DNA of 64,000 nucleotides. Origin: Moniliella sp. 'wahieum'. Its lineage: Eukaryota; Basidiomycota; Moniliellomycetes; Moniliellales; Moniliellaceae. The stretch is from assembly GCA_003971905.1 (NCBI GenBank), contig RSEE01000018.1, positions 558,001-622,000 of the forward strand, in the 5' to 3' direction. Positions 1 through 64,000 of this stretch are shown here, piece after piece (position 1 is the first letter of the stretch; every line of letters starts with the position of its first letter). Under the pieces are notes generated by a model, which was not told the origin of the DNA, searched no databases, and saw only the letters and a program-made list of their open reading frames with translations. Made by a program: the position numbers and the translations under genes.

Positions 1-3000
1 CCATTCCACTTCCCAATGGGGACTCGCTCCGTTCGAAGATCAAGCAGGTTGCTTCGGCCGGTTTGGTGTCACGTCCAACTACCTTGCCGACAGCGACGAG
101 CTGCAGATCAAGATGGCGCAGGGGGCCAAGCCTGGTGAGGGCGGTGAGTTGCCAGGCCACAAGGTGTCGCCATCGATTGCGCGTACGCGTCACTCGACCG
201 CGGGTGTCGGTCTCATTTCCCCCCCTCCTCATCATGACATTTACTCGATTGAGGACTTGAAGCAGCTGATCTACGACCTCAAGTGCGCCAACCCTCGCGC
301 GCGTGAGCGTCAAGCTTGTGTCCGAAGTGGGTGTTGGCATTGTGGCGGCGGGTGTGGCCAAGGCCAAGGCGGACCATGTGCTGGTCTCGGGTCACGACGG
401 TGGTACGGGTGCGTCGCGCTGGACTGGCATCAAGTACGCCGGACTTCCCTGGGAGTTGGGTCTGGCCGAGACGCACCAGACATTGGTGCTCAACGACCTG
501 CGTGGCCGCGTGACGGTGCAGACTGACGGTCAACTTCGCACTGGTCGCGACTTGGCCATCGCTACGCTCCTAGGTGCCGAAGAGTATGGCTTTGCCACCA
601 CGCCCCTCATTGTGATGGGCTGCATCATGATGCGCAAGTGCTTGGGTGTGGACACGCTGGTGCGCACGCTGGGCGGTGCGCGACGAAACGCATTGGCGAT
701 ATTGCCCTTGGCGACACGCTGTTGGACGACAGCAACAACCCTGTGCTTGTCATGTCGGTGGGCGATGTGGAAACGGGGGAGATGTACCAGGTTGCATACA
801 CTCTTGATGGCGAGGAAAGCGCTTTGAGTGCACGCCGGACCACATTCTTTCTTTGGCAGCCGTGGGCGTGGAGCCCACGATGGAGAACAAGACGGTCGAG
901 TTTTACAAGCGCTGCGTGTCGGGCAAAAAGCTGGACCAGGCGGCCGAGCACGCGCCTCGTGTATGATGCACGACCTTGTAACTCTGGCGATGTCCAAGAC
1001 TTGGACCGCGAAGATGAGGTGGACGAGGAGATTGGGTATGTTATTTGGATCTTGTCCCGTGCAGCGAAGGCGTACTGACTCGCATATACCTTTAGCTCTG
1101 AGATGTTACCAAGGAGTTGCTCAGCGGGCACCGTCACCGTGCCCACGCGACGGGCGCATCGCCATTCGACCCTCGCAGTTGCGTCCATGGCAAGGAAACC
1201 GTCCACGTTTCCTTTGACCTTGGCGTCGCCATGCCCGAGCTCGAGAGCGACCACGGTCGGACGCTTCGTCGACGGCCCCTGGCACCCCAGCCATCGAGCC
1301 TGCCGCCGACACGGTGGCCCTTGGCCCGGTGGATGAACTGGTGTTGAGTGAAACTGCCAAGGCACCTGCGCCCGTTCGTGCCACCGAGGAGCCCTTCCTC
1401 CGTGTTGGGGCTCAACTGCAAGGCCGCCTTGCCCTTCTCAAGGAGAAGATCCAGGAGGCAAGTGAGTGCTCCTGCGGTGGCCTGCACAAGGTCTCGCTTG
1501 AGCTGGCGTCCGAAGAGCAGGCACAACTGGTTAACAGCCTCCTCTTCTCTGAGCACCACCACCTTGTTGAGCCCAGCCTCGTTTTGGATGGCGACCGGTT
1601 CGAGGCGACAGCTGAGGACCTTCTCAACCACTCCCACCCTAAGCTCCGTCTTTTCCGCCCTGCCAACCAGGCCGAGTTGGGGCTGGCGCAGGACGATGCG
1701 TACTTTGTTGGTGCCTGGTTGGGCGATGGAGATGCCCACCGGGCCACGCTGGCCGCTTCGGATGCGGAAATGCTGGTGTGGTTGCACAAGTATGTGGAAC
1801 AGCTGAACGCGACGCGTCCCCAGGGCGCGACCGAGCTCAAGGTAGTCAGCCGGAAGGTGACTGCGGTTGGGGACCTGGTCGGATCCAATGCGTTTGCTCG
1901 GGCCGACATGTTTAAGCACACGGTTCTTGCCCAAGACTGGAACCCGCTGGAGGCGAAGCTTACCGACCTAGGCCTTCTCGGCACCAAGGAGCGCCGCATC
2001 CCTATTGAGGCCTTCCCTTCGACTGAGGCCAAGCGGGCCCTGTTAGCTGGTCTGCTCGACACGGACGGATCTTACCTCCGTTTCAGTGGCCAGTACGTCT
2101 TTGCTCAGACCGCCGAAGGCCACATGGGGCTGGTCGAGGATGTGGCGTTGCTGGCCAAGGAACTGGGCATCTGCACCAGTGGTGTGGCCACGGAGCCGGG
2201 GGCTTCTGTGGTGACGCTAAGCGGACCCGGCCTGGCGCAGCTGCAGCCCTACTTGCTGTACGAGCGGAAGCGCATGCCTGCGGTGGCGAGCGACATGGAG
2301 GTGGCGCCGTTTGTGCTGACCAAGTTGACGGGCGAGCGGGAATACCGTGGGGTGGAGGTCTCGGGCGGCCACTTCCAGCTGGAGGATGGCTTGGTGGCGC
2401 ATAACTGCCACCTCAACACGTGCCCCGTTGGCATTGCCACTCAAGACCCCGAGTTGCGAGAGAAGTTTGCCGGCCAGCCCGAGCATGTGATCAACTTCTT
2501 CTACTACCTTGCCGAGGAGCTGCGTGGGATCATGGCCAAGCTGGGGATGCGTACCATCAACGAGATGGTCGGTCGCTCGGAGCTGCTCAAGGCTGACTAT
2601 ACTGGACGCAACGTCAAAGCATCCAAGCTGGATCTGAGCGCCATCCTCAAGCCTGCACATGAACTGCGCCCCGGTGCAGCGACGTACAAGGTGCGTCAGC
2701 AGGACCACCGTCTCTACGTTCGGATGGACAACAAGTTCATCTCGGAAGCCGAGCCGGCTCTGATGGAAGGTCTGCCCGTTCAAGTTGACTGCGAGGTGGT
2801 CAACACGGACCGCGCGCTGGGTGCCACCTTGTCGTACCGTGTGTCCAAGTTGTACGGCGAGGAAGGTTTGGCACGAGACACGATCCACATCAATGCCAAG
2901 GGTTCGGCTGGCCAATCGTGTGGTGCATTCCTTGCCCCCGGTATCACGCTCGAGCTCGAGGGCGACGCGAACGACTATGTCGGAAAGGGCATGTCGGGTG

Positions 3001-5267
3001 GCCGTCTGATCATCTACCCGCCCAAGAACTCGGCGTTCAAGGCAGAGGAGAACATTTTGATTGGCAACACGTGCTTGTACGGCGCGACGACAGGTAATGC
3101 CTACTTCCGTGGCATTGCGGCCGAGCGCTTTGCGGTGCGCAACTCGGGCGCGCATGCGGTGGTGGAAGGTGTGGGAGACCACGGGTGCGAGTACATGACG
3201 GGTGGCCGGGTCGTGGTGCTGGGCAGCACTGGCCGCAACTTTGCCGCCGGGATGAGTGGTGGTTTGCGTATGTGCTGGACATGAACCGCGACTTCTACTC
3301 GCGGTGCAACACGGAGATGGTGGAGCTGGGTCCGGTCAAGGAGCCTCACGAGATTGCCGAGCTGCGCAACCTGATTGAGAACCACCGTCACTACACGGGC
3401 TCGACGGTTGCCGAACATGTGATTCGCGACTTCCACCATCTTTTGCCTCGCTTTGTGCGCGTGATGCCATACGACTATAAGCGTGTGCTTGAGGAGGAGG
3501 CAGCCAAGGCGGCGGCCGAGAAGAAGCGCTCGAGCCATGTGGACTTGCTCGGAACCCTGTCGCGGCACAGCTCCCAGGTCAGCCTGTTGGAGGAAGAGCA
3601 GCAAGAGCAGGAGAAGGCGGCCGCCGCCAAGGCTGAGCCGGCCGAGGTGGACATTGAAGATGCGCTGCTGGATGCCGAGAAGGCCAAGACGGCGCTGGCC
3701 AAGCTGGACAAGTTGCGTGGATTCAAAAAGTACCGTCGTCGTGCGGAAAAGTACCGTCAGCCCAACGTGCGCGCCAAGGACTTTAAGGAACTGTCCAACC
3801 GCCTGACCGATGCCGAGCTCAAGGTGCAGACTGCTCGCTGCATGGACTGTGGTGTGCCCTTCTGCCAGTCGGACACGGGCTGCCCGATCAGCAATGTGAT
3901 CCCCAAGTGGAACGACTTGGTGTTCAACGGGCGCTGGGAAGAAGCCTACTGGAAGCTCATGTCTACCAACAACTTCCCCGAGTTTACCGGCCGCGTGTGC
4001 CCCGCGCCTTGCGAAGGCGCGTGTGTGCTGGGCATCATTGAGTCGCCGGTGGGCATCAAGACGGTGGAGCGGGCGATTATTGACAAGGCGTTTGAGCTGG
4101 GCCTGGTCAAGCCCCAGCCGCCGGTGCACCGGACGGGCAAGACTGTGGCCATTGTGGGTTCGGGTCCGGCCGGGATGGCGTGTGCGGACCAGCTGAACAA
4201 GGCGGGTCACTCGGTCACGGTCTTTGAACGCGCTGATCGTCCGTTTGGTTTGGCCATGTACGGTATTCCCAACATGAAGCTGGACAAGGGGGTGGTCATG
4301 CGTCGTGCCGAGCTGCTGCAAGCCGAGGGCGTGGACATCCAATGTGGCGTGGAGGTGGGACGGGACGTGGATGCGGCCGAGCTCAAGGAACAGTTTGACG
4401 AGCTGGTCTTTGCCACTGGCGCCACCTGGCCGAGGGACCTGCGTGTGGACGGACGCGATGCCAACGGGGTTCTGTTTGCGATGGACTTTTTGGGCGCCAA
4501 CACCAAGTCGCTGTTGGATTCGGGCTGCAGGACGGAAACTTCTACAATGCCAAGGGCAAGAACGTGATTGTCATTGGCGGTGGCGACACGGGCAATGACT
4601 GCATTGGTACCTCGGTTCGGCACGGCGCCGCATCGGTGGTCAACTTTGAGTTGTGCCCCAGCCGCCCGCGTCGCGCGCGCGCGACAACCCTTGGCCTCAG
4701 TGGCCCCGCATCTTCCGCACTGACTATGGTCACACTGAGGTGACGGACCACTATGGTCAAGACCCGCGCACTACCAAATCTCGACGACCAAGTTTGAAAA
4801 GGACGAGGAGAACAATCTCGTTGCCGTGCACACGGTGGAGGTCGCCTGGGAGAAGGACGCGAGCGGAAAGTGGCAGATGAACAAGGTGCCCGGTACGGAG
4901 AAGCGGTGGCCGTGTGAGTTGTGCCTCTTGGCACTGGGTTTCCTCGGCCCAGAGAACGAGGCGATCAAGTCGTTGGAGCTCAAGCAGGATGCTCGCTCCA
5001 ACATCTTGGCCGCCGACTCGAAGGGCGCCACTCCCTTCCGCCTCGGTGCCGGGCGTGTGGGCGTGTGGCGACGCTCGTCGCGGCCAATCGCTGGTGTGTG
5101 GGGCCATCCACGAAGGTCGGGCATGCGCGCAGGCCATTGACGAGCAGTTGCGTGGTACCAGCCGCCTTCCCTGGGCCGGCTCCATCCCCAAGCGCACTTA
5201 CCCTTGGACGAGCAAGGAGGTGGAGTTGCTCCAGCGGCATAAGCGCCCCACACCGCACTACAGATGA
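1..5267 (+). CDS. GLT1: Glutamate synthase (NADH/GOGAT), 3' part, interrupted by an intein
   Basis: Glutamate synthase makes two glutamates from glutamine and 2-oxoglutarate using NADH. The gene enters from the left edge, so the amidotransferase part is missing. Visible in order: FMN-binding synthase core ([40 protein letters not shown]), the iron-sulfur motif CIMMRK-C-HLNT-C split by the intein at 639-2405, the alpha-subunit C-terminal beta-helix ([11 protein letters not shown]), a charged linker, and the beta-subunit with two cysteine clusters ([18 protein letters not shown]) and a dinucleotide-binding site ([14 protein letters not shown] near 4145; [13 protein letters not shown] near 4570). 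Stop is TGA at 5265-5267. Protein similarity crosses apparent one- or two-base indels near 57, 298, 3265, 4530, 4660, 4785, 5035 and 5100, with no room for introns at the sites I checked. I read these as sequence errors. Confidence 0.95.
639..2405 (+). mobile_element. LAGLIDADG intein in GLT1
   Basis: An in-frame protein-splicing element of about 570 residues after removing a putative intron. It starts with Cys ([13 protein letters not shown], block A) right after extein MMRK, has a block B motif [11 protein letters not shown] with the TxxH signature at 832-843, two LAGLIDADG motifs ([10 protein letters not shown] at 1704-1733; [10 protein letters not shown] at 2040-2069), block F ([18 protein letters not shown]) and block G ending VAHN, followed by the +1 Cys of the extein. 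All splicing residues that can be seen (Cys1, TxxH, penultimate His, terminal Asn, Cys+1) and both endonuclease acidic residues are present. Frame changes near 680, 818 and 1257 are needed. GLT1 is a known intein host in some fungi (from memory). The mid-region 860-1300 is poorly resolved. Confidence 0.92.
1036..1095 (+). other. Putative 60-nt spliceosomal intron inside the intein
   Basis: The donor is GTATGT at 1036, CTGAC lies near 1075 as a branch site, and the acceptor is CTTTAG ending at 1095. The upstream acidic stretch ([13 protein letters not shown]) runs into a TGA at 1077 if not spliced. The length and signals match the other introns of this window. The exact downstream frame is uncertain because the flanking coding sequence also carries indels. 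Confidence 0.6.
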
Positions 5268-5861
5268 GGCCCCTACTCTGTATGATTGATCGATCAAAGT
5301 TGTCTCGAAGATCCAGCCAAGTGTGAATGGATTCCGTGTTTTCCCGTTCCCCTGGTGGTAATTGTAGTGCTCCAAGTACATAGGCGCATGTTTTACTCAT
5401 AGGCGAATCGTTACCAGTCACTCTGTCGTGGGTGGATCCTTTCCTTTGTTGTCACCCAACAAGGTCTACCATTCCTCGCATGGCAGCAATCAATCCAATC
5501 ATTACATAGATGCGAAAGGACCTGGGTCGGGTCGCTTGTCCAGTCCTGGCGCAGGACGCTGGACGGGGGGAAGGAGGTGAGCAGCCGAGAACATGTGACA
5601 CAACAGTCTGGGAAAGCCTTGCCTTGGGTGAGGCGCCAAGCGAGACAAATCGAGTCGCCTCAGAAGACCCCAAAGATGTCATCCAGGCCTCCTCAAGGGC
5701 AAGGCGCATGAATTGGAGCAGCGCGGGGGGGGGGGGGTATGCAGAGAGGAAAATCGTCCGATGATGCGATGTGACAGGGGAGAGGTGGAAGCTGAAGGGA
5801 GGGAGGGGGCATATCTGCCTAGTATGTGCAAGAGGAGAAAAAGCAGGGTTCCCCTTCACGT
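5268..5861. other. Convergent intergenic region GLT1 / PalI-like
   Basis: About 590 bp between two 3' ends. It contains a run of eleven G near 5728 and purine-rich sequence, but no gene that I can support. Confidence 0.7.
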
Positions 5862-7070
5862 TCACCGTTGCAGGCCGTACATATTGTCGTACGTCGGAGT
5901 GGTGAGCGCGGGTGCTTGCCCCGCCGTGTGGGGTGCTGATGTTGCTGCCGGGTGCTCGTACGCAGGCTGCGCATAGCCGGCTTCGCTATAGCCAGCTTCG
6001 CTATAGCCGGCGTGCTGGGCCGTAGGATCGGCGTACCCATACCCATACCCAGACTCAGCTGGCGGATAGGCAGCAGCGTCTGTCGCGGGATAAGTAGATG
6101 GGTAGGCGTGCGGGTTGTAAGGGTCGTTCGTGGGCGCGTAGGGGTCGGGGTAGACGCCTGCGTGGGGACCTACCGGCCCAGTGGGGGGGTAGCCAGGCGT
6201 AGCATAGTCATCATGGTGCTCGGCGTGATGCAGCAGCCCTGCCTCTTCGCGTGCATCCGCCTCGTCCTTGACGACCATCCCTTCGTCGGAGAAGGAGGCA
6301 TCGTCGTTCTTGTGCCACAGCCCACGGGAGCGCTGGGAGCGGGAGGACTTGTAGCGGCTCAGGGGCATACCTTGACCATACGCCACCGAATCGCCACCCA
6401 TGCCCAAAGCTGGCGCGTTGGCGATGCCGGTCTGCGTAGTGCCGGCGCGCACGGCACAAGCCAGCACCCAATCCACAGGAGCCAAGCAAAATGATAATCC
6501 AGGCAGCCAATGTGAGCCAGAGAGCACTGCCAAGAGAGGCGTGGATGCCCGATTCGGCATCTTTGAGCCGGTTCTTGAGGATGAGGAAGGTGGCCAGGTC
6601 GAAAATGAAAGCGGCGCACGCCAATGTAGAGGCAATGCCAGTAAGTACGCCGCTCAAGCAGGGCGATAGGCATCCATCGCACATGGAAAAGAGGCCAAAC
6701 ACAGCGGCAGCGGCGGCGATGCCAGCAGTGATGGATGGAGGACCATGGTGTAGGTGAGGCCCTTGACGAGCCCCGAGGAGAGTTTCCCGCTCAAGGCGCC
6801 GGCCTCCGATCCGGCGCCAACTTCTTGGAGGAGGTGGGAGAGGTCAAAGGTGTAGCCGAGCTTGGCAGAGGTGCAGTTGGAGGCAAGGCAGTAACCCAGG
6901 CACCCGAAGGACGCTTCGGTGCCTTTGGGGAGGGAGTGCCCCGAGATCTGAATGGAGGAGAGGTCGACGGTGAGGAAGGCGAGGGACTTGATGATGGGGG
7001 TGCTGCATGTCACCACGGCCATCACGGCGCCGACCAAGACAAGGAAAGAGCCCGGAGCAGCAGGCAGCAT
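5862..7070 (-). CDS. SUR7/PalI-family membrane protein, Rim9/PalI-like
   Basis: The start MLPAAPGSFLVLVGAV is a first membrane segment, followed by an extracellular loop with paired cysteines (FGCLGYC, then a further Cys). Three more membrane segments follow (around PSITAGIAAAAAVFGLF, LTGIASTLACAAFIFDLATF and LWLTLAAWIIILLGSCG). This four-TM plan with a GxxGYC-type loop is that of SUR7/PalI proteins, where PalI/Rim9 acts at the plasma membrane in ambient-pH sensing upstream of Rim101/PacC. The C-terminal tail is long, hydrophilic and rich in Tyr and Pro, with GYSEAGYSEAGYAQ repeats, and ends YDNMYGLQR. Frame changes are needed near 6740 and 6430. PalI rather than Sur7 is preferred because of the long tail, which is an inference. 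Confidence 0.8.
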
Positions 7071-7346
7071 GGCGAGGAGGCGGAGGAGGTGGTGGTGGTG
7101 GGCAGGCGGTGCGTCCGTGCCGCCGCTCCTTGGGGGTAATCAGCAACCAGCGAAGGACAGGAGGGAGCTGCGGAGCGTGCTGACGTCAGCGAGGCAGTGC
7201 AAGGGGCAGCGAGCATCCGTGCATCCGCTCCGCAGCAGCGACGCCCATCGAAATCCAGCGCAGCACGGCGCCAGCCGGCCGCCCGGGGGCGTCTGTCGGC
7301 TCTGCGTATCCACCGGAGCTCCGCCGACGTCATAACGGCAACGCGA

Positions 7347-7374
7347 TGATCGTAATCGATAATCGATGATCGAT
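7347..7374. repeat. Period-7 array, core TCGA
   Basis: Four heptads: TGATCGT, AATCGAT, AATCGAT, GATCGAT. This is one member of the dispersed T(G/A)A-plus-palindromic-tetramer family described in the findings. Confidence 0.75.
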
Positions 7375-7812
7375 GTCCGCCAACCAGCCACTGGCAGCGA
7401 TGGGTTGCACGACATGGGTCACACACCGCCCAGGATGCAACCGTGTCTAGTGACTAGTGACTTGCGTGTCCCACACCGCGTGTCCCATGGACGTCGCTCT
7501 TCAGGCTTCCCACAATCAGAGGAGAGCATCAGATCCCGAGGAGACCGAGAGCGGGGCTGCGAAAAAACAAAAACAAAAACACCCGCTCATGCCAGTGATG
7601 AATATTGAATTGCGATGCATGACGGATCTGAATACAATGCATCACACGTCAGAGTCCCTGTGACGCGGTGATGGCCACTAGGTCACTCGAGGCGTTGGAC
7701 GTAGGACATGGGTCATCGATGATCAAGGCATGCTGGCATGTGGCACACTGGGCAGTACTGGGCAGTGATTTTGATGTGATGCGGCCCAGAGGCTTACCTA
7801 AGGTCTTCTGAA

Positions 7813-7847
7813 ATGCGTGATGCATGATGCATGATGCATGATGACTC
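7813..7847. repeat. Period-7 array, core TGCA
   Basis: Five heptads: ATGCGTG, three exact ATGCATG, then ATGACTC. In phase this is (TGATGCA)n. Confidence 0.9.
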
Positions 7848-8242
7848 TATCCCGCCCCACCTGCCGGACGAGTGGGCTGGTGCCGGCGGGGGCACTGCTG
7901 AAGCCTGCCGGGGGAGCGCTGACTGATCGGAGCAGGGCCAGGCACGTCGCGGCACAGATCGGCGCCCCGCTGGCTACAGTGCGCTGGTGGGAGGGGGTGG
8001 CCCGCAGGGCGCCAGTGGAGTGTGGGCGTGGGCGGCGGCGGCTGCGTGGCACAGACGCCGTGCCGGCGCGCGGCATGCAGCTCCCGTGGGACCAGTACCT
8101 GACATGCGCTGGGCGAGCGTTTGGCTGGGCAGCACTGCGCCACGGGGGCAGTGTGGAGCGGCCGCGGCGGACGCAAAGCTTCTGGTGCCCACCGCCTCTG
8201 CAGGCTGCTGTGCGCCGCCGGCGCACCACCCGACGGGCAGCT

Positions 8243-8263
8243 GTACTCAGTACTCAGTACTCG
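8243..8263. repeat. Period-7 array, core GTAC
   Basis: GTACTCA, GTACTCA, GTACTCG, which on the other strand is (TGAGTAC)n. It lies about 100 bp upstream of the proposed start of the 8358 gene. Confidence 0.85.
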
Positions 8264-8357
8264 TCCTCCCTCGCCTTGACTCAGTCCAGCTCCTCCACGC
8301 GCCCCCCGCCCCCACCGCCGCTGCCTGCCCCCGACACGCCCTCGCGCCTCCGCCGCC

Positions 8358-10339
8358 ATGCCCCCGCCCCCCGCGCCCGCGCCCGCCCTCGCCCCCTCCC
8401 CCTCGCCCTCGCCCACCCCCAGGCGCCGCAGCCTCCTCGCCAACATCGTCCCCTCCACCCACCGCCCCCACCCAGCCCCCTCGCCCGCGCCCGACGCCAC
8501 CTCCTCCACGCCCCGGCCCACCCGCCCTCGGCCCCCCACAGCCCCCACTCCCTCAACCCCTTCAGGTCCGCCTCCAAGCTGCCCCTCGACCCCGCTCCCC
8601 TCGCCCCGCTGCCCCCTGCCTCCACCGCCTCTGCCTCCACCGACGCGCTCCCCCCATCAGTACCCCGCCGAGGCCCACACCCCCACCGTCGGCGCTACAC
8701 CGACACGCGCCAGATCGACCAGCTGGCCAGCGAGTTGGCCGCCGAGCAGTCCTGGGAGGCCCAGAACCTCCAGCGCCGCATGCTTTCCCCCGGCGCCTAC
8801 GCCTCGCCCCCGGGTGCCTCGCCCGCCGCAAGCCAGAGTAGCCTGCTCGCGCCATCCCTTCGCCCCTCCTCCTCCCTCGCCCGGGCTCCTCCCGTCTGTC
8901 CCCGCTAGCACCCTACCACGCGTCTCCCCAGGCCGTCTTTACGCGCCCCCTCGGCTCTCCCGAAACACGCAGCTTGGACGCCCTCTCCTACCGAAGTGGC
9001 AGCTCTATCCCCCGCACCACCCGCTCTTCCCCTGCCCGCACGGGGTACGGGATGAGCCCCGACTTGATGGCCGGCCTCAGTGATGGGCCCTATCCCTCCC
9101 TTGGGCGGCGCTTGCCCCCGACCCCATCTTCCCGGACGGCCTCGAGTTTGGTCTGCCAGTGGTACAGGAGAACGAGCCACAGGGCAAGGGCAAGGGCAAG
9201 GGCAAAGCCCGCACCAGCTCTGTCGGCCAATCCTCCCCGCTCCGTCCGAACGAATCGCGTCGCTCCTCGACCGACACGCGACATATTCGGCGGGCAGTGA
9301 TGAGCATGTCGCTCCATGACCCCGTTCAAGAAGCGGCAGTGGCTGTGCCGCCCAAAAAATCCGGCTGGTCTTCCCCGTTTGGTGGGTCTCGCTCCGCCTC
9401 CCGCGCCGGCTCGCGGGCTGGATCGCGTGCAGGAACGCCTTCGGCGAGCCAGGCCAATTTGCGCGACACACTGTCCATGTCGCCTGCTGCGTCGTCAGCC
9501 TCCGTTGCCGGGACCTGGTCTACCACGCTGCCCAATCGGTCCACCACCTCGGTTGCGACGTCTGGCCGACGGCGTGGGTCGTTATTTGGTCTGCGGAGGC
9601 ATAAGGATCAACTCTCGCCACTTCCCTCGCCCGTCCCCTCCAAGCCACCCTCACCTCAAGAGACGACCAAGGCGCCTTCCACAGCAGGTCCGGCCTCGGC
9701 ACCCCCCAGTGCCACTTTGTCCGGCTCAGCAGCCAATCGGCCGTCCCGCAAATCTTCTACGCCAACGCAGCCGCCTACGCAAGCTGCATCCCATGGTGGA
9801 GACTCGGCCACCTCTCGTCCTGATGATCCCTCCAGCCCGCCATCAACGGAGACCAAAAGGGCCTCCGTGTGCCCAAGCTCGCCGCTGTGCTCTCTCCGCC
9901 CAGCAAGTCGCCCAGCAAGCCGCCCGCTCCGGAAGCCCAGGGCACCCCTCTGCCCCCGTTGCGCCCCGCTTGCCCCCGACAGCCGCGCAAGGCTCCAAAG
10001 TGCCCATGCCAGCGACATCGCCGGCCTTACCAAGTCCCACGCCTACTCCTAACCGTGCTCCTCAGCATGCTCAGTTATCCCCGCCGCGCAGCCAGCCCGC
10101 TGCTACTGCTTCGGGCCGCGATGCTCCACGAGGCCGGACCCACTCAACACCCAACCCAGTTTCGGGCACCAAGACGCCCGAACCCCCCGCAGCCCCAAGG
10201 GTCCACCAAACCGCCCCCTGCCCCGGCTTCCCAAGGGGGGTTGAGTAAGTTGTTCAAGCGTTTTGGCCGCTCGTCGTCCCATTCCCATTCTCAACCCAAA
10301 ACCAAACCGGCCGGCGGGGTGCAAGTAGGAGGCATTTAA
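8358..10339 (+). CDS. Ser/Pro/Arg-rich disordered protein, unrecognised
   Basis: No known domain is recognised. The proposed start is MPPPPAPAPALAPSPSPSP, the first ATG that opens a long Pro-rich frame. Downstream coding frames join as a chain: a short charged segment (YTDTRQIDQLASELAAEQ near 8697) likely to be helical, a Ser/Arg region (RSSTDTRHIRRAVMSMSL near 9270), RS/GSRAGSRAG repeats near 9400, a basic patch (RRRGSLFGLRRHKDQ near 9570), a long low-complexity Ser/Pro part, and an amphipathic end GGLSKLFKRFGRSSSH with stop at 10337-10339. At least four frame changes are needed. The first 400 bp are so C-rich that two frames give Pro-rich protein, so the N-terminus is uncertain. Composition suggests a scaffold or cytoskeleton regulator, but there is no direct evidence for that. 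Confidence 0.6.
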
Positions 10340-11120
10340 ACCACGTGTACACCTGCTCTGGTGATAACCCCTACCCACACACTGCTCCCCCTACCCTGGT
10401 CTCCCTATCCGCTCATTCCGACTGCCCCATGCGAAAGCTCACTTGGCTTTGCTTGATATACTTCGCCTTCGTTTCCCCGCTGCTGCGTTCCCGCTCGCTT
10501 CAATGGACAAACTGGTCTTGTGTTCCCTCCCCTATTCACGTCAGAGTCTGAGTCTGATTTGCGCCCCCTGGTCCCCCCAGGACACGCCCCGGACCGCTGA
10601 CTGTAGGATGGTCGATCGACAAGGTGCCGGCGGTTGGGGCGGAGGAGAGGTTAGTATGCTAGGCGAGCGCTTGTAATTGGGTAGCCTTCTCTCCACCGTT
10701 CCAACAGTGGCTACGACGTTCATGTAGGGGAGAATTGAAGGCACAACAAAGTATGTGCAAAAAGACGTATACAAGGGTGCTAGGGCCGGGGGGGTGGGCA
10801 AGCCAACGATTCTATCGCAACATCGGGACGATCTGACTGCTACGTCGCTATCTCGTCCTCCCGCTGTACTCGTTCTAATCCGCCGGTTGGGAGAAACGTG
10901 GAATCAAAAGAGAGAACAGAGGGGAAGAAGAGAAGCGGAGACCAACCAATTGGCACCATGTACTGCATCTGACCGATAGGTTTCGCATCAACATCGCTCC
11001 ACTGGGAGGCCGTCTAACGAATGAAAAGAGCGTATTGGGACGGTACACAAAGGGGGAATTGAAGGGGTCATAGCCCTAATGAGCGTGGGGACGAAACAAC
11101 AGAAGTTAAACCAGCATGTC
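10340..11120. other. Convergent intergenic region
   Basis: About 780 bp between the 3' ends of the disordered-protein gene (plus) and the RhoGEF gene (minus). Pyrimidine-rich just after the first stop and purine-rich before the second. No feature that I can support. Confidence 0.65.
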
Positions 11121-14100
11121 TCATTGGACCGATTGGAACCAGCGACTGATCCGACGGGCCATGTGGGCTGCTGAATCTAAGGAAAGCACGGAGAGTGAGG
11201 GGAAGGAGGGAGGCCTGTGCGACTCGTGAAGATAGGGAGAGCGAGACCGAGTGCGTCGGTGCGCTGACCCCACCGTCACTCGATCCTCCCAGTCAGGCAC
11301 GGCGAGCAGGCACGCCGGGTCCCTGGGCAAGGAAAGAAGATCAGACGTCCGTGCTGACCCGTCGTTGGCGAGGACGCCTACGGTGGAAGAGGAGCGGATG
11401 GGAAGGTCGGGTGGGGTTACATTTTCGGCACCTTCAACGGCGGCAACTACCAAGCGCGAAATCTGCGTCTCGGTCGGATCGTTACTTACATCCTCCTTGC
11501 CAATGGTTGGCAGAGCCGTGCGTTCAACAACCGTACTAGTTGCATAGGGAAGGGTATGGTCCGCCCCCCCTATTTCAACTGCGCCCCGTATCGAGCCTTG
11601 CCTGGAATTCGGATCCAGGGCAGATGGCACGAGAAGCGTGCTTCTAACCCGAGGACCGCATGTGGCCAAAACGTCGGTCAACGACGTTGAAAATGAAGAG
11701 GAACGTTGGGGCGCAAGAGTGAGGGCAGATCCCGTACATGACGGACCCGGTGGGCTCCAACCATTGATATCCGACGGCTCCATCACCCTTTCGGGCAGCC
11801 TCATGACTCCCGTTGCGCGTCTGGGTCTCAACGAGGACCGCCGAGCTGGCTTGTTTGCCACGAGTGCAGGGTCCAAACCATCACGAGACTCGTCGTCTCT
11901 TCTTTTGGCGCGCTGAAATGATAGTGAAGTCCCCTCACATTCCTGCGCACCCAAAAACGATGACGCAACAGGAAATGGCACCTCTGTTCGATGCTGAGAG
12001 CGAGGGGGTGAGATGGCTGCGATGGAAGCCCATCGTACCGTGTGAGGAAGGCCAGAGAGTACGATGGCTGGGGATGGAATAGGTACCACAGGTTCGGCGT
12101 TCAGGTCCTTCGTGGCTTTCTGTATATTGGGTTCTTGCTTGGTCCTCACAGCCCCTGTTGGGTCATGGTCGCCGTCGCGAAGGCCCTGATGGCCAGCACT
12201 GCTTCCTTTGGGGGAGGGAGCAACAATGTCAGAATTGGATCGAAGCATACTGGGTTTTGCTACGTCTTGAATAGGGACGGTAGTGTTTGCAGGAGCAAAC
12301 GGAAGAAGGGAAGGCATCGACGCAGCTGTGGTGAGGGGCACAGTTACTGCCTTTGCCTTGGTGAACAATCGTGAGAAGGGTCTGTTGAAGGACTGCGAGA
12401 CGAGAGGTGTAAGCGAGGTTTCCTTCTTACTACTACTCACCTGGTCGTCGGGGAACCGCGTTGTCATCGTGACCGAGCCAGCATGCATGTCTGCGCGTGC
12501 GGCAGTCGCGTCAGTGATGATCTTAGCCTGACGCAGCGCTTCGACAGTACGCTTCCCGTTGGGAAATGTGGTGCCGTGTGCACGCTCGATCATGTTGGCC
12601 AGCATGAGTGAGTACTGCACCACGCGCTGATGCGGTCGTGCCAAGTAATCGTCCAACCGCAACTTTTTGCGTCGGCTTAGCGCCATCATGTTGTCTGCCT
12701 GTGATGGAGACATGGCCAAAGTTGGAGAGCAGGCTGGAGCAAAGGAGTCCCTTATTGTCGACGATGTCGGGCAAGGCGAGGGATCTTGGCTGGTAAAGGT
12801 TATGAGGACACGGGGAAGAAAGGGGGGGCACCAGGGCATCTTTCTTCAGTTGTGGATTCACAGCTAAACTCCAACGATGAGAGCGATCGGTTGGCGAGGG
12901 GCAATCGGCGTCCTTGATTATCAATTGCGGCAAGCGCAGGAAGGAGCGCGGCCGTCCCACTGTCCGCTGCTTTCGGTTAGGCAAGAAGGCCAGAATGTCA
13001 GAAGTGACCGAACCGCGCTTAGAACTGCCAAATATGGGTTCCTCGGAGGCGACGGCGTTGAATGGAGCGCCCACAGGATTGGGGGGGGATTGGACCATCG
13101 CAAAGGCATCGTGCTCTTTCGGTGTTTGGCCCGGCCGAGACAAGCAGCAAAATCGTGCTGGTTTCCCTGACGACCGGACCCATCATCTTCTTCTGTATCC
13201 CCCTCCACCCCCGAAGAAGATGAAGCAGACGAAGATAAGTTGATACCAGTGAAAGTTGATGCAGTAACCACTGCTCGAGCGCACTGCCGCTCGTACCCCC
13301 ACCACAAGTTTGGATCCCGTTCCCTTTCCACCTTGATAATGGACACAAGTGCCGGTTTGTACTGGCAAAATACGTCGTACACCGTCAAGTGGGGGCACTG
13401 AAGAAAGTGGCAATAACGTCAGTATTTCTTGCGAGTGCTGTTTTGTTGGTGTAATGCAGGTAGTAGAGGTAGAAAGAAACATACCAAAATGTCCGCAAAA
13501 AGAGAGGCAATGTCCACAGCAGCGGCTTCCAACTGAGCCATTACGGATGAACCGTGGGCGATTGAACCCCTTTTTTGTGTCGTAGCAATGTCTTCTCGTT
13601 GGAAAGAAGATGAAAATACTGGCGTAGAGGACATTGAGGATGACCGGGACGATAAGGGGCCGTCATGTTCTTCACATTGTACACCAAACGAACATGAGGG
13701 TGAGCTCGGGGGGCATGTGAACGGGGGATGAAGCCGATCAGTGGACGACGGGACGTCCAACCGCTCAAGAACTGTATCCAGTCGATGAAAATGCCACAGG
13801 TCATTCAGGTGCCTCGCAGCCGTCTTGTGGGTAATGAGCAGGTCTTCCAGTGCCCATTGAACCATATCCAACACGCGATGGTTCTCATTGGTTAGCCTGG
13901 AATCGATTCTTTCGGTCATAGTTTCAGCGTTACTGGCAAGACTGCTGTCGACAGGCCAATTGGCATGCATCTTGTGCTGTGATGGAGGTAGAGGGAAGGA
14001 ACTCGCCCGGGTTGCAGTTCTTGTCCACCGACTCGCCCTTCGAAGAGTCCAACACCTTGTCCATCTCATTTGTTGGAGCTCCAAGGCCCCCCTCGCTCCA

Positions 14101-15179
14101 TTTGAATGGGTTATTCGGGACAGAGAGTCCAAATCTTAGAAAGGATGAAGGAGATGGAACATATTCTTCTGGGCTGGGAGTGGGAACCGAAAGCGGCGTA
14201 ATGCCGAGGTTAGGATATGAAGTTTGAGTGGTGTTGGAAGTGAACAAAGTCTGATTAGCCAGACCCGGAAGGTAGATATGACCCAAAGCAATCAGGTCCC
14301 CCACATATGTATGCTCCGTTTGGACCAACTCCCGAATCTGATACCATAGGTTAAGTGCCGCTGCCCGCGATTCATCATTTAGATGAGGTGGTGTAAACAA
14401 TGGTTCGTCTTGGATGCAGCTGTTGGGATTCATGATTTCCCCCTGTTGTGAGCCATGTGGATTTCGCGGGGAGGGATGCGACATGCTAGATACCTCGGGT
14501 ATGGAATCATGTTGGGAAGGTGACGGAGGTTCTAATGAGGAGGGTAACGGTGGAGTTTTCTCTTCCAACCATTGAGTGTTAATGGCTGATGGCGGTGTCA
14601 CAGTGGGGGCAGCTTTTTGCACGCGAGAGGGAACAGGTGGTGCCAAAGTGGAATCAAGACTTGTACCAGCAGTTGAACCGCTGGGACTAATGGATGCCAT
14701 ACTAGGAGACAACGGTGGGAGTGGTATTCGACGAAGCGATCTCATCTTGGAGGGTTATCGCGGCAAGGAAGGACAGCGGGTAAAACAGAGAGGAGCGCAA
14801 GTAGGAGAGGCTTCAATGATTGGTCACAAGGTGCCCTCCGCAAACCATTCCCAGGGGTCTCATCTTCCTGCACTGATTGAGAAGACCCCTTTCTTGGCTC
14901 ATACAGGTCACCAGGCTCGTACTGTGAAATTGAAGGGGACGCTTCAGGGATGTTGGCTATTTTTTTGTCCCGGAGCTGATGGTCAGAAGAGTTGGGTCGG
15001 CTTGTTGTCTCCTGGCTGCCATCAAGTGAGGTGTGGCAGGTGATGCTGGAGCTGGGACTAGTGAAAGTAGAATGGGATGAAGAGGAGCAGGTGCTAGCCT
15101 TCGAAGCGGACCTGTTTGCAGGGCACGACGGAGGCATGGCCTTGGTGATTACGGTTGGGATGGGCACGGGCAAAAGCAT
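11121..15179 (-). CDS. Rho guanine-nucleotide exchange factor (DH domain), large inserts
   Basis: Three conserved DH (RhoGEF) regions are visible on the minus strand: CR1-like NLWYQIRELVQTEHTYVGDL (around 14345), a middle part ASLFADIL / CPHLTVYDVFCQYKPAL spanning the intron at 13398-13484, and CR3-like LRLDDYLARPHQRVVQYSLML (around 12640). DH proteins load GTP onto Rho GTPases, often upstream of cell-wall or polarity signalling. Long Ser/Thr-rich inserts lie between the conserved blocks, and a 500-residue disordered tail follows; the end is WFQSVQ-stop at 11121. An intron probably ends just before MRSLRRIPLPP (14745). The start is uncertain: MLLPVPIPTVITKAM at 15179 is the first in-frame Met after the TATA at 15410, but the open frame reaches 15449 and would add two hydrophobic segments. 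No PH domain was recognised. Confidence 0.8.
13398..13484 (-). other. Intron in the RhoGEF gene
   Basis: On the minus strand: donor GTATGT at 13484, CTGAC near the 3' end, acceptor TTCTTCAG at 13398 (87 nt). It joins FADIL to CPHLTVYDV and restores the DH domain. Confidence 0.8.
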
Positions 15180-15409
15180 AGGTACTTCAAACCCCAGGAT
15201 GGCCCCTCCATAGTAAGCGAGGAGGGTAAAGGTGGACAACAGCCACAAGCCGAAGGGAGGGGCGGTGGTGGGGGCGATGGACGCAGGTAGCAAGATTGGC
15301 CAAAGAAAAGCGGGAAAGAAGGCTGCGGAAGAATGGAGAACGGAGGTAGAGAGAAAGCCGAGGCAGGTACAATGACACACTGGGCTTCTGCCCTCTCCCA
15401 CAAAAGCCC

Positions 15410-15418
15410 TATATATAT
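15410..15418 (-). promoter_or_regulatory. TATA-box-like element upstream of the RhoGEF gene
   Basis: TATATATAT inside CCATATATATAGGG on the minus strand. It overlaps or abuts the 3' end of the upstream minus-strand gene and argues that the RhoGEF start lies below about 15380. Confidence 0.45.
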
Positions 15419-15467
15419 GGTGCGCTCTCTGTGTGTGGCTTGGCAACATTATAGTAGACTCCTAGTT

Positions 15468-17166
15468 TCACCGGCTGCGGTCTTTCGGCTCTGTGGGCGG
15501 TGGAGGCATGAGGCCTGAGGCTTGTGAAGATGCCTGAACAATAAGGGCGTTGGGGGTTGCTGGCCAAGGAAGGGGGATGTTGCCCTCTACCGAGGATGCC
15601 CGAGGCCTTTGACCTCTTGTTATTGTCCAAATATATGGCTTCTCCACTTTTTTGCTCCGCGCGCCGATCGGAGGAAACATCGGCCACGTGGACCATGGAG
15701 AAGACAGGAAAGGAATCGTTTGACCATGCGTGGGCGGATCGGGGAGATGCGCACAGCATCATCAGTGCTGTTCAACAGGACGTTGTCGGCGGGGTGAGGT
15801 TACCATGGACCAGGTCTTGGTCATGGATCCAAGCGAGAAAGATGAGGATTTGTTTCATGATGGACTGAATGTGTTCCGGGGTCAAGCGACGGCCTTGGAG
15901 GTGACACTTGAGAAAGTAGTAGTCCACAGAGCTGGCTTGGCGGTCAAACCCAATGCACAGTCGGGTGCGCTTGTAGAAAACAAGTCGCGCACGCGCGTCC
16001 GCCCAATCACGTCATCCGTATTCATGGCGCCGACTGCATGCAGGCCCCTGGCGTGACGCAACGTTTCTGTGCGCCCGGCCCTGTCGGAGCCACTGATACT
16101 GCTCTCCACGTGTTGGTTGGTGACCATGATACGGCCTCCCGTACTTGGTCTTGCCTCAGATTTTCGTAACCATGCAGCGGTAAGCCAGAATACTGTCGCG
16201 CATAACCATGCTTGCGGCACCAAGAACTTGCATGTCACCAATGAGGGTGAGAATGTCCAACTCCACTGCTCCTCCTGTTCATTGTTTCGCCGAGCGAAGG
16301 GGCTGCACATGCACACGGTCAAAAGGTTAGCGTACGTTACAGTGGTTTAATGGCACTGATGGGGATGGATTATTACTTTGGCATTTTGAACGGGAGGAGG
16401 AGTTGCATCTTTGAACGGTGGGAGAGGGGCCGGTGACGCCTTAGGCTTCTGAGCGACCATCGCGGGCACTGGGAGGTGCTGTCACTGCGAACGGAACATG
16501 GTTCAACTTGGCCTTTTTGAGCGAGCGTCTGCCCATATCTTTGGTATCCGTCGCGACCGCGTCCTCATCCTCATCCTGGTAGGTGCGGAAACGCTGCACG
16601 CCGGATCAGCTGGCGGTTTCTTGCTGATATAGTGGAGAGGGGAGCAGGCCCAGCTCAGGAGAAGGGCGGCGAAGGGCCGGTGCTGATGAAGACGAGACGA
16701 ACGACTCGACGAGAGCTGAAGACGCTGTCGCCGTCGATGACGAGGTGGCAGCCTTTGCCGTGCAGGAGGGAGGAAATGCGTCGGCCCAGCTGCTGGCATA
16801 ATGATGCTTGTTTCTACTTTGGGAGCATCGTCAAGGCTGTCGGGAGGGTTACATAACAGCTGTGGCCCAGCGGGTCTTGTTTACATCCTTCCAGTTTCGT
16901 GGATGGACATGCAGGTTTTTGGGAACCACACTCCCTTCGGCGTCCGGTGCGGCAGCGGTTTCGTCAACAGATAGCTTGAGCGTCGGTTGCAGCGAGGCCC
17001 GGGCGGACCCATGCAGAGAAGCAGACAAGGCGCAGGGAGGCGAGCAGCAGCAAAGGAGGCGCGCAGGGTGGGCGCACCCAATGCACGTCACACGCGGAGC
17101 AGCGGCAAAAGGACGAGCAACCCAAAGAGTTGAGTGAGATAACACGGTGAGAGGAGAAAGAACCAT
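15468..17166 (-). CDS. Unrecognised protein with a kinase-like domain lacking the catalytic Asp
   Basis: The central part reads as a protein-kinase C-lobe: RLTPEHIQSIMKQILIFLAW (alpha-E-like, near 15860), then HDQDLVHGNLTPDNVLLN in place of the usual HRDLKxxN, so the catalytic Asp is Asn and the HRD Arg is Gly. A possible N-lobe piece, VELDILTLIGDMQVLGAA, lies near 16250. A clear intron is at 16303-16376. The N-terminal frame MVLSPLTVLSHS at 17166 sits about 50 bp below a TATA-like element and has a hydrophobic stretch; the following DETAAAPDAEGS / VPKNLHVHPRNWKDV and RRSLKKAKLNHVP segments match nothing I know. Several frame changes are needed and the region may hold two genes. The C-terminal end (PPPPTEPKDRSR-stop at 15468) is tentative. 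Confidence 0.4.
16303..16376 (-). other. Intron in the kinase-like gene
   Basis: On the minus strand: donor GTAATA at 16376, branch site GCTAAC, acceptor TGTGCAG at 16303 (74 nt). It follows exon end PPPVQNAK. Confidence 0.7.
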
Positions 17167-17211
17167 GCTTGTTAGTTGCCACCGAGGAGAGAAGCAGAGC
17201 CACAGGAGGGT

Positions 17212-17222
17212 AAATATATAGT
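17212..17222 (-). promoter_or_regulatory. TATA-box-like element
   Basis: ACTATATATTT on the minus strand, 46-56 bp upstream of the ATG at 17166. It supports a minus-strand gene starting there. Confidence 0.4.
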
Positions 17223-17822
17223 ATCTTCAGCTGATGGTGATGCATGATGCCATTGCGAGTTTGAGGGGGGGTCGACAGCCAGAATCGATCATTCAATATG
17301 CTCAACCGTTCCCAAGGGCAGAAGATGGCGCCAACCTGACTGGCCGGACTACCGCCACGCCTTTCCATTTTCAGCTACATCCGTTCTCGGCAGCGCGGCG
17401 GACGTTGAACGGCGCCGGACGATGCTAACGGGTGACCAGACGGGCTGTTCGATGGACTACGCAGGGGATTAATGGGGTGCAAGTTGAATGCAGTACTACA
17501 AATGCTGGGTAGGGAGAGGGAGGGAAACAGAGGACAATGTGAGGGGAGTGTGACGTGCGTGCGTGGGTAAAGCGGTTGAAGCGAGAGCAATGCGAAGATG
17601 ACTAGGGAACAAGGTCCGGGGTGAGCCGACATGGGTGATGAGACGTGGGACACGCAGGTGCAGAACTGTCGTTGAGACGGGCATCGAGCGGGAGGGTAGA
17701 GTGAAGAGAGAGACTGGGTGGCAGAATGGTTGGATTGTGCCTACTCAGGGACTTGGAGAAGCACCTGAGTTTTCATCCAGGGAAGAGGGTCGAAGTACAA
17801 CCGCCTGTCAGCAGATCCTACC
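17223..17822. other. Intergenic region, pyrimidine-rich on the minus strand
   Basis: About 600 bp between the SAM synthetase stop and the promoter of the next minus-strand gene. The minus strand is CT-rich, typical of a fungal leader or promoter. No gene that I can support. Confidence 0.6.
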
Positions 17823-19077
17823 TTAAAATTCGAGCTTCTTGGGCTGCTCCCAGGTGAACTCGGGCCGGCCAAAGTGACCGTAGGCTGCCGTGGAGCGGTA
17901 GATGGGCTTTTGGAGCTCCAATGATGCACAATCACACCCGGCTTGAGGTTGAAGTTCTTGCGCACAATGTCGACCAGCTCCGCGTCAGTCTTGGACGAGG
18001 TGCCATACGAATCGAAAACCCGAGAGTGGCTCGGCCACGCCAATCGCGTACGACAACTGCACGAGAGCGCGCCGCGCCAGGCCAGCTGCGACCAACGACT
18101 TGGCCACCCAACGAGCGGTGTAGGCTGCCGAACGGTCCACCTTGGAAAAGTCCTTGCCCGAGAACGCACCGCCGCCGTGCGCGCCCCAACCACCGTAGGT
18201 ATCGACAATGATCTTGCGCCCAGTCAGACCCGCGTCGCCCTGGGGCCCACCAATCACAAAGCGGCCAGAGGGCTGGATGTGGTAAATGGTGCTCGTCAAT
18301 CAGCTTGGTGGGGATCACCTCCTTGATGACCTTCTCAAGAAGTTCGGAGCGAAGGTGCTCGGTGGTGATGTCATCGGAATGTGGGTGGAGACGACAACCG
18401 TGTCAACGCGGATGGGCACCAGGGCACCACCATCCTTCTTGTACTCCACCGTGACCTGGGTCTTAGTGTCCGGACGGAGCCAAGGCAGAGATCCCGTCTT
18501 GCGAGCCACCGTCAAGGCACGGTTCAGCTTGTGAGCAAGGGTGAGAGTAAGCGGCATGAGCTCGGGGGTCTCGTCGGTGGCGTATCCAAACATGATCCCC
18601 TGGTCACCGGCACCATGGTCCTCGAGGGAGCCGTGGTCAAGGCCCTGAGCAATGTCGGGACTCTGCTGCTCGATAGCAACAAGGACGTTGCACGTCTTGT
18701 AGTCAAATCCCTTGGCACTGTCGTCGTAGCCAATCTCCTTGATCGTGTCGCGAATGACCTTCTGGTAGTCAATCACCGCCTTGGTGGTGATCTCACCAAA
18801 GACCATCACCATGCCCGTCTTGGTCGCCGTCTCACAAGCGACCTTGGAGTTGGGGTCCTGGGCCAGGCAGCATCGAGAATAGCATCCGACACTTGGTCGC
18901 AGATCTTGTCAGGGTGGCCCTCACCGACAGACTCGCTGACGAAGCAAACGCAAACGCAGGCTCAGAAGGTCAGCACGATACGCCAGAGAAGCAATAGAGG
19001 GACGGGTACGCACGAGGTGAAGAGGAAGTGGCCCTCGGGCAGCTGTGGTTATGGAAGGAAACTCCGGTGGCGGCCAT
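17823..19077 (-). CDS. SAM2: S-adenosylmethionine synthetase
   Basis: This enzyme joins ATP and methionine to give S-adenosylmethionine in the cytosol. Visible motifs: [22 protein letters not shown] across the intron at 18936-19013, [32 protein letters not shown], the phosphate-binding loop [30 protein letters not shown] and the ending [11 protein letters not shown] with stop at 17823-17825. The start MAATGVSF at 19077 is in a good context and gives a first exon of about 64 bases. The length fits the usual 385-400 residues. One-base frame changes occur in exon 1 (before EGHF), near 18860, 18310, 18045 and 17915; each keeps a family motif on both sides, so I read them as sequence errors. Confidence 0.95.
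18936..19013 (-). other. Intron in the SAM synthetase gene
   Basis: Donor GTGCGT at 19013, TGCTGAC branch site, acceptor CGTCAG at 18936 (78 nt). Splicing exactly restores [13 protein letters not shown]. Confidence 0.9.
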
Positions 19078-21071
19078 AGCGGATGCAGGGGGTGGGGACG
19101 AGTGGGGTAGAAGAAGAGGTGTGGTGGGAAAAAGAAGCATTCGACTTCCGGGTGAGGGCATTACCGCGTTCCGGGAGTTGACCGTGACGCGTGACGGGTG
19201 ACACTCTTCGGCTCCTGGAACATTTTTCGCCCACGTGCACCGAAGTTTCAAATCACCTCGAAGCACTGCCCCAGTGGCCGGGGGATGAAGGTGGGGCTTA
19301 CCGCTGCCTCTCGCCGATCTCGTTTATCGATTTCAACGATCGTTCACCGTTCTCACAGCCCTGACAGCATGGTACCAGTCACGAAGTCACTAGCTAGACA
19401 CTTCAAGTGAAGCTTCAAGCTCTTCAAGCTTCAAGCTGCTTCCTGGGGGCACGTGTTGCTGATCATCGACAAACTCAGAATTCAGTATACTCGGTCGTGC
19501 GCGGCCCCGGCCAGCCGCGGCTACCTGTTCAGCTTAGCCCGTGGACCTGCTTTGGTTTGGAGGGAGGACGGGAGAATCATGTGGGTCTGGGCAGAGAACA
19601 GCGCCAGTAGCTGGATCGTGTAAGGGGCATATAGACAGTGATGCTGATGAGGTCCCATCCTGCTGCTCACCAAGTGGCAGACGAGGCCGATGAGGAGGAG
19701 GATCCAGATTGAGACGCTAACAGGTGGGGGGCATGGCGACACCCGCTGCGTCTACTATAGGATCAGTCTCACAACACGTGGAAAGGGTGTGTGGGCGGCC
19801 TATTGCATGATGCCTGTTGTTGGGATAATTGCGACACTGCCAGATGGAAGTCGCTTATCCACATGGGCATACATCCATCGGAGAAAACGTCTCTCATTCT
19901 TTGTTAAAAAGGCAGCATGGGTGGGAACGTACCCTAAGCAAGCATGGCGTATAACCGCCGGAGAGGATGGTGCGAAGTAGAGCAAATCAGATGAAGGCAG
20001 CAACAGCAATGATAACTGTTCATCTCACAGCTTCGTATATATGAAGACCAGGGTAATACTGCTGCAGGTCCATGTGAGAATGGCTGGGGACCACCATCCT
20101 GACGCCTAAGCAGTTCTCCCTGGGGAGGGAATGGCGAACCAAAAGAAGAGAAACCGTTCAATGCCATGAAACGAATCAAGAAGTGAAGTACGCATTCTGA
20201 GTTATAGTACGGGACTTGCCTAACAACCTAAGACCTAGATGAATCCAAGGCATTATATAATAAGATGTCAGCGCCGCGATATAAAGGGGGTTCTTCAGTG
20301 GGCTCCATAGCAGTGTGAGTGCACTTCCAATCGTAGGGAAGAGGTCATGACCAAAGATGGCGAAGGCAAGGTGACAACACTTGTGGAAGGCACAGTTCTA
20401 GGAAGTAGTAGAGCGAAGGGAGACTGCGTCCTTCTGAGATGGACTATCAATGGACTACTACGGTGCGAATTCGCTGAGCCCGCTGGGAAAGCATCTGTTG
20501 AACTGGCACGGTCCGCACTTCCGCAATGATTGCAGGATCCTGAATAGAGAGACTAGTGAACACTGGATAAAGGCTGGCAGTTTAGAGAATATTGCAACTA
20601 GTGACACTCTCCCAGCGAGAATTGGTTCGAACGACCACTGAAGAGCTCGGATACATCATACACAATGCATGATGAGGCGATTAGAACGGTCCACAATGCG
20701 GAGACTCCCCCCAGGCAAAAAATTGTCCACCCTTGCTGCCGTCAGGAATAAGGGAGACAGTTGACGATCTGGAATAATGGGCATATAGGCACCCGATCCC
20801 AGCAACTTGCACCCTTCGTGGCTCTTTAGAAAAGCAGGAGTATCAGTCGAATCCCTAGGTAATATAGCCATGGGCACGCGCTACCTAGGGTACGGGATCG
20901 GATGGCGCGATCCGGAGGGTCCTGATATCCTGGCGATCCCCTGGTTCCTTGACCCTGGTGGTGCCCCCAAGTAACCCCGCAAGATGAACGGTTAGGATTA
21001 GACGTAGCGTTCCCCCTGTCCCAGCCTTAAGCTCTGCCAATGACATGGAATCAGCCATGGGAAACGCCTGT
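19078..21071. other. Intergenic region, 2.0 kb
   Basis: No gene that I can support. It contains TGACGCGTGAC at 19185, a (AGCTTCA)-type array near 19405-19440 and an AT-richer stretch at 20200-20300. A short open frame at 20347-20529 has no similarity that I recognise. Confidence 0.6.
19403..19440. repeat. Imperfect AGCTTCA array
   Basis: Several copies of GCTTCAA or GCTCTTCAA in about 40 bp. On the other strand this is the TGAAGCT heptad. Confidence 0.6.
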
Positions 21072-21684
21072 GCACTTTTTACATAAGCCTCACGTCAGCC
21101 CGGGTGGCGCAGCCACCCGTCCCAGCCACCAGCAACAATCGGTGATATTATTTCGTCTTTCCAGCGTGGAAGGGTTCCAGCGTGGAACGTGGCCGGTGGA
21201 ACGGTGGCTAAGGTGGCGAAGGGGGACCAGGAGAACGGTGGCTAAGGTGGCGACGGTGGACGGGAGAACGGTGGCTAAGGTGGCGACACAGCAGACCGGG
21301 CCGTAGGCCCGGTGGTCTCCTCGTATAGTATACGGCACAGTACAATATATACAGTTGTGTCTGCGCCTTATTTCAAACGGTGAATGTGGGATCATCGATC
21401 ATGCATCATGCATCATGCATGTATCGATTATCCTTCTGCCCACACGACCAAGCCTATTTCCGCACGAGGAGACCACCGGGCCTACGGCCCGGTCTGCTGT
21501 GTCGCCACCTTAGCCACCGTTCCCCAGTCCACCATCGCCACCGTAGCCACCGTTCCTCCTTCGCCACCTTAGCCACCGTTCCCCCGGTCCACCGTTCCAC
21601 GCTGGGAGGGCAAATAATATCACCGATATACTCTGGCTGCGGGTGGCTGGGAACGTGTCACGGGGCAGCTGAGGTAAAAAGTGC
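21072..21684. mobile_element. Fold-back inverted-repeat element
   Basis: The ends are exact inverted repeats GCACTTTTTAC / GTAAAAAGTGC. Long arms (left 21072-21324, right 21464-21684) are inverted copies of each other and share, in order from the outside, GGTGATATTATTT, the word CCAGCGTGGAA, three tandem copies of a unit containing AACGGTGGCTAAGGTGGCGA, the hairpin CCGGGCC-TA-GGCCCGG and GGTGGTCTCCTCGT. The 139-bp middle has no coding capacity and holds a period-7 TGCA array. A related single arm occurs at 49181-49393. The form fits a non-autonomous fold-back or MITE-like element; I see no convincing target-site duplication. Confidence 0.7.
21391..21425. repeat. Period-7 array, core TGCA, inside the fold-back element
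   Basis: ATCATCG, three ATCATGC, ATGTATC. The other strand reads (TGATGCA)n. Confidence 0.85.
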
Positions 21685-21885
21685 AGCCATTTCAGCCGAT
21701 TTTATTCAATTGAGATTCCAGCAGCGTGGGCTCTAGTGAAGTGAGCGTTAGAAAAAGCAGGAGGGGCTCAGCGCGTTCATTAACATCGTGTTATCTAGCC
21801 CACACCAATTCACACCAGTCATCCCGAGAGGACATCGTTTTACGTGCACAACTCAGACAGATGCGCTGAGGAAGATGGGGCTCGG

Positions 21886-22392
21886 TTAGAGCTTGGCCTT
21901 CTGGGCCTTGAGCACAGTGTCCAGCTTGGTTGCCAGCATAATGTTCTGTCCAGAGAAAAGTGTCAGCACTACTCGAGGGAAGAGAAACGGGATGAGGGAA
22001 GCAAGTACGTACACCCTTGACCTTCAACTTTCCGCTCATGAATGCTTTCTGGCCATTGACCTTGCCGTCCGCCATGTCGACAAAGGCTGAGTGGGTCGAG
22101 CAAGCGCACACGCATGGGTTAGTCGTCGCATAAGCATACAACAGGGCAGGGTCCACATACTCTCGTCCGACGTGTTGATCGTCACGTCAGCCTTGCCCTT
22201 CGCCTTGCCCTCGTAGGCCTCGCCGACCTTCTTGAGGTCAATGGTGTAGACCAGCTCCTTGGAGCCTTTCTTGATGTGCAGCTCAAAGACGCCATTGGTC
22301 TTCTTGATGATGTCCTTCTTGTCTTTCTCGCTGGCAGTCTTGAGACCCTCCTGGATCTGGGTGAAGAGTGCTTGGGCTTTGAACTCTGACAT
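21886..22392 (-). CDS. SCP2 sterol-carrier domain protein
   Basis: A single-domain SCP-2 protein of about 121 residues, likely a small lipid-transfer or acyl-CoA-binding protein; such proteins are often peroxisomal. Three exons: MSEFKAQALFTQIQEGLK...TSDE, then FVDMADGKVNGQKAFMSGKL, then NIMLATKLDTVLKAQKAKL. Hallmarks are VFELHIKKG, YTIDLKKVG, KADVTINTSDE and the GKL(K)VKGNIMLATKL core. It ends KAKL; a terminal -AKL is close to a peroxisomal targeting signal type 1 (-SKL), which is family knowledge rather than proof. Both introns have canonical signals and the reading frame is intact, unlike the longer genes here. Confidence 0.93.
21946..22012 (-). other. Intron 2 of the SCP2 gene
   Basis: GTACGT at 22012, GCTGACAC branch site, GGACAG at 21946 (67 nt). 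Confidence 0.9.
22087..22160 (-). other. Intron 1 of the SCP2 gene
   Basis: GTATGT at 22160, GACTAAC branch site, CACTCAG at 22087 (74 nt). Confidence 0.9.
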
Positions 22393-23845
22393 GGCGGGCA
22401 GCGAACACAAGGATGGAGGTGGTGAAAGTAGACAAGGCGAGCCGCAGTCGCGGGCCGTGCGTGGCCCGTCAGCATTTTTTCAATGTTAACCTTCCATGAC
22501 GAAATTTCAGGGGGCACTCGGTCACTTTCCAGCTGCGATCAATCGCCGCTCGCAGAAGGGGCGTCAGCGCGTCAGTAGCTCAGTGAAGCGGCCCAGAGCG
22601 GCCCAGAGCAGTCCGAGGCTTGTGGGGCCGTGGGGGCTGAGCACACCAAGGACAAGCACCCCATGGCGGCAGTGTCCCGCAGCCGCGCGCGATTCACATG
22701 TCGCAACAGCGCTGGGGTTACCGGCCTTACCGGTTACCTAACCGGTTACCATTATTGCCAACGCGCAAATGCCGCGCCTCCGGTTGACTGAGTACTAGCT
22801 AGCTACTGGTTGGCTCGCTCTGCGGAACGGTGCAAGCCCTGCACTGTCTCGGCAGAGCCCCACGGTATCATCACCGGTCGCTGGTCACCGGCCCAGCGCA
22901 AGTTCAAAGGGAAACTGCTGGATGAAACATTTCAGGACAAATGACGTGTGGATCTGCTAAAACGTACGCCGCGCCGCTCACCTCACCACCAGCAGCGCTT
23001 ATATACGCCCCCCCTTGTTGAGCCTCGCACTGTCAAGAGGCAACTCTCTGTTATAGGGAGCGTACCGCCCAAGGGCCGCCTACTATAGTGCAACTAAAGA
23101 GATAAGGAAATGGATCATTCTTCGAGAGTAGAGCCAAAAGCAGTAGCAGCTGACAACAAGACGGAGGGTTCGAGGACGGGAGTAGATCACAGTTCGTACG
23201 TTCATTCATGGAAAAGGGCAACGCAGACTACTCTTATACTATATCGATTCGGATCATAGAGATCATCTTAGTTGCCACTTCATATTTTGGTGATCGCCAT
23301 TACAATGAAAAAGCGGACGGCATGATGCAACTGTGCATGCCTTTGACAGGTTCATTGCACCATACTTTGAGGACATTTTTGTCAAGCCAGCCACGGAAAC
23401 AGCAGGGACAGAAAGAGGCAGCATGGAGGAAGAGTCAACATCGAGTTTCTCTTCGTGGATTGAAACGCCCAGAGATGAAGAACATGAAGCGAAACCCGCG
23501 GGTACTACGCTCTCTTTGTATACTACAATAGTATCTGCAGAGAACAGGAGCCGCAAAAAAAGGATGTGGGGGGGGATGGTATATGTGTTTGCTTTCGAGC
23601 ATATATGTGCAAGTATGGGCGGTTATTGAGGGAGAAGAGAGGAGAAAAAATATAGCGGTTCATATAGGTGATGTGTTGCAGGGCACAAGCACCTCAGTAG
23701 GTGCATCGCAGATGCGCATATAAAGAGAGATTGTTCATGTGTAAAAAGCCGAAAAATGTGGATGAGCGAGATAGGGGCAAAGCAAACGTCGACAGCCAAG
23801 AGGTGCCCAATTTCCTATAGGCCACTCTTGCTCACCCTCGCTGCT
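22393..23845. other. Intergenic region, 1.45 kb
   Basis: Upstream of SCP2 and downstream of the C2H2 gene. It includes CCGGTTACC-type repeats near 22720-22750. An open frame at 23208-23531 has no recognised similarity. No feature that I can support. Confidence 0.6.
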
Positions 23846-25760
23846 TCATGATGATAGTCCTGAAGGAGAAACAGGTGGCAGTGTATCATGGCTTGGGGTT
23901 GAAGGTAGGGTGAGTACGGGTGACCATTGGAGCTGCTGTTCGGACAGGCCCTCGCGGGCATGCAGCTTGCGAATGTGCCGATGTGCATCATTCTTCCGGC
24001 TGAAGGCCTCGTGCACAACGGACACTTGAATGGTGTGGGCGGTTGGGATTGTGCACGTCCAAGTGTTGACGTAGATTAGATTTGCGCTCAAACCCGCGCC
24101 CGCATGTGGGACACACCCACGGCCTGCCGTATGGATTGGCACGTTCCCCCCCCGAAAATGAACCCGTTGACCGAGCGCGGCAGATAGGTGGGAGGGCACA
24201 AGAGAGGGTCGGGTTGGCCAAGCGTTTCCATGCTACTCCGCCTCCGGATCAGATGCTCTGGCGGCGCAACCACCTCATACGAATTGGAGGGAGGGTAGTG
24301 GAAGTACACGCCATCCCATCGATCCATCTTGCAAGCCATTGTCCAACTCGCGTCCTGCATTCAGGGCGGACGTAAAGCCAGACACCCCGTCTTCCCACTT
24401 GTTCACCCGGCCCAGGCCCAGAGAGGAAGAACAGGTGGGCACCGACAAGTTTCCTTGTTCTTCCAAGGGCGAATGGCCTCTTCCAGTGTGTTGCTGTCAT
24501 GAGTGGGAGAGACAAGACGGTATATGCGACGCGCATGGAGCGGGGTGTGCGGTGAGGAAGCAGAGATGTAGAAGGATGGTGATCCAACAACAGCGCAGGA
24601 CGCCCATGGGGTTGCCATCGAGTGGCAACATAGACCGGTGCGGGCATGCCAGTTGGATCAGACCCGATCTGACCGAAGAGGGTCCCGCGTCGGAGGAGAG
24701 GGTACCCAGAGTAGTGGGCGAAAGCAAGTCCCCAAGTCGTAGGTGCTAAGCGGGGATGCGGAAGTGGGTGCCAAAGCGGGCCGAAGATATCTGATTCGCC
24801 CCCAGCTCTTCATTGTGCCCGAGGAAGATTGGTCGCAATGGGGTGCTCGGACGATCCATGCGGAAATCCACTTGATCCATAGTGCCAGTAACGCTTGGCT
24901 CTCCAAAGGCCGAAATATGATGCTCTAACTCGCCCACCACCGGGGTTAGATGCAGTTGCACAGAGGAGGTATCTAAAGAGCTTGGGCTTCGGTCGGGTAT
25001 GGTTGATGAAAGAGGCGGGGGGAGGGGTGGGAGGCTGGATACAAGTGACGTGCTGGGCCGGTCCATTCGATGAGGGGAGGAGAAAAGGTGGTTCATGCGC
25101 AAGGAAGCAGACGATGAAGCTTGAAGATCAGGTGCGGGAGCGGGAGATTCGTCGTGGTGGGGCACAGCGGTAACGTGCTGGAAGTTGTAAGGCGGCCAGC
25201 CGGTCGTCATACGAACAGTTGGTGGCGTCTGCAGCGGGTTGCGGTACTGGTCATCGGCATGGCGGGCCAGGCGCGGACCGACATGGAGAGTCGTCGAGGG
25301 AGTAGCACGTACGCCAAAGATGGCAGAAGGAGTAGAAGTGGGGAAAAAATTGGGTTCTTGGCTGGGGGCGGCACAGACTGCTCCCGAGGCGAATAGCGTG
25401 CTTTGTTGAGACGGACTCGGAAGGTCCTCCGACTGAGCAATAGGCAGGAAGGATGAAGAGGAGGAGGAAGTCGTAGTAAGAGCTCCCAAGCTGGCCAACT
25501 CGACCCCACCGTCAATCGGCCCGGTTGAGAAGTGATGGGCGTAGGAGGAGTGGCAATGGCGCTGGCCAACAGCAAGTCGACTAGGAGGTTGTCTTCCTCT
25601 ACCCCGGGAAGACTTGCTCCGGCATGAATTGTAGGGGCGGCGAAATGGAGATGCGAGGCCTGGAAGGAGGCGAATGATGATGAAAAGGGCGGGGTAGCGC
25701 CAGCAACTGGAGCAACAGCAACAGTCGTAGCAGCAGTAGAAAAGAAGACGTGTTGTACAT
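23846..25760 (-). CDS. C2H2 zinc-finger protein, probable transcription factor
   Basis: Two adjacent C2H2 fingers lie at the C-terminus: WVCPTCGRGFERKSNLRQHL-DVH (about 24060-24125) and FKCPLC / AFSRKNDAHRHIRKLH (about 23960-24040), the second broken by a one-base frame change. The protein ends about 40 residues later (PPVSPSGLSS-stop at 23846). Upstream is a long Ser/Pro/Gln-poor disordered region (MASLGALTTTSSSSSSF near 25498 and PFSSSFASFQASHLHF near 25680). The start is inferred: ATG at 25760 is the first one below the TATA-like element at 25928; an open frame reaches 25995. The layout of a long disordered N-terminus plus two C-terminal fingers is common in fungal regulators, but the specific family is not recognised. 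Confidence 0.7.
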
Positions 25761-25927
25761 GGTGGTGTTGGCTGGAGAAGGGGCCAGGCGAGGCCCAGGA
25801 ATAGGGGGCGATGGGCAAGGGGTAAGAAGGGTGTAGGCCGTTGGTGGATGTTCGGTCGTTGGCTGCGCTGATTGTGTGGTCACGTCCGAGAAGTGTGTGT
25901 CGGGGTGAGAGAGAGAAGGGGGGCTGG

Positions 25928-25937
25928 ATATATATTT
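25928..25937 (-). promoter_or_regulatory. TATA-box-like element of the C2H2 gene
   Basis: AAATATATAT on the minus strand, about 170 bp upstream of the proposed start at 25760. Confidence 0.4.
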
Positions 25938-26911
25938 GAGGTGGCAGCCCCCCACCACCAGCGCAGCCCGGCAGTAGCAATAGCTGGGCTGGCAAGCGGC
26001 CCTGGCTGGATGACTAGCTGGAAGCTGAGGAGCGTATTGCGGGGGCACACCAGCTCTCGTATCAGCCACATCTTCTGATCCCTGCGATCCATCGCATCCA
26101 TGTGCTGTCTACCCAGTCCTGATGCCGGACACCTTCGGCCTCATCGCACACAGCCCTACGCAGTGTCTGCCCTCTGGCGCCCCGGTACCCGGAACGGGAA
26201 CGGGGGCGCAATGTGGAAAGCCCAGATGCAGTATGGGAGAACAGAGGGAGCGCATACGTACAGACATGTTCTTGGGCACTTGGATCTTAGAGCTTTCTGG
26301 GAGGGTCCCTTGGGGTGTTTTGCAGTGGTCAGACAGAGCTGCTCAGGGCCCACTGTCGGAAGTGCTTGTCCTCTGGTGCCGCGGGGCGCCAGTGTCGCCA
26401 GTCCGTAGCATGCTGCGTGCGTCACCGTCCAACTGGCTCCACCTGATGCCTGAAGCCTAGTGCCTATTCTGCGTTGTATTCTGTGCTGTGCCTGGCTGTC
26501 TACGACAAGTGACTCGATGCCCACGAATCACTGGTTCACCGTTTCACCGGCCACCAGGGTAATAGGCATTACATACTCGGCGTACAGGAGGCGCCGGCGC
26601 CGTCACATGATGTCACACACCGTGTCACCGGACATCCGGCACAAGATCTGACATGTGAGACAACACCCCAGAGACTGTGGGGCCTACCCCAGCCACCACC
26701 TGGTCGCGCTCAGCCGGGTTCAGCGCTCAGGCTCTCTCTGAACATCCGAGGCGGCAGAGAGGCTGACCATTGCCCACACTGGCGCGTTGAGAATACAATC
26801 GCAGTACATACTTTGTGCACGCCTGGATTTCGCAAGAAAGACCCGCGTGTCCAGCGCGAGCGTAACTAGAAGACCCCTTTCCAGGTCCCTTGAAGCTTCA
26901 AAGCGTTAAGA

Positions 26912-26964
26912 TTCAAGCTTCAAGCTTCATCGTTGGATGCGTGGAACGTGAAGCTTGAAGCTTG
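26912..26964. repeat. Period-7 arrays, core AGCT
   Basis: TTCAAGC, TTCAAGC, TTCATCG at 26912-26932 and TGAAGCT, TGAAGCT, TGAGTAC at 26949-26969: the same unit in opposite orientation about 15 bp apart. Confidence 0.8.
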
Positions 26965-27053
26965 AGTACTGAAAAACTGAGTGCGAATCCCAGCGCGATC
27001 TCAGACCTCTGATGTGGGATTGAGCTTGGGCTCGGGGGTTATCGAGTTCTATA

Positions 27054-27074
27054 GTTATCGATTATCGATTATCG
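27054..27074. repeat. Period-7 array, core TCGA
   Basis: GTTATCG, ATTATCG, ATTATCG; the other strand reads (TAATCGA)n. Confidence 0.85.
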
Positions 27075-29403
27075 ACCGGTTAGCCGAGCACCTGTGATCG
27101 ATGATCAGCATCTCGGAGTGTGAATATGCATGCACAGGAGCCGAGCGGCTGCCCCTACTCATAGGCCTGCTGTCATGATCATCATGTCCATATGCGATAG
27201 TCCTCCGGAGGGTGAGAGGAAGGCGCCTGAATGGGTTGACGCGTGACGGTAACATCTGTGACATTCATATGTGGGTTGTTGTTTTGGGAGTGCCAGCCAG
27301 CGTTGTTTGTGTACCGAACAAACCGCATCTCTGGATACAAAGACATCGTACATACTCCCCTGTACTTTGTTACGCAATGCGCAATACCAGAGATGCGTTA
27401 TCATATTCTGCACAATCAAACGCCTCCATTCCCTCTATGCAAAGCAGCTCTTTTTGGTCCACACACAGCCTCTCTCTAGCAGCGGCCCTATCCCCTATGG
27501 CGTGGACGTTGAGCCGAAGCTGTGAACGGCAAACAAGTAGCCTTTACTATGCCAAGCGTATTGGAAACGAGATGTCTCAAGCGGGCAGAAGCAATATTCG
27601 AGTCTCTACGTCATAACAAAAAAAGACGTCACCTATTAGCTTTGGCCGCCAAAAGGCTCTCCAAATGCGATTCACCATGGGAGTCATAAGGGCTGTGTTT
27701 TTGAAATGTAGAACATCTTGGCTGGCTGCATAGCCTTTTGCCATTGGACAATTACCACGACGCCAATCTCCGGCTTACTCCGGCTCCCCCACACACTCGA
27801 CGTCATGACGTCGTTAGTACTCCGCATCCCCCGAACGATTCGCGGTGTTTTGGTGTCGTTGCTGCGGGTCTCGGCGAATGACTCGATGACGCAGATTGCG
27901 CTTGGCGAGCCCGCCCCGCCCCGCCACACGCACACACCCATAACACACACCCACACACCTTTTCTTTTTTTTTCGCCCCCCCGTATTCAGCGCAAAAGAG
28001 TATAGGCAGCAACCCTGTTTTGCTGCACAATAACTCGTTACAGTTGATGCTGCAGCAGCCCTGGCCAAGAACAGTCGATCGCCATGTGTTTTAGGTATCG
28101 AGTCATTGCAACCCATACGTTCAGAGGCATGCTGCTATGATTGAGAAACACAGGGGAAACGTGCCCCGGCCTCGCTAGTTTGTGGAGATTTGAAGCAAAT
28201 CGACTTGAGCAAGTACATTACAACCTACCCTCGCAGGCCCCTGGGAAGAAGAGAGGTCTGAAATGTCGGAATACTGATAACATAACCAATTTGCGCACGA
28301 GGCCCAAACCTCGATCGATAGGTCCTCGTGGAGACTCAAAAAGCTGACGATATATATAGCCTTCCAAACCCACCCCGCGGATACTAGAATTGTAATAGGT
28401 ACTCGTCTCCTCTCACACTTTTTGCAACTTCTACTTCTCTTTTTCCCGCCACCAACTGTCTTTCCGTTCCACACTCTCACTTTTATATGGCTTCCCCACA
28501 TTGGCCCTGAAGGGACGCTTACGTCTGTACTCTAGCCCTTTTTCGGTCTTTTTCTCTTCGAACCCCATCAGCCATTGTTTGGGACGAGTGCGAGAGAGGC
28601 ATGGGCACTGCACTAAGGAGAGTTATTTTCATGTCAGAGGATTGTTGCTCGCGCGTTTGGACAGGGTCTCTTCAGTCCCTCATCAGGACTGGGAGAGCTC
28701 CTGTTTTCTCGCTTATATGTCTTCACTGTTCGATAGTGGCAATGCCCCGATGTAGCGAATGGCACAGAGGGGGGGGGGGGCACACACGTTAATATAGTTA
28801 TGGCCTCAGCCCTAGCCTCGCGTGGTTTTGTTTTGTTGATGACGACGATATGGCCAATACATTTCCCCTTTCAACATATGCTTTTACTCTTCAAGCTTAT
28901 CCCCGTTAACCATTACAGGATCTCGCTGCATCATAGTTTTGGACTTTTTGGTAGAAGAAACCAGCCGGATTAGATATCTGTGTGTGCTGGTGACGCTATA
29001 TATTGACCTCTATCTGCTCTCTTCAGTGGGGGTGAGAGGCCGGCCGCGATGAGGATTCTTGTTCGCTATTTACAATAGTAAACGACGTTGAACGTTCAGT
29101 TGAACACTGTACTCTGCCCGTTTCTACACTCCCGGCGGCGTATCCGGCGCGCCCCCCTGAGTCTATGCAGGTCCAAGTTTTGAAAAGCTTCAACTCGCAG
29201 GCTCGGCGAAACACAACGCTTTTGTCGACATGTGACGCGTGACGTAGCCACTATAGTAGTGACCTGCAGCGAGTGGCACTGAGTATACAGCCAATGGTTG
29301 TGCTGTGCACTCACACTGCTGCTGCGAAGTACCAAGTACTTCCTGAGTGCTGTGGCCAAGAGTGCTCCGCAGGCTCAGCCTGAGCCGCTGACTTGGACAG
29401 CTG

Positions 29404-29452
29404 ACATGTGACAAGTGACATGTGACATGTGACATGTGACATGTGACATGCA
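29404..29452. repeat. Period-7 array, core CATG
   Basis: ACATGTG, ACAAGTG, four further ACATGTG, then ACATGCA; (TGACATG)n. A second, broken stretch of the same unit lies at 29550-29590. Confidence 0.92.
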
Positions 29453-30279
29453 GCTTGATGCATGTGCATGAATTGACAAGGTGTCAGGTAATCGATGATG
29501 TCTGAGATCTGATGCATCTGATGCATGATGCGTGATGATCGATGACATCGATGACATGTGACATGCATGACATGTGACATGTGACATCAATATCATCAAT
29601 GACGTGATGACATGTGCCATGCGACATGCGATATCTGCAAGCTGTCAGCGCTCAGGCGCTCAGCGGCGCTCAGGGCGCTCAGTTTCGGCGCCGCGCTCAG
29701 CACGCTCAGCCTGAGCACCTCGTTGCCCCTCCAACCGGAGACAGCACGTCGGAATCGAGAAAAAGCAGCAAGTATGTATATGACAGGTGTCGAATGTCGT
29801 CTACGTCATGCATCTACATCATGCATATCCATCGTGCCATGTATGTACACAAAGTGGGTGTTCAAACGTTCCACTACGTTCACGTACGTTACACGTAACT
29901 GCAGCCCAGAATTGATGCAGCAGGATGCTGGATGTGGAGCATGGTGTTTCTTCTCTCACACCAACAAATAATAAGATGCAGTCCCAAACTATTGCGCAAC
30001 AAAAAAGCCATCGCACCTCGCTAATGCTGATGCACTGATGGTCTTCAAAACCACATCCGGCGGCGGAGAGACGTACACACACAGGGCTTAACAATACTTG
30101 GTACGTAGTGCGCTTGTTACTCTCCGCGTGGGCTTGCGCGACCCCCATCCGAGCCCCTCCACCTTAGATCGCTCAGTCACTCAGGGGCCTCTTTCTTCTA
30201 AGGCCTCTTTGGTTTCATATGGCCTGTGGCCTCCATCCTGAGGTCAGGCCTGAGGGCCTGAGGGCCTGACGCGTTTTAT

Positions 30280-30339
30280 GCGTTACGCGTTACGCACCAT
30301 GCACGCCTAATGTATCACGTATCACGCGCCACATATCAC
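30280..30339. repeat. Two adjacent period-7 arrays, cores CGCG and (non-palindromic) ATAC
   Basis: GCGTTAC, GCGTTAC, GCACCAT at 30280-30300, then GTATCAC, GTATCAC, GCGCCAC, ATATCAC at 30312-30339. The register is kept although units differ. Confidence 0.8.
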
Positions 30340-30901
30340 GGCCCTTCCTTGCGGCGTGTGTGGTAGCGTCAGCACAAAAAGCTATTCAAAAGCTTCATTG
30401 ATCATCATTCTTTTTTCCTTCATTAATGTTGATTCGCTCTGAATCTGACTGATATATTTTGATGACAGATATAGGCGAACCCTTAGCTGTTATACAGCAT
30501 CATGTGATTATGGGAAACCAGTAGGATAATCCGACCACTGTCTGATATAGTTATTGGCTCTAGAATTAGGCGTATACTGTATGGATCTTGTACGCATAGG
30601 CCCTCATTTTAACTTTGGAGACCTGCTGCATTCTCTTCTGCTCTGCGTCCAGATCAATCGTTTGTTGCATAATGTATACTTGGCTGTGGTGCACTTTATT
30701 AACAATACACAACAAAAGCAGTCGGAAAAGGTCCCACATACTGCTGCATACACCCCGCGGGGGCTATACCGAAAACTCCAGGGCATTATATCCTGAGGGC
30801 TTGGGCTCCGGATCATCGATCCCGATCAAGTCTGAGATTCTCAGCCGCGTCCGGTCTGCCGGGCCACAGGCCCTTAGTAATTAGTACTGAGACTCAGTAC
30901 A

Positions 30902-30922
30902 TACTCAGTACTCAGTACCGAG
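30902..30922. repeat. Period-7 array, core GTAC
   Basis: TACTCAG, TACTCAG, TACCGAG. Confidence 0.8.
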
Positions 30923-31194
30923 TCTGAATACCCTCAGTCTGAGATCTGAGCCTTTAAAGCTTAAGGGCTTAGGCCTTATAGAATCTCTCAGCCCCTCAGG
31001 CTGGGTGTCAGGCTGAGGACTCCGCCTCCATGCGCCACAGCTGAGATATGAAATGAGTTTCAGAATAGATCTATTCCATAAATGAGTCGATACCGAGGTG
31101 GCTTTCTTGGCTTTTGAGATTTGAGAATACTACAGGTACGTACTTGAAGCTTGAAGCGTAATAAAGCTCGGATGTACGCTCCTAATAATAAGCG

Positions 31195-31222
31195 GTGACT
31201 AGTGACTAGTGACTAGTGAAGC
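31195..31222. repeat. Period-7 array, core CTAG
   Basis: Three GTGACTA then GTGAAGC; (TGACTAG)n, switching at its end to the AGCT core. Confidence 0.88.
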
Positions 31223-32346
31223 TAGTGACTTCGTATTTTGTTGACATGGATGTTGAACGTTGACTAGCGCGGATAGTGGCTAGTGTGTACTGACTAGGAC
31301 ATGACGCATGAACGTCACGAACGTTGAACTCAACCGCTGATCGTACAAAAACAGGCCATACTGAAAAATACACATGCCGAATATACTTAACGGGGGGGGG
31401 GGCGTGGTACACACGTCTTCATTCCTCACACCTTCATCCCACAATGAGTTTTTGCCATATGTTTTCCTTGTTTGAACGTTATTTTGCTTGGGAAGATCCT
31501 TCTCTCTCCGTTTCCTCAATTCAACATCAACCCAATATTCCATGGGAACTAACGGAGGCATCGCCAGCACCGCAGGTATCTCCTGACTCTCTCATATGAA
31601 ATCGAAAAGCTTCCAAAAAAGCTGCCGATCACCGGAGAGGAGCGCGAAGCTACAGCCTGTGACATGTGAAGCTTGAAGCATAGGGTGTGGTACCGGGTAC
31701 TCACATGTACCCTACAACCGTGAACTTTTTCTGCGAGACATCTTGTTCTTGCTCAATCTGAAAAAAAAAACTAGGTACACATATCTTGAGAGGGGGAGCA
31801 CTAACATGCTTCAGAACCACGCACCATGCACCGTGCCTACTCGTGCTGTCCTGATGGGTTGTGGGCGCGGAGGGAACGAAAGTTTTCACAGGTGAACGAA
31901 CGCCCAGCGCTCACGCGCTCACGACAGATGTTCAAAGAAGTACGTTCAGATCTCAGAGAAGCGCCGAGAAAAGGAATGGTTTCCTACTGACGCGTGACGC
32001 GCCTCTCTATCTGAGACGTCAAAGAGAAAAGGAGTATATGTTATTAACAGGGGAGTAAACGTTAAACACTCCAGCTAAAGACTAAGCGCAGGCACTCCGT
32101 TACAATGCAAGAGCACAGTTGTTCAATGTGGCGCAACCTTTGCCGCTTTGGCAGTTTCAATATTAAGCAGTTCTTGGCGTGTGAGACAAACGTGAGACAA
32201 CCGAGACCCTGTGGATCCCTTCCATCCGTGTCCAAGGAACCCGATTGGAATAGGATCGGTTGCACCCCACTCCACCCCTCCCTTCCATTTTTCTCGGCCG
32301 TGTGGAGGACACGACACGATGCATTATCCCGTGCATGTTTTACCGA

Positions 32347-32360
32347 GACGCGTGACGCGT
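32347..32360. repeat. Period-7 array, core CGCG
   Basis: GACGCGT twice, followed by GAAATTT; (TGACGCG)n. Single TGACGCGTGAC copies also occur at 19185, 27237, 29233, 31988 and 48219. Confidence 0.85.
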
Positions 32361-33772
32361 GAAATTTGGTGGCGGGGAAGGGAAAAGAAGAAAGCCCAAA
32401 TTCACAGTCGGGGCTAAGGCGAGGGTGACCAGGGTGGATACTATGGGCCAAGGGGTGCAGCAATCGTTCGTGGGGAAGAAGCAAGTGCAAAGCGGAAGAA
32501 ATAGAGGGAAAGAACGAGACGCTCGCCGAACGAAGAGACTGGAAATGGGAGCGAGATCAGCGCTCAGCCAAACTATGACACTGCGGGTCTGTTGCCTACA
32601 ATCGAGATGTGAATCTCACGCGTCGCGTCTCAACGACCTATCACCCTCCTCCTCAACGGATGTGAGGCTAACCTTTTAAAATACTTCTTGCCCTTGACAA
32701 CACCGAACGGAGGAGATCCATCTTCTGTTCCCATCAGTACTCAGTGTGGTGAACGAGTCACATACGTAGAGTCAACAAATGTAGGAACGAGAGAGGATAG
32801 CTTTTTTGGGAGAGGAGAGGGTGTCTCCTCTCGCATCCCCTTTCGTTTGGTCTTGCCTCGAGCTTGCCTCGAGCTCGCCTCGAGATGCGGATGTTCGTTC
32901 TCTCACGTGTTTCGATCTCGGGCGTAATGCTCTTCTGAGATCTGAATCCTATGACATGTGACCCTACTGTGACAAGGCGTGGGACCCTGAGGCCCTGAGA
33001 CCTGGTCGATGATCAGAGGGCCTTAGCAGCCTTATTTAGAGCATGCTTCACTGAACCTATAGCTAGAGTGTACCGTCTAGAATTGAGTGCGCGCGGGCTG
33101 CGGTATACCCGATACAGCCGGTACTATATATCGTCCATCCCAATACTTGTATCATGATCGATGACTTCGATGACAGGAACAAACGATCCGTGACCGGCGT
33201 GACCGCGTATTCAGACCCCCGAGACCGATTGAGCCGGGACCAGCGCAATGTATGTACCAACACTCGTATAGGTATCCCCTTCTGTATGCATCTCCGGCGA
33301 AAGTATCGCATCCGCCACAATACATTTGTTGTTACATGTTATCCATGTTATCCACCGTGCACCGCTGGCCACTTTGTATACACATGGTACAGCCATGCTT
33401 GATACATGATGCAAGACACGGCGCGAGGTCGGTGTGAGCCGCAGGCTGTCTATCGATTCTTGAAGGAGATCCACATCATGCTCATGCATCATGCAACTCT
33501 CGTAGGCGTCTGCCAACGACTCTCCTCCCGCGTAGCTTGGCAAAGGTTGGCTGAGTGCCACAAGGTCATCCATCCATCTCTTTGCAATCGGAATTACGGT
33601 TGAGGGTTAGTGCCCAATTCGCACCATACCATACGAGGGGCGTCTGATACCTGATCCGCGCCGACATAGTGGGGCATATAGTGCACGGTGCATTACAAAC
33701 TGCGTAGTGACAGAGGTTCCAGAAGCATCTCCTACCGGTATTGTGAGGATTGTGAGGAATTGGTAGCCATAC

Positions 33773-36700
33773 TTAGAGGACGCCCAGAGGGTCAGAGTTG
33801 GCTTTGGAGCGAGAGGAGAAAGTAGGATGGTGGTCATCAGCCAAGGGAGGCTGTACAGCCTCTTGGTCTCCCCAAGAACTCGACGAGTGGGACGCAACCA
33901 TTTGTGTCGGAAGCGTCGCAGTCGAGCCGAGTGAATCCGGTGCAAGGGGATTTCTACTGGCGCTCGTTGCAATAGACTCAAGGGCTCCATCACCCTTGCC
34001 TGATGACCAAGAGGCACCCAAGGGATCATCTGCGAGAGGCCGGTCGAGAGGGTGAACAGGAGGAGGGTGCAAGGAAAGCGAGGGGGCCTGGGGATTCGAC
34101 GAGTTTCCCAAGGGGTGCATTGGTGAGTAGGGCGCAGCAGGTGCTTGCTTTTGCGATCCCATCGATGAGGTAGAAGCAGTCATCTGGAGGGGGGACGAGG
34201 CTGACACGGAGAGGCGCTTGAAGCTGGTGCCTAATGGGTCACTCGGTACCTCCGCCCACGCGTTCGCTTCCCACGAGGAGACGCTGTCATCAAGCTGACG
34301 GGGAGCCGAAGAGGAGGGAACGGGTGCGGACACGTTGGGAGCGGCCTCCAAATGACTTGACGACGTATCCCACGGGTTCGCTTCCTCACTATCGCCAACT
34401 TGATCCCCAAAGAGCCATCCTTTGCCTGCAGACCACAGAGCACGAACTTGGCGTTTGCCGACCGCTGCAGGGTCCCAGATTGGGTCGTCCGAAGAAGAGG
34501 AGGGAACAGCCAGAGGTCCTGCGTCGTTGTCGTGACGCCTTTCAGAAAGGGTAGGGGCTCGATTGGCGACTTTATGAACGCCAGTCTTGGCCTTAGGCTG
34601 GTACGGGCGATATGCCAGTCCAGCATAGTCATCACGGCCAGATGAGCCAGTAAGAGAGATGGCCTCTTCCCCATCGATCGGTGGAGGCAGTGATTTACCC
34701 TGCGCCACAGCTTCGAGCCTCTGCTCGAGCCTCTTGCGCCGTGCATCCCGTTGGGCAGCCACTTGGACCTGTGCAGCACGTTCCAGATCGATAAATGCGT
34801 TCAAGTCTTGATCTGAGCGCCGGAACAGGGCCGGCCACAATCGCACATCCTTGCCGTTGGGCATAAGCACACTCGCGTCCGTCCGCCTTTGGGTGGCCTC
34901 CAATTCGGGGTCGTACTTGGGGTTCCTAAAAACCTTCTTGGTTGCGGGTGATAATAGTTCCCCCCACACGCTTGTGAGTGCAGGGAATCGGCGGCGGAAC
35001 TGGATTCGTTCGGCCTCCGTATTGAAGAGGAAACTGCCTGTCGTGCACTCATGAAGGGCACATTGCAACTCAACCAGCCAACCCGTCTCAAACTCGAAGC
35101 GGGAGGGGAATTGGCGATGGATCTGATAGACACAGTCAAGGAACTGATGAAAGACAGGTGAAATCTCCTTGAGATGGGTTACCGACTCTTGGTCCTGAGG
35201 TCCCCGCAGATTGGCCGCAACCGACTTGGTGAACCCCACAAGGCCGAGGCAGCATTGGTGGGCTCGAATCCTCCGTTCCGAGAGTCGGTGTCCGACTCGG
35301 ACTCGGAGAGGCTTGGTATTTGTCGTCGAAAAAGCTCGTGTGCGAAAGGTGGCCAGTCCGGTGAAGAAACCGATGGCCAAAAGACGCAAAGTCCTTTTCG
35401 ATCAGAACAGCAAAGCCCTGGAATGTGCGATAAAAGGGATCCAAGCAGACCTGGGCCACTGCTGAGAGCTGAGAGGTGCGATCCCATCCATCAGAGCAGT
35501 GAATCAAAACGTGAGCACGATCCACATGGACTGAACGCACGATCTTGCTTGCACCCTAAGGAGGGTGGGATGTCGTAACCAGCCCGACCGCTTAACCTGA
35601 TTCGGGTCGAGATTGGGCAGGGTGTCTTGCCCCTCAGCCCCGAAGCCTGGGGCAACGTCAGCGTCGGTTAAAGCTCGGTAATAGCCTTTAGGGAGTCCCG
35701 CATGACGTGAATTTGTCAATCCCAAGGATACCTTGTGTACCACCCGGATAGTAGTCCATCGTTTCACTCCCGCACCCTTAGCATGATTGGCGTACGCGTT
35801 GGTTGGGGGCCGCGCATCGATAATCACATTGTTGGCCTTAGCGCCATACATGGGTTGGTTGGCCAATATGGTGGGCGCTTCCGACGAATCGTAGTATCAA
35901 ACGCGCCCAACGACGAGTTCGCTATTTTCCCACCTTCCTCATTTGACCCCGAGCTTGGAGAATGAGTGGGAAGACCACCAGAAAAGAGGTGGGAAGTAAA
36001 GATGGCGTCGACTAACTTCTCGTCCTGAAACGCTGCGGCTGTATCGTAGTCCCACCAAAGGCTGGGATGAGCGAGTGATGCTGCCCAAATGAGCCCAGTG
36101 GAGGTAGGTCAAGGCAGGCAGACGAGACTTGGATCGAAATTTGGCTCCATGTGAAGTGTCGCGTCACTTATCGCCGAAGGAACAACCAGGAAGGAGGGAT
36201 AAGTGGAGCAAAACTAGACCCAGGTGTGTCAGAAGGCATGCCGAGAAAGGCTGTGGAGGATAAAGAAGAAAGGAGTAACGTACAGTATGGTGGGAATTGA
36301 GCGTAGTGACGCGCCAGGCCTGGGTGCGCGACCACCTCCCTGACGCTCAAACTCCCTCTTGCATCGTACACGTTCCAGCCCGATTCGCTCAACTCGCATC
36401 GAGGGAAGCGTCTTGGGTGGCTACCGAGAGACTACGCGGGTGGACGCAGCCAGCTGGTCGACGCTCTGAGAGCACAGTGTGGGTCCGAAGGAATTCGAAC
36501 ACTGCCTGGCTTGTGTCTGCTCGTCGGCAACGTACAGAGTGAGCGACTCGAAATTCTTGAGTTGCACCCAGACAGGAAGGCCCGATAGGAGGGGAAATGC
36601 GTCGCGCCTGAGCCCTACCGACGGGACGCTCGCAAGGCGGCTGACAGTCCAATAAGATGGAATGAGAGGGAAATGGTGTCCCGGGCGGGCAGAAAAGATG

Positions 36701-36873
36701 CTGCGGCGTCGGGCTGGGGCCTGGCTGGGGCTGGGCTCGCTGGCGTTGGCGATGGGCGCTGGATGGACGGAGGCGCGGGGCGAGGGCCAGAATGGCGGAG
36801 TGTGTGGTCAGAGTGAGCGCGGCGGGTCGCGTAAGCGTGCCTGCGCTGCACCACAATGCCGGGGACGTCCATG
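33773..36873 (-). CDS. YMR1: Myotubularin-type phosphoinositide 3-phosphatase
   Basis: Removes the 3-phosphate of PI3P or PI(3,5)P2 on endosomal membranes. Visible in order on the minus strand: a GRAM/PH-like part (LASVPSVGLRRDAFPLL, LKNFESLTLYVADE, then VFEFLRTH), GWNVYDARGEFERQG, TYPSFLVVPSAISDATLH, LGSITRSSQPLVGLR, VIIDARPPTNAYANHAKGAG, and the catalytic loop VLIHCSDGWDRTSQLS with the Cx5R signature (35479-35501). YRTFQGFAVLIEKDFASFGH and the FETGWLVELQ / FRNPKYDPELEA end of the phosphatase follow. A disordered tail of about 330 residues ends SNSDPLGVL at 33773. One intron (GTACGT...GTCTAG, about 36205-36285) removes a stop and joins to TYPSFLVVP. Start MDVPGIVV at 36873 is a guess. Several one-base frame changes are needed. 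Confidence 0.88.
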
Positions 36874-37608
36874 GCAAGGCGGAGGGGGGGCGGCGGAGCG
36901 GAGAGGCATCGAGCATCCGCGGCGACCGGCAGGCAGCCGAGCCCAGCCGGCACCAGCGCAACCGCAACCGCATCCGCACCCACGGCCGCAACCACCCAAC
37001 CACAACCACAGCCACAACCCTGACACTGTCCTTGCGCCCCGCGGCTTGAACATTTCCATCCTGCAGATCGATTGCGTCGCTTCCATCGATGATCACCCAT
37101 GACATGTGTCGGCCCGTCCAACCCCCTCTTCTGCGCCCTCTCTGTGCCACACACACAACAATAAGGAACGCCCTTGCCAGTGGGCTACGGCCCTTTCGGA
37201 CCCTTTTGACGTCCCTTTTCGCTCCCTACGCTGCGCTCTGAAAATTTCCCAGCTTCATATCGTCCTGGACTACCTCCATCCACGAAAAAGTAACACTCGC
37301 TTCTTTGCCATTGAAGACAGGCTCCTTTCGTCTCGGGTACAGGCAATAGCTTAACATCGACCACTATGGGGGCGAGAGACCTGACTCTCTCTGAACTGCC
37401 CAAAACCAAGCCGCTTATAGCCAGAAGAAGTCCCCGCGGAATGCGCACATCCTCTGTTCCGCATCTCTGCCCCACATCCTCCCACGCCCCCTTGTTTGCC
37501 TTTTTAGTTCCGTTTAGCTTCATCCTTCATCCATAATCTTACTCCTGTGCACGGATTCCTATCAAGATGTAGCGTTGCTGCCCTGTGTACACGAACCATC
37601 CCATTCCT
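36874..37608. other. Intergenic region between DYS1 3' end and YMR1
   Basis: About 730 bp upstream of the myotubularin gene. It includes GC-rich repeats of CNACAACCACAACC type at 36960-37020. No gene that I can support. Confidence 0.55.
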
Positions 37609-38758
37609 TCACTGGGTACCAACCTTGGCGAATGTAGCAGCCACCAAAAGAGGGAACGCGAGTGTGGCATCGCACGAAACCTTGATGCTCACGCCTCCGC
37701 GCTCGGCCGATTTGATCTTGCCCCACGAGATGGCCTCGTCTGGCCGAGCACCCGAATCAGACCCGTCAAATTCTTGGCCCGTTGATGTAAACGGCATAGT
37801 CGGCACCATTGCGGAAGAGCATGGCATTGGCAATTTGGTGCTTGCACACACCGCCACCGAGGATAATGATACCTGCCTTGGGCGATTGAACCGACAAATC
37901 GTTGAGCCGACGAATGTCGCGAACCAAGTCAACAACCATGGGGCGCAACGACTTGTACGAATGGAAGTACAACATATCCCCCAGGCTGCCGTCAGTCAGT
38001 GCAGGGCAAAAGACTGGCACGCCGTTTTGGCGGCCCAGTAGAGGATGGATGATTCATCATTGATCTCACGGCCCAGGCGCTCGCACACCTTGCTAGGTGT
38101 CCAGACCATCAAGTCCCCTCATCCTCCTCATGGGTTTCTTGCCGCTCGACCCAGGAAGACGCTGTTCCGAAGCCATTTTTTCAAGAATAGGCATGATCCA
38201 ATCCTCGAAAGCAGTGTAGTTGTCGTTGGGAACGACCAGGTTGCCAATGCGGTTCATACCCTTCTTGCGCAACTCGCCACCGTCGAGGTTGAACTTGGCA
38301 ACATAGGTCGGTGCAAGACATTTGATCAAGTCCTCCTCAACGCCACCGGCCGTGGTTACCAGGACGTCGACATGCCTGTGCTGGACGAGATAGCGAATGA
38401 CTTCCCTTACACCCGAGGAAACGAGGTTGGACGTGTAGCCTAGGAAAATCTTGCACTTGGTTGCCTTGCGACGAGAATCCCGTTGCTCTGCTGTCTCCTC
38501 ACGGGCCTCCATGTCTGCTGCAATCTCTTCGGGCGACGCAGGTTCGTCCGACTGACGCCAGGTGAGCATTGAGTTGACAACATCGATGGCGTGACCAAGC
38601 TCGGTTGCCTGGAAGCCTGTGGTTCCTAGTGCGCCCAGCAGATCGTCGAGAGTAACCTTGCCCCGGCCAAAGTCGAGCCCCTTGACCTGGGGAGTGTCCT
38701 CCGGGACGCTGACAGATGCTGCAAACACGGCAGCTTGAGCGGACTCGGGGGCAGACAT
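37609..38758 (-). CDS. DYS1: Deoxyhypusine synthase
   Basis: Transfers the aminobutyl group of spermidine to one lysine of eIF5A, using NAD, in the cytosol. Start [15 protein letters not shown] at 38758; motifs [112 protein letters not shown], and the active-site stretch [20 protein letters not shown] with the catalytic Lys. End AKVGTQ-stop at 37609-37611. The length of about 380 residues fits the family. Three one-base frame changes: near 38115, 38025 (in a run of A) and 37785. No intron seen. It shares a 440-bp divergent upstream region with GTB1. Confidence 0.96.
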
Positions 38759-39198
38759 GCCGGCACGGGAAGCAGAAGAAGGTGGTGGTGGGGGGGGGGG
38801 GCGGCCGACGCTGGCAAAAAAAAAATCACCCCATTGCGGCGCTGGCTGGGCGCGAGACAGGCAGAGCGCAGAGCGCAAACGACGATGAAGTTGAATGTTC
38901 AACCTGCGAGAAGAAACGAGGACAGCCGATGAGACTGCTGTGTGATGTGCGACGTGTGATATGCAATGCGTGGTGATGCAGGTGATGGGTATATTGATGG
39001 ATGAAATTGAAATCAACTGGCTGTGCGGCTGTGCTACGGCATGCGACAGCCTGCGACGAATCACGGCTGGCGGCTGACGTGGCGCCCCGCCCACAAACCA
39101 GATGGACATCGCCGGCCGCCGCTTTTTCCTCACCACCTCCAGGCACTTCCTGGCCCCGCTCCCCCTGCTCCCCGCCGCGCCCTGAGGTCTGCTTCGAG
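38759..39198. promoter_or_regulatory. Divergent promoter region DYS1 / GTB1
   Basis: 440 bp between two divergent start codons. It contains a G10 run at about 38790, an A9 run at 38818 and a GTGATGCAGGTGATGGG-like stretch near 38970. No TATA box was recognised. Confidence 0.55.
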
Positions 39199-40972
39199 AT
39201 GCGCGCCAACACCGCCCTTCTTGCTGCCACACTTGCAACTCTGGCCACGGCGCGCGACGTGACCGCCTCGGGCGCGGTGCCGCGCGGCGTGGCCCCTTCT
39301 GATGCCGCTCGCTACGAACCTCTGGACGAGACGGTTGCTGGCGCGCCAGGCTGGCGCTCTTTCTTCGGGCGAACTTATCCCCTTTGCGGCTGTCAATGAC
39401 GACTACTGCGACTGTGCCGATGGGTCGGACGAGCCGGGCACAGCTGCCTGTGCTGGCAGCCACTTTACTGTGCCAACGAGGGGCACACCCCCGCCTACAT
39501 CCCTTCCCCGCGTTGGGGATGGCCTTTGCGAGCCAACTTGCTGCGACGGATCGGATGAGGCTTTGAACCCGCTGGATGATGGTAGCACGAGATGCCCGAA
39601 CACATGTGCCGAGGTGGGCCGCAAAGCTCGTCTGGCCCAAGCTCAACGCGATGCCCTCCGCCGCTCGGGCGCCAAGATTCGAGCCGGGTACATTGCCAAG
39701 GCGGCCAAGGCATTGGCCAACGAGAAGGCCAAAGTGAGCCGATTGACGCTTGAGATTGGCCTGGCTCAAGAGAAGGTGGCCGCGCTGAAAGAGGCGTATG
39801 AGGCGGCGTCGGCCCGTCTAAAGGCTGACACGGCGGCCAAGAAGGAACTGCCGGCGTACAAGGCGCTTGTCGCGGCTCAGTACCAGCTGGCGGCCGACGA
39901 GGCAGTCAGGAAGGAGCTCCTGGACGAGTTGGTACCTCACTGAGCTGCTCGATGGTTTGGCGGGCGGGTACAACCCCAACTACCAAGATATGGCAGTCAA
40001 GGGGGCCGTGATGGAGTACCGCTCCTGGAAGGCTGCGCAAGACCCTTCTGACGAGAGACCGAGGGAACGCTGAACACGCCGACACGGGAGGCAGCGTAAA
40101 CATTGCTCAGGAGCCGCCTGTGCGGATGGAGCACTGCGGAACCTGGTTGCTCACCCTCCCCTGGTGGGCAAGGAAAGCGGCGCCTCGGTGCCAAATGATG
40201 AGCCCATCCCTCCTCCAACGAACGTTTGAGCTGCTTAGTCAGAACCCATTGGACATCGTGACACCTGGATCGTCCCGTCACTCCAAGAGTGGGCTTCTGT
40301 TCCGCATCCATGAGTACCTTCCTGACAGTGTGGTGCCTTACTTGAGGCCACCGTCGACACCCTTCTCGATCTCCTGGTCAAGGCCAATGTGGTCAGCCGG
40401 AACGGACGAGAGGAAGGTTCGGGAGAGCGCGACGAAGCTCGGAAGGAGCGCGTTGCCCTGGAAGAGGCTGAAGCGCACCTTCGTAAACTCGAAGGCGAAC
40501 TCAATGATGCCCACATGGCTTCGCAGCTTGAGCCCGCGGGTGTGGGGTCCCGAGGGGGAGTGGAAGGCCCTGGATGGGACCTGCGTCGAGTGGAAATCAG
40601 ACTCGGGAGAGTATGTGTACGAGATTTGCTTTGGTCCGGGCGCGCAAGCCCTGCAAAAGCCGCAGCGGGGTGGAGCTCAAGTCTCGCTGGGCAGGTTTGA
40701 CAAGTTCAACGTCCACAACCCCACTGATTTGAGCCCCGAAGAGGACCCAGCGCACTTCTTTGCCTCGGCGCTCTACAACAATGGACAGCGCGCTGGAACG
40801 GGCCGGACCGTTCGGCCGTAGTGATGCTACGTGCGGGACGGAGAACGCGCTGACCAACGTGTTTGAGGCGGAGAAGTGCATCTACAACATGGCCGTCACG
40901 ACGCCAGCGGTGTGCTACCCTCTGGAGGGTCAGAAGAAGACGCCGGTGGCGGACGGACACCCCGACCTGTAA
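39199..40972 (+). CDS. GTB1: Glucosidase II beta subunit (PRKCSH-like)
   Basis: ER-lumen partner of glucosidase II in N-glycan trimming and glycoprotein quality control. The start [20 protein letters not shown] is a signal peptide. Two cysteine-rich LDL-A-like repeats follow ([29 protein letters not shown]), then a coiled-coil region rich in Ala/Lys/Glu ([16 protein letters not shown]), the family-typical [15 protein letters not shown], and a C-terminal mannose-6-phosphate-receptor homology domain ([23 protein letters not shown], and [20 protein letters not shown]). The last residues are GHPDL, close to an HDEL-type ER retrieval signal but not canonical. Frame changes occur near 39360, 39930, 40060-40130, 40250-40390 and 40800. 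The stop is TAA at 40970-40972. Confidence 0.93.
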
Positions 40973-41364
40973 CTTTTTTTTCTCATCCGCAGTACTCTGC
41001 GCAACGAAGCCACAATCCAGTCAGACCGTGGCGTTGGAGCCCAGATATGTGGAGAGTGTCAAGGATATGCGTAGAAGCAGAGTGGATGCAAGTTGGAGCT
41101 TATCTATGCTTCTCTCTGCCGGACGTGCTCCGCTTGTGACGTGCGACTGGAGGTGCCTTTCTAGACATAAGATCTAAAGGATCGTCAACGTTGACAGTCT
41201 ACGGTCACCACGTCCCACTACTCCACCCGTCTCTACGTGACTCTAGGGGCAACCCATCTGTTTGAAAATTGATCGATCGGTCACGGTAGAGCATGCAATA
41301 CAACCTTCCATTTTGCAACAGGAAGACGAGGGGAAACATGACAGGCAGCCCGGTCGGGCCAATT
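40973..41364. other. Convergent intergenic region GTB1 / eIF3L
   Basis: About 390 bp between two 3' ends with a T-rich run after the GTB1 stop. No feature that I can support. Confidence 0.6.
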
Positions 41365-43154
41365 TTAGGCATCCGTCGTGGCTGCAATCCGGGCCCCCCA
41401 CGCGCCGCGAGGCCTGAAAGCAGGCTTCTTGGCGGGGGCAGCCGCAGCGGCAGGCTCCTCAGCATTCTCCTCCTTTGTCTTGGGGGGCGCAATGGGCAGG
41501 GGCATGTTGCGCAAGTGTTGGGTCGAGTCCGCCATGCGCGTGCCGTTGCGCAAGAACCAGTCTCCGTACCGCCGCCCGGCGCGGTGCTCCGCCACATGGA
41601 CCGTGTCGCCGTCGAGAACAAAGTCGAGGTCGGATGTGTTGATCACCGTGCCCTCCAGCAGGTTGCCTGCTTGCCACTTGAATTGCCGTGTCGCCGCCTT
41701 GGCCACCATCATGCGCTCAATCACCTCTTCTTCATCGGTGTCGCAGAAGTCGGCGAGTTTGTCGATACCAAGCGACTTGTAAAGCTTGACAAAGCTCCGC
41801 ACCGTTCCGTTCGAGAGTTGAGGGATAATGTCCGCCATGAAAAGCTTGAGTTGATGCTGCACCGGGTCAGAAAGCTGGGCGTCATCCCACACCCGCATCG
41901 CCTCCGGGTCATCGTACGCTGGGCCCGAGGTGGCAATGAATTTGGGCGCCGCGTAAAGGAACAGCTCCTCAAATGCCGAGGACTGGGCCTTGTGCATCCT
42001 GGCCAGCTGCTCGCCGTATTTGTCCTTGAGTGCTGACTGCAGGCCCTCGTCAGCCGAGTAGGGCAAAGAACGATGCTGATGGCCAACAACGCGTACATCC
42101 GGTCCGCCGTCTTGGTCAGCTGATCGTGTTGGTACGAACGGGTGAAGGACTTGAGACGCTGCATGAACGTGAGGATGCTAGTGAAGGAACGAATCGCGTC
42201 AGGGTAGCGACCGAGCATCAGGTAGGCAAAGCCGACATAGTAGTAGGTAGACACATGGCACGCCGTCACACGAGTCATCAGCGCATTCTTTGCCCAACTC
42301 AATGTGGTCAAGGGTTTGAGAGCAAGGGTGTAGTCACCCAGCAGGACATGCACGCGCAGCAAACCAATCAAGCTGAAGAAGCCCAAGGTCTTGTAGAGCT
42401 GCGTGCTGCCATACTCACCCGCCACCTCGTCCGGGTCCTCCAGCGGCGGTGGCGGCGAGCTGCTGGACAATGTTGGCCTTCTGGATCAACGAGTAGGACA
42501 TTGAGCACCGAGTAGCTGCTCCACACCCCACCTTCACGGAGAAGCTCAAGATCCTCCTGTTTTACTGGAGAGCTTGTTGCGCCATTGGCTGAAGCTCTGG
42601 TACTGGTAGATAAACTCGTCGATAATGTCCCAGAGCCACTGCGAGGGCAAGTTGATGGGCACGGGGCCGTGCTCATTGTTGAGAACGTAGTTGAAGAAGT
42701 CGCAGTAGTTGTCGTACGAGCTAAAACGGTCTTCCCCGGTCGGTTGCAGACGCGAGTAGACGTGGCGGTACCAAAGTTCCTTGTAGAGGATGAGGAATAC
42801 CTGGTCATTCTCCACCAGCGGGGCGATCACCTCGGCATCGGGCCACTCGGATTGGCATAGTGCTTGGCGGTCAAGCTGTTCCAGCCCCCCTCGTACGGAG
42901 CTGATCTCGGGGAGAGAGTTGTTCTTGACAGGGGTGTAGAAGCCAATGAGGTACTTCTTGACAGGCGACGGCACCTGCTGCAGGGCAGCAGTCTGCTGGG
43001 CAGCCGCAGCCTTCTGGGCTTCGGCGACCAGGGCGGCGTGCGCGGCGTCGTCGGCAAAAGCATCGCCGGCAGCGGCATAGTCGACGCCGAGGTCGACCTC
43101 TCCTTCCAGGAGCTCCTCGTCTTCGACGTCTTGGGTGTAGTACGGGGCGGACAT
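41365..43154 (-). CDS. Translation initiation factor eIF3 subunit L
   Basis: A PCI-domain subunit of eIF3, which organises the 43S pre-initiation complex. The start MSAPYYTQDVEDEELLEGE (43154) leads into YLIGFYTPVKNNSLPEISSV, the typical SEWPDAEVIAPLVENDQVFL and LYKELWYRHVYSRL, FSSYDNYCDFFNYVL, IDEFIYQYQSFSQWRNK, then TLGFFSLIGLLRVHVLLGDY, YYYVGFAYLMLGRYPDAIR, MFMADI-type PCI part KLFMADIIPQLSNGTVRSF and YKSLGIDKLADFCDTDEEE. The tail is Ala/Pro/Lys-rich (stop at 41365-41367). About 595 residues with no intron seen. Frame changes near 42540, 42430-42500 and 42070. Confidence 0.95.
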
Positions 43155-43771
43155 GGTGGTGGGGGTCGAGTCGATGTCCGAGCGAGCAGGCGAAGAGCGA
43201 GGGCGGCAGGGGAGGAGCAGCGAAACAGCCGCCGTGCGCCCCGGATTTTTTTCCCCTCTGCTGCCGCCGGCCACACTGCCCGCATGCGGCGGCGGCGCGT
43301 GGGCATGCTTCGGGGGCGGAATGGCGACGACGCCGGCGGAACAGGCGGCGTGGTCCAGGCTGCCCAAAGTGAAAGTTGCAGTCCGGTGTGCAGGCGCGTG
43401 GTGTGTGATGTGCACGGTGTGATGTTGGGGGCAGAAGGCGGGGGCTGGTGGTGACCGGTGACGGTGACCGGTGAGGGTGCCAGTGAAGCTAGTGAGCGTA
43501 AGCGTGACGGGTGGAGTGACGGGTGGCAGGCACGGGAGGCGGGGCACGGGGGCGTGCTCCACTGAGGCGGCGCGGCGGCCCCGAGCAGGTGGGAAGGCGT
43601 GGCGGGCGCTGGGGCGGCGGCCGTGGCACACGCGAGCGACACAGACCCTCGCCCGCCTGGGCCACAGTCTGTCCCCAGCGGCGCGCACGCTGGATTCGGT
43701 CGATTCAGGATTGCCTGTGCGATTGATACGCCGCCCCGCTCCTCTGCCCACCCCCGCTCCTCCCCGCCGCC
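43155..43771. promoter_or_regulatory. Divergent promoter region eIF3L / MAP kinase
   Basis: 617 bp between two divergent starts. GC-rich, with GTGACCGGTGACGGTGACCGGTGA-type repeats near 43450-43475 and GTGACGGGTGGAGTGACGGGTGG near 43503. No TATA box was recognised. Confidence 0.55.
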
Positions 43772-45131
<1,360 letters not shown>

Positions 45132-45653
45132 ATCCTTATTGGCGCTGCCTCTGACCAAGTCCATCTACATCCCCTCCTTGCCTCCGGCCAGAATGTTGGT
45201 CCAGATGATTGGCTTATCCCCATGTTCTTTGCTGTATCTCCGTTCTTTTTCACTCTTCCATACACTCTCCCTTTCTCACCCTTCGTCCTTGGGCATGGTG
45301 TGTACTGAGTCTGATGAACCCGCAACATTTTTTTGATATAACAACTGGTGCCAATGGCCCCACTACGTTCCTCCTTCGTCTGGACCCGTTTCCCCGTCAT
45401 CTGTCACTAGCCTCGTCTCTCTTGTCTACCAGCCAGCTGTGCCTTCAATCCATCTCCTAATGCTGATTTGGAAGTACCCTGTGTCCCAACGCAGAGGGGA
45501 TAACAACGCATTCCCCCTCCTGGCTCTCCCTCGTCCCCCCTTTTCATGTGAACTGTAGCATATTTGGAGGAGCAATAGGAGAGGCATGGGTATTGTCGTA
45601 TATGGAGGCAAGAGAAGCACGATGCCGTGAACGCATGAATACAAAATGCAGAA
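45132..45653. other. Convergent intergenic region MAPK / Stealth gene
   Basis: About 520 bp between two 3' ends, pyrimidine-rich after the MAPK stop. No gene that I can support. Confidence 0.6.
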
Positions 45654-47211
45654 CTACAACTCAAAACGGGACTTGGCCGTCCCATACAGCTCTTGGTATA
45701 GCGCCCGCAAGTCATCCGACGCCTGCTTAGCCTTGGGTCCTTGCCCCATCTCATCGTTTATGGCAAGGAACTTGATCCCGTGAGCGATACGATAGCGGAT
45801 GTTGAGGCGAACCGACGCATTCTCCTCGGCAGAAGATGTCCACCGATGCAGCAATATGGTCTGTGTCGTCATTGACTGAGGCGCCACGGCAAAGGTCAAG
45901 GGCGACTTTTGATGGCCCAGAGGGCGAGTTCCATGCATCAAGCTCCCCTCGAGCGCCGTGTAGGCATGCACCAGTAGCGGTGTGATCACGTCCTCGTAAT
46001 GTCGAAAGCGGTGCGAGAGGGGTGGTGTTGATCTCGGTTACAAAACGGCGTGTTGTGCCGAGCAAGGCGGTACGGGAATACACAAAGGGCGCGTGGCGTA
46101 CAAAGCGAGGTGGAAAGGCAAGTTGCTCAGCAGGACCATAGGCACGTTGAATCGCATCCAGCGTGTTGTAGGTACTAAACCGCCAAACGTGTTGGGCAGG
46201 AACAATTTCATGGTAGTTGGGTGGCTTGCGAATCTCTTTCGATTCCAGGTATTGCAACACGCCCCGCCCCGAACCACGTCCACGGTAGCCGTCCTGGATC
46301 CAGACTTCGTCTGGAGAAACATCGTCGCCCCCCCCAAGGTGAAAAAGTCACTGGGGTGCAAGGGTGAAGGGAAGGTGTAGTCATCATTGCAGTGGATAAT
46401 CCACTCACTGTCCGGCAAATGGCTGCCGCGAGGGGGAGGGGGAAGCCGATGCAGGAAGGCTTCAATGACGTTGGAGCTAAAGGTAGGCTGAGCCGCCGGG
46501 GGGAGCAAAACGTCTTGGTCCACCCACTCGATCCGTCCGAAGATCGGGGTGGCCGGTTTGCGCGGCAGGCGACGCATGGGGTACTGCTTGTCCCTTGGCG
46601 TTGAAAGGGGGGTGGGCGAGGCGGACAAAAGAAGGTGGCGAGGGGGACACGATCACAATTCGTCCCGTGTGCCAAGGCAAATGCATGGCTAACGTGCGCA
46701 AACTGAACAGCAGATCATCATTGTCCCGATCCCGGTCGCCGCCAACGGCGACACGCCCGCCATACCGTTCCCGCAGTTGACGGTTGTCAGGGTCGCTGCC
46801 GTTGATCCATGTATAGACAATGGTCGCGTTGCGCGCCCACTCCCATTCGGGCTCGAGCTGTGCGGATGGCGCGACTGACGCCAGCCCCCCCTGGGGGTCC
46901 GGCCCCCCATCTGCTGGTGATGAGGCGAACGAAGGGAGGGAAGCCTTTGGGGTGGACACGGAAGGGAAAAGGTAAGAGGAAATGGAAGTGCGAGAGCGGA
47001 GAGGATCAGATTGGAGGTGGAGTGCCGACCGGATCGGTGCGGTGGTTGCAGCCATTACAAGGACCATCAGCACGGCGGCGACAATCAAGACAGTACAAGC
47101 GCGCGAGGGGCGGCGGGACGGATACGCAGCGCCAGGTGCATTGGATCGTCTGTGGCGAGAGGGGAAGGGGCGGATACCAAAAGGGGAGCGTGGCCGAGCA
47201 CCCATTCCCAT
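45654..47211 (-). CDS. Stealth-family sugar-1-phosphate transferase, type II membrane protein
   Basis: Proteins of this family move a sugar 1-phosphate onto a glycan acceptor in the Golgi or in cell-surface glycan synthesis; the fungal example from memory is the cryptococcal xylosylphosphotransferase. The start MGMGARPRSPFGIRP at 47211 is followed by one membrane anchor (TVLIVAAVLMVLVMAA) and a luminal stem. Stealth region 1 is IVYTWINGSDPDNRQLRERY, region 2 RDNDDLLFSLRTLAMHLPW ... NDDYTFPSPLHPSDFF, region 3 PNTFGGLVPT / FPPRFVRHAPFVYSRTAL, region 4 FLAINDEMG near the end RFEL (stop 45654-45656). An open frame continues upstream to 47457 but the Met at 47211 puts the anchor near the N-terminus. 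Four to five frame changes. The donor sugar cannot be told from sequence. Confidence 0.88.
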
Positions 47212-47968
47212 AGTCGGTGAGGCGCTGAGCAGTCCTGGTTTCACGCGTCTTCCGGAAGCGGTGGCCGTGGTGGTGAGCAAGAAGATGTGCATTTGTTCTG
47301 AATCCCCCTGGGCTGTGTGTGGTAGGCTTGACCACTGCAGGTGGGTTGAATGTTCCTTGCCTGAGACCCGGCGCGACTGCCACCGTGAAGCCGGTGAAGC
47401 TTGAAGACGAGAAGGCCCGAAAGCTGATGCACTGAGGGTGCGCCAGCCGGCACACATCGTTTCATCACCCCCATCCCACCCGCTGTCTCGCCTGGGTCCG
47501 CTCGGGTCTGACGCCGTCTTGCTCCGCTGCTTACGCGGACCACAGGCACCTCTGCGAAATCATATCACACAGCCGGCAGCCTGCCGAACAAGGCCGGTGT
47601 TGGCAATGGTATCAACGTCAACACAGCGTCAAGGTTCAAAGCGTTTAGCGTGAACACATCGAACATGATTCTAAGCAGGGCGTAATGGGAGGTGGAAGAG
47701 CCTGGTGGAGCACACAGTGAGAAGCTGCATCCCACCACTGCCACCGCCATATGTGCCAATCTCATTTTCTTTTACTTCGGGTTCAACGTGTTCAAAACGT
47801 TCAGATGTCGTCAGACGAGTATATAGCCACAGAGTGTGGAAACTAGAAGCCGATTGCTGGCCTCGATGGTCACCGTGTTCGTTGGGCCTGACTGTCACTA
47901 TGTCATGGAAGTTGATCACAGACTTAATCACAACTTGCTCGAGGTTGTCCACATGTATATGTAAGCTA

Positions 47969-47989
47969 GTTAAACGTTAAACGTTAACA
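47969..47989. repeat. Period-7 array, core ACGT
   Basis: GTTAAAC, GTTAAAC, GTTAACA; in phase (TAAACGT)n. Confidence 0.85.
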
Positions 47990-48387
47990 AGGCGCTCTAA
48001 GATAACCCTAAGCGCTATAATTATGGTGCGAAACAGGAAGAGAGTCGGCGTATTAGCGCAGAGCGTAGCGGTACTACCACACAATATCTGGCTAACTGAC
48101 GGCAACACGTGATGCACGAGATGGCCCCAACGGAGTGGGAACGAGCGAGAGGCTTCTGACCACGAACGCAAAGGTGAACGAAATCTCCAGACGAAGAGTA
48201 TGTCGCCTGGTGTCGCTCGTGACGCGTGACGTTGAAACGCGTGAAGAGAAGAAAACCAGAAGGAGAGGGAGAAAAGCGACAACAGAGAAGAGCACACAAA
48301 TTGTGACCGTGTGATGGATCGAAACGGCGCACGATCGCGAGGACAACGCAATACTAGCGTAGTGCCGACGCATCATGGATGATCTAG

Positions 48388-48408
48388 ATGATCGATGATC
48401 GATGAGGC
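48388..48408. repeat. Period-7 array, core TCGA
   Basis: ATGATCG, ATGATCG, ATGAGGC; (TGATCGA)n. Confidence 0.85.
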
Positions 48409-49020
48409 GACCTGAGTAAGAGTCTGAGTATACTATAGTGCACAATCATTAATCATCGATATTGTAGCGACGCGTGAAAAGGCTCTGACCTGGAGACACC
48501 TAGTCTCTAAACCACAGACGATCAGCGAGTAGAAATCAAGTAACGAGGTGAGCGAGAAGAAGGGGAAGGGGGAAGGAGAGGTGTTGGCGAAGAGGACAGA
48601 GCAAGCAGTGGGACAGGAATGTACACGTGTGGCCTGCTGGCCTGCTCGCGGCAACTCGAGGGTCTAGCTTTCACATCTACAAATCACAGGCAAGGCACCG
48701 GTGGGTGACATGGCAACAATATCGATCATCTCCAAGTTAATTAAGTCACAGCAGTACGAGCTCTACAGCATCAGAGCGAACCGCGGTTCACTTGTGCGGA
48801 TGCAGACGCAGATATCAGAAGGTGAAAACAGACGGATGATCGATGAAGAGAAGAACAGTGGAACCCATTGGACAGGGAACGGATTCCGGGCGGAAGCCCG
48901 GAGCCGTACCCGTCCACAAAAGCCCGGTACGAGTGTGAGAGATAGTGACACTTCGAAATACTACACAGCGTTACCTGAGGCCTGATGTTACAGTATACAC
49001 AGCCTTTTACTGACGGTACT

Positions 49021-49041
49021 GACCGGTGACCGGTGACCTCT
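49021..49041. repeat. Period-7 array, core CCGG
   Basis: GACCGGT, GACCGGT, GACCTCT; (TGACCGG)n. Confidence 0.8.
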
Positions 49042-49180
49042 CTCTCTCGTATCAAAAAACCATGTCAGTCCCATTAATAGACTAATGGGGAAAGGTTTCA
49101 CTTCTAATAGTACTAGAGACTAATAGCACAGTAGGACTGTCAAACCTCAGGACCTCAGGAGGCAACTTCTCCTCCACAAG

Positions 49181-49393
49181 GAGGACTACCACCGGGCCTA
49201 CGGCCCGGTCAGCTGGGGCTTCGCCCCAGCTGTGCTGCGTCGCCACCTTAGCTACCGTTCCCCCTTCGCCACCGTAGCCACCGTTCCACCGTCGCCAACA
49301 CCGACATAGAGAAATAATATCACCGATGCTTGCTGCTGGCTGCGGGTGGGGGTGGCGTGGAACGTGGCACGGGGCAGCTGATGTAAAAAGTGC
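49181..49393. mobile_element. Solo arm of the 21-kb fold-back element
   Basis: It matches the right arm at 21464-21684: ACCGGGCC-TA-CGGCCCGGT hairpin, CGCCACCTTAGC(T/C)ACCGTTCC units, AAATAATATCACCGATG, GGCTGCGGGTGG and the end GTAAAAAGTGC at 49383-49393. It differs by an added perfect hairpin CAGCTGGGGC-TTC-GCCCCAGCTG near 49209 and has two rather than three of the tandem units. No left arm was found nearby. Confidence 0.7.
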
Positions 49394-49855
49394 CAGGACG
49401 ATAGTAACCACTAATCGATCTTCCACAGTGCGTGCGTCGGTGGGCCCCGAACGGGACGTCGTAATCCGTGCCAGAAAAGTGGAGCATGCGTCTGGAAGAG
49501 CGACATCCGTGCGCTCTGAGATCTGACTGCTGATCTCTCTCAGCGTTATGAGACCTGAAGTCCTCATGGTCCTCGACGGTGCTGCAACTGCACTGGCGGT
49601 GGTATAGTGGTCTAAGCAGCAATGCCTACAGAGAAACAACAAGCAGCTAGTCACCACCAGGGTGGCTACTAGGCTGCGGAACAGGAAAACAGAAGAGAGA
49701 AAACAATGGAATTCTTATATTACGCCTGAGGAGGGACAGAAGGGACGTTGGCCAAAACACGCGAGCTACCCGCGGTGGCTAAACACATCAGTGCCCTCGT
49801 TGTAGCCTAGCAGACTCCCTATATGATAGAGCAGTATACGCTCGGCACTCGCCCC

Positions 49856-49876
49856 CTCGCGGGGCCTCCCCGCGAG
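49856..49876. other. Perfect GC-rich hairpin
   Basis: CTCGCGGGG, loop CCT, CCCCGCGAG (9-bp stem). It is followed directly by TGAC. No gene context, and a role as terminator is not supported. Confidence 0.6.
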
Positions 49877-50251
49877 TGACACACGCCTGCCTTGTTCTTT
49901 TGCGCTTAGGACGCCTGAGAGAGGGGGAAGCTCTGATGATCGATGACTGATGATGACCACGGTATAGATAGGCAAGTAGCTAGTAGCGGGGGGGAGAGTG
50001 TGAAATACCACATGGATCGCGAGTGTCTCGGCACTAAACTTTGTGGTTTTATCTGAGATCATCTGTTGAGAGGTATATAGGGGTCTTCCGTGGATACTGT
50101 CGTAGTATTAGTTGATGGAACCGAACTGGATTCGCGCGCATGATAATTTAATTCGCCCCATAGCAAGACGTTATCGCGGCATCGATGGAGAGAGTAACTG
50201 AGTTCACTGAGTACTCCATCTGAGTAGTGCTAGTGAGCTGAAGTAGTGACA

Positions 50252-50279
50252 CTAGCGACTAGTGACTAGTGATTAGTGA
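50252..50279. repeat. Period-7 array, core CTAG
   Basis: CTAGCGA, CTAGTGA, CTAGTGA, TTAGTGA; (TGACTAG)n, the same unit as at 31195. Confidence 0.88.
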
Positions 50280-50297
50280 GGCATGATGCCGAAGAGA

Positions 50298-50336
50298 CTT
50301 GAAGCTTGAAGCTTTGGAGCTTGAAGCTTGAAGCTT
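50298..50336. repeat. Period-7 array, core AGCT
   Basis: CTTGAAG twice, a one-base slip, then GCTTGAA twice. Confidence 0.8.
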
Positions 50337-50745
50337 ATTGAAGAAGACTGAAACAGTTTTGTGAGAGGCTCAACGTTTGACGTGGTTGACATGTTGACAC
50401 CTACGCCACCAACCTCCGACGGACATTCATTTGCATTCTACGATGCGAGGCCGAAGAAGAGATTTTCGACAGGCCGTATTTCCATCTCCTAAAAACATAG
50501 GTGAGCGTGAAAAGCATATGGCCAGGTGGTTGGAGTGTATTGTAAAGATTCAACGTATACATTTTGAGCACGTTCGTTGGTCTCACAGTCTCAACAGTAA
50601 CTCAATACAGGATTCATATTCACATGTGACAGTATGCTCTCTGTTCTCTCTTTGGTCCAGCGTTCAACATGACGTGCTCGCACCTTGCTGCAATGACTAG
50701 TATCTAACTCTATTCAAAACAAAACACAAACGTCCGCAGAAACTC

Positions 50746-50766
50746 ACTCAGTACTCAGTACTCATC
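50746..50766. repeat. Period-7 array, core GTAC
   Basis: ACTCAGT, ACTCAGT, ACTCATC; the same unit as at 8243 and 30902. Confidence 0.8.
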
Positions 50767-50946
50767 TCAATAGATCTCAACGATCATCGATCCTCGTTAT
50801 CTGCATCATGCATCACTATAGTCACTAGTCACTTTCGGTCTAAAGCATGTTCTGCATTTTTGATGCATGTCAGTTGGACGTTGGCGGCGGAACCACATGG
50901 ACCCGATGCAGTCGTCTGGTGGGAGACGGGCGGGAGGTGGGGAACA

Positions 50947-50981
50947 TGAGATCTGAGACCTGAGACCTGGGATATGAGAAC
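50947..50981. repeat. Period-7 array, mixed GATC / GACC / GATA units
   Basis: TGAGATC, TGAGACC, TGAGACC, TGGGATA, TGAGAAC. The seven-base register holds across five units although bases vary. Confidence 0.88.
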
Positions 50982-51293
50982 CGGACTAGCCGGTAACAGG
51001 GTACCACCACAGGTTTGCTTTATCGATACGCGTCCTCTCCCTCAGAGATACAGATGGCTTTTTGTTGAAACGTCTCGCCCTTCACGATACGGAAGACATC
51101 CCGTTTGTTCAACGTTGTTCAGGCCCGCCTTAGGCCTCAGGGCCTCAGCAGAAATAAAGCAGCGGAGTCGTTGGATCATTGATAGAAGTGGTTTCTGGAC
51201 TGGTGGTTCGGTACCGAGAGATTATCGAGTATCTAACAGATTCCAAGAACCGTGTCAACAATTAAATTAGGCGTGAGATCGATGTGAGAGATA

Positions 51294-51425
51294 GCATGGG
51301 GACATGAGGACATGGGGCATGGGGACATGGGGCATGGAGGCATGGCGACATGGACATATGGAGACGTGGGGACATGGGGACAGGTGACATGGAGACATGG
51401 AGACATGGGGACAGGTGACATGGAC
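51294..51425. repeat. GGGGACATGG-type minisatellite
   Basis: About 130 bp of ACATGG / GGCATGG / ACATGGAG units with 7-9 bp spacing, including two copies of GGGGACAGGTGACATGGA. Units share CATG with the TGACATG heptads. Confidence 0.85.
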
Positions 51426-51467
51426 AGGGTGTGATGGTGTTTTCACGGTTACCGGTTAGCCACTGCC

Positions 51468-51488
51468 GTGACGCGTGACGCGTGAATA
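51468..51488. repeat. Period-7 array, core CGCG
   Basis: GTGACGC, GTGACGC, GTGAATA; the same unit as at 32347. Confidence 0.82.
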
Positions 51489-51885
51489 TCAATCTTCGTC
51501 CGACAGGTCACGCGGTCACCCGGTCACGCGTCGGCGGCCCACATGTCACATCCGCCGATGCGCCCATGTCCCATGCTTCACATGTGATGCATGTGACTAG
51601 GAACTCATGCGGACACACGGCCTACAGGTCCCATGCATCACAGGGGTTAGCGCTAAGCTTAGCGGGCAAGCCACGTCTGTGAAGCAAGCATATGCTCTCC
51701 AGAAATCCACATACTCTCGGGGCTTTTTGTACCACGCGTCTGTCCCGGGCCTGAGCAGTGCCTGAGCGCTCCCAGGCCTGTGCCTTGGGCCTGAGGTAGC
51801 CGCGGTGCTGAGGCGCTGAGGCGCTGAGGGTCCTTGGGCCTGGCCATCGAATCAGGGTCAGCTTCAGGGGGGCTGCAAATGTACG

Positions 51886-51906
51886 TAACGCGTAAGCGCT
51901 AAGCGC
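51886..51906. repeat. Period-7 array, cores CGCG and GCGC
   Basis: TAACGCG, TAAGCGC, TAAGCGC, then TAAATAC. The TAA version of the unit. Confidence 0.85.
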
Positions 51907-53677
51907 TAAATACAGTAATCCGGCAAGCCGGCCTGCCCCGGAGTGCGGCTGTGTGCCTTCTTAGTGCCGTCCTGTGCCGCCTTGCCGCCTCAGGGCTGCC
52001 TCCGCGCCGCAACAGCCGCAACACCGGCGCCCGGCCGGCGCCGCAACCAGTCTTGGCATTTGCCTCACTTGATTTCGCCCTGTCTCGCCTCCGATCAGAG
52101 GGAGGCTTTAGTGCGCATCAGTCCGAGGCTCCAGCCCAGAGTCCAGTGGCGCTGTCCGCGTTTAGCGCTTCGCCTGCAGCATGAATCACGTGGCACATGC
52201 GCCTGCGCCACAATCTACCCTGCTTCAATGGAGCAACTGCCGAAAACTGACAGCGCCTATAGGAGCAGAGAGGTGCCAAGTTTGAGCGGCTGAGCCTCCA
52301 GATATCTTTAGAGCTTGAGAGCGTGAGCGTTCTGGCTGCACGGACTGCTTCCATGTGCTCTGCTAGTGCGTGCAAAGGTGGACGTTGAACGTTTGAGCTT
52401 GAATCGCCCTGCCGGGGCGGATGCCGATGATCGAGGACTGGGGCCGCATGAATAATCGAGGATGTCAAGATCTGAGACCTATTTGCGTCTCGGAAAGCCG
52501 GTGTGCTTGGCAAACCCGCAGTGGTGCGACCATCATGCATCGTACACACCAACCATCGATCATCTCGAACATCGGGCGGGCGCGGGGGCGTTGCCATCAT
52601 GTCATGCTTTTGTGTGTGATTGCATGATGTTCGAGGATTAATGCGCGCATTAATGAGGCGTCTTCCGCCGGTCAAATGTGCTATCGGGATGCCCAAGATG
52701 GACAATGGCGATTCCCCCGTCTTCATTATTACGACGGGGGGGGGACGGACGCACAACGAGAGCGGCAAGTGAGCGTCAGTTCACACTCAAGATGAACGAA
52801 CGGAGGGGTGCTGAGTAACTCAGTACTGAGTGAGTACGCAGTACAGAGTGTACTGATGTACTGTGTAGTCTCACGACCGAGCGGGCGCTGTGCCAGCCTA
52901 AGCTTTTCACCAACCAGCCAAGTGTGGCGTTTCGTGGAAAAAACGAGGGCTTCGTCCGTTTATCAAGCTTCAAGCTAAGCGTCACTAGCGTCACCACGAT
53001 GGAATGACGATTATCGATCATTAATCATTGGTCAACTACTGACTGGTAGTCACTAGTCACTGTCACTGCAGCACTGCTACCGCTGCTGTGCGAGGTGGAT
53101 TAGGCGTTGGCCTGCGTTCAATTGCCGGGGGAGGGAGATTCAGAATACGAGGTGCTGCGGATAGATGCTCTGCCCCTTGCGAGACACTCGTATGGCTGTT
53201 CGCAGCGCGCAAGCACTTAGTACCCTCAGTAATCAATGCGAGAGTACTCAGCTAAGTGCCCTGTGGCTCCGCTCCGTGGCTCAGCCCCAGTCTTGGGCCT
53301 TTCCAACACTGTGTGTAGGATACGACGCCCCCTGATCGTGTACGTACACCTCACCTCGCCAAACACCTTATCCCACCCACTATGCACTGTGCCACTCCAA
53401 AGGAGAACAAGGACGCAGTGCGGCGTTCGAGTCTTGTGCTGTACACACAGCGCGCCCAGTATCAGAGACATCCAGTTTCTATAGTGCTAGTTCAGCGTAG
53501 GCATCGCCTTAAAGGTGCCGCCACTCCTCGTCCGCCACGGAGGTTCGTCTTTCGTCCCCGCCTCGCTCAACGCACACTCCCTTCTTTGTCCTTTCAACCC
53601 CTGGGCCTTGCTCATCCACATCGCCGCGCGCTCCCAATCCCACAGTGCGCACAATCCAACCAGTGTTGTTGGTCTAG

Positions 53678-53753
53678 GTGAGCAGACTGCGCTCAGGAGT
53701 GCCTTGGAGCTCCCCTGTGTACTAACACCCTCATGCTCTTCATCCTCTTCTAG
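53678..53753 (+). other. Putative 5'-leader intron of the GH16-acyltransferase gene
   Basis: GTGAGC donor, TACTAACAC branch site and TTCTAG acceptor that ends directly before the ATG at 53754 (76 nt). Confidence 0.65.
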
Positions 53754-56700
53754 ATGCAGGTCTGGTCTGCCTTGTTCTTGGCGGGCGCCGCCGTGGCTAC
53801 CCTGCCGGGTGTCCGCGCGCAATGCGCTTGTGGTTACCAAGACCCAACCACCCTTGCCCTCTTCACCGATGCCGTCATCACTTACTTCAACGAGACTGGA
53901 GCCGCCGACCAAGTCGTTTTTGTACCCGAAAAGTCGGCTGACCGGTACGGACGGGACAGCGCCGGTACGCTGGCACGGGTCAGCAGCCTTGGATCAACAG
54001 TCAGCGCACGAATGAATGGGAAGACGATTTCTCAGCTACCTGGCGCAGCGCCGTCTCGTACAACAACACCTTTCTCATCGCCAACGAGAGTATGGGCATG
54101 ATGGTTGCCGCTGCCGACATCAAAAACCGAATCGTTTATGGAAGTCAGTTCCAGACCCGTCGCCGTGACATTCTGTACGGATCCTTCCGGACTATGGTCT
54201 TGCCCCCTACCGATTCCAATGCTGGAACCGAGTTCGACATTGAGCTCGCGTACAACGAATCGTCCGTGGTTCAAACCTCCTTTTTCAGTAACGACAATGC
54301 GTCTGATGCCACGGTCTCCATGGGCTTTTCCTCTAAATCTAACGGTCTCAACCCCGTGTTTGTCAACCAGTCCAATATCAGTCCAGGCCAGGGAAACGAT
54401 GTTTGGCACGAATACCGCATGGACTGGCTCCCCACTGTGCTGAGCTGGAGCAACGACGGCACCAATGCGAGTCTCACTTCGATGGCCAAGCCTAAGAAGA
54501 AGGGAACACAACTTCCTGTTCTTCCGGCTCCATTCAGTTTCAAGCACTGGTCCAACGGTTCTCCCACCGGATCCCACGGACCTCCCAAGCACCACTCTCC
54601 TCTTGCTCAAATCCGCTACGCTCGTCTCTTCTTCAACTCGTCACTCGCCACGCGTTCCTCGCAGTTTGATGAACAGTGCGCCGCTGCTGGTGGTGCCCAG
54701 GTGTGCTCGACGGAAGACTGGACCTTGCGCGGCTCGACCGAGCTGGACCTAGCCATGACTGTGAACCAACCCTTGCCCCACAAACATTACCACGCTCGTC
54801 CGTACGCTTGGATTGGGTTTACAGTTTCAATCGGAATCTTTACTGCCCTCTTTGTCCATGCGTTTGTTCGCCGTGTGATCACCTCCCGCATCAAGCGCCG
54901 TGCCTTCTACGACGACTACAACCAGAAACAAGAAGAGCTCCAGGCGGAACAGGCTTCCCAGACGATTGCGTCGTCGCCTACCTCACCTAACCCACCCTCC
55001 AACAGTTTCCGCAAGAGTGACTACACCGACGTGGAACTGGCCGAGATGGCGGATCAGAAGGTATTTGACGAGGCAATGGCGACGTGGGACAACCCCGAGT
55101 TCTTGGCTGATCACTTGGATCAAGTCGATGATGACGATTCGGACATTGACGAAAAGAAGAGGCGATCGTCGAAGATCCGTTCTACCAGCACAACACTGAT
55201 TCCAGTTCGCAGGTCAGCTTGTCCCAAAGCCTCAAGTCAGGCTACCGCCTGCCCTCGGTTCATTACGTCCCTGGCACGCCCCACACCACTCGTCCTGCGT
55301 CACTCTACAGCAACACCACCGACTTGGCCGCTCGCATTCGCAGTGGAATTTCGACACCGACCGGACGAGGTACGCCGACAGGCGCGCTGACCCCCAATTT
55401 GGGTCGTCACACTCCTATGCTATCTTTCAACTCGCCTGCCATGACAACTAGCGACTCATTGGGCATGCTTCAACGTGCGGATCAACCTTCTCCGTCGGGT
55501 GACCAAGGTTCCTCGGTGTACGAGCCATCAATTGTTTCAGGAGAGGATGGGTTGGGTGCACCGCCCGCAATGCCGCCTATGGTCACGTTGCATCCTCATC
55601 CACAAATGCTTCTGGAGGATGGATCGGCGATGCCGGTACACTGGGTGACACCGATTGCTGAATGGAAGCCCGCGGCGCCGACGACCAAAGTGAGGCGCAA
55701 GGCACGCTGGCCAAGCCGGCAGGGGCTGGGGCCGATAAAAAGGCGGACAAGGCAGATGAGGCGAAGGAGACGTTTTGGGAGCATCAAGTACAAGATCTTT
55801 GTCCACACGGGCGAGGGACGGGCAACCGCGTCGGGGGCCGCCCGGGTCGAGTACTTGGACGGTCTTCGTGGGTTTGCTTGCTTGCTCGTCTCGTTGCACC
55901 ACTGGACGTTGATTTTCGAATATTCGTTCACAACGGCAGGCGTCACGGCGCACTATGGCTTTGACAAATGGATCTACCGCGTCTTGGGCCCCATTATCTG
56001 CAATGGTGGTCTGAATGTCGGCATCTTCTTCGTTCTGGCCGCCCGTGTGATCGCGAACCGGTACTTGGTGCGTGGGAACCTGCAAGACCTGGCCCAGCAA
56101 ATCTTTACGCGTGTCCCTCGTCTGGCTACGACCATCACAGCTGCCTTGCTCATCAACTACTTCCTCATTGAATCGGTACGTCTTCTGGATCACTCTATTT
56201 CCACTAGTGGGCGTGTTGCTAACAGTTCCTCGTTTTCGCTTTTCAGGGTGCATTTTACTGGGTCTCTCGTCTACCTTCGCGGACGTACAGCGTCTGGTCA
56301 TACTACCATGACTACTCCTCGGTGGGCGAGTTCATCGATTCATACCTCACGCTCTGGTTTATGCAACCACCTACCATCACCCCCTCACGCGGCACTATGC
56401 CACCGGCATTCTCTGGACTGTCCCCGTCATCATTCAATCGTCCTGGACAGTCTACATTTGCGCCCTGATCGCCCGGGAGATCAAGAAACCATGGAAACGG
56501 TATGGATTCTACATGGCTTGCTTGACGTTGGAATGGTGGTCGAACCGGTACGATTACTTCTTCATTGGTGGCCTGATGATTGCCGACTTGGACAACCGTC
56601 TCAAATACCGCCAACTGTCGGCCAAAGGAATCAATTTTCAGAAAGTTCACCGTCACCCTTGAACCCTTTGCTTGGATCCTCTTCTTCCTGGGCGCGGTCA

Positions 56701-57173
56701 TTACCTGGCTGACCCAGAATGGCACGTTTGACGCGCCCGGGGTGAGTTTGGGATCAAGGCCAACTTCCAGACGGGCAGCCCGAACAAGTGGACCGACACC
56801 CCTCTGCAGTACTACCACCTCCCCGCCATCAAGACTGCATCTGGGTTTTCTCCTTCTTCCTCCTTTGCGACTTGAGCAACTTTGTCCGCACCGTCTTTAC
56901 GCTGCGCGTCTGGACCATCTTTGGCGCAACGCGTTTTCGCTCTACTTGCTTCACGGGACAGTCTTCTGGACCGTGGGTGCGGTCTCGACCTTGAAGATGC
57001 TCAGAGCCGGCTTCCCGTACTGGGCTGCCATGATCATCAACTTCTTCTTGTGCTACGTCGTTCTTTTCGTCGCGTGTGAGATCTTTACACGTACCTTTGA
57101 CCGCTGGGGCATTATGGTCGCTCGCGCATGCTGGCGCGCTGCTTCCGGTGGTCTGGGACGTCGCATTCGTTAA
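53754..57173 (+). CDS. GH16-like glycosidase fused to a membrane acyltransferase-3 domain
   Basis: The start MQVWSALFLAGAAVATLPGV is a signal peptide. A GH16-like domain follows (WINSQRTNEWEDDFSATW, then the catalytic ExDxE signature GTEFDIELAY at 54230-54244, GNDVWHEYRMDWLPTVLSW), with many NxS/T sites and paired cysteines. One membrane span (YAWIGFTVSIGIFTALFVHA near 54810) ends it. A 300-residue Ser/Thr/Pro/acidic linker leads to an acyltransferase-3 domain: VEYLDGLRGFACLLVSLHHW near 55850 with the conserved RG and His, several membrane spans, and RNAFSLYLLHGTVFW near 56935. Stop at 57171-57173. GH16 enzymes cut or rearrange beta-glucans; AT3 proteins O-acylate sugars or lipids across a membrane. 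An intron lies at 56176-56246. Frame changes near 53985, 55155, 55700-55790, 56380, 56640 and 56745; that at 55155 is in the join, so the fusion rests on the absence of a start or stop pair there. Confidence 0.85.
56176..56246 (+). other. Intron in the acyltransferase domain
   Basis: GTACGT donor, TTGCTAAC branch site, TTTTCAG acceptor (71 nt). It joins FLIES to GAFYWVSRLPS. Confidence 0.88.
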
Positions 57174-59040
57174 CCACTGTGTGTACTGTTGGGTTACTTT
57201 TGTCATCTCGTTTCCTCTGTGTCTCTCTTATCTGTCTTAATTTTCTTTTCTCTTTTGCTTTAAACTGGGTCTATTGCCCAAGCTTGCAACAGTTATATCT
57301 CCTTGCTCTACAGTTTCTGTCTCCTTGTTCTCGTACCTACTACTGCGAGCTCCGCGGGAGATCCCTATCTCCTCCGGCTTTTGCGTTCGGCGGTATCGAT
57401 ATAACGACTGCTGTATATAGCACACTTCTTTGTCTCCTTTCCTATCCCCCTTCTTTCTTCTTCAAGTGCATAACGAAGATCTGACGTGTCTATATGAATA
57501 ATGATCTGCACGAACCGTGGCTACGCTTTGGGGGATGACAAAAGAAACTGAGCTCTCGGCAATTGAAAACTAAAGATGCTATTATACGTTTCTGGTCAAG
57601 AATGCTGATGGAGAGAAATCACAAATGCACTGCATGGTATAGGTCCTCGTTCTCCTGGCGTTCTCAAGGTTCGCGCGGGAGCGGGTCCGTTCGTGTACCA
57701 TCCTTTGGTACGCCAACATCGCCTCTCGCATTCCCGAGCCCCGCAGAGTGTGGTCCTCACCTCCATTCTTGATCGCCGAATGTTCTAGATCCTATCACTC
57801 GATCGGTTCGTTAGTACTATAGTCAGTACAATCGCCATTCTCCCAAGCCTCGTCTCTACCTCCTTCACCATCCGCTCGTTGTGGGTGTGTGGACCACACT
57901 AACTGGAGGATTGGCTCTGCACCGCCTCATGCAATGCACCAGACTTGGACTGGGTGCGGAGGGGAGGGTAAGCCAAAATATGCTCGAGCGAGGACATATG
58001 ACATCACGACACCCCACTTACGCAACATTCTGCGTGTAGAACGATACAGTGTACCGAGTTAGAGACTATTCTGAACCTTCTTGTCGGCGAGCACGAGGTA
58101 TTGTGCTGGTGGTATTGAGGAAAGCCAAGTGCAGTGAGCGCATTAGTAAATTGCTGTGCTCATACCAGTGTATGGATGAGTTATTTGTCCTCACCACATA
58201 TAACCAAGTTGTATAGGAGAAGAGAGGAGGGCATCGGACATGCCCACATGGTGGAGGGCAGGTGCTAGATAGCCGCCCAGTATTGTGAGTTGTGTACACC
58301 ATTACTACAACATGCAAGTGATACACGACGCCTCTCTCGTCGGGAACCACTCTCAATAATATATGCAAACAATAAGCTTCTGTTTGTGGTGTGGGTGCAG
58401 AATGTATATATAGGTCTCAACAGAGCCTGCTATTAATAGGACGGACAAAAAAGGGAAGTCTAACGCTATGGATGTGTCTTTGGCTTTGATAGACCGTGAG
58501 ATGAGACATATCACAGATGATACTCCCGTTGCACTACTGATGATGTCGATGAGGGTATGTCGTTTCACGGGATGCAAGGCAAAGAGACGGTGTGGGGGCT
58601 GGTATTATATGTTCCGCGACGAGACTACTAATAATAATATAAATGAACTGTGGGTGTGGTGTGGTGAAGACTCTTCTCCGTATCAGCGGTGTGTATTAGC
58701 CCAAGAAGGCTGCTAACTTTGCGTCTCCTGTGTCCAGGCATCGGGAGAGGAGCGGGTGGAGGCTGCGGAAATGCGGGGAACTGGCTATTAGCAAAACGCT
58801 AACCTTTTAGTAGTGTAAGTCGCGCTGATGAGGACATCGATCATGCATGCAGGGTTATTGTCGTGGAGAACGGAGTTTTGCCAACAAAATCGCGTGTGCT
58901 TTTCCTCCGCGGCAGGGGCACACAGTGGCGTGCAGCCACTCGCAGAGCACTCAGGAGGCGGAACGCTAACACAAAAGCATATTCTAGTGGACGCCCCCGC
59001 CACACAGTATTAATAGTACGTCAGCCCCCCCGTTTCTCTT
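57174..59040. other. Intergenic region, 1.9 kb
   Basis: Pyrimidine-rich after the GH16-AT3 stop, AT-richer between 58130 and 58640. No gene, RNA or heptad array that I can support. Confidence 0.6.
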
Positions 59041-62000
59041 ATGGATCGCCCTCCCCCTCCTCACTCCATTCGCAATACTGTCCCCACCTCCACCAACATC
59101 GAAACCCCGTTGCATGGGTACCCTGACTGATATTGCCCCCTCTTCCGTCTCCGCCTCTTCGGCCACCCAGCCGCCACCTCCACCCATCTTGGGTCGGGGC
59201 GCCCCTGCATTCGTGGGTGCCGACGTGAACACCAATTTTAACGCCGCTGATCGTCAGTCTCCTCCGGCCCGTTTTCCCGTATACACAACCACCACAGTAG
59301 TATGCCAGAACTACGCCACTGGTTTTCACACACAGCTCCCGCGCCCGCGGTCCTTTGCCGCTTGTTTCCGGCACCCGGCCCCACTCAATATGCATTGTTC
59401 TCAACGATGGCAAAGAAGAGTTGCCCCTGGACGAGGAGGGTGCGATACCACATTCTCCAATCCTGGCACCTTCACACTGTTCTTCGGTTGTTAACGGCAT
59501 TTCCCCTCCAATAAATGGGCAACGTCTTCTTCACCGCCTCATTCATCCGCGTCGCTCCCATCAAGACAGTCAAGATCAGGCGCACTTTGACATGGATGAT
59601 GATCCATCCGTATCCCATCACTCGCGCCTTTCTCAGATTCTCGGCAATCGGGTTTCCAAGTCTTTGTTCCATCACCACCAGCGCAACGATTCCAAGATGA
59701 ATGATGACATTCCCGAACCCCACCCGAACAAGGTTGCCGCAGCCTCAGACTCAGTCCTCAGGGTGCAGAATGATCTGCACTTGGCCCAGCCTTGCTCAAC
59801 TGAAGAACATGTAGGTCGAGGTGGTAAAACACGGGTGAACGAAGAAACCAAGAGTCTGGACTCTTCTCCGCTCCCATCTGAGTTTGGAGTACTCCGCCAA
59901 AGGGCCAACGCTGGCAGCGGACTGGTGGATCGTATCCGCTCCCACCACTCCCACAGCAGAAGCGTTGCTGTCTCTACCAATAATACCCCGGTTACTGTGA
60001 ATGGTGATGAGCCCGCGGCCACCAAGGGGCGGGTGTCCTTCTTTCCGCCAAAGTCAAAAACTTCACGTGGGAACAGTAGCGCAACCCCCCCATCCACTGG
60101 TTCATCGCTCTCTCTCAGGCCCTCAAGGCGCAGCACCGGCTCAATCGTGTTGAAAACAGCAGACCAGGACCCAACCATTCCAGTATCCACCTCTTCTAAT
60201 AGAAGTTACATCCCCTTCCCTCGTCCTACCAGTGGCACCATCTCCGGCCGACGGGCTAGCAGCGGGCTGGATACTTTGACTGGGGCAAACACGGAAGACA
60301 CGAGCAATACGGGTCTTCTATCGCCAAGGGAACCCACCATGTCGGAGTTGATCAAGGCCGCGGTTCCCTCAGGGGCGCCAAGCTCAACTGAAGGATTGCC
60401 CTTGGGAAACCGCACACCCAAGTCCAACTGGCTTCTTCGTACCCATCCAGTCCGTCCCCCTTTCAGTCCAGATGGGACTTTTCAGTGTAGTGCAGATATG
60501 GACCCCAACATGCTTCCCCGTCCAGTTGCTGATACATTTTTCCCGGGACCTCCTACGAGGTTCACGAGACGCTTAATCCAAATAAGGTCTTGAGCAGCCT
60601 CAAGGAAGAACCGGATTCCCTTAACTGTTCCTCAAATGACCATTCCGCCCGTGGAGGCTTTCCCGAGCCATTGGTGCATCCTCGTCCTCGGACTGTTGTA
60701 CTGAACGATCTGGCAATTTCTTCTCAACCAGGGCAAGCTGAATTTGAGAAGACGATGAATTCGGCAAAGTTGGCGCAGAGGACCCCTGAGGTTCGAGTAG
60801 CAAGATCCTCCCCCCGACTTCGTCGCTTGGCTGCAGAGCGGTCTCAAGTGCCGTTCCCGCATTCATCGCCTTCCAAACATGTAAGTGAGCAGGGACAAAA
60901 GAAACGGAAAACAATTCAAAAGCAAAGATCTCGCTTCCGTTGTCAGAGGCACACACTCTAGAACCTCATCTGCGCTCCTCAAACTCTCTCAATTCCCAAC
61001 TCTCTTTATTGTCCCCACCCTCACCTCCTCACACACAAGCAAGCAACCAATCTGCATTTCAAACGGCTATCTTATCCCAAGAAGAAGGAGCCAAGAATTT
61101 CTAATGGCAGCATAACCGACAGCAACAGCTCGGTGTGGAAACGGAACCTGGTTCCCAGTTCCGTTCTCATTCCCAGTCCTCTGTCGCACATCTCATCGCT
61201 CGGCAGGACAAGCTACCAACTGGACCGCGTGGTACTAACCATTCAGACACTTCGGATATCATCACGTCTCCTCGATTGCACGGTGCCTCGTCGACAGCCA
61301 ATAATCAACTGCTTCATCCGATTCGGACAAGAATTCGTTGGGATCACTTGCCCAACACACCTCATTCTCGAATCTCAAGAGGTCGATGGGTCGTCATTGG
61401 CATTGGTACGTTTCTCTGCTCTTGCTTATTTCATGGTGCGCTGGCATGCTGATTATGAATCACCTCTTCTCTGTACGAACACATTTTTGATGGATCTTGG
61501 GTGGATTATCGTCTAGATCTGAGTCGGGACCCGATTGGCCGGGGACAATACGGTGAGGTGTACGTAGCGTTGGAGACCCGAACAGGCCAAACGCTGGCAG
61601 TAAAGGTGATCCCGTTCAAGGGAAGAGATCCGGAGAGGCCCACACGCTCTTCAAAGAAGTGGATATGCTCAACGTTTGAGTCATCCGAGCGTAGTAGTGC
61701 GGTATATGGCGCCGTTAAGTCCAAGCATTGCCTGTACATCGTGACCGAGTATGTCGAGAATGGTTCGCTCCTCAAAACGCTCCGTTTTTGGGCAGTTCCA
61801 GGAGCCACTCGTCGCGGCGTACACATTCAAGACTTGATGGTCTGTGCCCTTCATGAAGCTGGGGGTAATCCATTGCGACCTGAAGGCAGCCAACATTTTG
61901 ACCACCAAGTCGGGAAATTAAGATCACGATTTGGTGTCTCCCGATGGTCGGTCAATTCACCTTCTCATGCCAATGATGTCATTGGAACCCTTATTGGATG

Positions 62001-63034
62001 GCGCCCGAGATCGTTTCGCTTCAAGGAGCGTCGAAAGCAAGCGACATTTGGTCGCTGGGGTGTCTGGTGATTGAACTGTTGACCGGCCATCCACCTTATG
62101 CAAAGCTCAACGCGATGGGAGCCCTGTATAAGATCGTAATCGACCCCCATCCTCCCTTGCCCCCTGACATAACGGAGGACCTGAACGAGTTCTTGCTGTC
62201 CTGCTTTGCCAAGCTGCCCACCCAGAGACCTCCCGCCAGAGACCTGTTGAGCCATCGTTGGTTGAATCAGGTATGGACCAACGACCCATCTCTCGCCCAA
62301 AATTCGCTGCCCGCTTTGCACCGCATCTCAGCTGAAGCGCGCCGCTTGTCGCAAGTGTTGACCCCTGGACCCACTGCTACCCCACCCACCCACTGCGGAC
62401 TCTACACACTTCATTACGGCCTCCGTCATCCCTCTCAGATCTCGGCAGGGGTCGTGATTCTGTAACGTCATCGGCTCATGTTCGTCTGAGGCCGAGCAAC
62501 CCTCGCCTGCGCAGACTTTCCGAGGCTTCGACAGGTGGATCTGCTCCGTTACTTCAACACACATTTATCCGCTCCGTCTTCAGTCAAGCGTTGGAGTGCA
62601 GCGTTTGTTTGGAGGCGATTATCCCCATGTCGGATGCATTGCTATGCAGTGCCAAATGTGGACTTGTGTGCCATCGACGTTGTCTTGCCCAGGTTCCACT
62701 GCCTTGCGTACCCATCGCGTCTTTGCGTCAGTATGACACTTCTTATACGCCTCCACTGGATGCCTCGAACAACACCTCATCGTTGGTGGAGCCGGATCGC
62801 GACTTTGCTCCTGCTTCAAGTCATCTACCTCGTCGTCACTCCTGGAAGAAGAGCTACGGCTTCTCCATCTCAGCGAGGCTGCCACACCCAACCCGTCCGT
62901 ATTCCGCAGATGGCCCTCTCACCCTCCCTCCCATTCGTCTTCATCTTTTTCCAAACTGCATCTTCGTGGGCAGCGAAAGCACAAATTGCGCAAGTGGGCT
63001 AGCACCCGTACAACTCATAAGGATGCGTCCGTGA
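59041..63034 (+). CDS. Protein kinase of the Cdc7/SepH (septation MAPKKK) type with a C-terminal C1 domain
   Basis: A Ser/Thr kinase domain at about 61522-62265: IGRGQYGEVYVALE, LAVKVIPFKG, VIHCDLKAANILTTKSG (HRD changed to HCD), a DFGVSRW stretch, YWMAPEIVSLQGASKASDI, WSLGCLVIELLTGHPPYAKL and HPPLPPDITEDLNEFLLSCF. The last motifs are those of fission-yeast Cdc7, Aspergillus SepH and plant MAP3K-epsilon, which start the septation pathway. A zinc-binding C1-like domain follows (ECSVCLEAIIPMSDALLCSA, CGLVCHRRCLAQV, near 62594-62707). Some 750 mostly disordered residues precede the kinase; the start MDRPPPPHSIRNT at 59041 is the likely one, with 59114 as alternative. An intron at 61406-61516 joins RWVVIGI to DLSRDPIG in frame. 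Many frame changes elsewhere; two separate genes (59.0-61.0 and 61.1-63.0 kb) cannot be excluded. Confidence 0.75.
61406..61516 (+). other. Intron just before the kinase domain
   Basis: GTACGT donor at 61406, ATGCTGAT branch site, CGTCTAG acceptor at 61516 (111 nt, the longest in the window). Splicing gives WVVIGI-D-LSRDPIGRG without a frame change. Confidence 0.75.
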
Positions 63035-64000
63035 CATTTACCCCCTCCCACACGCTTTCTCTGATTCACCCCAACCATCACCTCCACCATGGCGTCTCTT
63101 CTCCCCACACAGGAATGGGGACGCAGCAGGTTGCTGTGCATCGAGTCAGCAGCCCACAACTTGGTTCACAACAGTGCCCCCACCATCGCCACATCCACTT
63201 TCCCCGCAAGATGCACAGCAAGGTGGAGGATCCATCAAGCACGCAGACAGAAAACCTGATGCAAGCCACTGCCTCATCATGTAATTCCTCTTTGTACGCG
63301 CGCCCATGAGATCTTCATATCTGCTCTGCCCAGGCCCTGTTCGTTTTTTTCTGCATCACACTCCTTTTGCCCCTTCCCATCCAATGAACCATCCCTCTTG
63401 CGCTCTGGACGTTTTTAGCTATACTTCCGTCCCCCTTTTGCCTGCCAAAGATGTGCATTGTGAACTCACTCAGTCTTATTTTGCCGGGCCGTCTCTCCCC
63501 TTTTGGCATATTTGTTTCTTCCCATTCAACAACCTCCCCCATTTTGGCGCTCGCATCTCTTTATTGGACTGTACCCACACCTCCGTTTGCCCATTCTAGC
63601 ACTCTACGTTTCCTGACATTGCGCTTTTACTGTGGTTGTCTATGATACTCCACTTCCTTTCCTATGACTGTGCATGTGAGAAAAGACAATTGATGGTCGA
63701 AGGTGCCGAAGATGGTGCGCGTTGAGAGTGATGTTTCTATCTTCAGGTCTTTTTATCTTCACAGGCCTCAGTTTGGCACGCAATGGTCCCCCTCAAAGGC
63801 CTTTTTTGGGCTCATATAAACGGTGGATTGTCACATGTCCATGTCAGTGACGACCTTCGACGAATCACATGCATAACGGGAAGTTTTGATGGCCCCTATG
63901 CCATCTGGGAAGGCGTTGCGAAGATCCCCAACGGCAGGCCGAATGAATTAATGAGACGAGGAAGGCAACCCTAACACATAGGCGCACTGGAGGCCCTCCT
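63035..64000. other. Right-edge region without a supported gene
   Basis: Pyrimidine-rich 3' flank of the kinase gene, then unassigned sequence. A 63-codon frame at 63783-63974 shows no similarity that I recognise; it could be part of a gene that continues beyond the window. Confidence 0.5.

Follow-up and report, generated by a model that had tools for sequence, protein, structure and literature searches.

Introduction

When hAT elements, Ac/Ds among them, excise, they leave footprints in which the rejoined ends carry short P-nucleotide insertions and small deletions, explained by opened hairpins; in Candida, Ds excision yields deletions or palindromic P-nucleotide insertions (both according to excerpts of PMC5873905). 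V(D)J coding joints likewise combine opened hairpins, P elements and end joining (excerpt of PMC13041557). hAT transposons usually duplicate 8 bp of target sequence, and there are fungal members with 7-bp duplications, such as hAT7 of rust fungi; Kyakuja (KDZ) of Laccaria also duplicates 7 bp (excerpts of PMC12730594), as does Galileo of the P superfamily, with the consensus GTAGTAC (excerpt of PMC2775673).

Here we describe junctions of a similar make in Moniliella sp. 'wahieum', centred on a window of 64,000 nucleotides (contig RSEE01000018.1, positions 558,001 to 622,000). They resemble hAT footprints and V(D)J coding joints in their P nucleotides, and hAT7, Kyakuja and Galileo in duplicating 7 bp rather than the 8 bp usual for hAT. 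Unlike Ac/Ds footprints, they are dominated by one junction type (2 P nucleotides kept, 2 bp lost), occur at about 0.7 loci per kb, form tandem arrays and come with no element in sight. The target motif of Galileo differs from the NNTNANN found here, and P-type excision is not known to use flanking hairpins. A literature search on heptanucleotide repeats showed nothing relevant among the papers listed.

Results

A heptad rule in intergenic DNA

A sequence-only reading of the window had noted about twenty intergenic sites with short arrays of period 7, whose units join TGA or TAA to a mostly palindromic tetramer, and had placed none in a coding sequence. The sites are real but more numerous: the window holds 66 merged loci, the last of which ends at 53061, beyond the end point of that reading (sites and clusters are described in Table 1). 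The second claim was nearly right, in that 1 of the 66 falls within coding spans where 15 would be expected by length. For this count eight spans, 14,547 bp in total, were treated as coding; they surround ORFs that matched Pfam or eIF3L, and some extend into adjoining unscanned frames.

Among 46 exact lag-7 dimers of at least 14 bp in the window, 35 consist of T(G/A)A plus a palindromic tetramer, a rule that 2.7% of random 7-rings obey and that Markov shuffles of the window (20 each of order 1, 3 and 5) satisfy in a mean of 0.1-0.45 lag-7 dimers per shuffle. The arrays are a genome-wide phenomenon: in twenty 10-kb stretches of the same genome, chosen by position, 78 of 164 lag-7 dimers follow the rule, and in the pooled 264 kb the intervening tetramer is palindromic at 241 of 435 TGA-NNNN-TGA sites and 48 of 93 TAA-NNNN-TAA sites, each against a background of 5.9%. 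An excess of palindromes at TGA-NNNN-TGA sites, beyond what shuffled sequence gives, is what the sequence-only reading had staked its claim on, and it is what we find. By extrapolation, the genome would hold about 50,000 loci.

Palindromic spacers between one TGA and the next number 241 at a length of 4, where 26 are expected, with small excesses only at lengths 2 (34 against 25), 3 (63 against 52), 5 (18 against 10.2), 6 (10 against 3.8) and 8 (3 against 0.5). Across the whole genome, three tandem copies of TGACGCG have 96 matches and three of the non-palindromic TGACGGC have none. Period-8 arrays and junctions at lags 8 and 9 follow the same logic. Selection for stem-loops or inverted repeats was considered and rejected: inverted but non-palindromic tetramers on either side of TGA occur in about the expected number (40 against 32), so stem-loops as such are not the enriched thing. 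An Rfam search of the window gave no match.

Anatomy of the junctions

The sequence-only reading described arrays of 2-6 units. At palindromic TRA sites, however, lag-7 match lengths peak at 5 (72 of 247; 10 at length 3 and 14 at length 4), so that the commonest match is a 12-bp single event rather than a full array; there is a second rise at 12-14, and at non-palindromic sites the distribution declines steadily. The single event reads abTNA-b'a'-abTNA(cd), or its mirror image: a 5-bp word recurs 7 bp apart and between the copies lies a 2-nt inverted copy of its flank. This inverted dinucleotide is present in 334 of 451 cases where an NNTNA word is repeated 7 bp apart, against 1/16 expected; the join shows the direct target duplication and the flank-complementary P nucleotides of a hAT footprint. 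Centres of the form T.A account for 210 merged loci, each of the 15 other centres for 1-16 and ten shuffles for 0-4; the equally self-complementary centres C.G, G.C and A.T reach 5, 8 and 5.

Let (x,y) denote what each side of a join contributes, with P nucleotides positive and lost bases negative, so that the main class keeps 2 and loses 2. Counted away from main junctions, and with some sequences fitting several classes, (2,0) occurs 12 times against 0.28 expected, (0,2) 7 times against 0.63, (2,-1) 12 against 0.75, (-1,2) 16 against 0.91, (1,0) 11 against 1.47 and (0,1) 13 against 1.51, while the 5 (1,1) junctions (0.56 expected) are all readable as (2,0) as well. There are no (2,2), (2,1) or (1,2) joins, two P nucleotides on both sides not being seen, and clean 7-bp duplications without P nucleotides show no excess (19 against 17.5).

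Transib/RAG-type duplications are 5 bp long. Taken alone, our main class also fits a 5-bp duplication plus 2 nt, but the rarer classes need 7, which makes a 7-bp duplication of NNTNANN with P nucleotides well supported. The alternative that TNA alone (3 bp) is duplicated around a palindrome inserted at random was rejected because the insert copies neighbouring bases and because (2,0) and (0,2) junctions duplicate all 7 bp. Of 333 junctions, 64 are exact single events, and in these no target preference beyond TNA is clear.

That one rule unites unrelated cores, as had been proposed, follows from this anatomy: the palindrome consists of the two bases next to TNA and the inverted copy made by the join, so nearly any two bases yield one. 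The tetramer need not be recognised as such, and the ladder of dyads that the sequence-only reading described, present as it is, would be a consequence, the palindrome being a by-product of joining.

Empty and filled sites

The genome appears to be polyploid. Against a homeologous contig, in stretches chosen for array richness, there are 15 indels of exactly 7 bp, and 14 of them overlap a junction of the longer copy; among indels of other lengths between 3 and 20 bp the figure is 12 of 68. The 14 come from a pattern test; a strict reconstruction, which tolerates no nearby point differences, explains 8 of the 15 if the centre must be TNA and 10 if any centre is admitted. In 12 of the 14 no junction is present in the shorter copy, and 11 of these 12 shorter copies have a single intact TNA site: empty and filled alleles stand side by side. 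The exceptions are one T.G centre, an indel at 27660 whose empty allele lacks the T of TNA, and one at 50267 that merely overlaps a neighbouring junction, its own unit being one base off the rule. Two of the 15 (48387 and 50267) add a unit beside an existing junction.

A further comparison comes from an LTR-like repeat, 22 copies of which contain 9 junctions. In 8 cases the insertion is absent from 18-21 of the 21 other copies and is therefore the minority state; the ninth (L035) is misaligned (1 of 21).

Table 1. Junction and array loci, in window coordinates (strand '.' in all rows).
Coordinates	Feature	Homeolog	Read on
7353..7375	array, units TAATCGA / TGATCGA
7447..7462	array, unit TGACTAG
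7818..7843	array, unit TGATGCA, 3.7 units
8243..8262	array, unit TGAGTAC		-
15509..15521	junction TGAGGCCTGAGGC
19183..19196	array, unit TGACGCG
19422..19437	array, unit TGAAGCT		-
21390..21420	adjoining events, TCGA then TGCA cores
26912..26965	two TGAAGCT arrays	15-bp indel adjoins first
27055..27075	array, unit TAATCGA		-
29232..29244	filled site GTGACGCGTGACG	C9: empty GTGACG, 7-bp indel
29402..29631	event cluster TGACATG / TGATGCA / TGATCGA	several larger indels
30280..30295	array, unit TAACGCG		-
30902..30950	TGAGTAC array and junction TCTGAGATCTGAG
31143..31219	TGAAGCT and TGACTAG arrays
31252..31263	filled GTTGAACGTTGA	empty GTTGACT
31946..31957	filled TCAGATCTCAGA	empty TCAGAG
31988..32001	array, unit TGACGCG
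32347..32362	array, unit TGACGCG
32557..32568	filled TCAGCGCTCAGC within LTR-like copy	empty
32934..32945	filled TCTGAGATCTGA	empty TCTGAAT
33474..33495	TCATGCA array
43450..43474	GGTGACC junctions
47969..47987	array, unit TAAACGT
48387..48405	TGATCGA array	one unit shorter
48974..48985	filled CCTGAGGCCTGA	empty CCTGATG
49020..49038	array, unit TGACCGG
49515..49526	filled TCTGAGATCTGA	empty TCTGACT
50251..50336	TGACTAG and TGAAGCT arrays	7-bp unit at 50267 (one base off rule) missing
50746..50833	TGAGTAC, TGATGCA, TGACTAG arrays		-
51467..51485	array, unit TGACGCG
51884..51909	TAACGCG then TAAGCGC units
52963..53061	TCAAGCT, AATCATT, TCACTAG units; past earlier end point

Search for a transposon and a transposase

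Neither the window and sampled loci, nor the homeolog stretches, nor 33 LTR-like copies (22 aligned and 11 judged from blast layout, 3 of these viewed as sequence) yielded an element bordered by a duplicated 7-bp NNTNANN. Three large insertions have readable ends, of 180 bp (L050), 222 bp (L049) and 256 bp (window 48463-48718); each was rejected as the element sought, being LTR-looking with duplications of 4-5 bp. Terminal repeats combined with a TNA-centred 7-bp duplication occur in 17 of 4,076 pairs in the window and L001-L028, none above chance: 11 are the arrays themselves and the other 6 compare with 6.3 expected from other centres. Separately, locus L062 carries insertions of 2.8 kb and 0.4 kb and L061 a short one; these lie outside the set with readable ends.

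Searches of the genome with the hAT profiles PF05699 and PF14372, KDZ PF18758 and MULE PF10551 returned nothing above cut-off, and the likeness seen to hAT7 and to Kyakuja is the 7-bp duplication; the control genomes for hAT and KDZ were silent too, and eIF3L was recovered as a positive control. Two sub-threshold hAT matches (E 0.04 and 0.05), in a 95% identical pair of loci, were rejected by eye as their ORFs do not look transposase-like.

Discussion

Probably, the units are footprints left by the excision of a DNA transposon that duplicates 7 bp of target and whose departure leaves hairpin ends, and the arrays reflect repeated hits. We infer the transposon, the hairpin chemistry and the order of steps from the scars. 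A cut-and-paste element would insert at NNTNANN, only T.A being clearly constrained, and duplicate the 7 bp. Its excision would leave the chromosome ends on either side closed into hairpins, which a host nuclease would open 2 nt off the tip, so that one side would keep a 4-nt self-complementary overhang made up of the last 2 bases of the duplication and 2 P nucleotides. The opposite side would usually lose 2 bases, giving abTNA-b'a'-abTNAcd or its mirror and a net gain of 7 bp; less often it would lose 1 or 0 bases, for a gain of 8 or 9 bp. Since the scar would keep intact TNA sites, further hits on the same spot would lengthen it into an array, each unit being the repaired scar of one excision. 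Such a process would work as hAT excision does, and we do not claim that the element is a hAT. The junctions suggest that a repair process probably sets the 7-bp register, one of the options raised by the sequence-only reading; a binding factor or a common template, its other options, find no support, so that its interpretation as a whole is partly supported.

Might the same scars form without a mobile element? A domesticated transposase or similar nuclease could make staggered, hairpin-ended breaks at TNA, with misrepair adding 7 bp, and the many events with no element seen, like the negative hAT and KDZ domain searches, are in keeping with this. However, a single hairpin-ended break yields P nucleotides but no duplication, as in V(D)J chemistry, and integration with later excision is what leads one to expect a 7-bp duplication; moreover, only a small fraction of the genome was read for elements, and little weight attaches to the negative domain searches. 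We regard such a nuclease as unlikely. Doubtful is the wider proposition that a hairpin-forming transposase keeps cutting this genome at TNA although its resident transposon has been lost or was never needed (the enzyme being domesticated, or acting on elements removed as programmed); excision-type scars rather than slippage would then be the chief origin of 7-bp indels between genes and of microsatellite-like arrays.

Slippage during replication, or growth of self-complementary heptads stabilised by hairpins, would suit arrays of 2-6 units and the two indels that extend an existing junction. If units arose in this way, whole-unit length changes should start from an existing repeat, but 12 of the 14 shorter alleles lack a junction and hence any heptad repeat on which slippage could act, match lengths have their maximum at 5 instead of forming a falling series, and equally self-complementary centres fall far short of T.A. 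Simple slippage, already judged insufficient from the sequence alone, is thus very unlikely and contradicted as the origin of units, though it may contribute to later array growth. Polymerase-theta-like templated insertion at ordinary breaks also produces short inverted copies of flanks; set against the register fixed at 7 bp, the mostly 2-nt inverted part and the strong T.A requirement, it merits still less credence. Least probable of all is selection for binding sites, or for chromatin elements, spaced as a ladder of 7 bp: intergenic placement would fit, yet frameshifting 7-bp insertions would be purged from genes even without a function, nearly any two flanking bases are used with no clear preference, and homeologs differ in their copies.

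With repeated excision, a puzzling sequence rule would give way to a concrete mechanism of mutation, and microsatellite-like arrays could arise through repeated transposon visits. If true, the process would contribute notably to the intergenic indels here (14 junction indels per 406 mismatches between the two homeologous contigs, in array-rich stretches). The scars would record how hairpins are apparently opened in this lineage (in most cases 2 nt off the tip, the additional bases staying on a single side), and would allow cut-and-paste activity to be counted even where no element is visible.

Results

According to the sequence-only reading, the heptads consist of T(G/A)A followed by a mostly palindromic tetranucleotide, and the counts bear this out: of the window's 46 exact lag-7 dimers, 35 obey the rule (random 7-rings, 2.7%), as do 78 of 164 in twenty stretches of 10 kb from other parts of the genome. 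With window and stretches pooled (264 kb, both strands), the proposed excess of palindromic tetramers is recovered for TGA-NNNN-TGA (241/435) and is also found for TAA-NNNN-TAA (48/93), against a background of 5.9%; it is weaker for mixed flanks (TGA..TAA 10/42, TAA..TGA 8/40) and inverted flanks (TGA..TCA 18/84, TCA..TGA 28/96), and large only at spacer length 4. Among the matches listed, 15 of the 16 palindromic cores occur and TATA is absent; genome-wide, three tandem copies of TGACGCG match 96 times, three of TGACGGC 0 times.

If heptad slippage had generated these arrays, we would expect lag-7 matches of 7 bp or more. At palindromic sites, however, a length of exactly 5 bp is the commonest (72 of 247; matches of 3, 4, 6 and 7 bp occur at 10, 14, 41 and 32 sites), with a second peak at 12-14 bp (13, 6 and 9 sites), whereas match length at non-palindromic TRA pairs falls smoothly from 3 bp (76, 54, 36, 27, ...). 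The recurrent element thus spans 12 bp: abTNA, the inverted copy b'a', and abTNA again, or the mirror image. Nearly all palindromes occur because a palindromic tetramer is b'a' plus ab. The inverted dinucleotide is present in 334 of 451 NNTNA words repeated 7 bp apart (TGA 144, TCA 143, TTA 27, TAA 20). Merged loci of this main class number 210 in 264 kb versus 0-4 in ten shuffles, all with T.A centres; each of the other 15 centres gives 1-16.

For a 7-bp duplication of the form abTNAcd, every join with trimmed or P-extended ends was compared with other centre letters as a control; in (x,y), positive values denote P nucleotides kept on that side and negative values bases lost. In overlapping classes on both strands, excesses are seen for (2,-2), 334 vs 6.8; (2,0), 26 vs 1.2; (2,-1), 32 vs 1.7; (1,1), 16 vs 1.3; and (1,0), 24 vs 3.0. 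Away from the main class, where some sequences fit more than one class, counts are 12 vs 0.28 for (2,0), 7 vs 0.63 for (0,2), 12 vs 0.75 for (2,-1), 16 vs 0.91 for (-1,2), 11 vs 1.47 for (1,0), 13 vs 1.51 for (0,1) and 5 vs 0.56 for (1,1); (0,0) stands at 19 vs 17.5, and (2,1), (1,2) and (2,2) at 0 each. Because (2,0) and (0,2) carry full duplications, the joins point to a duplication length of 7 bp. Outside T.A, 64 exact single events show no clear base preference.

The assembly (69.5 Mb, 223 contigs; window G000:C18:558001-622000) probably represents a polyploid or hybrid genome, since eIF3L, usually a single gene, matches at four places (C5, C9, C18, C27) and contig C9 runs colinear with the window, the main aligned blocks being 86-93% identical. 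Ten window ORFs were scanned against Pfam, and one of them gave no match; among the families scoring above cut-off are glutamate synthase, myotubularin, deoxyhypusine synthase, eIF3L (Paf67) and a GH16 domain.

Contig C9 is a homeolog of the window, and two of its stretches (15 kb) facing array-rich window parts gave eight aligned blocks, unaligned parts excluded, with 406 mismatches in 10,840 bases (3.75%). Pure-gap indels of 3-20 bp number 83, and 15 of them have a length of exactly 7 bp. In 14 of these 15 the longer copy has an overlapping junction, against 12 of the other 68 indels. The shorter copy lacks a junction in 12 of the 14; 11 of these 12 show one TNA site, intact, and in the remaining case (27660) that site carries a substitution. 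At 50267, one of the 14, the junction overlapped is a neighbouring one and the extra unit departs from the rule by one base; the 7-bp indel outside the 14 has a T.G centre. The filled copy is the window at some sites and C9 at others. The 9-bp indel that separates GCAGGGCGTAATGGG from GCAGGGCGTAATGCGCGTAATGGG corresponds to a (0,2) join in which the whole 7-bp stretch is duplicated.

An LTR-like repeat (L009:2468-3011) has at least 50 matching pieces in the genome, from a scoring of 40 out of 193 candidates. Across 22 aligned copies, nine junctions fall within the repeat, one of them an alignment error. At each of the other eight, 18-21 of the remaining 21 copies are without the inserted bases, which makes insertion the derived state. 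At one site most copies read TTCTGTTGATGCC, and L018 and L033 read TTCTGTTGAACGTTGATGCC, which may be one event shared by common descent.

The transposon itself was not found. Scans of the window and the retrieved loci for duplications and terminal repeats yielded chance levels once the arrays were set aside, and three large insertions with readable ends resemble LTRs. Searches of the genome for hAT (two domains), KDZ and MULE domains returned nothing above cut-off, although eIF3L was recovered; these negatives are weak, since a transposase gene that is interrupted by introns, divergent or present in few copies could escape such searches.

Other features of the window and of loci elsewhere in the genome (L-numbers); plain coordinates are window positions
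Feature	Location	Observation
Glutamate synthase frame	1218-3284	in-frame insert similar to the homing endonuclease of the PI-SceI (VMA1) intein; PI-SceI is matched by residues 161-328, glutamate synthase by 392-685
GGTGGC / GCCACCGT repeats	21199-21600; 49238-49297; L062	dispersed, partly inverted
CATGGGGA-like 8-mer array	51295-51423	does not obey TNA rule
GCACCAA, GACACAG heptad arrays	L009:9014, L026:5257	about 100 bp each; different period-7 kind, without the rule
Homeolog segment	L062:2219-5299	about 2.8 kb with little counterpart in window
LTR-retrotransposon-like element	L015:2862-6499	LTRs 98% identical, about 180 bp (TGTCA..TGACA); 5-bp ACCAC duplication
Further copies of that element	32402-32584 and elsewhere
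Microbial-type rhodopsin domain	C8, C39, C15, C43, C23	eight matches

Discussion

Target duplication combined with P nucleotides typifies transposons that seal the flanking DNA as hairpins, and the junctions are best explained as excision footprints of such a cut-and-paste element. Artemis prefers to open hairpins at a position 2 nt off the tip, which leaves a 3' overhang of 4 nt; retention of one such overhang and loss of the other would produce the dominant (2,-2) join. In Candida albicans, excised Ds elements leave either short deletions or palindromic insertions of P nucleotides; these are ascribed to hairpin opening, and the Artemis-related Pso2 is discussed (PMC5873905). In V(D)J joining it is standard that Artemis opens hairpins and that overhangs are filled in or removed prior to ligation (PMC13041557).

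Seven-base duplications, as inferred for the scars here, are described for fungal hAT elements (hAT7) and for Kyakuja (PMC12730594). Excisions in rice are usually messy, only 8 of 94 carrying a clean double duplication (PMC4423477); beside these, the uniformity of the present scars is unusual. The excision chemistry is already known; what appears new, going by the portions of the open-access literature searched, where no joint description was found, is the combination of a 7-bp TNA-centred duplication, a near-single junction type, density and tandem arrays. Arrays would arise because every scar retains TNA sites, and the 144 main-class loci in 200 kb outside the window extrapolate to about 50,000 genome-wide.
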